Positions 1 through 64,000 of a stretch of DNA of 64,000 nucleotides are shown here, piece by piece. Source of the DNA: Sabellastarte sp. h YS-2021 (Eukaryota > Annelida > Polychaeta > Sabellida > Sabellidae). Below the pieces are notes generated by a model. It had not been told where the DNA came from, did no database searches, and was given only the letters and a program-made list of their open reading frames with translations. A program made the translations under genes and the position numbers. The stretch is taken from positions 2,294,001 to 2,358,000 of the forward strand of contig OZ024928.1 in NCBI GenBank assembly GCA_964017235.1. Reading direction: 5' to 3'. The first letter of the stretch is position 1, and every line of letters begins with the position of its first letter.

Positions 1-128
1 TGCTATGCACTCCTATAATAATTTTATTTTTATTCATGATATTTTTTTCTGTGTATGTCATTCGGGAAGTTTTTCTATTATATTATAGTGAGTGCTCAAT
101 AATATCGTAAGAATAGTACACACAACAT

Positions 129-689
129 CAGGGGCCGATTTCACGAACGGACTTAAGTATGGTTTTGGGCTTAAGTTTAAGACTTTGGTCTTAAATTCTG
201 TCAAAAATGTGCTAAGTCAGTGGGCTTAGACTTAGTGGATTTCACAAAGGGGCTAAGTCCATGGATTTGCTAAGTCAGTGGACTTAGATTTAAGTCTGGG
301 AGGTAGTGGGCTTAAATTTTGTAAACAGGACTTAAATATGGCCGTAATAAACTTTTCTCCACTTCAAAATTTGAAAGGGCTGTAAATAAAGTATAATTAC
401 ACAGAACACCTGACTGAAGTACTGTTTGGAAAGTTTGTGTGTGGCAACAAGGTTTTTTTATTTCAAAACAGCACTTATCCTTAGATAAAATGCATCAAAT
501 GAAGGATATAAAAGGTCACATGACACAGAAAACCACTGTGGTTAAATGATGAGCTTGGACAAAGCAAAGTCACCTTTGTGAAATCCATTTTAAGTCCCAC
601 ACCTGGCTAAGACCAAAGTCTTAGATTTAAGTCCCTGACTTAGCCAATAAAGGGACTTAGTTTAAGTCCTGTAGTGAAATCGGCCCCTG
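129..689. mobile_element. MITE-like element with 16-bp terminal inverted repeats
   Basis: Both ends carry caggggccgatttcac as an inverted repeat. The interior near each end is packed with gacttag/ctaagtc words, typical of subterminal transposase-binding repeats. No coding capacity is seen. A diverged copy lies at about 62686-63255. Confidence 0.75.
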
Positions 690-2093
690 GAAAATTTATG
701 CAGGAATTAATTTTACTCGTATTTTCAGAAACTCACTGTACAGTTTTCACACTTTGCCATCAAAGGTGAGTGTATCTCTGTTCACTGCTTGATATTCATA
801 CTCAATTTTTTTAACAATAAATATACTTAGATATACAAAGACATGGGTATAATACATAGAAAGTCATCAATATTGTGTTGTATATACATGTAATAAAACA
901 TCAATATGCATAAAAAATAACTACAACAGTATCAAGAATTCCTCCTAGCGAGGATAACATTTTGACCTACACTGATCAATAATGTAAAAGAGATTTTTTA
1001 ACTTTCAAATTTATTTTTCTGTTTAAGTTTATGGCAATTTTAGGATGCAAAAGGCGTTTGGTGTTTTAGCTAATATTCTAGAATTAAAAATATTTAAAGT
1101 AAATAAAAAATTAACATAATAAACCCGGGAAAGGGCAGATTCAAGAAAGATCTCAGATAATACTGGGATGAATTTTGTCTCACATTCGTATGGTTTTGTT
1201 TTCATGAAATAGATTTGCAAATAAATTTTGCAAATGAGACCTAATCATTGACATTTTATATGACAGTCGAAATCTTGAGAGGATTTAATTTAACCAGTTT
1301 GACAAAGTTAGAAACTGAAATCACCCTTCTAGAACTTTTTTATTTAACATAAAACTAAAGACAAAACTTGATACATTGATCTAATAAGCAGTTATACTTA
1401 AATCATATACAAGCCTTCAATTTGGAAACAAAAACTCAGATTAGAGACATTAAACGTTTTCTTGTGAAAGGAGTGAGATCTTGAAACATATGTGTAACTT
1501 TATTATGCTTGTCAAATCAGATATATCATTATATTTTAATTTTTAGAACATGCCCCATCAGCCTCAAGCTATTCTTGTGTAAACAAACTATAAACAATCT
1601 CACTCGTGAGTTTTCAATATCAGGATTTATTTATGTGTTACAACAAAATCCATTACATCTATCTAAAACATAAAAAGTATCAAATATCATAAATCGATCA
1701 TAAATTTATATATCACATGAAATATTCATCCACAAAATTTGGGTAAAACTTGTAATAAACTTAATATTTCTACATGCTGCAGATTATTTCTAATTTAGTT
1801 TAAACAATGGAAAATATGAAAAATGTTCCTTATCTTTGGTGAAATAATGCAGGACACTTTTTGCAAAATATTTGACACAGCAATGTACCTGTCTTAGGCT
1901 TTAGACTAATCCTGAGACTAAACTTGGTAAATATGATCCTGTCTAGATATTCCAATACTTAGATTTCATCCATCTTGCAGTGAATAACAAAAATATGTTA
2001 TGACTTTCTAATGCAAATAACATGAGGTCTTTATAGACTGTCATGAATTCTTTCCCATACCCATCACATACTTCCATCATATTGTCAGAGTTT
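690..2093. other. 3' flank / 3' UTR of the large gene
   Basis: AT-rich sequence without recognisable coding or repeat content. It should contain the 3' UTR and transcript end of the minus-strand gene. The short open frame at 2043-2282 on the plus strand is antisense to exon 21. Confidence 0.5.
1626..1631 (-). terminator. Candidate polyadenylation signal
   Basis: AATAAA on the minus strand, about 460 bases past the stop codon. Several other AATAAA-like hexamers occur in this AT-rich flank, so the actual 3' end is uncertain. Confidence 0.25.
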
Positions 2094-2233
2094 TCACCAT
2101 CCCACATGATTCACTGTTTCCACTGGTGTTGGAGAGCATTTGGGAGGCATTACCGTACTTACTGGGGCCATTCCATTAGGGTCCGGTTCATCTTCTACCT
2201 TTCTCTTAGGTTTTCTACCCAGCAGGAAAAACA
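2094..2233 (-). CDS. Exon 21: end of the TM helix, cytoplasmic tail, stop codon
   Basis: The split codon G|TG gives V, followed by [11 protein letters not shown], an acidic patch [11 protein letters not shown], then S-T-V-M-P-P-K, T-P-V-E and C-terminal V-G-W before TGA. Acceptor ATTGTTCCAG. The same exon, with matching phase and motif order, ends the neighbouring gene at 62339-62481, which independently confirms that this is a real exon. Confidence 0.87.
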
Positions 2234-5200
2234 CTGGAACAATATGAAACAAAACCATGCAAAAAAGTACACTTTTAAATAAGTGTGGTGTTTTGTTTTA
2301 AACCTTTGGTGGATTCAGCTCAATGGTGATCAGTGAGAAGTAACTACTGTGGTTGAACAAGTCAGTAATTATGTAAAATCTAGTCACAACTGACACAGAG
2401 ACTACAATAGTATTTTTTTAAATATGTCACTAACACATTTCTTCCATATTCCCAAAGTAGCAGTGAGCTTATTTATAACTTGAGAGTTGGCTACTACTGC
2501 TCCAGTTTTGGCAATATGGCCATTGTGAGCAGATAACCTTATGCCTGGCCCCCGAATGTTAGAATTTACAAACCTTAGTCATTTAACCAATCCTGATAAT
2601 TCTTTTCCATTCATCAGCGGAATCATGCAAGTACTATATTTACCTGATTAGTCATAAAATTACAAAAGTAAAGGTGTTTGTTCCATTATTGTGCTCTCAA
2701 TTGGAAAAAAAGTAAAAACATTTTTCAATCCATGGGTATATATTAACATACATTCCCATTATTTTCCTGATAGCTTACCAATTGACATTATGATTGGTTC
2801 AAGAAGTCTTCCAATAGGCCACTGAAAAGTTTGTGACAGTTTCCGATCCATCCGATTGATTAACAAAACTCAAGGATCAGATTAAGATGGAAAAATTGCT
2901 TTGCAAATGTGATGGTTTAAGGTCACTGTAGAATCAAAAAGATGATTTTACAAATAGTAATAAAACTTAAGATGGGTTTGTCATGGATTCCCAATTGCAG
3001 GATCTGATAAAGATGGAGAGCACTTTACGATAAATTAAAAGAGTATAATATTATCAGAACTGTACCCGATAGACTCCCAAATACATTCAATCTGGAAGTA
3101 CCAGAACTTATACACATGATTATCCTGGTTGTAGCTTGTGGTTGCTTTCAAATCAGTCTAAATGAAAAGATCGATTTTTCGAATGGCAAAAAATGAGGGA
3201 TCGTGTTCCAGATGCAGACATGATTATCATACTGACACAGCCAGATAGCTGTAAGTCATAATCAAATTATAACCAAAAGGATTATGCTATGATTATGCCC
3301 TGGACCTGAAATGATAGATCATACAAACAATAATATTCTTCTCGGGACAAGATAAAGGGGGGATGGCAGGGATGTAAACTCATAAGCCGGGACACAGAAT
3401 ATAATATCAGTCACTTATCAACATTGCATTGGTAGCTCATCACTAAATTATCAGAAAGCTGAATAACATTGACCAAACGGTATGCACTGCTTTCCTCCAC
3501 CCCAAGTGGGGAGGGCACAGTAATGGGTTGGGTAACACACATACCTCCCCATACCTCACATGATCTTGGAATGTTTCCCGGCTCATCCTGAGCTGGGAAT
3601 GTTGGTTTTAGCTTGAATGTGTAGTTATTCCATGAACCAATGAGTTTATCCTTCTTCCAGTCAACTCTGTGACTGAACAGAAAGTCTCATTAATTGTACC
3701 CTTATGACTGGGCAGAAGTTATGCTTAGTAACATAACAAGGGACATTTATGTGGTGCTTTTCTTTGAAAAATAACAAGACAACAGCATTGTACAAATATA
3801 AACTTGAATAAGGCGTCCTATTAAGGGGCAGAAATTATATCAATTTCCCAGTATAATGCGAGACCACAAGGTCAATGGTGAATAGGTCAATTATGGTTCA
3901 GGTCAGTTAAGGTCAAATTAAAGGTCAGATTCCATTGTTTGAAGAATTTATTTACATGTTAGTTTGTACAAGATAAAAGTTTTAATAGTTTTCAAGCATT
4001 CGAAAGATTTAAAAAGCACCAAGGCCAACTAAAGTTTGTTTTGGAATTATAGCCGCAAAAGTGGTGGGTATAATTGAAGGGGCTAAAGAGGCGTCCAGAG
4101 GAGTCCATGGGCCATAATGTGCTGCAGCAGGATATTATGTTTGGTTTTGAAATGTCACCTATTTTTTCTGACATATAGAGGGGTTGATTGCCGAGTTTCT
4201 GTTAATCAAAAGCCAAATTTCTTCTACCACAAGTTTCTGACCGATATTTTGGTTGGCAGACCACCTTTTATCCTGACAATGCAGTGTTTGACATGCATTA
4301 TTTTCTGATAGCTCAGATTCCACATAGGTTAGCTAGAGTGAATTGTTTGCTTGTATTAGCAGAAATAATAAAGTAGGACTTTGGATATTTGATATTTGAT
4401 TTTTGATCTGAAAAAATGACATCACTCACATATCAGGTGAATAATCTCTGAATTACTTGAACTATTTCCTTCATGTAAATTTCATGTTAATTTGAATTGT
4501 TTTTCATGTCATTGTATTCAGTTCATTTAGATGTCGTCCCATATATATTGTTGTCACTTCCCTGGGAGTTCCATTACTGAGCTGAGTTTGTTTGAGCTAT
4601 ATATGATGACAACCCGTTATATTTTGTGTGGATGGCTTCAGACCTTTGACACTATGTGGTGGCATACGATGCCACCAAAGTCATCCCTGAGACTAAAATA
4701 AGTGCTTAACCTGTTACTTGTACATGGTATAATGCCTTAACTTTATAGCTAGGATCATCTGTGTAATATCTTGCTAATAGTTGAGATTTAAGCAGTTATT
4801 TTGAGATAATTAATATTAATGCTTCAAATGTTGTCTTGAAAAAATAAATATTAAACACCCAAGGGGACTTATTCTCTTGTCTCATCTCGACTGCTTGACC
4901 TACGGCCTTTATATGACCCTTGTGACGTCAAGATGTGAAACTGATGTAATGTATTGTCATATCAGCCAAGTTGCCTTTGGGTTTGGGCCAACTCTGCTTC
5001 AGGCTTGGATTTGGATTAATTGTTGTTTTATGTCACGTTCAACAGCCAATGTCATATTGCAATGGGTAGTTTACAGGTGGAGGAAACCAGTGCATACTGC
5101 ACTGTTAACCAACAGGCATCGGCAAGTATCTACCAACTTTCCAACATGAAGCACCCGGCCCAAAATTTGAACCAGCGGCCTCAGAGGTTGGAGGCCAGAA

Positions 5201-8200
5201 CTCTAACCGCTACACCACCGAGCCCCCTTCAGGCTTGGAAGTCGGTACATAGATGGTTTGAAAATAAACAAAGGTCAACAAAACATAATATCCTTGATAA
5301 AGGTAATGAGGGCAGAAAAACATAACTTCTTACCAAGGCAGCCAGTCCCTACTAATGTTGCAGCCACAGCAGCACCAACAATGTACCAAATCATGTCTGT
5401 GTTTGAAGTGTCACCTTCAGTATTTTCGTCATCATTTACTTGTGCAAGAAAATCTGAAATATACATTTACAAGATGAAAATATCACTACAGGATATCCAC
5501 TATTCTTCAAGTAGTGTACTGATTTCCTGTAAATGTACTATAGTTTGACATTTTCTCTGATACACTGCTATTTAAAAAGCCTCCTAAAGAAACACTGAGG
5601 ATTATTTCATTTCCATTCATTTGCTCACTTAAAACGGCTTCACAATCCTTATTAATATTCTAAACTTTTCTCCTGAAACATTTCTCAGGAATATTGTGGT
5701 TTATAAGTGTGGCACCTAATGCCTTTTCTTTGGTGACAGTGGTCATAATTTTGAAATCTTATACAAAAATCGTACTTGACACATTTAGGGGTTTTGGTTC
5801 CGGCTATATCAATATTGCAATGGCAAATCCCCCATCTCATTTATATTGTTTTTAGGGTGTCCAAATCCGATTTGAGACATCCAGTTTGTGAGAGTGATTT
5901 ATTGTTTTTACTTTGGGAGGGGAAAATTAGATGACAAGAAAATTGCAATGTATATTATTAGAAATTTGATGGCTGTGGACTAGAAATAGAATGACAAAAA
6001 ATCACACACTGGATGTCAGGTGTCGTTAGCCGCATACATGTGTACATAGACTTTGATGGACTTACAAATATATGTGTCTGCAATGCTGATATTTGACAGA
6101 CCTTGTAAAAAAGTCATATTAAAAGGTTCAAATTGATGCATACCTAGACCTAAATCTGTTTTATTAACATCAAATTTTTCCTTCTATTTCCTTATCAAAT
6201 GAACAATTTTTTCATTCTTTTTTTTCCTAGTTAAAAATACTTATTTGAAATCAAGGGAATAAATCAATTGAAAGAATATCATAATATCATATTTACATTT
6301 TAATAAAGTTAAAATCATTAGCTGAAAATGGTTAATGGTGAAACCGTTATTCTCATCAGACAAGAAGTAAGTAATTTGAGGTCATTTAAGATAATTTTGG
6401 TAAATTTCTAACTGACAATGGTTGGACTAGATCTAATGACAATACTACCAGCATCACAGTTGGTCCCCGTGTATTCAGCTGTACATGCACAGGTGTAGCT
6501 TTCAGCATTGTCTGTACACTGGCCGCCATTTTGACAAGGGGAGTCAGCACAGGTCACCACAGTCTGGTTACCAGCTTAAATACAAACAGGAGGAAAAGGC
6601 TCAAATGTATAGTAGTGACTTACTCAACAAAAAATTGAATACTTAAATTTTAATACGATGAAAAAAAAATGTCAAACAAGAATATTTTCAAAACAATAAA
6701 TCACTTAAAAGAAGTCCGTTTGCTATTTTCATATTTTAAATAAGTGATGGTCTTTTTTATATTACATTCTAAACTTTTTTACGCCTAATCCTGACTGTAT
6801 AACCTTTTGTAATAGGACTAGAGTAGCAGGAGTGATGTGTTTGCGTCTGTTTGTTTTTCTGCCTGTGCTTGCAATTACTCCAAAACCGATGTACAGACCT
6901 AGAGGAATTTTTTCATGTACAGGGGAACAGTGATTCGTGGAGGACAGCAATTTGCCATAATTGGGTATTTTTCCTAAAACCTATTAAATACTAAACCTAC
7001 AACCAAATATGACACAATTTAATAGTGAAAGACATAAAGACAACCCACCACTACTGTGTAATTACATACTTTAGACAGAAATAACTCAGAAATGATTATT
7101 TATCCAGTGCTATGCTTTTTCTCATCTTTTCTTTGAACACAACTATTCTTGTTAGATGTATGAAAGAACCATTATTAATTTTTTTATTGTAACCCATCAA
7201 TGTATTATTTTTTAAGGTTTGATATTGTAGAATCATGCATTTGTAAATGTATTCTTAAGATCACCAAGGAGAAAATTTTCAGTCTGACACAGCTGCACCC
7301 TCAGCTGTGTCAGACTGAAAATTTTCTCCTTGGTGATCTTAATTTTCATCTGGATCAACACGATACCTGGTCACTAAAATTTTATGATATTCTGGAGCCA
7401 TTTCGTTTGACACAATTTTTTTCTTTTTTTTATAATTTTTTTTATTCCAATAGACATACAGGTAAGTATTTTCCAGAAAATGTGTGAAATTTTTCCACAA
7501 CAAAAGCTAACAAGAGGTAAAATAAAGTCTCATGTCTCATCACCTAACAAATAAAGAATAAATTATTTGAAATAGTGATTCTACAATATCAAACATAAAA
7601 TAAATGATGCTATAACTGTAACAACATTTTCTAGTCACATTACATAGCATTTAAAGAATACATTTACAAATGCATGATTCTACAATATCAAACCTTAAAA
7701 ATCATACATTGATGGGTTACAATAAAAAAAATTAATAATGGTTCTTTCATACATCTAACAAGAATAGTTGTGTTCAAAGAAAAGATAAGATTGTCTTTGG
7801 ATATCTATGGGAAGTATCTTTGGATTATATACATTCTCATATGGTATGGTGTTAATTATGTCCTGTTATATGTTGTTAAAAATGCCTTACCATGTTTGCC
7901 ACCTTTTAGCATATATTTCCATTTTTGAAGTAATTTTGAACAGTATTTTTTGCTCCTCGTATCTATCTTTTATTATCTTCTGAAGCCAAAATATATCAAG
8001 TTTTTTTCCTTTTTTGAGCACATCTGAAAATGTAATATCTGGTTATTATAAGAATAAAGTTTATTGGCCAAAAATGTTCATCTTGTTTTTCATAGCATAA
8101 AACTTTTGTAATATTTGTCCATTCTGCATTGTAGGAAATTTTTGAAAGGAGACAAGTTTTGATATTATTTCACAGAATTATAACATTATTACAATGGAGA

Positions 8201-11200
8201 AATAGATGCTCTATGGATTCTGAATCTTGATTACAGAGTCTGCATAAGTTGGAACTTGTCAGTTTCAGTTTATACAGATATTCATTTGTGCCTAAAATTC
8301 TGTACATTATTCGATACTGAAATCAAATGTAATTATTATCAGGAATAGATCTGAAACATACCCTATAAATAGTTTCCCAATGATTGTTACATATCATACT
8401 TAGATTCCATTTGACCTCATGCCATTGTTCAGACCTTTTTATACCTGTTAACTTAATGTAAAATTTCTTACTTCCCTGTTGTGGGTTAAACAGAATTTCT
8501 GCATGGGATGGGATAAATGGTCTTATTATTTCAAAGTTGTCTCCTTTTTTATGGATTTCTAGAAATTTATTCACCAATTTCTTAATTGTATAGTTAAGTA
8601 TGTTTATCCTAATATGATATTTAATTTTCAGTGACTTTATATCCATTACATTCCCTGCCGAATCTACTATATCAGCAACTGTACTAATTGCATTGGCAAA
8701 CCAATCTGGAAAGAACCATTTATTTACACTTATTTGATTATTAAACCATAAAGAGCTGTGCAGAATGTCTTGGTTGCAAGAAACCATGTTGCTTATGCAC
8801 ATAAGTATCCAATTCTGGAATACATCCTTCCAAAAGGGCTTAACCTTATCTAGGATATTTTTGCACCAATCTCCTCCAAGTATGATAAATTTATTTATAT
8901 TTTTTATTGACTCTGTAAGAAGTTAATACCATGCACAACCATTTTGTGAGACAATACCTTTTAGCCAACCCAGTTTCAGAGACTTTTCAAATTTGACTAT
9001 ATCAATCATTTTCAGACCCCCATAGCAGTAGTCCCTGTAAACGGTTTGCCTATTTATTTTTTCAGGCTTCCCTTCCCACAAGTAAATAAACAATAACTTA
9101 TTCATTTCTTTAAGGACAATTTCTTGGGTTGGTAAAGATACAAAAAGATGGTTGAATTTTGGCAAAATTAATGTTTTAATAACAGCAATTCTTCCAATAG
9201 GGGTTAGACTTCTTTGTTTCCAGCATTTTATTAATTTTTGTGCACTTAGTAATGCACTATCAAAATTTAATTTGGGCATCTTGTGGAGCTCTGTACAGAA
9301 TTTTATTCCTAGAAGAGTAATTTCTGTTTCTCCCCAATTTAGGTTCAATGATACATTTAATTTCTCTTTCGAATGCTTCTTGCACCCAATCCATATTATT
9401 TTAGTTTTTTCGGAATTAATTTTAAGTCCAGAGATTGATCTAAAGACTTCAAGCAGATTAAGTGCTGCCTGCACAGAGCCAACAGTACCATTTAGCATAA
9501 GAGTAGTGTCATCTGCAAACTGTGTTATTTTGAAGGAGTGTTTGTTAGTTTTGATTCCAAATACATCAGGTGTATTTTCAAACAAGAGACTTAAAATTTC
9601 TGCTAATAAAATGAAAAGATAGGGTGAAATGGGATCTTCTTGCCTGCATCCTCTCTTTATTGGGATTGGGTAAGATAAGTTACCACATTGTAAGACAAAA
9701 GCCTGTATATCAGTATTAAATAGCTTAATCCCTGAGATTAGATTTTCAGTAAAGCCGAAAAATTTCATAACTTTGTAGAGGAAATTCCAAGAAAGTGAAT
9801 CAAAAGCCTTTGCAAAATCAATTTGTACTAAAAGACCAGGTAATTTGTTTGTTTCAGTGTAGTGCATTATGTCATAGATTAACCTTGTGCTTTCACCAAT
9901 ATATCTTCCCTTCAGAAAACCTGTTTGATTTCTTGAAATACTTTTTTTCCAAATGAGGCTTCATTCTTTCAGCAATAACAGCTTTGACACAACTTGTCAA
10001 TACACCTACACATATTTATGGTCACATTTTAGATTCTCTTCTCGTGTTGATCTATGTGTGAGGGATTCCTTCTCATGGGCCATTAATCCCAAAGTTACTG
10101 TGGGTCTATCAGACCACCAGGGAATCATGTTTAGCCTCATTTTCCTTGCTAGAGAGTCCTATAAGTTTCAACATGTCTCCATCCACAAAGTTCTCAAGAT
10201 AAATGTATTCGATTTTAAAGCAGATATCCTGAATCTGACCTCATTAGATGCCGTGCAAAACTCCTAGTCTTCATAGTCATCAATATTTTAGTACCTTGAC
10301 AGGCCTCCTTGACAAGGAAACCCCAATCAAGAGAAAAAGCATACTAAGACATGCCAAGACTGGGTTCATGAACTGTGGCATCCTCAAGGCAAAATGATTA
10401 AAGAAGAAATAGGAGTGGGCATGGAACCGTGAAAACTCTGCTGAAACTCATAGCCGATACCAGGCTGCAATCAGTCACTATAATTTCCTCCTTGAGAAGT
10501 CCAAATGCAATCATAATTCCAACATTGTTGCTGAAAATCCAGGAAAACCTAAGGCTTTGTGGAATTGTTCCAAAAGGGTTTACACAGGCCCTCTATTGCT
10601 GTTCTACCAGACTGTACAAATAACACCGATCTTGCCAACACTTTTTGTATGTTCTTCTATTACAACATCCTCCAGAAAGGTCCGCACTGTAGTCATCAAC
10701 ACCATCTTTAGTCACAAGACCCAATTCCACTAAAAATGCTCTGTCCTCTTTCACACCTAACTCCGAGGAAAACCTATTCAAAATTCTAAATTCCTCACCG
10801 TCTAAATCTTGCAACCTTGACCCAATTCCTACTTTACTGGTCAAGGAGTGTGCAGATATTCTCATTACCCTCATCACTAATATTGTAAATTACTTAATCA
10901 CAGAAGGTAGGTTCCCCCACTGATTTACGATGGCATATGTTACCTCGATTCAAAAGAAGCCGAGGTTAGAAATATCCTCAAAAATTATAGGCCAGAGTTT
11001 TATGTGAAAGTGATTGAGAAAGTTGTGGTAAAGCAGCTAAATGAATTATTTCGTGGGATGGGATCTTAAATGTCAACCAGCCTGCTTACAACAGTTCCCA
11101 TTCCACTGAAATGGCTTTGTTGAAGATTCAAAACAATATCTCCTTCAGTGGACTCAGGAAAGGCAGTGGCCCTAACATTAATAGACTTCTCCGTGGCATT

Positions 11201-14200
11201 TGATACTATTTGATCACTCTCTTTTATATTTTTATTTTTCTATATTGATGTGGATCAAGTCTTACCTTTTGAACTCCCTCAGTCAGGTCATTTCCAAATT
11301 GAATGTAACTCACCACCTTAACTTTGATTCTAGCATGGAAGAACTGATTGAGTGTCTTGAGTTAGTACAGGAGAGGATGGATGGTGTTCAGCTGAAACTC
11401 AACCCCCAAAAACTGAATTTATCATCATAGGCCACAAATCTATTGGAAAGTGGCTTACACTTAATTTCCCTGCCCCACTACTCCAAAATGATATCTCTCC
11501 TTTGACAATCATATAACCAATGTTTGCCGGGCATGTTACTATCATCTTTGTGATTTGCGACAAATTTGTAAATTCCTTAGTGTTGACACTGCAATACTTG
11601 TGGCAAATGCTATGGTCCAGTGCCGCCTGGACTGCTGTAACTCTTTACTTTATGGGGTAAGCAAGACTAATATAGCTATACTACAGACAGTTCAGAATGC
11701 TCTGTGCCGCATCATCTTCATAATTGACAAAATGAGTCATGTTGCACCCTTTTTAAAAAAAAACTACATTGGCTTCCAATTCAACATTATATCCTCTTTA
11801 AGTATAACCTTCTGGTTTTCAAGGCGATCAATTTTTCCCAACCCCCATATCTATCAGCTTTAACTAGATCGAGCAGTCTCACTCATGGCAAAAATCTATA
11901 TGTCTTCTCAACCCGCCCTAAGAAGCACATAGGTAGGCATGGCTTTGTAGTAGCCATACCAGCTGAATGGAAGAGGCCGCCACAAACTGTCAGATCTCAG
12001 CAAATAATTCATGCTTTTAGAAACCAGCTTAAGACTCACATTTTTAGGCTGGCATACCCCTTTAGCTATACCCTGTTGGGTGCTTTTTTGGCTATTGATC
12101 CATGTCTGTCCCTGGACTATCCCTTCTTGGATTAAAGCGCATTACAGGATTTATATCAATTTTGCGCTCTGTAAATCCTATTATTATTATTATTATCTCT
12201 ACTACATTATTTTTCGGGGTACCAGTCTGTTTTGTATTTACTTAGAACAACCTCTTCAATTTAACAGAAAGTAACATGACATCATTTGTTGTTTGTTTAC
12301 ATTTAGCAAATCTCCAATAATTTTGAGCAAATTGCTGTCCCCATGAAAGTATAGAGCCTGAACGAAGGAAGAAGTGATTAAATTTTGATAAAGATAGTGA
12401 TCATTCTCTGGATAAAAAAATCTTGACTTGTCATCCTGGTGCCGTCTATCTCTTAATACAGCAAAGACAAAATACATGTTTCTTCAAATGGATTCAAATG
12501 GATCAACCTTATAGAGGGCATTGTGAGAAACGATATTACAGTTTCTGCATGGAATGGCTCCTCGAATTGACACACAGTCAATTAAAAAGAAAGTTTATTT
12601 AAGGCTTATTTAATGCTATTTTTGCTTATAGATTAAAATGTAGGTATATGCCAAACTATACAAGTTAATGGGCATATTTAGATTGATTGTCGCCTGAATA
12701 GCCATCAGCACAAATACAGTCTAAACTCTCAAATGACTGACATTCCCCTAAATAGGAGGCTCAGGGATGACCATTTTTCAATATCCCTGATGTTCTTTAG
12801 CCTTCCCCTGAGGAAATAATCCAATCACAAGGGACAGCGATTTTAAGTTGTCAGTCTAGCCACTCTGTATCTGCCTGTAGAATGACCACCTATCAATGTC
12901 ACTGAGCTTCTTTAGCCTGCCACTGGGGACAGGACCCAATAACAAAGGACTGTCATTTTAATTGGCCGTCTGTGGCACTATATATTAGTCTGCATCTGGG
13001 ATTGAATCCAGTTCTGACGTGTTCAAATGTGGATGTATTACCAATAGTATTTTTAAAATACAATTGACACAAAATAAAATATATAATTAATTTCAAACAA
13101 AATATTATTATTATCACTTAAAAAGCAACTTAAAGTAATAAAGTTATTATAAGGTTTCTTGCTTTTGTATGAAGCCTTTTCAATCTGTGTTTATATCATA
13201 GCATTTTTTATTACAAATAAATCCATACTGATTGATATGAAACTATGACAATTAGATTTAAATAGTCATTGTCACAAATGCTTTTACTTGTAATATATTG
13301 AAGTAGTTTATTTTTTATTATATTCTATGCTACATCTGCTAAGTCGAGTGGTAGATTTACACTGAACATACTTGTCTGGCAATTGTCGCCTGAATATCCA
13401 TCAGGACAAGAACATGTATAGGAGTTTCCACTCACAGCACATGTACCATCATTCTGACATGGGTTGTTGTCACACGCAGTTGCACCAGGACTTTCTGAAA
13501 TTGAACATATATATGATATCAGGTTTATGCACAGCATAGTGATTTATTACCATACCTCTAAGTCATACCTCTTTGGAAACGCATATCCACCCTAAATTTC
13601 CAATCTCCTCCTCCTTCCTCCGTGGTGCTGACCCCTGCAATGTCTCTGGTATATGAATATTGAACAATGTTTTTGTGTGATGCGCCTTAGAATCTGTCTT
13701 TTGACAGAGATTAAGCGCTATAAAAGTGCTATTAGAATTAGAATTACCACTGGACTAGAATCACTATTACCTATCCAGAGTGCACGAACACAATCTAATT
13801 AAATTTTCTGAATGGTTGACAAATAGCCAAGCCTATGGTTGTTTTGCCTGCCACTGGATACAGGACCAATTGCCAGAGGACTGCAAGTTTTAGCTGGTTT
13901 TTCCAACTACTATGTTTCTGTCTTTAATTGGAATAGAGCCCAAGTCTTTCATGATTTAATTTGAGTGTGTCAACCACTAGGCCACAGTGGCAGACTTTTT
14001 TCCAGAATTTTTTGGAATGTTATGAGCTTCTCATTGCAGTGGTTTGAAATTTAAACCCATGATTAATCATAGTACACATGTGGTTTCTATCTGATGCCCT
14101 CTGTTTCATACCTCTGTTTACACCCTAACAGTTGTAAAAATGTTGCTTGGTGGAGACAATTCAAGAAAGTATTTCCGAAGACAGCAGTTGTATAATTTGT

Positions 14201-17200
14201 AAAATTATGAATTTATCATTTATTTTATTATTAACTATGATTAAATCCTCATTCTAATACAGTAATAACTTGATTTCCATGGGAGTAATTATATCAAAGT
14301 TATTGCTATAATCACTCAAATAAAGGGGAAAGTTAAGAAAATCTGTATTTGAGTACTCAATGTACTTAATTTACTTACTTATTTAAATTAATCATGTTTC
14401 TTATTTCCTTTGCATTACTAATGTATGTACTGTGATAGGAAATTTGTATAATTATAAAAACGGGGAGGAAGAATGAATAAAACAATGCCAAACTATGCAT
14501 ATCGTACTGAACAACATGGTCATACCTAATTCTTTATCTGACACAATCCTAGGTTACCCCAAATCCTTTGTTTCGCACTGCAATACTTGTGTCAAAGGCT
14601 ATGGTCCGAAGTCCTCTGGACTACTGTAACTCATTACTTTATGGGGAGAAAGCAAGTCTAACATAGCTAAAATAGAGAAAGTTCAGAAATCTCTGTGCTG
14701 CATCATCTTCAGACTTGACAAAATGAGTCATGTTACACCCTTTTTGAAAAAAACTACATTGGCTTCCAATTCAACATCATATCCTCTTCAAGTATAACCT
14801 TCTGGTTTTCAAGGCTATCAATTTTTTCCAACCCCCATATCTATCAGCTTTAATTAGATTGAGCAGTCTCACTTGTGGCAACAATCTATCTGTCTTCTCA
14901 ACCCGGCCTAAGAAGCACATAGGTAGGCATGGCTTTGCAGTAGCCATACCAGCTGAATGGAAGAAGCTGCCACAATGCCACAAACTGTCAGATATCAGGA
15001 AACAATTGATGGTTACAGAAGCCAGCTTAAGACTCACTTGTTTAGGCTGGCATACCCACTAAGTTATACCCTGTCGGGTGCTTTTTTGGATATTGACCCA
15101 TGTCTGTCCCTGGACTATCCCTTCTTGGATTAACGCGCATTACAGGATTTATATCAATTTTGCACTCTATAAATCCCACTATTATTAGTAGTATTATTTC
15201 TACTACATTATTTTTTCGTGGTACCAGTCTGTTTTGTATTTACTTAGAACAACCTCTTCAATTTAACAGAAAGTAACATGACATCATTTGTTGTTTGTTT
15301 ACATTTAGCAAATCTCCAATAATTTTGAGCAAATTGATGACCCCCTGAAAGCATAGAGCCTGAACAAAGGAAGAAGTGATTAAATTTTGATAAAGATAGT
15401 GATCATTCTCTAAATAAAAAATCCTGACTTGCCACCCCGGTGCCTTCTATCTCTTAATACAGCAAGAACAAAATACATGTTTCTTCAAATGGATTCAAAT
15501 GAATCAACCTTATAGAGGGCATTGTGAGAGATGATAATACAGTTTCTGCATGGAATGGCTCCTTGAATTGACACACAGTCAATTAAAAGAAAGCTTATTT
15601 AAGGCTTATTTAACGCTATTTTTGCTTATAGATTAAAGTGTAGGTACATGCCAAATTATACAAGTCAATGAGCATATTTAGATTGATATACCTGTCTGGC
15701 AATTGTCGCCTGAATAGCCATCAGCACAAGAACATGTGTAGGAGTCACCACTCTCAGCACATGTACCATCATTTTGACACGGATTGTTGTCACATACTGA
15801 TGGACCTGGAATTGTACAAATATATAGTTTTCTATTTAGATGCAATATATCTTTCTTCAGAAGTCAAAGCAATGTTTGACCCACCCACAACTGCACAAAT
15901 ACAGTCTAAACTCTCGATTGACTGACATTCCCCTAAATAGGAGGCTCAGGGATGACCATTTTTCAATGTCCCTGATGTTCTTTAGCCTTCCCCTGAGGAA
16001 ATAATCCAATCACAAGGAACAGCCAAGTTGCCAGTCTAGCCACTCTGTATCTGCCTGTAGAATGACCACCTATCAATGTCACTGAGCTTCTTTAGCCTGC
16101 CACTGGGGACAGGACCCAATAACAAAGGACTGTCATTTTAATTAACCGTCTGTGGCACTATATATTAGTCTGCATCTGGGATTGAATCCAGATCTGACAT
16201 GTTCAAATGTGGTTGTATTACCAATAGTATTTTTAAAATACAATTGACACAAAATAAAATATATAATTAATTTCAAACAAAAATATTATTATCATCACTT
16301 AAAAAGCAACTTAAAGTATTAAAGTTATTATAAAGTTTGCTGCTTTTGTGTGAAGCCTTTTCATATCTGTGTTTATATTATAGCATTTTTTATTACAAAT
16401 AAATCCATACTGACTGATATGAAACTATGACAATTAGATTTAAATAGTCATTGTTACAAATGTTTTTACTTGTAATATATTGAAGTAGTTTATTTTTTAT
16501 TATATTCTATGCTACATCTGCTAAATAGAGTGGTAGATTTACACTGAACATACTTGTCTGGCAATTGTCGCCTGAATATCCATCAGGACAAGAACATGTA
16601 TAGGAGTTTCCACTCACAGCACATGTACCATCATTTTGACATGGGTTGTTGTCACACACAGTTGCACCAGGACTTTCTAAAATAGAACAAGATATATGAT
16701 ATCATGTTTGATGCACAGCATAATGATTTATTACCAGTGGACTAAAATCACTATTACCTATTCAGACATGAAGACAATAATTAAATTCCCTTAATGGAAT
16801 CTTGACACACTTGACAAATAGCCAAGCCTATGGTTCTTTTGCCTGCCACTTTTGCCTGCCACCAATACAGGACCGATTGCCAGAGGACTGCAACTTTTAG
16901 CTGGTTTTCCCAACTACTATATTTTTTGTATTTATTTGGAACAGAGCCCAAGCCTTTAAATTTGAGTTTGTCAACCACTAAGCCACAGTGGCAGACAATT
17001 TTTTGGAATGTTATTAACTTCTCATTGCAGTGGTCTGGAGATTTAAACCCATGATTAATCATAGTAGACATATGGTTTCTATGCGATGCCCTCTGTTTCA
17101 TACCTGGTATCTCCACCATGTTTCACCCTAACAGTTGTAAGAGTGTACCTTGGTGGAGACAATGAAAGATAAGCAGACAGCAGTTGTTTTTAATTTCAGG

Positions 17201-20200
17201 AGCAAAAAATGGATGAAATTGTAAAATAATGAATTTAACATTTGTTTTATGATTAATTATGACCTATTAAATCCTCATTCTGATACAGTAATAACTTGAT
17301 TTCCATGGGAGTAATTATATCAAAGTTATTGCTATAATCACTCAAATAAAAGGAAACTTAACAAAATCTGTATTTGAGTACTCCATGTACTTGAATGACT
17401 TACTTATTTAAATTAATTGTGTTTTTATTTTCATTTGCATTACTGTTTTTACTGTGATAGGAAATTTGCACAATTATAACAGAGTTGAGGAAGAAGGAAA
17501 CGAAAAATGCAATACTATGCATATCACCCTGAGCAACATGGTCATACCTAATTCTTTGTCTGATACAATCCTACGTTATCCCAAATGCTTTGTTTTGCAA
17601 TAAAAACCTTGAAGCCTGATAAAAAGCCAAATAATTTTAACACGCCTTTAGAGTGTGTTCTATATATTTATACTTTCTTTTTAATACAGAAAAAGTTATG
17701 GCCGTCTCATTTTATTTACAAAGACTAAACCCATTCTCAGGTAAACCTATTTTAACCCCAAGACTAAGCGAAATTTATGCTAAGTTGCTGTGTAAAATCC
17801 ACAAAGTATAATGTTACAAGGCTAGGACAAAAGTCATAACTTAAATCTAAGCTTGGGCTTAGTCCTTTTGTGAAACCAGCCCTGGTAATACCACTGTTCA
17901 ACTGGCTTCTGTTATGACTTTTTATGTACAAACAGTTGGGAAACTCACGAACCACTTGATTTGTTCCAAGTAGAAAGATTAGTTGTATGATTATAAAATT
18001 GACCCTACGATTCATAAAGATCGCTTGTAACATGAAACCCAATTCTTGTACAGGGAATTCATATAAATAGTTGTCAATAAAGTCCCTCAGCTACAAGATA
18101 AACACAGTGCCCAAAGATAACTCACTTATGAACAATACTAAAAATGCATTACCCGGAATTTTGGCAATTGATGATGTTAACTTTTTTTTTTGCTCTCATA
18201 TATATTTTATTAGCCCTTTTTTACAATATTTAACCAACCCTTGGAGGGGTGAGAGCAACAAAATCCCCATCGAGGTTATACTCATAGTTCATTACATTAA
18301 GTTCAACACAAAAAAGATTTTACATAACAGATAAAGATGCTTACACATTAGAGAGAATTATGCTTATACATTAGAAAAGTTTCTAAATATGTCACTCATT
18401 CAATGCACATCATCTGAAGTTGGTTGTGCATTGCATAGGTGTTACATGTATCACATTTCAGAATCATTTACACTGACCACTTTTTCATAAAAATTTCTCT
18501 ATGCATTTCTACTTTAGACAAGTACTTTTGTTCAGAAAACGTGAAATATGTAGCTTTAAATGTTTTTGTGAACACTGAAATATATAATATTTAGCTGTGA
18601 TGCTAAGTATATTGACGTTAACTATGATGTTAACTATTTTGTTCAGTTTCAATTGGTTTAATTTAAGCTATTAGAATGGGAATGTGTCGAATCATTTTGG
18701 GATAACAGACCTTAAAATAAGTATGATTATAAGTAAATACCTTCTATTTCCTAAATAATTTATGAAGGCAAGGCAGTAAACAAGTTAGCTTTTTAGAAGA
18801 CAGAATCATGGGGAAAAGATTAAAATAGTACAACTGGACATCAGTTTATACAACCTCTCTAATTTTCATATACTTATCCATCATAAACTATAAAAATATC
18901 TTGGCACAGAAATATATCATGTGTGTCAAAATCCTGCAACTGGGAATTGGATCCATGTACCTGTCTGACAATTGTTCCCTGTGTAACCAGAAGCACAAGC
19001 ACACGTATATGTGTTGTCACCATCTACACAGTTGCCGCTATTCTGGCACGGGTTAGGTGAACATTCATCTGTCTCATCTGGAAAACCATCAAAATCAAAT
19101 AAAATCAAATTGTCTCAGCCTTGTGCAAAATGGAGGTTGGTAAGGCAAATGGATATCAGGTACATTTATGAATTTTCAAGTAGATTCCTACATTTCATCC
19201 CATGTGCGGGGTGGGGTGCTGCTTTCAAGCTGAAACTATGCTATTGAGTCTTGAAATCATTGTTTAAGTTTCCTCAGTGTGAATGTTTGTGGGTAAAGCA
19301 GATGTACAACTTGACTTGTTCTTCTGTTAGTTCATGTTGTAGTAAAAAGAAATCAAATAAAACAAGCCTTGTGTAAAGATTTTATGCTCTAGATGTGTCA
19401 AGTTATGAATCCAAGCAGTATATTTCAAGTCTCACCACAATCAGTTCCCTTGAATCCCTCAACACAGGCACAGGTGTAGGAATTGTCTCCATCTGTACAA
19501 GTCCCTCCATTGTCACATGGATCAGGGCTGCATTCATCTGTCACATCTGTGAAGAAGAAAAGCAATATTTACTAGACTAATTTTAATAATTTACTTTTGC
19601 ATATTCCTCCAATTTTTTGTACATCGCGTAAGCTGCCACTATAGCCTCAGCAACATGTCCATTTAGGACTAAGATGACATGGTTTTGATTCTAGGCAGAG
19701 GCTATATAGTGCCTAAAATGACCACTTAAAATGGCAATGCTATATAGTGCCTAAAATGACCACTTAAAATGGCAATGCTTTCTATCTGTGTCATGGCCTC
19801 AGTGGCAAGTTAAAGAGTCTAAGGGACTTTGATGCATTACCATTCCTCAGAGTCTGTCTTTCAGTTAGAGGAATGTCAGTCACTGGAGAGCTTGGGCTGT
19901 ACCTGTTCAAACAGTGCTTTGAGCCCATAAGTAAGAGAGACGTTACACCGAGTATAAATATATACCAATAAAATAATAGTGCTGTCTCCTTGGGATACTT
20001 GTCTTTGTTACTCCATAAGCCTAAAAAAATTTAGCTTGTGACATTGTTAACATATCCTGAAAATTGTATCATAATCTGTCGGTAACTATTGAAGTTATTT
20101 TGCAAACAAACAAATCCACATCGGTGCCTAGACATTACAATACACATATCCTTCTTGGTGGATCCTGATATTTTTTGTATTGATTTATTTAGATTATTAT

Positions 20201-23200
20201 TAAAGGAAAATGTTGGAAAATGAAATTAACCCCTACCATTTTAAGAAACTAGTGAATCCTTTGTCTTTCTTATTTATATGTTGATATTCCTATACTTAGG
20301 TGTTATGATAGTTCCCATGCAGAGAAAATTGTATAAATTTTAACCAAGGAATACAAATGTTAAAATATTTTTTCACAAGTCAAACATTTGGTCAAAGCCT
20401 TGCCTCTGGTGCTCCTGAGATTTGGAATGCCCCACCTGACAACCTAAGAAATGAAACCTCCAAGGTCTCCTTCAGGAAAAAGCTCTACAGTGGACTACCT
20501 GCAATAGGCTTCCCTGCCTCCTAGTGTCCTTGACCTGACTATGTTAATGAACCAACTCTTACTCCACATGTTGAGGGATAGTTTTACCTAAGAGTTTGTG
20601 ACATGATGGAGAATAAGTGCTATAACATCAATATTACATTAGATTTAATCTTACAGTGCTGAACAGGAAATAAAATAACCATGAAGGGAGACAACTAACG
20701 GCTCTCAAACATGGTGCTGATGAATACACTTCACTGGAGACCGATAGCCGACAAAATTGTTCCTGGTCATCCATAAGGTCCTCATACATAAAATTTAAAA
20801 CAAAGAATCTTGACTTCTGAGACTGTTAATTCCACAGTGACGGCAAGAAAGTAAACTAGCCATATGTAACCATATAGTGGTATACAGTGCATAAACATGG
20901 CACTGATCAATGTATGTTACTGTGGACTGCAGGCCAAATGAAACAGCTCTGAAGAAGTTCATTCACATCCATCCATACAAGCAGCTGACAGAAAAATTGG
21001 GGAAAGTGCAGGAACATGTGAGGAATAGCTGCATTATTTTAGCAAACCTGCATATAGGCTACAAATTGTTATCTATATAAACTTCCATCCATACCACAGT
21101 CAGTTCCTTTGTAACCAGTAGCACACTCGCAGGTGTAGGAATTATCTCCATCTGTACAGGTACCTCCATTGGCACAAGGATCAGGGCTGCATTCATCTGT
21201 CTCATCTGTAATTACATCGCACACATAAAGACAATAGAATTAAATCTGAAAAGCATGTAACATTACCATTCATCAGGGAACATGGTGAGGTTTAGTAAAG
21301 GTTTTTAACAGAGTCACATGCTGAAGGTTTATAACCACTCTCAGTTTTGGAAGTCCCCAGATTATGTAAAATACAGAAGAACAGTCAGGTAGTCAATGAT
21401 GTTCTTAGAATGACTCCTACAGTTTTCTTAAAAGAAGAATAATTTCTTAAATAATGGGCGAATATATCTATGTAAAATATTATTTTATGATGTGACATCA
21501 CTGTCTAAACAGAATTCAACATTGTTTGAGATAGTTTTTTTTTATTTTACAAAGAATATCTCTACACTGTTAAAACATAAAAAACACATGATCCTTGGTG
21601 GAAAATAGAAACAGTCTGTCTCATGCCTGTTTTACATCACTTTAGCGTTACAGAAAACATCACTGTGTCATTACAGCTTAGCAATAAACAATTTCTAAAG
21701 TACCATGAAATTGATTAACCTTGTTGAATAAAAAGCCACTCCGTTTTATGTTTGCAATTTTTCTATGACACTAGAATGAAATTTAGTTCTAGATTTAAAA
21801 AAAGTGTATGTAGATTAATGGCCAGTTGTTATATGCCCATTTCAACAGCCAGGGTCATATTGCGAGAGGTCCTCAGCATTCTTACTTGTGGGAGTCGAAC
21901 ACACACAGAGGTGACAGTCATTGTAATTAGATGACAAACTTGCTAACCCAGAAGGCCACTGATGACCTTATGGCCAACTAATAATCCAGTATTTAAAAAT
22001 AATGGATTGTTGATGAAGCCCCCAAATAAAAATATGAACTTTCTTCAAATGACACTGCTCTGGTTAATTTGTAAGTTTTAGATCTTGTTTAACATCATGA
22101 CTTTCCATTTCTATATATTATAGGCTGTATCTGATTTCAGGTTGTTTGTAGTCAAGTAGTGGAAAGTCAGAAATGGCTGTAAAAAGCTGTTATTTAGCAA
22201 TGAAAAAGTAATATAAAATGTCTAAATGTGATTCGCTGGATGACATACACTATAAAGATATATAAAGACATATATAACAATAACAATAATAATGATATAT
22301 AATAAATTTTAATTTTAATCAGAAGATAAATATGCACAATGAAAGTTGGTATAATAAAGATTATGTATTTGGTTTTCGTAAGAGTATTTTATTGTATTCA
22401 TACCACAGTCAGTTCCTTTGTATCCAGTAGCACATTCACACGAGTAGGTATTATCTCCATCTGTACAAGTACCTCCATTGCCACAAGGATCAGTGCTGCA
22501 TTCATCTGTCTCATCTACACATAAAACAATAGAAATAAATCTTATGAGCATATAATGTTACCTTTTATGAGGCAAGAGGCTTAGCAAAAAATTTCAACAG
22601 TTGGTTATAGCATCTTTATTTTTCCAATGCTTTTAACTATTGGGTGTGCTTGCTTCATTTTGTGTAAGGTGACAATGATGTGGGTTTAATTAGCCTAAAA
22701 CTAATTAGTGTGTTAATTGTTTAATATTCTGGTACAAACTTGATAAGCTTAAGCAAAATTTATTAAAAACAAATCTTATAAAACATATATTACAATTTTA
22801 CATGTAACAAGACATCTAAAATCAACAAAAATGCACATTTATAGAGTGACAAAATAGAAGTTGTATAATGTTGGTTAGAGTTCCTACTTTAACAACTTAA
22901 TGAAATTAAGTTGCAACTTTTATATTAATTCATTTTATAATTTTACCGTTTATTGATTCTGTTTCTTCCACCGCATGCACAGTATAAAATGTCACAAAAA
23001 ACGTCATGCACACGGAAGTACACAACCACTAATAAGATGTGCAAAGTCAAAGGGGTTAGAAAAGAGAGGTAGGGGTGGTCAGAATCTTGCAGGGGGGTAG
23101 AATATTTCAACTCCCCTTGCGTGATACTGACTCCCCAGTCAGAATCCAGGGAAGTCCAAGGGGAAAATAAAGTTGAGAAGCTATAGTGCTGTATTCACTA

Positions 23201-26200
23201 AGCCTCCTTTAATGCAACCTCCCTTAATCAAAGGAAGGTGAAGTGGCAAAAAAAGGGTGAAGTAAAACCCCAATTTTGTCTTTAAAAGAAGGTGAAAAAT
23301 CTGCTTCGATAAAATGAGCTTTAGAATGCTATTCATTAAACCTCCTTTATGGTTATCCTTACCACAGGAAACCTAAAACAAAGGATCTGTTGTGAAAGCA
23401 GTGTATCTAGTATATATGGTAGTAGTTAAGCAACTGGTAAGGTGACCTTACTGCTCTATTCGCTGAAGTTCTTTCATGTTTTCATTAGCTAAGAAATATT
23501 TTGTATTTCCTTCTTTGCACATTAGTATCAGACAAGGTTTATTATGTGTTTTCTATTGCTGTATAGAATGTAATTTCATGTTTTAAGAAATGAATGCCTA
23601 ACTTTCCAAGAATTGCATACAATGTTGTGACAAGAAATCCTTTTTAATATAAATATTTTAACATTGTTCTCAAAATACCAATTTTTGTTGGACTGGTTCA
23701 GTGGTGACTTAAACAGATAGGTATCCGGTTACTTGCACCAATGGGCGATAGTATGAGATACTATAAAAATCTCCACATTTAAAACTGTAAAACTCACACA
23801 AATCATGGATCCAACCATTTGATTTATTTCTTATCTGCCACCTTCTATATTTGACAAATGACATAGCTATATTGTACATTAGGTTAATATTGTTTTTCTC
23901 CACTGGTCAGTGCATTCAAAACTCTAGGACTCGAAAAAAAATGTTAATAAAAACACTTTTGTACATTCAAAATATGGTTGTTTATTAAGTCACATAACCT
24001 ATCAGGAAAGCATTAAACCATTGCTCAAATGTAGTTTCGGAATTAAAACTTTATTTTATTTCATTTTTGGGTGGTCAGTAAGTCAATTTTAAGGAAATCT
24101 ATCAAATACTGTGTGAAAACATTTCACTTTTATTTATTTTAGGTGCACATTACACTATATAGCCAATATACAGCATTTTATGTTGTCAGGATTAAATAAT
24201 TGTTTTAATGTAGAATGGACAAACAACCAAAATAAAAGACAAATATTACACTATAAATGGTGTTTAAAGGTCAACCAACATAATTATTGTACATTTTAAT
24301 TGAATAGTTTCATTTTGAGGAGAATTTATGAAGTAGAGATATGTTGGTACTTGGTCGGCCAACATTTGCGGTATTGACAGCACTAACGCTTAGATGGGGG
24401 TAATTGGTTATGTGCTTTCGGATTTGGATTGATATTCAACAATCAGGTACCCAGATACACAGATATTGAGATAGCCAATTATTAAGTAAATTAAATATAT
24501 TTTCATTGGATTTAACAGCTACAGTTCAGTTACAGTGGCACAGGAACAGAAGATAAACTTAGGTGATGACACAGATCATCGTAGGCATCAGCGAATGCTT
24601 TGACAAACCTTGTATTATTGCACCCATAAGCAATATTGGAACTGTTGGGCCTCGACTGAGGTCTGCATTCACTGAATGCTAATTTTATTCCTTCTTTTGA
24701 TACTCATTTGAAGTAGTTCCCATTATCTCAAAAATGGTGGTTACTATATTAATAAAAAACAAACTTTTCCCCAACAGAAAAAGGCACCACTTTTTGCAAC
24801 ACAAAAAGACAAGGAAACGAAGGAACGGTGTAATTTAAGATGATGATGAAACATATCACCATTAAGGCGGTGATATGTATCACCTCCTGATACATAATTA
24901 CCACATAAATATGTATCGCACCTCTCTTATGTGGGTGTTCCACCACACGACTAAGGCTCCCGATTAAGGGTTTTTGAGGGTCGGTTTCAAAAATATGCTT
25001 AGTCCCAGGCTTCCTGTAAGGGTCGGTTGTGGTCGGTTGAGGCCGTGTGAGAAATCAAACATGTTTGATATTTCTCCCGACCCCAACCGATTATTTTTTC
25101 CCGCCATAAACAAAATGTCCAGTCCCAGGCGTCCTCAGGCCTCCTCAGACCAAATTTACACAGTCCTATGTGGTCCCAGGCCGCCTGCGACCCTTAGTCC
25201 CAGACCCTTAGTCCCAGACCCTCTATTCTTAGTCCCAGGCTTCCTGCGACCCTTAGTCCCATTGCAAAACAAGAATCGGCTATCTCGGTCTGAGGACGCC
25301 TGGGGACGCCTCAGGACACCTTGTGGGGTCTGGACTTAATCCTGGGTTAGTCGGGGCTTAGTCCCAGGAGGCCTGAGGCGTCCTGGGACCCAGTCGGTTT
25401 GTCTACGACAGGATCGTGGTTCAAACCGACCAGAAAAATGGCTTAGTCTGTTCTTAGTCCCAGACCAGCTAGGGACTGTCTGGGGCCTCCTGGGGCGTCC
25501 TGAGGCCGATCTGTAGTTAATCCCAGACCTTCATACCGATTCTGTCTTCCACCCCATTGGTCAATTTTTTTTCCATTTTTTCCAAGACTACCCATGATTA
25601 AGGGTCGCCGACAGGATCGGGGCTTAATCCTTTGGTGGAACAAGGGCATTACTTTGAAGTTGTGGCAGGTGGCAGTCTAATACTCAGGCAGCTTTCAGTA
25701 GACCCGCATCGGCTGTTGTTGGCATGGTCAGCAGATTTTGCCACATTGGCCCAACATTGGAAATTGGTTGCATGGTCAGCAGATTTTGTCAGCTGATGGC
25801 TGCTAATGTTGGACCAACAGATGTGCCGACATTGGGCCAGCGTTGGCCAAACATGCTATGTGAGTACTGACAGGACACTTGTTTTCATTGTCACTAAGAT
25901 TGCAGTATTAAACATGGTTAAAATATAAACAAACCTGCATGTGAAGGCTAAAACATTATATCTTTATAAACTAAATCATACCACAGTCCGTTCCTTTGTA
26001 ACCAGTAGCACATTCACAGGTGTAGGAATTGTCTCCATCTGTACAGGTACCTCCATTGTCACAAGGATCAGGGCTGCATTCATCCGTCTCATCTATGATT
26101 AGATTGTACACATGAAAAAATTAAATGTTATTAGCTTGCAATGTGAACTTAAATCAGGAAATATCGGAAACCTTCGGCCAAACATCTTTTCACAGCCCAG

Positions 26201-29200
26201 GCAAAGTTTTGGAACTTTTAGATCTTTAAAATACTGCAGTACAAACTGGGTACATTCTAAATCTTAGCAATATTTGACTTCTTTTTCATACAAACCAGAT
26301 CAGCTTTTTTGGGAGGTATATTCTACTATCCCTTGCATTTCGTGACACAACAGTTTGTAGCAGGACTACATGTTTATAATGCTCATTCTTATTTGTACAT
26401 CATGAATACAACACTGAGGTATTGCATTTAGACGTTTTGTTTCACGGCAATCAATATTTATTCAGATGAAAGGCTGCCCCCGTAATAAGTAACTTTCCCC
26501 ATCTTTGTCATCTAAGAAACAAAAATTTTTATCTGATGCCAAATTCACACTACAGGCAGTATGTCCTGCAGTTATAGGCATTAGGCAAAATGTCCATCCT
26601 TCAACTACTGTCTGAGCTTAGTATGCAAAGTTCGGAGAGAGTAGCAAAATATCCAATACCTCAACTTGGTTAATGTCGCTATATTACCAAAAGACGACCA
26701 AGTCACAAGTTTACATAGAGCGTGCATTCATCTGCACATGCCCATGGTACCAAATTCAGACACAGAATCTTTAAACAATTTAAAACTTTCATGGCACGCC
26801 CAAGGTATTTGTTGTTTTGCCACTTTGTCACAAGGTCGTACACCGACATCACACAGTACTCAAAGGACTGTAGTGTTTTGGCCAACACCTCTAACCGCAG
26901 GTTATACCTCCTGTAGCGTGAATGGGGTATTGGAAGTTGAATTTTCTGCAGTCATGCTACAACAAAGCAGGCTTAAATTATTTATAGGTTGACATAAACT
27001 CACTACATATGGTGCCTTTGTACCCTGCAGTGCAATCACACGTGTAGCTCTCTCCATCTGCCTCACAGACACCATTGTTCTCACATGGATTGTTATCACA
27101 AGGTCCTGATGATACGGATGCTAAAATGTGTAGGTAAATACAATACATTTTTCCAAAATCTGTACTCTTTAAAATTCTTAGCTTTAGATTTATATATATT
27201 TTCTTCTTAAAACTTTTTAAAATGTCTTTTTTCTGTAAACGTTAATCCATATCTATCTTCATGGGCTGAATCTAGATGCCTTCCTAATGGAAATTATATT
27301 TTAATGTCCAATAAGTTAGCATTATCAAACAAGTCAGGCCATTTAGCAAATACACTCACGAGAATTTCCAGCAGGGCAAGTTGATGAAGAGGCAACACAT
27401 GCTGGTATTGAATTGTCCCACAAAAGTCGGTTGCCATCCTGTCCCATTGCACAAGGCCGGTTGTCAGTTATAGGAGAACTGCAGGAGATGTAAGCATCAC
27501 ATTGGATGCAGGATTGGTAATCCGTGACAGATAGACCATCACAGTTAGTGGTACATGAGTCTGTAGCTGAAACATGCAACATAAAAAGTGTTTTTATGAG
27601 AGCTGGTACAGAGTGCAAAATAAACTATTGAGGCTCAATTCAATTGCATTGTTACATTATATGAAACTTAGTGCCACACTTTCAAGACACATTTTCAAAG
27701 ATAGATACGTGAAGCTGTATGATCAGCATAAACTCAGTATAAAGACTAAACAAAAGTGTCTATATTAATGTATGCAAAAGTTTGTAGGTTCGAAACTGCC
27801 AGCCAAACAAATCCTTGCACTTAGATGAACATGTGCAAATTTAATTGAAATAACTATGCTGGATTCTTTTGTATACTCTGGATCTCTTATACTTCATGAA
27901 AAGTTTCTAAACATCTCATTTTTATCTACAAATTATACAAACAGTTTTTGCAAGTTTTATTCCAAATGCTTTCTCTATCAAGGAGGTTATATTTGGCACA
28001 CATTTGTTTTTCTGTTTGCTTGCAAAATATATTGAATAGTTTTAAGGGAATGTTGATAACGGCACAAAGAGCAGTTGACACAATTTGGGTGGTGATCCAC
28101 ATCTCTATCCACATCTTCTCTGAGTGCTGCTCTATTTCACTATTATGAGAACCTTCAACAGAATCTAGCTTTAAATTCTCAGAGAGTAATGCATAAATAC
28201 AAAGCCCACTCACAGAAAAGAAAAAAGGTATATTCATCAAGTTATTCAGCTCTGAATGCCTTTAAATTTTTGTGATTGATTAAATTCCATACTTTTTTTC
28301 CAATTGTGTTCATTCCCACAGAGTTTGCTCTTCATTGTGTTGTATCTCTTTTTATTGTTAAAAATGGTATGTAACTGGGATTCACTTCCAGTGACTTCAG
28401 ATGATTGTGCTCATAGAAATTTATACAAACAAGTTCAGCTCTTGAACAGACAAGTTGAACTGAAGAGTTGAACAGAATCTAGTCTCTACAATGAATTATA
28501 TTTCGATATCGGCAATGTTTCTTTAACTTGTTTCAGGAAAAGGCTTTAGAGTTATTTATCCAGCACGGACATTATTCAACAAAGGTCTTAGACAAATCTC
28601 AGTCTTAAATTGACTATATATATATCTGTATACAAAAGTTAAGCGTGACACTTAGATAGGACCTTTGGTGAATATGCCATATATTTGGTGAATGTTAAAC
28701 TAATGCTGCTTAGAACCTACTGGTTCTGAGGTAAAATGACATAAAAGTATGTATACATTAAATTAATTTACTTGAAAAGTTTTCCAAAGTTTGAATACAT
28801 TTTAGATGCTTTCTAGATACCTTAAAAATCTACTTTAATATCATTTCTAGGTATTTCGATGCAACATGGTGAAGATGTCAATAAAAATAAAGCATTATGT
28901 GAATACTTACACACATAGTTACATTTGTTGGTTGTACAACATGAATTACAGTCCAAATTTGAGGCTGAGTGCACTTGGTTACTGGGCGGGCATCTAGAAT
29001 CCTGAAAAGCAGGTTGAAAGTAGATGTAAACAAACAAAAATAAACAGCCTGAATTGACCTGTATGTCCATGTCACCCCACCAGTCAATCACTCTTCCAAA
29101 CTATCGGCTCATAAGAGGTTGTAACCGCTATTTCAAACAATTTAAAAAAGGTCCCAAACGCAAAACATTTTACAAGTTAGTGGAATTGCCCCATAGTCAT

Positions 29201-31360
29201 CCTACCGAAATTAGAATCCCAATGAATATTAAACCAAAACTCCAAAGCATATTATATATGGTCAAACTGAAGATAACGTTTATGCATACAGAATGTTTTT
29301 GAATGTATTAGCCCAGATCACGAATCATGTTTATGAAAACATAGACTTACTGAATTGGTAGCCTCGCTTTGACAAGTTGCCTGTTGCTTGCAATTCTTGG
29401 TGACTCGTTCAACTGCACCATCTCTGTAAGATACCCTGGTTTGGCATCCCCCCTTGGTTTCAAAAAAAGAAGAGCATATTAATAAATTGTAAAGAAAACT
29501 GATTTATAAAATGGTCATGTGATCTAATTTAAATCAATCAAATTTATGAATTTGGTATTGAAATATATTAATTATGAAAAATACGTTTTAGAGGATACGT
29601 TTAGTTTGCCAATACCCCTTTTCATAAAAGAATTGTCATATTTGCATGATAAAGTTTCATTATCACCAGGGAGGTTCTTTGATTATTAGATTTTGTTTGT
29701 TTGTTAACAGGACTATGAAAACAAACCTAGTGATAGAGGTACAGAAATGTTTACAGTAGGTGAATCTTGAGCTAATATAAAAATGATTTTGAACTACATC
29801 TTGATGAAGGATTATGAAATGATTTTTGCACTTATTGGAAATAGTAGGTGTGCTGTACTCAGACAGAGGTATTCACTCTACACGTGTTCTGCTTTGTTTA
29901 TGTATTTACCGTATCACCACTGTTGCATGTTTGCAGGTTTCCATTTGCATTGCATGCTTCAAAGGATGGCTGGCTGCTACAAGTCCAACACTTGAAAGGC
30001 TCCGCTGAAATCAAATAATAACAAAACAACAATGAGGATGAAATATAATATTACAAAATAGATATTAATTATCCACAAAGCACTTGCAGACTGATTACCA
30101 CTGGGGGACCTTTTTGAGAATTTTGAGAATTTTTGGTGTCTAAAATCTTAATCTTTTGCAAAATATAATCACTTCTTCCCTTAGCCAAGCCTATACAAAT
30201 AAAAAATTATCCAAAAATATCTATCCATTCCTTTTGGATGCATATCAACAAGAAAGCCAAGGTCATCAAAAATAGAACTTCCGAAAATAATGACTGAATC
30301 TTCATGAATTATTGCTTTTCCCTGGTCGAGATCTACGCTCTATCAGTAGTTTCTACTTAAATATTTGATGGGTTCATGGTATCATTTTAAACAGTTTTTA
30401 CTGCTCAATGAATGGGTATTAGTTGTTTTGTGGATACTGGCCAGTCTTGCCGGAAAACACTCATTGAATTAGAACATAACACCAACATTAATTGAATGGA
30501 ACATACATGTATGACTAGGGAAGACAGATGATTACATTCCTAGCCTGAATGACAAAGACTGTGTGTGAAGACTGTGCATACACATTATACTTGTAGGTTA
30601 CTAGTTTAAGAGAATCAACACTGGTTGTCAAATTAGTAATGATAAATATACACACTAAGTGGCACAAAATATCTATAAAAATGTATCCCTGTCTGTAATT
30701 TCCACTTTGTTTAAGACAATTATGGATCTAAGTGGAAAATATATACTTAATCCACTTACGTGTCCCTATGTTATTATAGTTTGGACAGGTTTTGGAGCTT
30801 GCTGGCCAGTCACAGTTTTTGCTTCTGTCATTCCACACTAATCCGCCAGCACATTGGTTTTCTCTGTTCACAGATGTTGCACAAGTTCTGTAATAACTGC
30901 AGGATTGGCAAGAGTGGTAGCTGCCTTCAGGAACATGCTGGCAATCATCCACACATTCCCCTGAAATAAATAGATAACAAGAGCACTCAGAGAGTGTACA
31001 CCTCCGCCTGGGCATTCAATAAGAAGAAACTGGGAAAACTCAGATTATTTTCCTTGTATCCAGGCGCTGATCCAGATCACTTAAAATTGAACGGGATATA
31101 AGTTGGAAGAAGACCTATCGTCAGATTTTTTTCAGGAAGATGCAAGCAGCAGTATCTACACAATCCTGCTAACAAACAGGCAAACTGACAAATGGAAAAA
31201 CAGATACACATGAAAAAATATCTCTTTGGTGCAGGTAATAAGTCAGGATTTACAAATTAGTTATTGTTTATATCTGTTTGCCATCTTCTGTAACATGTGA
31301 CAGTAGTCTATAAATTACCATATGAATATTTGCTGTTCAGCTACTGTAATAGGGGTATTT

Positions 31361-31396
<36 letters not shown>

Positions 31397-34300
31397 AAAA
31401 AACGAAATATTGAATAACTTAAAATATGTAAACTAGTGATCTTAACTTGTGCTAACTGCACTCCGTGTTGGTATTTCAGAATCATTGCCCTGTAAAAGAA
31501 ATAATTGTTGATATTTTAGGTAATCGCCTACTGAATCCCATGAAGTATACTAACTTACTTTGGATAAACCATCTATACTTTTAATCATACATGTTTTAAC
31601 TGTCTTTGGGAACATGATGATAGACACTACATATTCTCCTGAAAAAGAACAATAAATAAATAACAAATTAGAGAATGCATATATATATTATTGATTTTGA
31701 TTATGATAACTCTTACGAACATGCTTGCAGTTACTTAAAATCAAATGATAATATATAGGAACATTAAAAATGATATTTAACAGTTTCTGTAGTCTGAAAT
31801 CCTCACCTTCTATTGCCACGTTACAGTTGTCTGTTATGCAGCAGTAGTAACATATTGCCCCTGCAGTGTTGTACCCATTTTCACAAGCCTGGACCTGTGA
31901 TATGTTTAAAATACTTGTGAATGATTGTTTTCAACATGTTATATGTGTAAAGAAATACATTAATCCAAATAATTTCAGGTTTTAGACCTTGTGGTAAAAT
32001 ACACCTTAAGGTGTAAACATCTTTCTTAAATGGAAAAATTGGTGGTTACTCGCTCATTGGCTGATAGCTTAGAGAGTAATTTTTTGAGAATGCATTGATC
32101 TTCTATATTCTCCCTCCACCTTACTTAACTTCCGTGCTTGCTGTAATGTTGTAAACAATCTATGCATGACATCTATGTATGATTTATATGACAAAGGTGA
32201 ATAGGTCCCTGGTGGCTCAGTTATTTGACAGCCACCTTAAATGCATAGGCATATTGTAGTTAGGCCTGCGTGCAGATTTAACAACATTGAGTCCTGGCTC
32301 TTTGTTAGCCATTTTTTTTATCTACGTCCCTTTCAAATCTGCTCAAACACAGACAAAACTTTAAGCTAGAGGTTTTAGTTTTTTTAGAATATTGCCATAT
32401 ACAAAAAAATGCAATGATGATATGCCTTCAAAGAAGAGTCCAGTGACTACTGGGAAAACAGTCAGATGGGTCTAGGACTAGGTAATGCCCCTTTCACACT
32501 ACACGTGGTACATCCCGCGCTTAGAAGTTTTACTCAGCGGCAGAACTACACTACAGGCGGACGGCCACTGATTGGACATGGTTTTTTAACTGTCAATAAC
32601 AGTAGAATGACAGTATTGCAAATGTTGGTCACTGAGAAGCAACCGCCATTAACCTTAACTTACCTTCAGTGGCCATCAGACAAACACTTGTAAAAGAACC
32701 AATACCTCCACTCATGTCGCCTTGTTACACCAAAGAACGACCAAGTTACAACCTTACATGCACAGAGGACCACACCTTTAGTTACCATGGTAATAAATTA
32801 CCCGCATGCTTAGGGTTCAAGAATCAGAGGCAGAAAGTTTAAACTTTTCAAAATTTCTGTGGGATGTGTAAGGATTGGGATGGTGGGCCACTAACTCGAA
32901 TGTTTGCAAACAGACAGGGACGTTTCACCAAACGTGGGTTACCACGAGTGATACCGCCTTAGTGTGAAAGGGGTATTAGGGCAGCAGACTCACTCAGAAA
33001 AGATAATGTGCAAGAGCTCCTATTTAACAGAGCCTCGGGAAGCTCACCAAGTTATTTTACATTAGGGTACTGATAATGCCTTTGCCTTTTTACATAAGAT
33101 GCAATGTGATAATAAGGATACTTTAGATTCTGTAGAACAATGCTCCTCCATTAACTCTTCTCCTGTTGCTTCATGAATGGGACCCTCCAGTCCTGTGAGA
33201 CTGAGATCGTCATTTTACTGGTATCGGCTACATTCCCACTATGTTTCCAGTCAGATAGAGTTACTTTTTAGAACTACGTTGATGACAATTTTTTTCATCT
33301 AGGAATGCCTCTCACTGTCACCCCAATAATATGATGAAAGGAAACATGCCTGCTTTGGATGCCATGAGAAAGTTAACAGTTGTTGCTTCTTTAGTCTTTA
33401 GATTACTTGCGAGTTATAACCAACAAACAAGAACAGTTCATCTCTAGAGTAAGCCAGCTCCCAAAAGTCAGGTCATTTTAACATTCATGATACATACACT
33501 ATGATACATTTCTAAGGTGGCCAGGTCCTCTGTGGCCTAGTGGTTGGCAGCTTTGGCATCTAATCACAGGCTGTCCCCTCTGTGTGGGTTCACCTCCCAC
33601 AAGTGTCAATGCTCAGGACCTGTCCCAATATGACCCTGACTGGGATGTAAAACCCCAACTTTGAATAAGGTGGGCCAACAAAGAGGTGTGTCAACACACG
33701 CAGATTTATGTATGATGTAGTATCATCACCTCAGTATTTAGCAGGACAGTAAAATAAGGCTGTTCAGATATATCTTGCTCTCATGTGCAATTGATTTTTC
33801 AGTTCATTTATAGAATATGTGATGCCTCGAGTTTACTGTGGCCAGTTGTCCAAGTCACACACAACTCTTCCATACACACAGTAGGATACAGATGGTTTAG
33901 TGATATTTTGTTCAAATATTTTGGTAAATGGTCTTGCTGAAGGAATAATTACAGTAATACTAACTCATGGCTACTTACCTCACTTTGACAAACAGACTTG
34001 GCCTTACATTTCTTTGTGATTCTCAGATTTCCATTTTCATTTCTCACTTCGGTTTGACATCCTCCCTTTATGCATTAACATATACACAACAATATCACCC
34101 TTATTCATAAACTTACTACAATAGTACAATATACTTATACATAAACATAAAACAATATAATAATATGTTTATACATAAATATAGCACAATATCATAACAC
34201 ACTTATGCATAAACATAACACAATAAAATAACCATATATACATAAACACAATTCAATAACACACTTATACACAAACTAAACAGAATTCAATAACACACTT

Positions 34301-37300
34301 ATGCATAAACATAAAACAATATGATACATTAACACATATAATTTTATTTATTTATTTGGGTTTTAACATCGCTTTCAACACATTGCATAGGTCATATTAT
34401 GACAGGTACTTTTATGGGGAGAGGAAACCAGTACATACAGTTAGTCAAGTTTCTGTGCTGTAAACTACCGACCAACGGCAAGCAACTACCAGCTTTCACA
34501 CTCGAGGTCGGGCTGGGATTCGAATTCCAATCTCAGAGGTGGGAGGAGAGAGTGTTACCACTCTGCCACTGTGGCTCCCAACACAGTTTAAGTACACATA
34601 ATACAATTCAATAACACACTTTAAATAACATAATATAATATGACAAAATAAAATGGCATACTTATACATAACACAATATAAAATAATGTCACATTTATAT
34701 ATAACCATAATACAATATGATTCAATACAATACATAATATAGAGTATATATAGGGGTTATCACAATAACGTGCATGTCAGAATATCGTGTATCGAGATTC
34801 AACAAACTAATTGTGCGAAATGTCAATCTAAGTTACAGTGATTTAACAACTAAAACATAAATTACGATGTCGTTCTCCTTCACTTTTTAAGTGGAATGAA
34901 TGCCTAATAAATTAATCAGCTACAAATTTAAGAGTATCTTGCAAAAGAGTCAAAGCATAACAACAGTTACAAGGTGAGTTGTGTGGTCAAAGTACTCTAA
35001 GTCATAACACAGTTACAGAACAAAAAGATTGAACACAACTTGTCTGGATATAAGGCTAACACTCAAATTTTAATTACCATTTACTTTCAACAGCTGATTC
35101 TCAGATTAGCTCAATGAACACCCCTTTTAGGACCCTAAAAGTTATCACATATTATAGTAATAAAAGTTACATTTCACAGGAAATCCTTTTCCTTGGTGTG
35201 GCGTGTTAAACCATGGTGAAAAACTATTGTTTGAAAACCCAGTTTTTGAAAATATAGACATCACATGTGCTTGTATATACATGAAATATGATGTGTGTTT
35301 TATGTTTCCACTAAAACAAAGTAAAAAAATGGGTTTACCTAATCTATCCTCCACCAAATAATAGAGTGTTGAAGTATTAGTTTGGATTGATAGTTTATAT
35401 ACATTTTTGCCAAAGCAATTGCCTTTAAAATGTTTACCTTGTTACTGGCTACACATTAATGAACATGTTGGACTGACTTGCCATGTTCCTGCCACATACT
35501 GTGGTTTTGTTGCTTTTGGTACAGTCAGAACAATAATAACAAAATTCCACTCTCTGTAACATACTATTGTCAACCTTTTCTGTGTTTAGGCTCAGGCCTG
35601 ATCTGAGGTTTGTAGTTACCAGTGTTTCATTGGCTTACAGTACAAACCCTTGACCCAATCGTAGGCACTGTTTTCATTCATTCAATCAACTACTCAATAA
35701 TATTAGATTCTACCAGAACAATTTTCTAAAGGTAGCATTGAACCCACAACCAATCAAATCAATCAATAGCATCTGACAAAAAATACTTACAGTATCCCCT
35801 GAATTACAAGTGGCCAGGTAGCCATTTGCTCTGCAATCCAAGAAGTTTGCCTCATTTGTGCAGGTCCAGCACTTACTGGCATCTGAAGAGAATAATTTGG
35901 AAAAAGTCAAACATTAATAGGTCGTTTGGCATTATGATTAATAATAAACTGTCGCAATTGAAGAAAACTTATAACACAAGACTTATAACACAAAGTCACA
36001 ATCATAAATGGTTCACTGGAAAGGTAATTCCAGACTTATAAGATCGCTGGGATCCATTTTAACAGATTTTTAAGATTCCTTATGCCAGAGATGAGAGGAC
36101 ATCTAGGGTTGTATAAAAGTAAACATAAGTTATACCACTCCAAATGCTGGTTGTTACAAATCATTGTCAAATCCGACCCAACAAAAAATGCCAAAGTAAA
36201 ATCAGTCCTTGGGCAAAATCCCTCAGTCAAATCGGCCCTAATAATAAATCTAGTTTATTTCTTTTGTATATGACAAACCAAACAAAATTAATGCTACAAT
36301 AAATGCTACGATAAAAAAACAAAAGGCTTTTACCAGTTGCTTGGTGAAAACAATGTCAAAATAACTGCTACAATAAAATGGGAAGGAGAACTAAATATAC
36401 AAATTGATCCTCTTATTTGGAAAAAAAGTATTTAAAATTTGCTTTAAAACTATACAAGATAATTATTACATCTGGTTCCAGTACAGAATCATTCATAGAA
36501 TTTTAGGTACTAGGAAATTGCTGCATACTATAGGGAAAGTACAATCTTCACAATGCATTTTTTGCAAAAATCACCCAGAAACACTGATTCATTTATTCTG
36601 TAATTGCAATATTTCCAAACAATTATGGAATGATGTAGAAAAATGGATCGCACATGCAACAAGTATTCCAATTAAGCTTTCACCAGTAGAAATCCTTTTT
36701 GGTTATCTGAATCCTGATAATTTCAACCCTATTAATACAATAATTCTCGTAACAAAAGCTTATATTTTTTCAAAATCATGAAAGGCAATACCTTTAGATA
36801 TCTCTGAACTGAAAAGTAACATATCATATTTTTTTTTTTTTTTATTTATTTATTTATTTTTTTTAATTTAATTTTTTTTTTCTGTAAATAACGAAATATG
36901 TTACTCTGTATTTTGTTTCTCTCTCTGTTCGCAAAAAAAAATATTCAATTTGATTGTTTGATCACCTAACGATGTACTGGGTCACCCACTATGCCTGGGT
37001 GTGTGTACCCCCAGTGTGTTTCTCTCTTTTTGTTAGTGGCATAACTATATCAAATTGGATAATAAAAAAAAAAAAAAAATTAATGCTACAAAATAGCTTT
37101 ACAAGTTATGTATCAGTCATAAACGTTATCTAACTTGATTATATATGATTACCAATTTTTATAAACACCTACTAAATACCTGATTTTGATTAGTGCTTAT
37201 TTGAATATGTTAAACAAGGATAATAAGGGCCATATTCCCATCAATAAAGAATGCTTAAATAAAGGAAAAAGAGGGTCTAATTGCCCTTTTAATAATTCTG

Positions 37301-40300
37301 ACATGTGTACTAAACATGATTTTGGACATAAACAGAATTGATTACAATATCCAAATATTTCTGATATATGATACTTTTACTATTATGAATATAACTTATT
37401 AACTATTATGAATGGCACCATTCCTACCCAGGGTAGTACACTGGTCTGTTAATGCCTTACCAATTAAAGCATTTAACAGGCATGTGGGCGGAGCTTGAAG
37501 TTACCACTAGGGGTAGTACTGGTGGTCAGTGGTGTACAAGGGTATTGGAGCTCATTAGCTAGGAAATGTTTAATATGAACCCATTTTGTTGGAGAGACTA
37601 AAGACTTATTACACCTTTCCGAAATATTACGACCAAATACGACTGTTTTTTCGCTAGGCAAATGATTAATTCAAAGGAGCGCCTATGTATAGTATTGCAA
37701 ACCTTTTGGTTTTTAGGGTAGCCTTTTATCAGGCTCTGTGACATTTTTCCAGCAGTATCCATCCATACGTAAATGGCAAATTGAATGCTGAAACTAAGTG
37801 TTACTGAAAGTAACATGTAATAAGACTTTTTCACCATATCAAAAAACATGTACAAAAACATGCTTATTTTTCAAAAAGGATCAACACTCCAATGATCAGC
37901 TAGCTATTTAGTCAACGTCTATGACCTAGTTTTCATCTCTCCTTCAAAGCCAGTATAATATTTGTACAGACTTATGGTATTTCAGGAGCCAATGTGGCAC
38001 AGTAGTAACACACTCTCCTCCCACCTCTGAGATTAGAGTTTGAATCCCAGCCTCACCTTATGTTTGGTAGTAGTTGCTTGCTGTTGGTCGGCAGTTTATA
38101 GTGCAGAACCTTGACCAACTCTATACATTGGTTCCTGTGCCCTTCCAACTACCCATCAGTATATAACTGATAAGGTACAAGGTGTGATGGGGGCCATGGT
38201 GGCAGAGTGGTAACATTCTCGCCTCCCACCTTTGAGGCCGGGGTTCGGTTCCCGGCACGGCCTCAAGTGGGAAAGCTAGTAGTTGCTTGCCATTGGTCGG
38301 CAGTTTACAGTACAGAACCCTAATGAACTGTATGTACTGGTTTCCTCTGAGCTTCCAGCTACCCGTCGTGATATGACCTGTACAGTGTTGAATGCAAAAA
38401 TGCCAAATAAATAAATAAAATAACAAGGTGTTACGTAAAACACCAAATGAATAAAACATACAGAATTCCATGCATCATACTAGGTGCTCCAGTACAGACC
38501 ATGAGCAAGGTTAAATGTATTGGTACATTGAACCAGGGTTGGGTCTTAGTTCAAAGAAAAGCATTTATTACAAGTACTTTTAAACTATTTTAGTACAAGT
38601 GTCATATCACGACTGGTAGTTTTATGGGCAGAGGAAACCAGTACATACAGTTGGTCAAGGTTCTGTAATGTAAACTGCCGACCATCAGTAAGAAAGTATC
38701 ATCTTTCCCACATAGGTTTTGGGGTTTGAACTGCCGACCTCAGAGGTGGGAGGTGAGTGTGTTACCACTGCCACTGTAGCCCCTATATATTTAGTACAAC
38801 TACTTTTGCATTTAGTAAAAGTACTTTTTTCACAGACAAAATTATTTCTTAACAACATACCTGTATTGCACAATATGTGGTGAATCTTAGTAATTTTCAA
38901 ATTAAACAAAAAAAGAAAAGAATATTCACACAATACATATAGAAACATCTAAAACATATTGCAACAGATAGAACATCAAGTCTTCACATGTTTTGAATAT
39001 ACAAACTTTTCTCAGAAGAATAATGTGTGTCAAAAATCACTACATGATGAATCTGACAGAATTTAGTGCCTCTTATACACAAATCTGTAGCTAATTTCAA
39101 TACAATTACATTTCTTTGGAGATTTCCCTATTTCTGATAATATGGAAAACCTGCACAGTTTACTCTGAGTAACAAACAGAATTGTTTCTGTCTGTATTAC
39201 ACACAGATTTATTTTGGCTTTAACATCATTTGATCAACAAACTAAATTTATTTATTTGGTGTTTTATCATCGCTTTCAACACTGTATAGGTCATATATCG
39301 ATGGGTAGTTTTATGGGCAGAGGAAACCAGCAAATACAGTGTGTCAAGGTTCTGTACTGTAAACTGCCGACCATCGACCATCGGTAAGCAACTACAGTCT
39401 TTCCCACATAAGGTCCGGGATTTGAACTATCAACCTCAGATGTGGGAGGTGAGTGTGTTACCACTGCGCCACCATTGCCCCCCCCCCCCCCCCCAAATAA
39501 AACTAAAAGGCATAATTATCAGCTGTCACCTTGCAGTGGCCTCATATTCATAGCAACTAGGGAAATTATAATGGAAACCCTTGTTTGCCCTCAATATAAA
39601 TTACTGATCAAAGCTAGTAAGTGTCAATTTAAACAATGAACCCGAGTACTACTATGAGTAGCAGGAGAGAGCAGAGATCTTCCTGAGAGAAGGCTTATTA
39701 TAATCTGTTTTTTTTTTATTTTGCCAAATTGCTTCAATAAAATATTGTTTATGAAAAGAGAACATTTAATGAAACAATACTTACAAAACAACGAGACAAA
39801 TAAAACCTAAATAGGATATAAACATAATTACAATAAAACAGAAACGTAAAATTTTCCAGAAATATTTATAAGGACTGTCAATTCTTTACACTAAACTAAA
39901 AACAAGTAAGACAATTTTAGGGTAAATTTTTCATGAAAGATATAAATTATAATTACAGTTGAATATCACCGTGGTCATTGTATTTGATCTAGCTTTTAGA
40001 TATCCCCATGATCATTATAGTTTTACATAAGGCAAAATGATATATTTATATTTGTAATGAACATGAAATGGTAAATCACTGACAAATAATTTTGATACAC
40101 TGAAGAAGTAACAAGATGTGGTACAGATACAAATATCAGTAAATTTAAAAATATTAGTACTTAGTACTTCTTAGTACATCAAAATTTGAACTTTAATATT
40201 TAAGTGCAAATGTACTGGACCCAATCCTGCATTGAACTGATATGATCCACCAGTATGTTGGCTCAGAGTCTTAAACTATCACATAAATTTGTGAAGTTTA

Positions 40301-43300
40301 GAAAAAACACTATTCATAACATGTCTACCAGAATTCCTTTCACAAAGCCTAAGATAAATTACTCATGAAGATCAAAGATGATAAACATTTCACTGGTCTG
40401 TAAAACTGATCAAGTAATAGAAATGACAATTACTCTGTTTTTCCATTTTTTTTTCAGAATATCCTGCACCAGTTTTTCATCAAACTAAAATGTACATCCC
40501 TGACATTAATCAATTTCAGACAAAAGTATGTTTCTCCCTTTTAACTGGCCTTTTTCATACACGGAAAGAAGTCCTGCAGAGAAAATCCACACAGCTAAAA
40601 GTTTTACAACTTTCCGACACTGTGGAGAAAAGCCCCACACCATTTTTGAATCTGTCTAAAAAAGCCTTTCTAAGATGGCTCAAAGAACAAACATGTACTG
40701 TCTCAAAGGTTATGTACCAGTTTCGTTATTTAAAAAATTATTTTTTCAGTATTTAGTGTATAACTTACACATTTATTGTTCTACAAAGAAAAATATAAAA
40801 ACTTTTAAAACAAGTTTTTAATATTCACAATACAAATAACACATGCAAGAACACTTTCATTGTGTTACCAATCCAGAGAAAGTAAACAAATCCCAATTCT
40901 CAGAAACAAATACTAAGTTCAATTGCTTGTGAAAATCCTGTACTGAAATTGTTTGGTTGGCACCTCCATTTCTAGTTGAAGATTCCACTGCACTGTTTCA
41001 CCCTGGGTAACCATATTCCTTTTGACCAATTATCATCTACAGGTTGAGCCACTGCTATCCAGAATAGGTTTTACCTTTTTTATCAAACAAGGTCAAAAAG
41101 TCTTCCGGTCTTCTGGCAACAAAGGGAAAAAAGGGTGATCTCTAGAAGCGAAAGCTACACATGATGTATAAAGCTTTCTCCACGATAAGAAAATATTGTA
41201 TCTTGTCTCCATGGGTATCAAAAAGTGTAGGGCTTTTATCTTGTAGGACTTTTCTTTGCATGGCTTTTTCTCCCAGATTTTGATCAATAACTCAGGAGCT
41301 GGCGAATTACACTAATGGAATGTGATTGCTTCACTATCAAAACTCCATTAGGTCATTTACCCAACTATTACAATGAAATTACTAACTCTCAAATTAGAGT
41401 TATGTTTTTTTCAATCATCAATAAAATAAGTCTTATTTCATTCTCCCACAAATATGATCACAGTTTAGCAAGAACCACACACACATTAATTATGTAACAC
41501 TGGATAGCCCTTAAAATGTTCCAACAGAAAACACAACATATTGTCCAGTTTTGGATGTGTACAAAGATATTGATTTAGATATATATAAAGTTGCCACCCA
41601 TCAATTTTTTTGTGAAAATCAGGTACTGCCATATTAGGCATGTAATTACCCAGCTTACTTCCCACCAGTCTGCACTGTAGAACCTCTGGAAAGTTTTGAA
41701 ATTCCTGAATATATATTTTAATTTGTGGCCGATTTTGAAGAGATCAACTCTCTAGGGGTCTCTTTTGCAGGGGCCAACTTTTAAGTGGCTGATTTGCCTG
41801 GGGCTGATTTGGTAAAGTGTTGATTTGTCACGCTCCCGTTTATTCATTTATTTGGGGTTTTAACATCACTTTCAACACTGTATAGATCATATCACCAATG
41901 GTTGTTTTATGGGCAGGGGAAACCAGTACATACAGTTGGTCAAAGTTCTGTACTGTAAACTGCTGACCATTGGTAAGAAACTAGCATCTTTCCCACACAA
42001 GGTTCAGGGGGTTTGAACCGCCAACCTCATATGTTGGAGGCGAGTGTGATACCACTGCGCCACCGTGGCCTCTGACATGCTCCCGTTATAATGCAACCTA
42101 TGACTAAGAAGATCCGATGGAAGTGGTTGACAAAGAAATGCTTACTTGCATATATTATCAAACACATTTTTAAAAAATGAGACTGGTATCCATGAATCCA
42201 CGATGACACTCAGAACATTCACAAGTGCAGAATAGGTCATAGGACCAATAAGATTACAGTCCAGACAGCACTACTGTATTGTATTGTGTATTTATACTCA
42301 GAACAATATCTCCATATATTACCGCTATTTAACCCATCCGACTGTGCAAGTACAGCCCCAACTCACAAGTAACTGACATTCCCCTAACTGAAAGATAGAG
42401 GCTCAAGGATGACCATTTATCAACGTCCTTGAGGTTCTTTAGCCTGCCACAGGCGATAGGACCCAATGACAGAGGACTACCATTTTAAGTGGTCATCCGA
42501 GACACTATGTATCTGCCTGTACCTGGGTTTGAATCCACATCCTCTGAATTCCTAGGCAAGTGTGTTATCCGCTGGGCCACAGCAGCAGTGGCAATTGGGA
42601 CTAACTGGAGACATTTTTATTGTTTAGTTGAGTTAAATGTTGCTTTTAACAGGTTATAATGGGTAGTTTTAACGTCTGACGAAACCAGTACATACTAGTT
42701 GGTCAAGATTGTACACTAAAAACTGCTGGACATCAGTAAGGAACCACCAACTGTCTCACTTAAGGTCAGGTCCATGGTTCAAATCCACAGCGTCAAAGAT
42801 GGAAGGAGAGTGTGTTAATAGCAATACTCCAAGTAGCAATTGAACAGCAAGGTTCCTACAGAACTGGAGCATCTGTATCTTCATAATGTTATATAAAATA
42901 AATATAAAGAAATTTGAAAATGCACCATTAGAAAGATTTTAGTGAATTAGTCCACACTTAAGATCTGTATGCTGTCAGCAGCAATACAACTTGATACGTT
43001 AATACTTGAAAGAGGAAAGAAGTACTTTGATGTTATGAGAGGATGTATAACGATATTTATTTTAAATAATTCTTCAACTTTTATATCATTGGTGGGTACT
43101 GTCAACATGTACTAAGGACCTTCAGTTAATATAACTTTCTTACTTCTCGTCTATTTTTTGGTACTGGAATATGTACATGCATTCTTACCACAATCTCTCC
43201 TTTACTACATGACTAAAAACACTATTCAACTCATCCTGACTGGAAAAGCCCAAGCTCTAGTAACTGTCAATATACTGTCATTATCTTGATTTTTTTCCTT

Positions 43301-45927
43301 AAGGTTTCTTATTATAGTTCCTCAGTTCATAATTCTAAAGTTCATTTCAACCACCATTGCTCATATGATGCTCCAAAACTTTGGAATGATTTGCCACTGG
43401 AAATTCAAATTGCTTAAAATTACTCTTTCATGTTTCAAATGGTGACTAAAAAGCCACGTGCTTCAGAAGTCTCTCCCTTCCTAGTTCTTGACTACCGAAG
43501 ACCGATGGTCTCCTTGGCTAGGACCCATAACATGTTTCATGACTTTTGATTTATATCTCAACTTTTGGTTGGGGTGCCTACAGAAATTAAGCACTTGGAT
43601 ACCTGATACCTGATTAATGATGTGGGTCTTGTCTTGGAACATATTGGATCAGCCTGGCACTTAAAGACTTTAAAGAGTATTCATATTGAGTGTATTGAAC
43701 TAGATTTATTTTGGTGTTCACAGGATTTTAGTGCTGCACATGTACACATGTTTTTCATATTACAGAATAACATATATCTGTTGAAATGCAATTCTAAACT
43801 CTCTCTGTAAGCATTCAAGCCTTACATATTAAGTTACCAAAGTGGGTACATTTTTATAGCTTTTTTTAACATTTTACAGCACATTTTCATAGGCCTCATG
43901 ATTATAAACAAAATTAAATTAAATCTAACCATTAATACTGTGGTTTCACATAGAAATACATTCAATTATACATAAAACAAGCAAAGGAATTTATGAATTT
44001 ATGTTTGGCTTATCAATTTTACACAAGGAAACAGTAACCTTTTGAAAGCACCATTGAAATGTAAAACTGCAAAGCTTGCATCATTCATCCCTATGGGTTA
44101 GGGTTTGACAGTTTTTTGTATATCTTGTCAGACGATTTTGTATATCTTAATTTTGGATAATTTGGGTTGCACGAAGATTTACCACCAAGCCAGGCAGTAT
44201 TTGTTTTCTATCTTTGAAGCACTGAAACTAGTTTTACAAGCAAACTGATTTTAAACCTACATATTTTATACCAAAGCATAGACAAATCGGCCCTTGGCCA
44301 AATCGGCCCCTGTCAAATCGGCCCCAAAAATAAAATACCCAAGTCAAGTCGGCCCCCAGGAAAATATACCTTAGTCAAATCAGCCCCCTGGAAATTACTG
44401 TCCTCTCAAAGAGAATATGTTAAACATATGGCAAAAATCACAATCTAAGAAAAATATGATCTAATTTATACTGTTATAGCACTTAATCCCTTTGTTAGCC
44501 TGGCCTTCCAGGCTGTCTGAATCATGATGCAAACAGGAAAATATTTTTTCCATAATGCATTCTGTATTTAGAGACCTTTCTAGTCTGTTCTCCTCAGCAA
44601 GCTAGGCTAAGTAAGTGTATGAGAACATTATGAAAAGTACTTATAATGCAGTCAAACAGTTGTGTCTATATTATATGTACAAACGCCTGTGGCAAGGCTA
44701 TCCCTTTGTAACCAATTGCATTTTAATAAATCTAACATAATTAAGTGAGTAAAGGACAGAAGATAAAGGGTATTGATTACAGCATCCAAAAATGTTATAT
44801 ATAAGTTAATTTCACTTTTGCTAAATATCACTGAAGAAGCTATCACCTTTGACATAATGTGATTATCTAATTACACTTATAATTATTCTAACACAAACCA
44901 GTGTCTAAATCACATAAGTTAAAAAAACATGATGAAACATCCAAACATCTTTGATATATGTTAATCACACTTTGTAATTATAACTTTAGTGGTTGTCACC
45001 CTTATGACACAAATATAACATGATCATAAGGAATTATCTGCAATTATTTGTTATTTATAACCTAATACATGTTCACCTGACCTACTGTGCATACTAAATA
45101 TCTGTCAGTTTTAGAGTCTGTCATATGATGGAGATTAAGTGCTGTAAAAGTACTCTTATTGCATTACATGTTATTGATTTTTAGTCCAGGACCGAGTTTT
45201 TAGAGGGCCAATTTGCCGAGGTCCGATTTGGCAAAGGGCCCAATTGTCCAGTTCCTTTTTATGCGGATATCCACCAGTAAACCAATACAAAACACTTTAT
45301 AGGAGAAATCATTAAAATAAAACATTTGGAGAACAAGATATCAACATCAGGCCAGAAATTAAAAGAGGTTCTGGTAATTTTAACTGAAGTTCTATTGTCT
45401 ATGCTGACTGTATCTGCCAATCACATGAAAGTTGGAGAATTGTCTTGCATAGGGCTGTAACATTGTCAGTGCTTATAACAGGAATGCTACAATTACATAT
45501 ACGAAAAATATATGTCATGAATGAAGATGACAATATATTTCAGTTCATAGTCAAGTTTGAGTGTATGATTATAATCACCGATTGCTTCACAAAATATCTT
45601 CCACAGTGCATATGAGAGAAACCATCTGATGAATTAGTTACAATTCCATGAATTAAATTTACTAAATAACAATAATTGAAAGAATCTTCTACCATACCCC
45701 ACCATAATTTGGCGTAAGCCTTAAATTCGCACATAAATTAAATAAAAGGATTAAACTCTGACAAATCAAGATGAATATATAAGGTGGGTCTGTGTTTACA
45801 AACCTTAAACAAAAACACGCAGAATATTATTATATTAAATACAAAATGTAATGAAAAATAAGCATTCAATACCTCCGTAACATTGGCTTAATATCCCCAA
45901 TAAAATAACCACCACAAAACAGGCCAT
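2094..45927 (-). CDS. Spliced gene: LU-CBM14-LU-CBM14-EGF(x10)-TM cell-surface protein, 813 aa
   Basis: Coding exons in transcript order: 45873-45927, 35791-35882, 33979-34065, 31807-31894, 30760-30960, 29910-30004, 29351-29452, 28911-29001, 27360-27566, 27004-27120, 25982-26092, 22404-22514, 21095-21205, 19436-19546, 18961-19077, 16554-16676, 15692-15805, 13372-13494, 6449-6574, 5334-5453, 2094-2233. All introns are GT-AG, phases match at every junction, and the sum is 2442 nt (813 codons plus stop). Domains: signal peptide 1-18, LU1 19-107, CBM14-1 108-174, LU2 175-270, CBM14-2 271-339, ten EGF domains 340-727, acidic linker about 728-747, transmembrane helix about 748-772, cytoplasmic tail 773-813. 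From family knowledge, CBM14 binds chitin, LU domains are disulfide-rich three-finger folds, and EGF arrays mediate extracellular contacts. A surface chitin-binding or adhesion role (cuticle, shell, gut lining or immunity) is inference. I recognise no named gene with this order. Extra exons in the 10-kb first intron or skipped EGF exons cannot be excluded. Confidence 0.88.
2234..5019 (-). other. Intron 20, left part
   Basis: No domain-coding exon, recognisable transposon or strong tandem repeat is visible. Short open frames here show no coding signal. Confidence 0.5.
5020..5227 (-). mobile_element. tRNA-derived SINE (family A), diverged, in intron 20
   Basis: On the minus strand the head reads TGGTGTAGCGGTTAGA (A-box-like), followed by GGTTCAAATTT (B-box-like), then a body that on the plus strand shares the words gaggaaaccag and gcatactg. 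The 3' part is diverged. Confidence 0.65.
5334..5453 (-). CDS. Exon 20: acidic linker and transmembrane helix
   Basis: Encodes D-F-L-A-Q-V, then a short acidic, threonine/serine-rich stretch ([10 protein letters not shown]), then [20 protein letters not shown]. Acceptor TATATTTCAG, donor GTAAGAAG; phase 1-1. Joined to exon 21 the hydrophobic run continues V-F-F-L-L and stops at R-K-P-K-R-K, a classic stop-transfer signal. Confidence 0.88.
5454..6448 (-). other. Intron 19
   Basis: AT-rich, with no repeat family recognised and no extra EGF motif on the minus strand. Confidence 0.5.
6449..6574 (-). CDS. Exon 19: EGF domain 10 (membrane-proximal)
   Basis: [18 protein letters not shown], then [12 protein letters not shown] and E-Y-T-G-T-N-C-D-A. 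Six cysteines, intact C-x-D-x4-Y-x-C consensus, and a possible N-glycosylation site N-Q-T. Acceptor GTATTTAAG (weak pyrimidine tract), donor GTAGTATT; phase 1-1. It is the most diverged EGF of the array. Confidence 0.86.
7120..7790. repeat. Nested inverted repeats (foldback element) in intron 18
   Basis: Outer arms 7120-7256 and 7654-7790 are near-perfect reverse complements of 137 bp. Inside sits a second, perfect inverted repeat with 41-bp arms at 7255-7295 and 7302-7342 and a 6-base loop. No transposase is encoded. It may be a non-autonomous foldback transposon. Confidence 0.85.
7860..9990 (-). mobile_element. L1/Tx1-type LINE, 5'-truncated, decayed
   Basis: Minus-strand frames give a reverse transcriptase: [12 protein letters not shown], then [25 protein letters not shown] (usually R-Q-G-D-P), and the catalytic F-A-D-D-T-T. 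The 8923-9867 frame (314 aa) covers palm and thumb. 8323-8802 continues the C-terminal region. Near 8220-8330 a zinc-knuckle-like [11 protein letters not shown] and C-R-L-C appear. A frameshift lies in an A run near 9948. No 5' ORF or endonuclease is seen. Inactive; the ends are estimates. Confidence 0.8.
9985..12200 (+). mobile_element. CR1/L2-type LINE, decayed, with endonuclease end, RT pieces and 3' end
   Basis: Plus-strand frames, broken by stops, give [12 protein letters not shown] (C-terminal endonuclease motif), [11 protein letters not shown] (RT motif A), [13 protein letters not shown], and [17 protein letters not shown] near the 3' end. It ends in a TTATTATT-type tail. The left edge of the 3-kb tandem duplication falls inside it at 11587. 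Confidence 0.78.
12686..12713 (-). pseudogene. Relic of a deleted EGF exon (copy A counterpart of EGF domain 8)
   Basis: These bases match 15702-15729 inside the EGF8 exon. Compared with copy B, a deletion of about 16 bp removed the donor and the end of the coding part. A second deletion of about 169 bp, bounded in copy B by the 6-mer gcacaa at both ends, removed the rest and the acceptor. No splice site remains, so it cannot be used. Flanking sequence on both sides aligns well with copy B. Confidence 0.85.
12690..13030 (-). mobile_element. SINE family C, copy A
   Basis: Contains gaatgaccacctatcaatg, tagcctgccactgggga, and a minus-strand B-box-like sequence at the right end (tgggattgaatccag on plus). 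Copy B is at 15890-16205 and a third copy, with a full tRNA-like head, is at 42330-42600. Confidence 0.6.
13372..13494 (-). CDS. Exon 18: EGF domain 9 (copy A of the 3-kb duplication)
   Basis: Near-identical twin of EGF7: [13 protein letters not shown], ending G-Y-S-G-D-N-C-Q-T. Acceptor CAATTTCAG, donor GTATGTTC; phase 1-1. The low divergence, with the base changes split between silent and one conservative replacement, fits a recent duplication with both exons still used. Confidence 0.88.
13546..13749 (+). mobile_element. CR1/L2-type LINE 3' end inserted in copy A only, with 7-bp target duplication
   Basis: 13553-13742 matches the 3' end of the LINE at 54900-55090 (catatccaccctaa, gcgctataaaagtgctatta). 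It is flanked by attacca at 13546-13552 and 13743-13749. Copy B at this place reads straight through (ttattaccagtggac), so the insertion came after the tandem duplication. Confidence 0.82.
13835..13995 (-). mobile_element. SINE family C, short diverged copy (copy A)
   Basis: Shares cctgccactgga-tacaggacca and the minus-strand head (ccactaggccacagtggcag on plus). The duplicate is at 16840-16995 in copy B. Confidence 0.55.
14576..15190 (+). mobile_element. CR1/L2-type LINE 3' fragment (copy made by the tandem duplication)
   Basis: Duplicate of 11587-12200 with the same [15 protein letters not shown] frame and a TATTATTAG-type tail. It moved here as part of the 3-kb duplication rather than by its own insertion. 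Confidence 0.8.
15692..15805 (-). CDS. Exon 17: EGF domain 8 (copy B, the copy that survived)
   Basis: A 38-codon phase 1-1 exon: [14 protein letters not shown], then [23 protein letters not shown]. Acceptor CAATTCCAG, donor GTATATCA. The matching exon in copy A is reduced to a relic at 12686-12713, so this domain is now single-copy within the duplication. Confidence 0.88.
15890..16205 (-). mobile_element. SINE family C, copy B
   Basis: Duplicate of 12690-13030; the right end carries the B-box-like gggattgaatccag. In copy B a complete EGF8 exon lies beside it. Confidence 0.6.
16554..16676 (-). CDS. Exon 16: EGF domain 7 (copy B of the 3-kb duplication)
   Basis: [17 protein letters not shown], then [23 protein letters not shown]. 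It differs from EGF9 by one amino acid (V for A before the first cysteine) and only two bases in 123. It lacks the Asp of the hydroxylation consensus. Acceptor TATTTTAG, donor GTATGTTC; phase 1-1. Confidence 0.88.
16840..16995 (-). mobile_element. SINE family C, short diverged copy (copy B)
   Basis: Counterpart of 13835-13995, with an added short repeat of gcctgccacttttgcctgcc near its left end. Confidence 0.5.
17708..17885. mobile_element. Small MITE-like inverted repeat with CTTAGTC-type ends
   Basis: The left end tttacaaagactaaaccca and the right end tgggcttagtccttttgtgaaa are imperfect reverse complements, resembling the ends of the element at 129-689. Confidence 0.5.
17886..18960 (-). 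other. Intron 15, remaining part
   Basis: AT-rich intron sequence with no recognised element or exon. Confidence 0.45.
18961..19077 (-). CDS. Exon 15: EGF domain 6
   Basis: [15 protein letters not shown], then [12 protein letters not shown] and G-Y-T-G-N-N-C-Q-T. It combines the T-D-E-C start of EGF2-5 with the N-C-Q-T end of EGF7-9, so it bridges the two subgroups. Acceptor GGTTTTCCAG, donor GTACATGG; phase 1-1. Confidence 0.88.
19436..19546 (-). CDS. Exon 14: EGF domain 5
   Basis: [15 protein letters not shown], then [12 protein letters not shown] and G-F-K-G-T-D-C-G. It is a slightly more diverged member of the EGF2-5 subgroup. Acceptor TTCTTCACAG, donor GTGAGACT; phase 1-1. Confidence 0.88.
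19670..19935 (+). mobile_element. SINE family C copy with internal 38-bp duplication
   Basis: Carries the family words aaaatgaccacttaaaatgg and gaatgtcagtcactggag in plus orientation. The 38 bases at 19701-19738 are repeated exactly at 19739-19776. Confidence 0.6.
20380..20645 (+). mobile_element. CR1/L2-type LINE 3' end
   Basis: The plus frame gives [17 protein letters not shown], then S-F-R-K-K-L, the conserved C-terminal tail of CR1/L2 ORF2. It is followed by a gataagtgctataa-like tail. Confidence 0.7.
20646..21094 (-). other. Intron 13, remaining part
   Basis: No further exon or repeat recognised. Confidence 0.4.
21095..21205 (-). CDS. Exon 13: EGF domain 4
   Basis: [15 protein letters not shown], then [12 protein letters not shown] and G-Y-K-G-T-D-C-G. 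Six cysteines and an intact Asp-hydroxylation consensus. Acceptor TAATTACAG, donor GTATGGAT; phase 1-1. Confidence 0.88.
21825..21965 (-). mobile_element. tRNA-derived SINE (family B), diverged
   Basis: Minus strand: GGTTAGCAAGTTTG head, CACCTCTGTGTG, TTCGACTCCCACAAG (B-box region), then GACCCTGGCTGTTGAA, matching the copies at 33519 and 56315. Confidence 0.6.
22404..22514 (-). CDS. Exon 12: EGF domain 3
   Basis: [15 protein letters not shown], then [12 protein letters not shown] and G-Y-K-G-T-D-C-G. Same length and phases as EGF2, EGF4 and EGF5. Acceptor TTATGTGTAG, donor GTATGAAT. Similarity to the EGF4 copy continues into the flanking intron on the acceptor side. Confidence 0.88.
22515..24927 (-). 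other. Intron 11, left part
   Basis: AT-rich, about 2.4 kb, no exon found. A stretch around 23188-23475 holds repeated ttcactaa/ttcattaa-cctcctttа-like words and may be a decayed MITE. I see no clear termini. Confidence 0.4.
24928..25650. mobile_element. GC-rich inverted-repeat element in intron 11
   Basis: Ends are imperfect inverted repeats (gtgttccaccacacgactaa at left; ggattaag complement and tggtggaacaag at right). The interior is far more GC-rich than its surroundings, with many copies of ttagtcccag and ggcctcctg in both orientations and a 16-bp perfect palindrome atcaaacatgtttgat. No coding sequence. Confidence 0.6.
25680..25865. repeat. Palindrome-rich TTGGCC repeat
   Basis: Contains two copies of gcatggtcagcagattttg and several partly palindromic words (cattggcccaacattgg, acattgggccagcgttggcc). 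Non-coding. Confidence 0.5.
25982..26092 (-). CDS. Exon 11: EGF domain 2
   Basis: A 37-codon phase 1-1 exon: [15 protein letters not shown], then [12 protein letters not shown] and G-Y-K-G-T-D-C-G. It has a calcium-binding-type N-terminus (T-D-E-C) and a full C-x-D-x4-Y-x-C consensus. Acceptor ATCATAG, donor GTATGATT. It is nearly identical to EGF3-5 at the protein level. Confidence 0.88.
26545..26885. mobile_element. Diverged copy of the MITE at 32483
   Basis: Shares cacactacaggc near the left end and accaaa-gacgaccaagt inside, with a weak inverted acactacag at the other end. Short open frames here are not coding. Confidence 0.45.
27004..27120 (-). CDS. Exon 10: EGF domain 1
   Basis: Encodes [13 protein letters not shown], then [16 protein letters not shown]. 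All six EGF cysteines are present in standard spacing. The Asp/Asn at the hydroxylation position (C-x-[DN]-x4-[FY]-x-C) is replaced by Ala (C-E-A-D). Acceptor ATTTTAG, donor GTGAGT; phase 1-1. Confidence 0.87.
27360..27566 (-). CDS. Exon 9: CBM14 chitin-binding domain 2
   Basis: A 69-codon phase 1-1 exon with eight cysteines in the same order as exon 5: [33 protein letters not shown] and S-T-C-P-A-G-N. It keeps the C-x-x-G...LxWD core but lacks the C-D-W-P of domain 1 (A-C-V-A instead), so its sugar-binding face may differ. Acceptor CATGTTTCAG, donor GTGAGTG. Confidence 0.87.
27567..28569 (-). other. Intron 8, right part of the CBM14-2/LU2 interval
   Basis: No exon or known repeat. Open frames of about 65-105 codons lack domain or splice support. 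Confidence 0.4.
28570..28680. mobile_element. Very short foldback MITE
   Basis: attcaacaaaggtcttag at left and ggacctttggtgaatat at right are inverted repeats around a TATATATA core. Confidence 0.45.
28911..29001 (-). CDS. Exon 8: LU domain 2, C-terminal part
   Basis: Encodes D-S-R-C-P-P-S-N to [10 protein letters not shown], ending with the LU closing signature CC-x(4)-CN. Acceptor TGCTTTTCAG, strong donor GTAAGTAT; phase 0 in, 1 out, as in exon 4. Confidence 0.88.
29351..29452 (-). CDS. Exon 7: LU domain 2, middle part
   Basis: A 34-codon phase 0-0 exon starting G-G-C-Q-T-R-V and containing [12 protein letters not shown], so it parallels exon 3 with five extra residues (A-T-N-S and one internal). 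Acceptor CCAAG, donor GTAAGTCT. The exon start falls in a run of six G, so the acceptor is set by phase and by the match to exon 3. Confidence 0.85.
29910..30004 (-). CDS. Exon 6: LU domain 2, first part
   Basis: Starts P-E-P-F-K-C-W-T-C and ends C-N-S-G-D-T, like exon 2. Acceptor TTTGATTTCAG, donor GTAAATAC; phase 1 in, 0 out. Protein and phase match exon 2 closely, evidence of an exon-level duplication. Confidence 0.88.
30005..30759 (-). other. Intron 5
   Basis: No exon or repeat family recognised. Confidence 0.45.
30760..30960 (-). CDS. Exon 5: CBM14 (peritrophin-A type) chitin-binding domain 1
   Basis: A 67-codon phase 1-1 exon holding a complete domain: [21 protein letters not shown], then [19 protein letters not shown]. 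The C-x-x-G-L-x-W-[ND] core followed by C-D-W-P matches CBM14 well, including the aromatic positions that contact chitin in known members. It has eight cysteines, two more than the minimal six. Acceptor TTTATTTCAG, donor GTAAGTGG. Confidence 0.88.
31363..31403. repeat. Homopolymer: 32 C then A run
   Basis: 32 consecutive C residues followed by 9 A in intron 4. The count may be unreliable because of sequencing. Confidence 0.9.
31559..31638 (-). other. Possible cryptic or alternative exon (80 nt)
   Basis: Strong acceptor (GTTCTTTTTCAG) and strong donor (GTAAGTTA) bound 80 bases open in the frame that would follow exon 4. Including it would shift the frame of exon 5, so it would act as a poison exon. 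It encodes no recognised domain. Chance is quite possible. Confidence 0.2.
31807..31894 (-). CDS. Exon 4: LU domain 1, C-terminal part
   Basis: Encodes V-Q-A-C-E-N-G through [10 protein letters not shown]. The CC-x(4)-CN ending is the family signature that closes LU domains. Phase 0 in, phase 1 out; donor GTGAGG. The domain carries 12 cysteines, two more than the usual ten, in the same spacing pattern as LU2. Confidence 0.88.
32483..32977. mobile_element. MITE-like element, 495 bp, 20-bp terminal inverted repeats
   Basis: The left end taatgcccctttcacacta and right end tagtgtgaaaggggtatta are near-perfect reverse complements. No transposase frame. Lies in intron 3. Confidence 0.75.
32978..33518 (-). 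other. Intron 3, middle part
   Basis: Nothing recognised. Confidence 0.4.
33519..33675 (+). mobile_element. tRNA-derived SINE (family B)
   Basis: A-box-like tggcctagtggttggc and B-box-like gggttcacctccc lie at tRNA-like spacing, followed by the body words cctgtcccaatatgaccctg and aaaaccccaactttga. Confidence 0.75.
33979..34065 (-). CDS. Exon 3: LU domain 1, middle part
   Basis: A phase 0-0 exon of 29 codons reading G-G-C-Q-T-E-V, then lysine-rich residues with three more cysteines, ending S-V-C-Q-S-E. The acceptor is ATAAAG and the donor GTAAGTAG. The pyrimidine tract before the acceptor is weak, but the counterpart exon 7 starts at the same residue and also has a weak tract, which supports the call. 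Confidence 0.85.
34075..34745. repeat. AT-rich minisatellite, split by a SINE
   Basis: Irregular tandem units of about 35-40 bp with the words cacacttatacataaacata and acaatataataa run through 34075-34343 and resume at 34584-34745. Confidence 0.7.
34344..34580 (-). mobile_element. tRNA-derived SINE (family A) inside the minisatellite
   Basis: Minus-strand head GGGAGCCACAGTGGCAGAGTGG, B-box region GAATTCGAATCCCAGC, body with gaccaacggcaagcaact (plus), and tail tttatttatttggg (plus). Confidence 0.78.
34746..35790 (-). other. Intron 2, right part
   Basis: No exon or recognised repeat. Confidence 0.4.
35791..35882 (-). CDS. Exon 2: LU domain 1, first part
   Basis: Encodes the start of a Ly6/uPAR domain: K-C-W-T-C at the front, then [15 protein letters not shown] at the end. 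Acceptor CTCTTCAG, donor GTAAGTAT. It enters in phase 1 and leaves in phase 0, exactly as exon 6, its LU2 counterpart. The closing motif C-N-S-G-D-T is identical in both copies. Confidence 0.88.
36284..37091 (+). mobile_element. L1/Tx1-type LINE 3' end, 5'-truncated, with about 16-bp target duplication
   Basis: Plus frames give [14 protein letters not shown], then [16 protein letters not shown], the zinc-knuckle end of ORF2. A 3' UTR and a poly-A run end near 37079. aaaattaatgctacaa occurs at 36284-36299 and again at about 37076-37091. Lies in intron 1. Confidence 0.82.
37092..37984 (-). other. Intron 1 segment
   Basis: No recognised features. Confidence 0.4.
37985..38175 (+). mobile_element. 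tRNA-derived SINE (family A)
   Basis: Head ccaatgtggcacagtagtaa, B-box region agtttgaatcccag, body ggtcggcagtttatagtgca. Confidence 0.75.
38188..38425 (+). mobile_element. tRNA-derived SINE (family A), well preserved
   Basis: A-box-like tggcagagtggtaaca and B-box-like gggttcggttcccgg match Pol III box spacing. Body ggtcggcagtttacagtaca; tail (aaat)n. Best-preserved copy in the window. Confidence 0.82.
38601..38785 (-). mobile_element. tRNA-derived SINE (family A), truncated
   Basis: Plus-strand words gtcatatcacgactggtag, cagaggaaaccagtacata and, at the head end, ttaccactgccactgtagcc. Confidence 0.75.
39246..39494 (-). mobile_element. tRNA-derived SINE (family A) abutting a poly-C run
   Basis: Full-length tail-to-head on the minus strand; head ccactgcgccaccattgccc on plus. 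The head end runs into 17 C, probably expansion of the terminal GGGG of the SINE. Confidence 0.78.
39495..41718 (-). other. Intron 1 segment
   Basis: About 2.2 kb of AT-rich sequence. An 88-codon open frame at 40490-40756 (+) has no domain support. Confidence 0.4.
41829..42087 (-). mobile_element. tRNA-derived SINE (family A) with target duplication
   Basis: SINE at about 41841-42075 flanked by cacgctcccgtt (41829-41840) and catgctcccgtt (about 42076-42087). Head ccactgcgccaccgtggcc on plus. Confidence 0.8.
42330..42600 (-). mobile_element. SINE family C with intact tRNA-like head
   Basis: Minus strand: TGGCCCAGCGGATAACACAC (A-box) and GGATTCAAACCCAGG (B-box), then the family C body. Shows that family C is also tRNA-derived. 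Confidence 0.72.
42618..42835 (-). mobile_element. tRNA-derived SINE (family A), diverged
   Basis: Plus words tttaacaggttataatgggt, gaaaccagtacatac, aaggtcaggtccatggttc; the head is degraded. Confidence 0.6.
43310..43620 (+). mobile_element. CR1/L2-type LINE 3' end
   Basis: Plus frame [14 protein letters not shown], the conserved C-terminal block of CR1/L2 ORF2, followed by attaagcacttgg-type 3' UTR and a short repeated tail (gatacctgatacctgatt). Confidence 0.72.
44283..44400. repeat. Clustered caaatcggccc words
   Basis: At least five close copies of [ca]aaatc[ag]gcccc with variable spacers. Similar clusters at 36170-36240, 41720-41830 and 45185-45245. Confidence 0.6.
45110..45180 (+). mobile_element. 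LINE (CR1/L2-type) tail fragment
   Basis: agagtctgtcatatgatgga and gattaagtgctgtaaaagta match the 3' tails at 13553-13742 and 55040-55090. Confidence 0.55.
45873..45927 (-). CDS. Exon 1: start codon and signal peptide
   Basis: The ATG lies in a good context (AAAACATGG, A at -3 and G at +4). It encodes M-A-C-F, a run of hydrophobic residues (VVVILLGIL), then SQCYG, a typical cleavable signal peptide of 18 residues. The donor follows as TACGGAG|GTATTG, phase 1. The split codon joins exon 2 as GAT (Asp), giving mature protein starting near D-A-S-K-C-W-T-C. No other in-frame ATG lies nearer to the LU exons with such a leader. Confidence 0.85.
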
Positions 45928-46010
45928 GTTTTAGTTCCCAGACTATTTGTTGATTGCCATATCTAACTACTCAACTTTAAGTTATATTCCTGATAATATG
46001 ACATGATATA

Positions 46011-46018
46011 TATTTATA
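46011..46018 (-). promoter_or_regulatory. Candidate TATA box of the multidomain gene
   Basis: Read on the minus strand this is TATAAATA, continuing into ATATATC, 84-91 bases upstream of the start codon at 45927. A TATA box normally sits about 25-30 bases before the start site, which predicts transcription from near 45985 and a 5' UTR of about 55-60 nt. The background is AT-rich, so chance is possible, but the spacing to a well-supported start codon favours it. Confidence 0.4.
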
Positions 46019-48998
46019 CAACCATTGTTTTGTGGTCTTTATCTTGTGGTGTAATAACCTTATGTTACTAATTCAACTTATCCCCTCCCGCTCTCAAAAC
46101 TCCAAAACATACAGTATTTTTCCAAATATCACCCATGGGTAATTTAAAGCCCATTGGTTGGATTCACCAACTGTATCTAAACTTCTCAGATCTGAGATAT
46201 ATCTCTGACTTTGGATTGTTTGTCCCCAATTGGCCTTCAATAGGTATTTTGGATGGATTTGCCCTCATTGCCACTTTTCTGGTAGATTTACATGGTCTAT
46301 TCAATCTTAAACTCCTGTCAAAAATGACTGGGAACCTGAAAGAAATGAGTCAACTGTTCCAATGAGAAAAGGTCGGTTGCAGATCACAAATATCAACCTT
46401 ATACACTGCTCCCCACTACAATTATTTATAAAGATCACTCTTGTACCTACGTCTGACTTATTCAATCTGAAGTCAAGAGCTACAACCCATTGGACTAGGC
46501 TATGATCAGTTGTGGATTGACGTGGTACAGTCCCCTTTGTGGCTTCGTATGACATGTATGACATTATTTTGTGAGATTTGCATTTGGATAGGATGCATTT
46601 CACACACTATGGAATCCAATTTGTATCACTGACTGCGATTTTGAAATGTGTGTAAACCTCCTGTGACCTACCATGAGCTACATTAACAAGGCTCAACAAT
46701 ATTTTGATCTACAGGAGCAAGCTGAAAAGATATCAGTAGGGCTTGGAACACACAAACACAGGTATTGCACACTGCACACTAGACAAATGTCAATCTAATG
46801 CATACAGAAATGTATTGGCTCCAAGGCAGTGAACGTCACAGGCAGAACGTATAAGAACTCGTCAAACTGTTATTGATTGCTTTAAAACAATATTATAACA
46901 TTCTTATTCAGACAAAGACTTAAAAGACGAAAGTGTGAGGCATTCCCAGTCCACCCAATGCATTTTAAAAATTTCTATGAAAAGCATTTTATAAAACTGT
47001 CTGTTGCTAAATTTTGTTATGAGGAGTGACTTAAGTTATATTTTCCAGCATAATCTCAGCATGGACATTTGTCTAAAATATTAAACATCTTTTTACAAAA
47101 AAAACCCTTGGCGGGTGAATATTTCTCTTCCAAGTAGCCATGACAATGTATTTTTAATTGTGAGAGGCAGTCATACTAATTTATAGAGTACAATGATTAA
47201 TCTATTAGGTGTTGCAGCTTCTGTTGTGGCTTCTAGGGACTCTCCTGTACACTTGTCTACAAAACTGGAGTCAAAAGACCTTGTCAGAAGAGAAAATTAG
47301 TTGAAGGAGTCTTGTGATTACTGCACAAGTGGTTATGGCTTAGTATTACGGATGATCCCTATGAGATGTACAAGGTTGTGGTAAAACTGAATGATTTGGC
47401 AGGACAACTGATCACTTGGGATAATTCATGTGGTTTGTGGGGTTTTCCTGCCCTTTCGTGACATACCACTATCTCAAGTTTAAAACTGGGCCTCAAGATT
47501 AGTCACCGCAGTGCCGGTGATATTAAATAATAAATTCAGGTAAGACAAACTTCGCGGATCGGAGACATAAAGTCTTTCAGAAACCTGATCTCTGGTTACA
47601 ATAACTTTAGGATTTTGGTATGATTGATTTGATTTGAATGATTTACATGACCTTAATGTCATGTGACCATCCTCCAAAGGGCTGATTTTCCAGGAAAAGC
47701 TAGTCCAGTGGCCAGAAGGAGGTAAAATCCAGAAACAGCATCTACTAGGGGAGAGACAGTGATGGCGGTGGCTGGAGACAAGTCAGACAGAAGCTGAGTT
47801 AGGTTTAAATTTGACATTTTTGTCTGTCACTTGAGGTCTTGCTCAAGTTGCATTAAGATTAACAAAACAAATCTTACTAAATAAACATTTCACATTTTCA
47901 TCATAATTTTACAAGGTCGTGGTGTAAATATTGTGCAAAAAAACATCTTAAAGATAAATTTTAAATATGAGAAACAAAATCAAAGATGCTGAAGGGTACC
48001 ATTATAAAAAAATTCTTTGGGGTTTTTTATCAATTTTTTAACAATTATTTTTTTATCTTTTGAAAAACAATAAAATAACATTTATTTTACAATAGTAACC
48101 ATAAAAACATCAATTGATTATTTAAAGTGAAAATGTTCAAGTTTCTAATTAAAAAGCTCCATATTTAAACAATTGACCAACCCCATATCTATATTTATTC
48201 ATTGAAATAAATTAAAGAATATTTTCAGTATGAATAAAAAGTCTTAATATTTGTAGAAGTCTTCGTGAATAAGTGTTTGTGGACGAGATTTACAGGCCCC
48301 AGTATTAAGATTTCACTGTGGTTTTGGGGCTTAGATTTGAAAACCAGATTCAGACCAGCCCTAGGGTGGTGCATCCTGATATAGCTCTCACAAACATCTC
48401 ATAATAAACATGTAATAAATGCCCAAGCAATAGTTTCGAAAAATGTGGTACATAGATAATCTTCCTTTTAAACCAGCTGATCTCAGTCTAATACTCTTAC
48501 TCATGTTAACTGTACACACCAAAGGATCAATAACTCTACAGAAATTACTAAGAAAATACTTCATTAAATTTCCCACTTTTACTGTAAATAAAAAGTAAAA
48601 TCATATCATAGTTGACAAAAAATGAAGAATTAAAGCTATGCAATCTTCCATATTTGGATTAAATATATTTATGTCCTTTTTCTGAAACTAATTTTTAAAC
48701 ATATTTGGTCAAGGAAATATGGAAAACCATTTAATAACACGTATGTAACAAAGCTCTGCATATGACATACATAGAAAGATTTATAAAACATTGTGGTATT
48801 TACTTTGGATGACAGACAAATTTGGCAACTGCATAAATACACGCAAGCAAATTAAAGATTGGCTGATTACTCGTGTATTACCAATTGCACCATATATAAC
48901 TGGTTTCATACACGAGTTCCACCGTCACAACTTGGACTCACGTATCCTTGCCAGATTCTATGTTTACACTCGTGATTAGGAGCCAAATCCTGGTACTC
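46019..48998. other. Upstream intergenic region
   Basis: About 3 kb upstream of the large gene with no convincing exon. A partial MITE-like sequence (ttaagatttcactgtgg, ggggcttagatttgaaa) lies near 48280-48370. Confidence 0.4.
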
Positions 48999-48999
48999 G

Positions 49000-49232
49000 T
49001 AGATTAATTTATTTCATTTGGGGTCTGAAATTGCTTTCAACACTGTACAGGTCATATCACGACAGGTAGTTGGAAGGGCAGAGGAAACCAGTACATACAG
49101 TTGGTCAAGGTTCTGTACTGTAAACTGCCGACCAACAGCAAGCAACTACCAGCTTTCCCAGTTAAGGTCAGGAAGGGATTCGAACCATGATATCAGAGGT
49201 ATGAGGCAAGTAGTGCGCCACAGTGGTCCTCT
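49000..49232 (-). mobile_element. tRNA-derived SINE (family A)
   Basis: Head agtgcgccacagtggtcc (plus), B-box region gggattcgaaccatg, body ctgccgaccaacagcaagca. Followed at 49330-49400 by a LINE-like tail ending in (tgat)n. Confidence 0.75.
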
Positions 49233-49372
49233 TAGCACTCATAGAAGACTCTGCGATAATTTCAGCATGTTGATCAACCTTTCCAATTGAGTGTTTACAT
49301 CCCAGCTCATTTATTTTTGTCTTGTTTTGTCTTTTAGAATCCGTTGATACGGAGATTAAGCACGTGGACAAC

Positions 49373-49399
49373 TGATTGATTGATTGATTGATTGATTGT
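49373..49399. repeat. (TGAT)n microsatellite
   Basis: About six TGAT units right after cggagattaagcacgtgg, the kind of tail seen on CR1/L2 LINE ends. Confidence 0.85.
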
Positions 49400-50170
49400 C
49401 CGTCTTAATTACCTTGCAACCTATCTTCCCAGTAAAAGGACTGGTCTTTAGGTATTAAAACCTATCTTTTCATTGCACAACTAACCATTTCTGTAAAATG
49501 GAGACAACTGTACTTGTTCAATGAGTAATTAGATCTTACAAGTCTCAGCGCTAATATATCCCCAAATTTCTAAGAGTGGACATGACTTTGCGTTGTCTGT
49601 TTTCTTTTTTCATTCTTGGTCATCAGGAATAAATCATAAAACTTAACTTCTCAGCCATACAACTGAGGTTTTGATCTTTGTGCAATAAAAGTTTAATTAG
49701 TAGCTGACTTCCCATTGTTTTGACAGGATCAGTCGCAGCAGGGTCCGACTTTAAAATAGGCTAAATCTTAATAAAGATCGTGCAATGGGAACGAAAATAC
49801 TTTGTATATTCATTGGTGTGGAATCATTTAATGTGTTAATACATTGAATATTTACAATTCTATGAACAAATACATTTGTTGCTTGCAAGTTTGCAGTATT
49901 TTAAATGGACTTATATATATTAGCTTAAATTACACTTTTATTTGAAATTTTTGTAAACTTCAGGTCACCTCAATCTCTTAATTTAAAATACGCCCCTATG
50001 TTTGCTTATTCGCACATTTAAGGCAGCATAAATTGATATTACACTTAAATTGCGTTTTTAACAGTAGCCTAAACTTGAGCTTAAGTTGACCTCAAGCATT
50101 TGTTCATTGTAAACTAAATAAAACTCTGATTTCAGGTCCGTGCCAATTAATTAACTTTTTTGTACCAGAC
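49400..50170. other. Intergenic stretch
   Basis: No recognised feature. Confidence 0.4.
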
Positions 50171-50461
50171 ATGCACGCTAAGTTTCCATGTATTTATTCA
50201 AATTCCAAAGTGTATTGTAGGGCGTGTAGCACAAAACCATTATTCAGATCTCTTGCAGCCATAAAACAAGCATGCTTTGTTAACCACACAGACGCCTGGA
50301 TTCCAAGAGATTTAAGGAAGAAAAAGAACTATGGAACGAGAAGGTTGTTAGCCTTTTGTCTGAAGCTGGTTAAACATTGGGCTGATCAAATATTGAAGGA
50401 AACACATTCCAGAACATTTGAGAGCTTAAAAAAATTCAGAGGGAAGGCCTCGGTGGCCTAG
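50171..50461 (+). CDS. Unassigned open frame, perhaps a remnant of a transposase-derived zinc-finger gene
   Basis: A 96-codon frame with C-I-Y-S-N-S-K-V-Y-C-R-A-C near its start and H-T-D-A-W further on. The C-x(9)-C-x2-C plus His pattern recalls TTF/BED-like fingers of hAT-derived proteins, and it is preceded by an acceptor-like sequence (ttttttgtaccag). The match is weak. It ends where a family B SINE head begins (gtggcctagtagttagc). Confidence 0.2.
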   Translation: MHAKFPCIYSNSKVYCRACSTKPLFRSLAAIKQACFVNHTDAWIPRDLRKKKNYGTRRLLAFCLKLVKHWADQILKETHSRTFESLKKFRGKASVA

Positions 50462-50999
50462 TAGTTAGCAAGTTTTAACTCTAATTATTTTTAATTATTC
50501 TAGATGCAAACAGGTTACTATTAGGATCATCTTAAAAGTGTCAGTAAATTTTACCTAACAGAAGTAAAGAGTAAAGTTATTTTAACTACTCTTTCGTTCT
50601 AAGTGGATTATCTGTGAAATGTAAAATGTGTTATGTTAATTCTATTGACGAATCCTTTACAAGTTTACAGACTTTTCAGAGTTGTGTAAAATATTCACTG
50701 TTTCATGGCCCCAGATTAGGTGTTAATGTTTAACCAATGTCATTGTTCGGTTAATGAGTTAAATCGTTCATTTATTAGAGTTGAACTCAGTTAGAGTGTT
50801 GCATATTGGTTATTTATAATGACCATTGATGAATATGATATTTTACTTAGCTAGAGTCCAGTCACTAAGTTGTTCAGCTAAAAGTGTAGAAAATTGAATG
50901 GGTAGTATTAATTAATAATTAACCCTTATTAAAGCCAAACTTGGTAAATCATCTATTTCTATGAGACTGACATGTCTGTTTTAAATGATTTGGGATATC

Positions 51000-51140
51000 C
51001 TCACTTGCCTAGAAGTTAACAGGTTTGGCATCTGGACACACACTGTCACCTTTGTGTTGGTTAACTCCCACAAGTGACTGTCCGTATTTGACTCCGGTTA
51101 AAGAACAGGACCTAAAACGCCAACTTTGTCCTCAAACCAT
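51000..51140 (+). mobile_element. tRNA-derived SINE (family B), diverged
   Basis: ttgcctagaagttaacagg, ggttaactcccacaagtg, and gaacaggacctaaaacgcca follow the family B order. Confidence 0.6.
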
Positions 51141-53064
51141 GAAATAATTTGGTGTTGGGAGATATTGCTTTCTGATCCCTGAACAAGTTATGGACGCTAT
51201 TTTAATCTGTTTAAAACTATTACATGTAAAAACCCAAAACAGGGCATTTTTTGATGCAGTAAGGGCCACCTCTCCTCCTATTCTACTGGAACCTACCCTA
51301 CAACTGACTCTATGACTCTAGGGTTGGTTAGCAGAGTCAAGGATCAGGAACAAAAATTCCAGAAAAAAATGGGCAAAAGATATGGGTCAGTTTTACATCT
51401 CTGACAGGATGTTATGCATCCTAACCAACACTACCGACCAGACCGGCACAAATCAGGCTCCTGTACAGCAGAAGCAAGTGCCATCTACTTCAAAAGTCAT
51501 CTCGCCTCACTGACCAGACCGACCAGACTCTGATACTGACTTGAAGCTGACATGACACCGACCATGCTTATATCATACCAACTGAAGAAGAGGGCTAGCT
51601 GTTGGACCAGGATATGAACTCTGTCTCTGCTGATTTAGACCACGTGCATTCTGAAGAGCCGACGTACCAAGAGACTGTGAGAGGCATCAGGCCCTGTATG
51701 GGTTGGAACCAAATACTCAACTTTGAAAATCCATGTTCCTCAGCTGATGACAACACATTTGTAGGGCCTAAACAGCAATCCACTGGAAAGATCTCTGTGA
51801 ATTTGTCCACCGACTAGTGGCTTTACAAGAAACTGAACAGATTTAATTTGACACTAGTTGAAAGTCATCTGAAACCGTTCGACTACAATGTGATTAGTTC
51901 ATCAAAACCCCAAGGTCACAGAGCATGTGGTATGGTTTACACATCAACAAAGAACCGACCGGCAGCTCAGTGTCCTACTGGTACAATGAATCTGCTCATC
52001 TTAATAGTGCCTACAGACAACTTGCCAGGCATGTCGTCCACACCACCGGCATCCAGACCCATCTCTCAAGAAACCCTAAGGAAGGGAGAGAATGCGGCAA
52101 AAAAATCAAGTTAAATTTGCAACCGAACTGCAGGGTTTATCAGGTGCCTTACTCGGGTTCAGGGCGTTATGCAGAAACATTTGAAGGTCATGTAAGGAGA
52201 CCAGAAGAAAGACAAGTCCTCAGCAAGTGCAGCAAAGCCAGAGATGAGTTACAGTATCTCATGGACGTTAACCAGAGCATCAGTCAAGTAATGGCTAAAA
52301 CTATGCAACACGTCAGATTTTGTCTTTATTTCCACAGCAAACATAGCACTGGCTAGAAGGGACTCTTTTCTCAGCCATCTCAGATCTGGTATAAAACAGA
52401 ACACGTTGGCTACACTGTGTACTTTAAAAAGCTGAGCATCAACTAGCCTAGTTTGGAAACACAGGTTACTCTGGCTCCTCATCTCACAAGAAGGGGGCGT
52501 TATCACCCTTATGAGTGAAGCAGGGAGCCATCTCACAACAGCAAAAGGTCCGGCTCCAGTTTAGTTTTGTTCAATCTGTCCAAGTTGTTGCTCAGAATCA
52601 ACTTGTAGGGGGTAGATTGCACCACATTCGGGAAACATGGGCTGCCCTTGGGCCAGTCCCAAGGTCATAATAATCCTCAAAGAAGGCTACACTCTCCCCT
52701 TCCAGATCCAACCACCAATGGCAAGGTTACCGGCCATCATGGCTATGTACAGCCTCTCAGGAACAGCTACCTGACCAAAGCATCATATGCATTTATGCTA
52801 AAAACAAGCAGTAGAATTGGACAAAATCCAAAAATCTCTAGACTTCTTTAACCGACTTTTCTTGGTTCCCAAAATGAAACAACCAGTGGATACCCATCTT
52901 GGACCTCAGTACACTAAATAAATTTGTAAAAACAGAGAAATTCAAATGGAAACACCAGAAAGTATCAGGACCTCCCTTTAGACAGGGGAATGGGTAACGT
53001 CCATAGACTTCAAGGATGCCTATTTCCACATCCCAAGGTCAAACCTACCAGTTCAAACCACCCC

Positions 53065-55092
53065 TGCTAGTGTTCTTTATGACCAATGTACAAATGACCT
53101 AAATGATCTGCTTGACAAAGGTGTCTCACACTTTATGGCACAAGGATAAATAACCACAAAATCGAGCAAGACTGCACAAGCGGATTTCCCACTGTAATTC
53201 ATTAGTAAACAAGGATAAATCCAATTACTTCAGAAATCTTGTCAGTGAAAATGCTCAGGATTCAAAGAAATTGTGGCAGGTCTTACGTTCTGCATTACAT
53301 TCCGATCCTGAAAGTGTACTTCCTTCTCATGAGCCCCAGAAATGTCTTGCTAACCCTTTTCTGACCTTTTTCTCAGACAAAATAACCAAGATTAGGGATT
53401 CATTTTCCAGCACTGACTCTTTCAGACCCTCTTTCAGATCCTCTGGACATACCTAAATTTGACTTCTTTAAAACAGTTTCTGATAAAGAAATTAATAAGG
53501 CAATAATCAAATCGCCAACAAAGTCTTGTTTTTTGGATCCATGGCCTACCTATTTGGTTAAGGAGTGTTTAGACATTCCTCTGACCTCAATCACCAAACT
53601 TGTTAATTGTTCCCTGTCTTAAGGTGTTGTTCCTGCTGATGTAAAAAAAACTGTTGTTACCCCACTGATTAAAAAAGCCTCACTATCACCTGACGATCTC
53701 AAGAACTACTGTATCAGGCTTGTGCTTTATCTTGAAACTTGTTCAGCAAGTGGTTGCCTCCCAATTAAATGATTATGTCTGCTCAAATGGACTTGAGAAT
53801 GTCAAACAGTCAGCTTATAAGTTAGGTCATTCGACCAAAACTGCACTGCTGTCAATTAATAATGATGTCCATTTTGGTCTGCCCAGAGGTGAGGCCACTA
53901 CTGTTGTTTTGCTTGACCAATCGACAGCGTTTGATACAATCTAGTTCTTGATTTGGTGTTTGTGGTGTACTTTTGGATTGGTTCAAGTCCTACCTTTCTG
54001 ATTATTCGCAGTGTGTTAAGATTGGCTCTATCCTGACAGATGCAAAGACGCTGTTATTTGGTGTGCCTCAGTGCTCTGTCCTAGGTTCAATACTCTTTTC
54101 TTTGTGTACTACTCCCCTCAGCAAAGTCATCCAAAATCATCCCGGCATAGGTTTCCACTTTCAAGCAGATGATATGCAGCTATATGTCCATGTCACACAT
54201 AAACATGTGGCTCATTCCTTTGACAAATTAAAAAGTTGCTTGGATGAAAAATTACAATGTGAAAAATTGAACAAATCTTTTCCAGTTAATATTCTTTGTG
54301 CCTTACTCTCTCCTGTAGGGGCGGTCAAGAACCTTGGTGTATGGCTTAATAATGATTTTTCCTTTTTGAGGCATGTCCAGAATATCTATAAGTCCTGTTT
54401 TGCTCAAATCAGGGATCTTAAGCATCTCAGAGGTTATCTGACATGTCATGCGGCTCTTATGGCTGCGAATGCTTTGGTTGGGAGTAAACTTGACTGCTGT
54501 AATTCCTTGTTTAGGAGTCTCTTGGCTCTTGATCTTCATAAGCTGTAATGTGTTCAAATTAGTCTGTCTAGAATTGTTACCAACACCACTAAATATTCAC
54601 ACATCACTCCTGTCAGGAAGACTTTCCATTGGTTGCCTATTGAACACCATTCCATATTCAAGACTGCCTTGCTGGTGTAAAAGTTCCAACATAGTGGCTA
54701 TCCAAAATATTTTGCGCCTTTCCTTAAACACTATAAATTGTGACTATAACACATATAAAAGCCAAGCTGATGGTGTATTCCTTGAGGTCTCACACTTTGT
54801 CCCTTCAGTATACAAGTCCTCTAAGCATTTTGGCCTCACCTTTGCTTATGATTCTCCAAAGATTTGGAATGATATGCCACTTCTCTCCACTCATTCAGAA
54901 AAAAGCTCAAAACCTGTCTCTTTGAACAAGCATATCCACCCTAATTTCTCCTTTTCCCAGTTTCTCTCCATGGCGCCGACCCTTGCTATGTCCCAGGCTA
55001 ATGATTACAGTTTTCTGCTTTTTTGGTATGGTATGTCTAGAGTCTGTCTTTAGATAGAGATTTGGCACTATAAAAATACTATTAGAATTACC
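53065..55092 (+). mobile_element. CR1/L2-type LINE inserted in the DIRS reverse transcriptase
   Basis: Frames give K-N-Y-C-I-R-L-V (degraded), V-V-L-L-D-Q-S-T-A-F-D-T-I (motif A), F-G-V-P-Q-C-S-V-L-G-S-I-L-F (motif B-like), F-Q-A-D-D-M-Q-L-Y (motif C), and a CNSL/W-N-D-M-P-L C-terminal block. It ends in actattagaatta at 55092, where DIRS RT resumes (F-G-L-S-T-A-P). Confidence 0.78.
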
Positions 55093-56303
55093 CTTTGGTC
55101 TGTCCACAGCCCCCATAGAATTCATGGTCGTGGTGAAGGAGATCAAACTGATGGCTACGCACAGTAGTATAAAAATCCACCAGTACCTCGATGGCTGATT
55201 GGTCAGAGCTAAATCCCACCAAGCCTGTCTCCAGCACACTCAGACCCTAGTTGCCTTGTGTCAGGAGCTGGACTGGATAATGTACACAAATCAGAACTAG
55301 AAACCAAACAGGTCTTTGACTATGTCAACTACCAGCTTGACCTGACAGAGGGTAGGGTCCAACCAACCCTATTAGTGCTGGCAGACCTTAGAATTAACGG
55401 TCCAGAAACTACTCTCCAGACCAGTTTGTCTCATGCTCTGTCAATTTTTACAGACTCATCAAAAGAAGGATGTGGTGCTCACTTAGGGGAGCACACTGCA
55501 AGAGGGACCTGGTCCCAACGAGAAAGCAAACTGCATATAAGTACCTGGAAATAATAGTGGTCTTTTTGGCCATAAAAGAGTTCCAAGACCTCTGTTCGGG
55601 CTAAATAGTGCTCATAGCAACAGACAACATCACAATAGCTGGAAGGAAGGGGACATGAGCTCGGGCCCACTGTGAGCCCTATTTTAGAGTATTCCAGGAT
55701 GTTCCAGGAAACAGGTGACTTTCAAGGCCCAACAAATCACAGGCTGGCTAAATGTGGTAGCAGACAAGCTATCCAGGTTTGGTCAGACCATCCAAACAGA
55801 GTGGTCTCTCATCCCAGATGTCTTCCAGTTAATATACACCAGGTGGCACCAACCTCTTACAGACCTATTTGAGGTTCAATCTGGTTGCAAAATTAAGAGA
55901 CTGCCCATGCAGGAGGACCAGGCTGATTCCTCCAGGGTGGCTCAACATGCCCTGGTTCGTTCTGGGATCTAGTGACCATCTTAAGCCAGATTCCACTGTG
56001 CCTGCACAACCTGTTAACTCTGCACTTCAATCAAATTCCTTTCAAAAATCTGTTAAACCTAAATCTGCATGTTTGGCTGCTAGAGCCTGAGCTATCAAGG
56101 AGCAAGGCTTCTCTGAGGCAGTGGCAGCACGAATTGAGGCTCTTCCAAAAGGCTGGACCAGATCAGTCTATGAGGAAAAGTGGGCCGTTTTACAAAGTGG
56201 TGCCACAGTGATCCGGTGAACTTTAGGGCACCACATATCCAATCTATAGCCGACTTGCTTGTGCATCTTTTCCAGGACAGGAAGTTACAGCCAAGTATTA
56301 ATG

Positions 56304-56482
56304 ATGGCTACAGAGAGGTCCACGGTGGCCTAGTGGTTAGCAATTTTGGCATTTAACCACAGGCTATCACCTCAGTGTGGATTCGCCTCCCACAAGTGAG
56401 AAATGCTGTGGGCCTGTCCCAATATGACACTGGCTGTTGAACGGCACATAAAACCCAAACTTCGAACTTTAATGGCAACAGA
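56304..56482 (+). mobile_element. tRNA-derived SINE (family B) inserted in the DIRS recombinase region
   Basis: SINE 56315-56471 with cacggtggcctagtggttag and gattcgcctcccacaagtg, flanked by atggctacaga (56304-56314) and atggcaacaga (56472-56482), a target duplication with one mismatch. Confidence 0.82.
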
Positions 56483-56818
56483 TCGGTCACAGCAGACAAA
56501 CTGGAAAATTCGCCCATTTATGTCAGCAAAGATGAGAATCTCACTCATCCCTTGGAGAGTTTCTAAACAGACAGACCTAAAGGTGGGAGGGGTATTCCCT
56601 CTTGGAACCTTTCTCGGGTACTTCACAAACTTACAGAGGCTCCATTTGAAGCCCTTAAAGATGCCCTGTTGAAGCATTTAACCTTCAAGAATGTCTTCTT
56701 CTTGGCTTTGGGTTCTGGCAAATGCAGGTGTGAGATCCATACTTGGCTCAACAAAAACATTAGACACCAGAAATACTAGTTCAAATTGTCTCTCTACCCC
56801 ACACCCAGCTTTCTTATG

Positions 56819-58487
56819 AAGATTCAGCTGGCATTTATCTTGGATCAGTCGCATTATGATCATCAAAACCCTTATTATATCTCAAATTACACACTTACTG
56901 AGTACAATATATATTCCAAACTCCTTGTTAAAAAATTAGATAGGCTAATGTATGCATTTCATTTGAACTACAAACCAGAAACTATATATGTTTCAATTAG
57001 TGAAGGAGGCCTAAAATTATTAATATTTTTTCATTCCACATAGCACAACAGTCGATGTGGATTAAAAGATTAGGATCTAATAACTCTTTTAAATGGGGTC
57101 ATTTATTCCAAGCAGTGTGTGGAATTACAAAAGATGTACAAGATAATAAATTATCAGAAAAATTACTTATTAAAATATGAGGAAACAAAATTTTACAGTC
57201 AAGTTGATTCCAAATTAAATCTAGAGCACCTAGTTCTGCCCAAGAAATCCTAAACAAATACATCTGTTTGAATAAGTATGTAAGAATTGATAACTCCCCT
57301 ATTTTACAAGAATTTGGGGGTAAAGCACAAGAATATAAAATCTTAAAAAATTCACAATTTACTATGTAATAATAATTAGCTTGGATCAAGTAATAAATTA
57401 AATTAAAATTGCAGTGGAATATAAACATTTTAAAATTAAATTCCATGATTGATGCAATTCCAGATGAATGGAAGAAGGAAATTAATGAGAATAAATATAC
57501 CTTTCAAGAATTCTCCTTCATTAAGTATTATTGTAAATAAAATGCCAAAATCATTATTAAACATACAAAGTAGGACTATTTAATGGGAGATGATCAATTT
57601 TTTACACTAAGCCATCAACAGTGATTCCAACTGGGAGAGACTTATTTCCATTCCTAGAAACCCAAGATTGGAAATCTATATTTAGTTTAGCTTTTAAAAT
57701 TACTACTAAGGAGCCTTATCTGCAATGATTTCAATATAAGATTATTAATAACACTCTTAATTGCAATTATAAATTAACAAAGTGGAAAATACTATAAGAT
57801 AATAAATGCGATTTTTGATATACAAGTAGATACACTTGAACATCACCTCTATCATTGTTGTGTGTCCTTGGAGTTTTGGAATAAGATCAGCAAATGGCTA
57901 AAGGACTTAGCAAATGTTAGTGTATCATTTACCATGTGTGAAATCATCTTTGGTATTACTAGCTCTTTTCATGATGGAGATAGAATCGATTATATAATAA
58001 CCTACCTGACCCTTCCCGGTAAATGATGCTTATTTAAATAGACAGAAAGCATGTAAAAAGATTTTATTTTCAGAATTTGTTAAATTGCTTAATGGTAAGG
58101 TACTCTGCTTATCGATGTCAGCTAATCTTAAATATGCTAAATGATAATTTGAAGGACTTTACAAGCTTGTATGGCCTTCTGCATACTCAGTGATTCATTT
58201 AACAAAAGAACGTTAAAGCTTTGATACCACTGCTGATGTTACTTAAATATATCTCATTCATTACAATGTTTATAAAAAACTTAGTGTCTGATAAAATATT
58301 GTCTGATATACTTAGTTACTAACCTAACAAAACATAACTAACCCCTTTGATATTTCTGGCAGCATTTGTGTAAAAACAACTTTATGGTTATTTCGTACAA
58401 GAGCAGCTTAGTGTTGTATAATAGTGTTGTAAAAAATGTTTGTGAAAATAGAGACAAATAAAGTATGAACAAAAAGATTCAGCTGGC
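56819..58487 (+). mobile_element. L1/Tx1-type LINE inserted in the DIRS recombinase region, 14-bp target duplication
   Basis: aagattcagctggc is present at 56819-56832 and exactly at 58474-58487. Between them a 5'-truncated LINE gives G-G-L-K-L-L, F-Q-Y-K-I-I-N and zinc-knuckle-like remains, ending in an A-rich tail. The recombinase frame resumes directly after the second copy. Confidence 0.82.
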
Positions 58488-58745
58488 CAAAGAGTTTCCA
58501 TAGGGTATGGCTGCAGTAGTTATTCCTAGCCTGACCTCAACTCTGGATAATCACTCAAAGATGATAGATCCCTATGTCCAGTTAGAGCCCTGCGCTACTA
58601 TTAGGATGGGACTTCAGACCTCAGGCAGAACAAGGAGCTTGTCTTAATCTCCTTCAAGAAAGGCTTTGACAAAGATATCTCCCCTGCCACTAATTCCTCA
58701 TGGATCAAGAACACTGTGATGCTATGCTATGAACTCTCTGATTAG

Positions 58746-59480
58746 GATTTTCTGCGTAATTCATAATATCATAAACTAGTCTTGTAACATCACCAATATT
58801 GCAACCCGGAAGGAATCCACTTTGGGATATGGATATAATGCAATCAAGAATGCATTTTAGTCAGTAAGCAATAACAGTGGATAATAATTTGTATAAACAC
58901 ACAAGAAGGAGTAGGGCTCCAAGTTTTTAGAAATCATTGAGTTTTTTTTTCCTTTAGGAATACCGGTTATTAACGAAATCGATTTGCTTAGATTTGATGC
59001 AAATTTTATTGTTTTGCCCCTTGTCTTGTACATTATTGATTCCAAAAGAATGTCTTCAACTATAGAGAATGTTACTTCTGTGTCCAAAACAGTTTTTAAA
59101 AAATCTTGACCAAAACAGGAAAAATGTATCCATATTTATCATCTTGTATTATTTTTAACAACTACCACACAGTCAGAATTATTAAGTAAGGTACAGTTAA
59201 ATTTCCACAATCCCATGCCAAGGATAAAATTGCTAGTTTGTATTCATTTTCATTCATTTTTGCCATATAATGAACAGCTTGTTTTATTGGATTGCCATGT
59301 GAATCTTGGTACACCTTTAAGTTGCAAAAATATATGTTCCAATTAGTGTTTGACGTACATTTGGGTTGTCAATGTTGATATACTTGGAACATCATCCATG
59401 GTATTTTCCTCAATTAATGTAAATATTTCTCGAAACAAAATTAGGAGTGTCTGTATTTGTGGCATAAATGCTGATCACAT
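58746..59480 (-). mobile_element. L1/Tx1-type LINE fragment (finger and RT0-2 region)
   Basis: On minus, frames give G-C-N-I-G-D-V-T-R-L-V-Y-D-I-M-N-Y (RT motif 2 region) and, upstream, L-W-K-F-N-C-T-L-L-N-N-S, the W-K-x-N linker typical of L1-group ORF2. Truncated at both ends. Confidence 0.65.
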
Positions 59481-59589
59481 ACTCATAGAGATCTATCCTA
59501 TATTTTAGTCCACACAAATCATGTAACAATGATCATATCTGCTTTGAACCAGTGTTGGCAAATAAAGGGTTAATATGAGTACTGACAGG

Positions 59590-60480
59590 GTTGGTGGCTA
59601 AAACTGGTTAAAACTGCCCTTTTCTGGTCAATAGTGGCCAATACTGGTCAATTGAAAATGAAATAACTTCAAATAATAATATACTGTATTCTTGATTATT
59701 TCTTCCCCATTAGGCATGAAGAAGTGTTGCAATACCGATAGCTGTTTCAGTTTAGACAATTCTATTTGTAACAGTGATTGGATTTATAGTCATGTTACAC
59801 CCTTTTTGAAAAAAGCTCCACTGGCTTCCAATTCAACATCATATCCTCTTTAAGTATAATCTTCTGGGATTCAAGGCTATCTAGTTTTCCCAACCCCTGT
59901 ATCTAGCAGCTTAAATTATATCTAGAATTATTACTATTAGGGTTTGGTCAAGTTTGAACCTCATTTGGTTAGTACTGGTCAGTTGAAAACAAATGAACAA
60001 GGATACACCATATTGTTGCTGTAGATATAGTTGGCCTATTTTAAATGAATAATTAGTTTTATAAAACACTGATACCTGTTTCAATCTCCCAAATTCTATT
60101 GTTCAAAGAGACTGGATTCACAGGTTTTGTTTGTATTTGAACGTTGACCTGGTCAATACTAGTCAAGTGAAAGAAAATAAAGAAATACCATACTATTGGG
60201 TGGATATATTTTGGCCTATTTGAAATGAAATTTTATTATTATAGTGTACCTAGATGTTTCAATGGCAATATTTATCGATGACAAACATTGCATTTATAGG
60301 ATTTGTTTGTGCTTAAATCTCTTCTGGTCAACGCTGGTCAATTGAAAATATAATGAGGTGAAGAGGTGTTGATCTCAGCCAGTTTATGTATTATTTAATT
60401 TCTTTTATTATAGAGTTTAATAAAACAATCTTCATGTTCAACAGCTTCTACATTATATTTGAAATGACAAAGAAAGCCCA
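59590..60480. repeat. Tandem repeat of about 178 bp, four diverged units
   Basis: ctggtcaatactggtcaatt-like words recur at about 59640, 59972, 60150 and 60328. The first spacing (332) equals one unit plus the 150-bp LINE insertion at 59791-59940. Confidence 0.7.
59791..59940 (+). mobile_element. CR1/L2-type LINE fragment inserted in the 178-bp repeat
   Basis: Matches 11730-11870 and 14715-14855 (catgttacaccctttttga, ttccaattcaaca), ending in attattactattag. It interrupts unit 1 between ggatttatag and ggtttggtc. Confidence 0.72.
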
Positions 60481-60799
60481 GTTCTATGAAGTTTCAGTGT
60501 GATAGAAGGTGTTACTTCTTAGTAAAAAGTCAATGTGACTCCATAGCATCAGAAAAAAATGACAGAAGTGTATTTAAAGACGCAATACCTAAATATATAT
60601 ATAAATTTAAGGTTGTCTTAAACTCAAGATAGTAAATCTAGAATACTGTATCACGTTACTGTGATATGGACTGTACATATTACTTGTATCAGTGTATATA
60701 AAGAATATAAAATCAAGTGCTTCACGATGTCGTGTTTTCCACATGGCAGGTGATGACTGACAGGCAAAATATCCCTAAAAATATCCAACACTAGGTACA

Positions 60800-60988
60800 G
60801 TATTCATTAACATTCCTAAGTTCGCCTTAGTCCTAACTTTAGAATTTTGTCATTAAAAATATTTTCGGAAATGATGCTATGATGCTTTGTGAATATCAAT
60901 TTCACTAGGACAAATTTCCTGACATATTTTTATGACAAAAATCCTAAAGTTAGGACTAAGATAGGAATGTTAGTGAAAACCGCCCCAG
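60800..60988. mobile_element. Small foldback MITE
   Basis: attcattaacattcctaag...ttagtcctaactttaga at left and tcctaaagttaggactaag...aggaatgttagtgaa at right form about 40-bp imperfect inverted repeats. Confidence 0.7.
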
Positions 60989-61121
60989 AATCAGATCATA
61001 TTTGTGTGGGTCTGAATTAAGGTAGACCACACCTTGGGTAAAACATAATAAAACCTCCAAAGTGATTAATAGTTTTTGACTTATGAAGCAGATAATATGA
61101 AAAATACCCTCCTCTTCTCCA

Positions 61122-61160
61122 CCCCCCCCCCCCCCCCCCAAAAAAAAAAAAATATATATA
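61122..61160. repeat. Poly-C / poly-A / (TA)n run
   Basis: 18 C, then 13 A and TATATATATA. Low complexity. Confidence 0.85.
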
Positions 61161-62338
61161 TATAAGGGGTCTCAATCTGCATCATGTTTTGGGGAAGACT
61201 GAGGGAGACCACCCCACCATCCCTCTCCCTGCCTCCTTTATGAGAATATGAACCTAATCTAATGTACAATTTGGGAATTACGTACATGGACAATCAAAAA
61301 GGTAATATTACAACACTGCCATTCTTTTCAGGTCTTTGTAATTGGCCCTATGGTAATACCTACATAGAATTGACACCATTAAGTTGCCAGAGCTATTCCT
61401 CATCAGGCTTAATATAGCTAATTTTTCAGTGACAATGATTGGTCAGAGTTTTTAAATTCATTACGTCATATTCAGATCAATTTAAGGCTGATATCAAGTT
61501 AGCAAGTCAAGTGGTTATGGAAAAATAGAAACTTAAGAAATGTGTTTATTTACAAAGAATGTGCCTTCTTTAAATATCACAGCAATTTTCTTTTCAAATA
61601 GAAATACTATATCATCTATTTACAATAATTTAACATCAATTGAAGAAAAAATGCAAAAATACAAATAACACGGAAGCGACCAAGAAATGCAATGATAACT
61701 ACTAACCAAACCATCATGTAAAACCCAGATCAATCTTTTTTTCAAACTATTTGATTTAAAATTAAAATATATAATTACCATATGTATCATTACAAAAGAG
61801 AATGTTTTTGTCAGATTATCTTATTAAATTGATAACCCACATGGAACCATATTTGCCAATATGCCAGGAAATAAAAAGCAGGACAATTTTCATTTCCTGC
61901 CCCCCCCCCCTTACTATTTTAGAAAATTAGCATTTTAAATTGATAAACCATTGCCAATTTTGCATAAATATTTTTGAAACTATGTGTATCATGTGTTTAT
62001 ATGCATATAGATATATCATCATTATAAAGCTTCTCCTCACTTAGAGCATTAAAATCCAGGCAGAAATGGCAGAGAATTGTAAAGATAAAAATTGATGATT
62101 TTATGTTCACTGCTGCCACTTTGCATGGATACCTGCTTAATTTTTCAAAATGAAGTGCGATAAAAGTAGTTAAGATTCGGGTTAGGTATATATGGTTTTA
62201 TCGGACTGATTAATTATGGTCAAAAGTAAATGTAAAATGATCTTGCGGATACATTCGAATCGTCTTTTTCTCAGGAAGACAAAAATCCTATTCTAATGGT
62301 TTGATTGTATATATTTGATTACATGTTTGTCACTTTCT
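61161..62338. other. 3' flank of the second gene
   Basis: Should include the 3' UTR of the gene ending at 62339. No repeat or exon recognised apart from a 10-C run near 61901. Confidence 0.4.
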
Positions 62339-62481
62339 TCACCAGCTGCTCTTATTCATTTCCACTGGTGTCAGTGTGGATTTAGGACGCATTTGTGTAC
62401 TAGCTGGAGTCATTCCATCAGGATCTAGTTCCTCTTGCACCTTTTTGTCACGTTTCCTGACCATCAAGTAAGAAACTGCAA
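62339..62481 (-). CDS. Last coding exon of a second, related gene (partial)
   Basis: Read on the minus strand: acceptor TTTTTTTCTAG, then V-A-V-S-Y-L-M-V (end of a membrane helix), basic R-K-R-D-K-K, and V-Q-E-E-L-D-P-D-G-M-T-P-A-S-T-Q-M-R-P-K, T-P-V-E-M-N, ending S-S-W before TGA. Entry phase 1 and exon length (143 nt versus 140) match exon 21 of the large gene, and about 23 of 39 aligned tail residues agree. The rest of this gene lies beyond the right edge: its transmembrane exon is not found in 62482-64000, and the intron in the first gene at this point is 3.1 kb. So it is a tandem paralogue upstream in the same orientation. Confidence 0.85.
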
Positions 62482-62685
62482 CTAGAAAAAAACATGCAAA
62501 ATTAAACATTGTGACACTTAATTTTCATACTTTGAATTCTGTTATAATTTTAAAATTTAAAAAAAATGGTTACTTTGCTCCAATGGTAATAATCAGCAAG
62601 AAATGACTGTTTTGGACTTTTGTTTGTATAAGTGTATCTGTTAGATACCGCCTGTGCATTAATAGGCAGATTTGTATGACTAAAC

Positions 62686-63255
62686 TTCACCTGGGGGACT
62701 TAAGCCCAGACTTAGACTTTGGTCTTAAATTTTATCAACAGAATGGTAAGTCCATGGTCTTAGACTTAGCGGATTTCATAAAGCCGCTCAAAGTCCATGA
62801 AATTGCTAAGTCAGTGGACTTAACTTTAAGTCTGGAAGGCAGTGGTCTTAAATTTTGTAAAGAGGACTTAAATATACCCACCATAAACTTTTATCCACTT
62901 CAAAATTTGAAATGGCTGTAAAGAAAGTATAATTATACAGAAGACCTCACTAAAATAGTCTTTGGGAAGTTTATATGTGGTAACAAGGTTTTCCATTTCA
63001 AAACAGCACTTTTCCTTAGATAAAATGCATCAAATGAAGAGTATATGCCACCAATAGTATATTTTGAACAGATATAAAAGGTCACATGACACACAAAGCC
63101 GCTGTGGTTATATGATAAGCTTGGACTTAGCTAAGTCACCCTTTGTGAAATCCATTTAAGTCCCAGACCTAGCTAAGACCAAAGTCTTAGATTTACATCC
63201 CAGACTTAGCTAAAAACTTGGCTAAGTATAAGACTCCTTCGTTAAATCAGCCCGT
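62686..63255. mobile_element. Diverged copy of the 129-689 MITE
   Basis: Shares the internal words actttggtcttaaattt, gctaagtcagtggactta, cttaaattttgtaaa and tccacttcaaaatttgaaa in the same order. The left terminus is degraded. Confidence 0.75.
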
Positions 63256-63299
63256 GGGTAAGAGTATTATGTTCTCTTTTCAAAGGAGTCATCACACCA

Positions 63300-63378
63300 C
63301 AGAAGCTGAGGACATGCCCTAATATAAAGCTGTCTGTTGAACAGGACATAAAACCCCAACTTTGACTTCAACAGAGAT
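63300..63378 (+). mobile_element. SINE family B, body only
   Basis: ggacatgccctaatataaag, ctgttgaacaggacataaaa and ccccaactttgac match the 3' half of the other family B copies. Confidence 0.55.
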
Positions 63379-63639
63379 AAGTCATATCACCACAAAATTA
63401 AGCTGTAAGTACCTTACCAATAAAAATCTTTCATTGTGACTAATGGGGCAGAAATACTAACTCGCAAAGGTTTTTAAATATATTCGAAAATATGATGGCC
63501 ATCTAAATCAAACAGCGACACTACATTCTCATAGAACTTTTATAGTGCTTAATCTCTATGTGCAGATACCTAAAGAATCTCGCAAATGGAGAATTTTGAC
63601 AAAATCATATACACCCCTTTATCCTCCCCTTCAACAGAG

Positions 63640-63875
63640 ACACAGTGGTGCAACAGATTACAGACAGCCTCACACCTCACCGAGTCCTGGGTTTGATTAC
63701 CGGTTCATCCTCTACAGGGAAAGTTATTAGTTGCTTGTAGTGCCTAATGGTTTTCCTTATAGAAACCAACTAGTATACATTGCTTCCCACCACCCCACCA
63801 CCCCACCCCAGTTAGAGGTTGGTTTATATATGACCTATGTAATGTGTGGAAAGCAAGGTCAAAGCCAATCAATCA
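63640..63875 (+). mobile_element. tRNA-derived SINE (family A)
   Basis: Head cacagtggtgcaacagatta, B-box region gggtttgattaccggttc, body ttagttgcttgtagtgcc, and tail near caatcaatcaac. Confidence 0.65.
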
Positions 63876-64000
63876 ACAAGGATTGAATGATTGAATCAAA
63901 TATCTGTGGATGGCTTTTGAAATAGAGCATTCTTTTCACGTGCAACATGCTAATAGTTTAAGTTCTAAATTCCATAATAAGGACCAGAAATACTGGCTAT

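Follow-up and report, generated by a model that had tools for sequence, protein, structure and literature searches.

Two neighbouring genes on the same strand, gene A and gene B, encode predicted membrane proteins in which three-finger LU (Ly6/uPAR) and chitin-binding CBM14 domains alternate twice in a head that sits on a stalk of EGF domains. We consider it possible, with a probability of roughly 45%, that these proteins anchor epithelial cells to a chitinous matrix. The window analysed is a stretch of 64,000 bases (C2:2294001-2358000) from a genome of 1,785,957,881 bases in 647 contigs. Its flanks were examined over 60 kb on the left and 140 kb on the right, the first 4 kb of the right flank overlapping the window.

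Gene A was rebuilt from the genomic sequence as 21 exons on the minus strand, running from the ATG at 45927 to the stop at 2094 and coding for 813 amino acids. The first-pass annotation had proposed 21 exons joining in frame from a signal peptide to a stop codon with a product of this length, and we reproduced that exactly. The introns are GT/AG in 20 of 20 cases and their phases join. The order is signal peptide, LU, CBM14, LU, CBM14, ten EGF domains, one transmembrane (TM) segment at approximately residues 748-773 preceded by a short acidic linker, and a short tail. The predicted product is a type I membrane protein consisting of a stalk and a head. Intron phases are regular: 1-0/0-0/0-1 for the three exons of both LU copies, and 1-1 for the two CBM14 and all ten EGF exons. 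The features are as follows.

45873..45927, minus strand: exon 1, start codon and signal peptide, phase 1 donor (homologous gene B exon, 5' flank alignable)
35791..35882, minus strand: exon 2, LU domain 1, first third (rebuilt model, Pfam and structure matches)
33979..34065, minus strand: exon 3, LU domain 1, middle, weak acceptor
31807..31894, minus strand: exon 4, LU domain 1, end, CC..CN motif
30760..30960, minus strand: exon 5, CBM14 domain 1, 8 cysteines (36.5 bits against a cut-off of 22.1)
29910..30004, minus strand: exon 6, LU domain 2, first third
29351..29452, minus strand: exon 7, LU domain 2, middle
28911..29001, minus strand: exon 8, LU domain 2, end, weak donor
27360..27566, minus strand: exon 9, CBM14 domain 2, divergent (16.4 bits, below the cut-off of 22.1)
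27004..27120, minus strand: exon 10, EGF 1
25982..26092, minus strand: exon 11, EGF 2
22404..22514, minus strand: exon 12, EGF 3, weak acceptor
21095..21205, minus strand: exon 13, EGF 4
19436..19546, minus strand: exon 14, EGF 5
18961..19077, minus strand: exon 15, EGF 6
16554..16676, minus strand: exon 16, EGF 7
15692..15805, minus strand: exon 17, EGF 8
13372..13494, minus strand: exon 18, EGF 9, recent copy of exon 16 (121/123 bases identical)
12686..12713, minus strand: remnant of a second copy of exon 17, 28 bases, mostly deleted, outside the model
11571..17599, no strand: tandem segmental duplication of ~3 kb that added one EGF exon
6449..6574, minus strand: exon 19, EGF 10, weak donor
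5334..5453, minus strand: exon 20, acidic linker and transmembrane segment
2094..2233, minus strand: exon 21, end of the TM segment, basic stretch, Pro/Thr-rich cytoplasmic tail, stop
62339..62481, minus strand: last exon of gene B, tail ending in ...DPDGMTPASTQMRPKSTLTPVEMNKSSW and the stop (remaining gene B right of the window, to C2:2415049)

A six-frame scan of the window with gene A exon profiles placed all exons on the minus strand in this order and found no further LU or CBM14 exon, the remaining rows having E > 0.1; the sole extra match was a scrap of EGF sequence at 12760-12668 (E 3e-4). With a donor of at least 3 bits and a hydropathy of at least 2.3 as thresholds, exon 1 is the sole phase-1 signal-peptide-like exon on the minus strand within 35883-60000 (the other strand has 0), and candidates of other phases, or elsewhere in the window, do occur. 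Several splice sites are weak, namely the acceptors of exon 3 (-4.8 bits, leave-one-out) and exon 12 (0.1) and the donors of exons 8 and 19 (1.7). A strong donor-like site lies within exon 21 at 2162 (8.8 bits). A tail extending beyond it is not favoured: seven acceptors above the 95th percentile are present in 1-2094, continuation in phase 0 from each of them reaches a stop within 56 codons, and gene B has no GT at this position and ends at the matching stop. The cysteine-bearing open reading frame at 35452-35634 was rejected as a module, being absent from the LU, CBM14 and EGF profile matches.

Neither Rfam families nor tRNA genes were detected in the window. Retroelement fragments are present at 8923-9960 (minus strand, RVT_1, 76.7 bits), 53952-54548 (plus strand, RVT_1, 20.9 bits, below the cut-off) and 36395-36781 (plus strand, zf-RVT, 36.5 bits). 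Intron 18 contains an inverted repeat (7120-7256 and 7654-7790; 97.1% identity over 138 aligned positions). A dispersed repeat of ~230 bp, SINE-like by its size, occurs in both orientations with pairs 74-90% identical. Of six copies in the window (34341-34585, 38183-38421, 38601-38784, 39246-39483, 41839-42073 and 49004-49210), intron 1 contains four and intron 2 a single one, the sixth precedes gene A on its upstream side, and two more occur in introns of gene B.

Comparison of the window with itself revealed a relative of gene A exon 21 at 62481-62339 on the same strand. This is the end of gene B, which is located directly upstream of gene A and has 24 exons and 927 amino acids in the order LU, CBM14, LU, CBM14, 13 EGF domains (against ten in gene A), TM and tail. 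All its introns are GT/AG with splice sites picked by a scoring script that favours the expected phases, and the only stop is at the end. Exon 1 of gene B was chosen among 10 signal-peptide-like rows upstream: 121049-120995 (window-extended coordinates) was taken because it matches gene A exon 1 and the 5' flanks align. No third family match at E < 0.1 was found within C2:2234001-2494000. The order LU-CBM14-LU-CBM14-EGF(x10)-TM, as read in the first-pass annotation, was therefore not only borne out for gene A but is repeated, with 13 EGF domains, in a second gene.

Gene B bears directly on the case named earlier as the one that would overturn the model, in which the LU/CBM14 exons and the EGF exons belong to separate genes and gene A is a computational join of two neighbours. 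A signal-peptide-like ATG at 22551 does read into exon 12 (EGF 3), an LU-EGF locus on C11 shows another order, and the gene A model is predicted from genomic sequence. However, the head-stalk intron (intron 9, between the exons of CBM14-2 and EGF 1) measures 239 bp and holds no signal-peptide-like exon, and gene B has the same head-stalk junction. Because gene B repeats the order with a head identical at 282 of 317 residues, the LU/CBM14 and EGF halves form one gene, and two separate genes are very unlikely indeed. Short of transcripts, gene B settles the predicted gene A model including both ends.

Two further observations concern this region. At 22551-22404 (minus strand) the in-frame ATG with its signal-peptide-like stretch, if used as a start, would yield a head-less EGF form. 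An element of ~540 bp, 80% identical between 180-690 and 62714-63257, lies close to the last exon of each gene, on opposite sides of the two exons.

The one-to-one pairing of the LU domains between the genes (87% identity for A_LU1/B_LU1, 91% for A_LU2/B_LU2) suggests that doubling of the LU-CBM14 unit preceded the gene duplication. Over the whole head dN is 0.057, dS 0.388 and dN/dS 0.15; these values and those below follow the Nei-Gojobori method and are rough given the short exons. Within the head dN/dS is 0.09 for LU1, 0.15 for CBM1, 0.10 for LU2 and 0.45 for CBM2; further along it is 0.15 for the first EGF, 0.68 for the last EGF, 0.48 for the TM segment and 0.45 for the tail, which is identical at 22 of 44 residues. 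Judged by these sequences, the head is kept between the copies and the second CBM14 domain less so. Exon-wise dS ranges from 0.115 (last EGF) and 0.165 (CBM14-2) up to 0.68-0.76 (LU1 and tail), a spread that gene conversion could give but that may be noise, as the exons are short.

These rates are relevant to the main rival function, that of a pattern-recognition receptor. Here the head, on haemocytes or gut cells, would recognise fungal, algal or parasite chitin and the tail would signal or drive uptake, like vertebrate FIBCD1 or the secreted VCBPs of the sea squirt. The tandem duplicate, the dispersed and reshuffled relatives (see below) and the changing EGF number resemble immune families, and the available text on FIBCD1 (PMC9994688) and VCBP (PMC7947342) describes chitin binding that serves immunity. 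Nonetheless, the head has a low dN/dS and shows no signs of diversification, which fits a steady function better than an arms race. Moreover, the tail matches just two places in the genome, and the TM-tail part matches no Pfam family. We regard this receptor as a possible but rather doubtful alternative. The partly conserved tail is compatible with signalling and hints at more than passive anchoring.

Two looser relatives elsewhere in the genome carry the same modules in reshuffled order. The two tail matches are genes A and B themselves. For the head at least 66 matches at E up to 10 were obtained (these counts are lower bounds, as only the best candidates were scored). Genes A and B account for sixteen of them, with eight head exons each. 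A cluster at C20:33899191-33919561 contributes 10 and an LU at C11:72605520-72607368 another 3, and of the remaining 37 most align with the query's CBM14 parts. The C20 exons, putatively one gene, have the order LU-CBM14-LU-LU-EGFx8 in the stretch examined, which begins at 33920000. No TM or tail profile match occurs there in 33870001-33890000, and the only TM-like exon candidates in that interval and in the gene are run-ons from a single EGF exon at 33893871-33893683 that are probably intron. The C11 exons, again putatively one gene, have the order LU-EGFx9 (the first EGF being weak), followed by a CBM14 at 72620621 that reaches 33.6 bits with Pfam and was missed by our own CBM14 profile; no CBM14 lies between the LU and the EGFs in the stretch examined. 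As predicted from these exons, the exact LU-CBM14-LU-CBM14-EGF order is common to two genes and LU, CBM14 and EGF exons co-occur at four loci. No LU exon was found beside the first eight CBM14 loci (L001-L008, ~3 kb each), and a scan of viral contigs gave 2 pattern matches, both unconfirmed, and thus no orthologue.

Some additional loci were observed along the way. At C20:33886094-33885969 (minus strand) an LU-like start (FQCWKCEDVTSLEECEQTGCWETC) lies just downstream of the C20 exons and is perhaps the next member of the cluster. Two CBM14-like exons 1.7 kb apart at C20:36771899-36773765 (minus strand) are similar to CBM14-2 (49%) and CBM14-1 (43%), and no LU row is among the matches listed near them. 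Among the 88 CBM14 matches listed, 23 lie at C1:173871744-173948915, mostly ~3.28 kb apart, and 10 at C4:92344086-92355179, mostly ~1.19 kb apart; both stretches are large tandem CBM14 arrays.

The LU pattern comprises 10-12 cysteines arranged as CxxC...CC..xCN in ~80 amino acids. Each LU domain of gene A has 12 cysteines as counted by eye and follows this arrangement, and 11 cysteine columns are invariant over eight LU domains of four loci. Pfam scores stay below the cut-offs, though the matches are nearly full length (TOLIP 16.8 against 21.2, UPAR_LY6_2 15.7 against 31.5); among the four LU domains of genes A and B each of these families matches two. Unrelated models match about equally well (Herpes_UL4 0.012, CueP 0.033). 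With shuffled LU sequences an LU family was matched in none of 10 cases and any family in 1 of 10. A genome search with PF00087 returned 8 rows, none of them in genes A or B.

Results are clearer with solved structures. All four matches of a profile built from four LU domains are LYPD6 (twice), LYPD6B and LYPD1 (E 0.0016-0.085), and the same four structures are found with eight domains (E 0.0035-0.0061). Smaller inputs are weaker: a two-domain profile matches LYPD1 at E 1.7, LU1 alone gives LYPD1 first (E 0.17) followed by two unrelated entries and SLURP1, and LU2 alone has no solved-structure match. The LU label of the first-pass annotation is hence upheld by the profiles, which match only LYPD6-type solved structures, but not by the Pfam cut-offs.

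For CBM14 the two domains differ. CBM14-1 reaches 36.5 bits against PF01607 (cut-off 22.1) over positions 1-53 of 53, whereas CBM14-2 remains at 16.4 bits over positions 1-52 of 53. The latter has the same phases, the same eight cysteines and 34% identity to CBM14-1. In a genome-wide Pfam search CBM14-1 of both genes exceeds the cut-off (35.7 and 34.4 bits), and with E up to 1 allowed, both CBM14 domains of each gene match CBM_14. Of the CBM14 labels proposed earlier, the first is thus confirmed at the Pfam cut-off and the second is not. Structure matches of CBM14-1 are weak: 4z4a, a CBM14 protein of known structure (E 0.0014), squid chitin-binding beak protein 3 (7bwe, E 0.006) and tachycitin (E 0.46). 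With the two-domain profile 4z4a is matched at E 1.1e-4, with the four-domain profile at 0.0085. The CBM14 profiles also match 8in3, a polyphenol-binding protein, and CBM14-like domains may bind ligands other than chitin.

A Pfam search on the whole 813 amino acids gave nine EGF-like families and missed CBM14 and LU, which are matched only if each domain is submitted by itself. NCBIfam gave nothing useful, and AlphaFold2 on the single CBM14 exons reached mean pLDDT values of 48.6 and 40.4.

The EGF identity of the stalk is firm (Pfam, 222.9 bits, 10 stretches in gene A), and its length differs between the genes. EGF 1, 6 and 10 of gene A match EGF 1, 9 and 13 of gene B with 34, 36 and 35 identical residues. 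Between the first two of these anchors gene A has four EGFs and gene B seven, and between the last two both have three. Gene A carries a tandem duplication of ~3 kb (14561-17599 against 11571-14577; pieces 89.3, 95.4 and 79.6% identical), in which exons 16 and 18 are identical except at 2 of 123 bases and, of the copied exon 17, only 28 bases at 12686-12713 have escaped deletion. The near-identity of exons 16 and 18 together with this scrap of exon 17 implies that local duplication and loss alter the number of EGFs. The gene pair and the remnant exon form a clear small case of this process. The match at 12760-12668 was considered as an 11th EGF and rejected, as it is the deleted copy of exon 17. 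With a length of ~3 nm per EGF, the head would be held roughly 30-40 nm off the membrane.

Among solved structures the stalk is most similar to Delta-like protein 1 (E 2.1e-73), which raises the question whether the proteins are Notch-ligand-like or Wnt-modulating. The Delta-like stalk, TM segment and tail would then be combined with LU domains whose targets are receptors, and the role of the CBM14 domains would merely be to restrict the protein to the matrix. The grouping of the LU domains with LYPD6/LYPD1 fits this reading, as does the presence in gene A of the O-fucose consensus in 7/10 EGFs and the O-GlcNAc consensus in 4/10; the Asx hydroxylation consensus is found in 6/10. On the other hand, both the O-glucose consensus and the strict calcium-binding N-terminal consensus are found in 0/10, similarity between EGF arrays is unspecific, and LYPD6 itself is a small, single-LU protein. 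In addition, the Pfam scan of the 813 amino acids, although it also missed CBM14 and LU, shows no DSL or MNNL domain, and LU, CBM14 and EGF modules fill exons 2-19. We therefore consider a Notch- or Wnt-related role unlikely.

The preferred reading remains that of a cell-matrix anchor. The role suggested in the first-pass annotation, a membrane-tethered chitin-binding receptor or matrix linker, is likewise an inference. CBM14-1, and perhaps CBM14-2, would hold on to extracellular chitin or a comparable polymer of N-acetylglucosamine, while the LYPD6-like LU domains would engage another protein or stabilise the head. How far the head reaches would depend on the EGF stalk. In this way the protein could tie epithelial cells to an assumed chitinous matrix, be it a shell framework, gut lining, cuticle or egg coat. 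A tandem of two LU-CBM14 units might provide avidity and a variable stalk might tune the distance. As far as the available text of PMC6368272 reports, CBM14 is the one domain represented among the shell matrix proteins of each of 12 molluscs.

In favour of the anchor we count CBM14-1 above the cut-off, the LU matches to LYPD6/6B/1, the existence of gene B, the head dN/dS of 0.15 and the TM segment. Against it we count CBM14-2, below the cut-off and with a dN/dS of 0.45, the CBM14 and LU domains missed by whole-protein Pfam, the unrelated models that rival LU, the failure of PF00087 to match genes A and B, the other ligands that CBM14-like domains may have, and the partly conserved tail (22/44).

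Two other functions were weighed. The proteins might be shed as structural components of matrix or mucus, with LU and CBM14 domains cross-linking and the TM segment needed for delivery alone. Chitin-binding and EGF proteins are described for mollusc shell matrices in the available text of PMC5379566, PMC4094399 and PMC6368272, and the short acidic linker before the TM segment looks open to cleavage. However, the TM segment and tail are kept in both copies (tail 22/44 identical, dN/dS 0.45), and we consider shedding improbable. It is likewise quite unlikely that the genes represent an undescribed chitin-receptor family in which LU and CBM14 act as a composite sensor, the Pro/Thr-rich tail relays and the EGF number (10 against 13) tunes the reach. 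If this were true, cells would gauge their chitin matrix or sense it mechanically.

An animal that uses chitin as a building material has to connect its cells to a non-living polymer, or inform them about it, and to our knowledge little is known of the membrane-bound chitin-binding proteins of invertebrates. The tandem pair, with its conserved head and variable stalk, offers a concrete and testable candidate for such a link. Among the open-access papers listed by our searches we found neither the combination of LU, CBM14 and EGF nor the tandem pair or its reshuffled relatives, in agreement with the earlier remark that no described family has this order. Unnamed automatic annotation of such proteins may well exist in protein databases.

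Comparison with known systems shows partial likeness in each case. Delta-like Notch ligands, the best solved match of the stalk, likewise consist of a head, an EGF stalk, a TM segment and a short tail, but they have DSL/MNNL, for which none is reported in gene A (Pfam scan of the 813 amino acids, which also missed CBM14). LYPD6, LYPD6B and LYPD1 are small, GPI-anchored proteins with a single LU. Their similarity (6ib6, 6gbi, 6zso, 6zss) covers the full length of the domain, with 12 cysteines as in LYPD1 by eye, whereas gene A has two LUs in an EGF-stalked TM protein. An LU type best known as free-standing and small is here built into a large adhesion-type receptor. The usual CBM14 domain has six cysteines. 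Compared to CBM14/peritrophin-A proteins such as squid beak chitin-binding protein 3 and tachycitin, CBM14-1 matches in Pfam and weakly in structure, but the domains have eight cysteines, are membrane-tethered and are paired with LU.

The mollusc matrix proteins Pif/BMSP and EGF-ZP also carry chitin-binding or EGF modules (PMC5379566, PMC8700984), Pif/BMSP combining VWA with chitin-binding and EGF-ZP combining EGF with ZP, and the available text of these sources describes no LU there. The Pfam scan of the 813 amino acids, which also missed CBM14, found no VWA, ZP or Ig match in gene A, and no unassigned stretch is large enough for one. VCBP of sea squirt and amphioxus (PMC7947342) and vertebrate FIBCD1 (PMC9994688) use a chitin-binding module for recognition, like the proposed head. 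However, VCBP is a secreted protein that has two Ig V domains, and FIBCD1 has type II topology and a fibrinogen-type domain; the available text on both describes no LU or EGF arrays. Every module of genes A and B is known, and we rate their combination, a kind of EGF-stalked mosaic receptor, as the new part.
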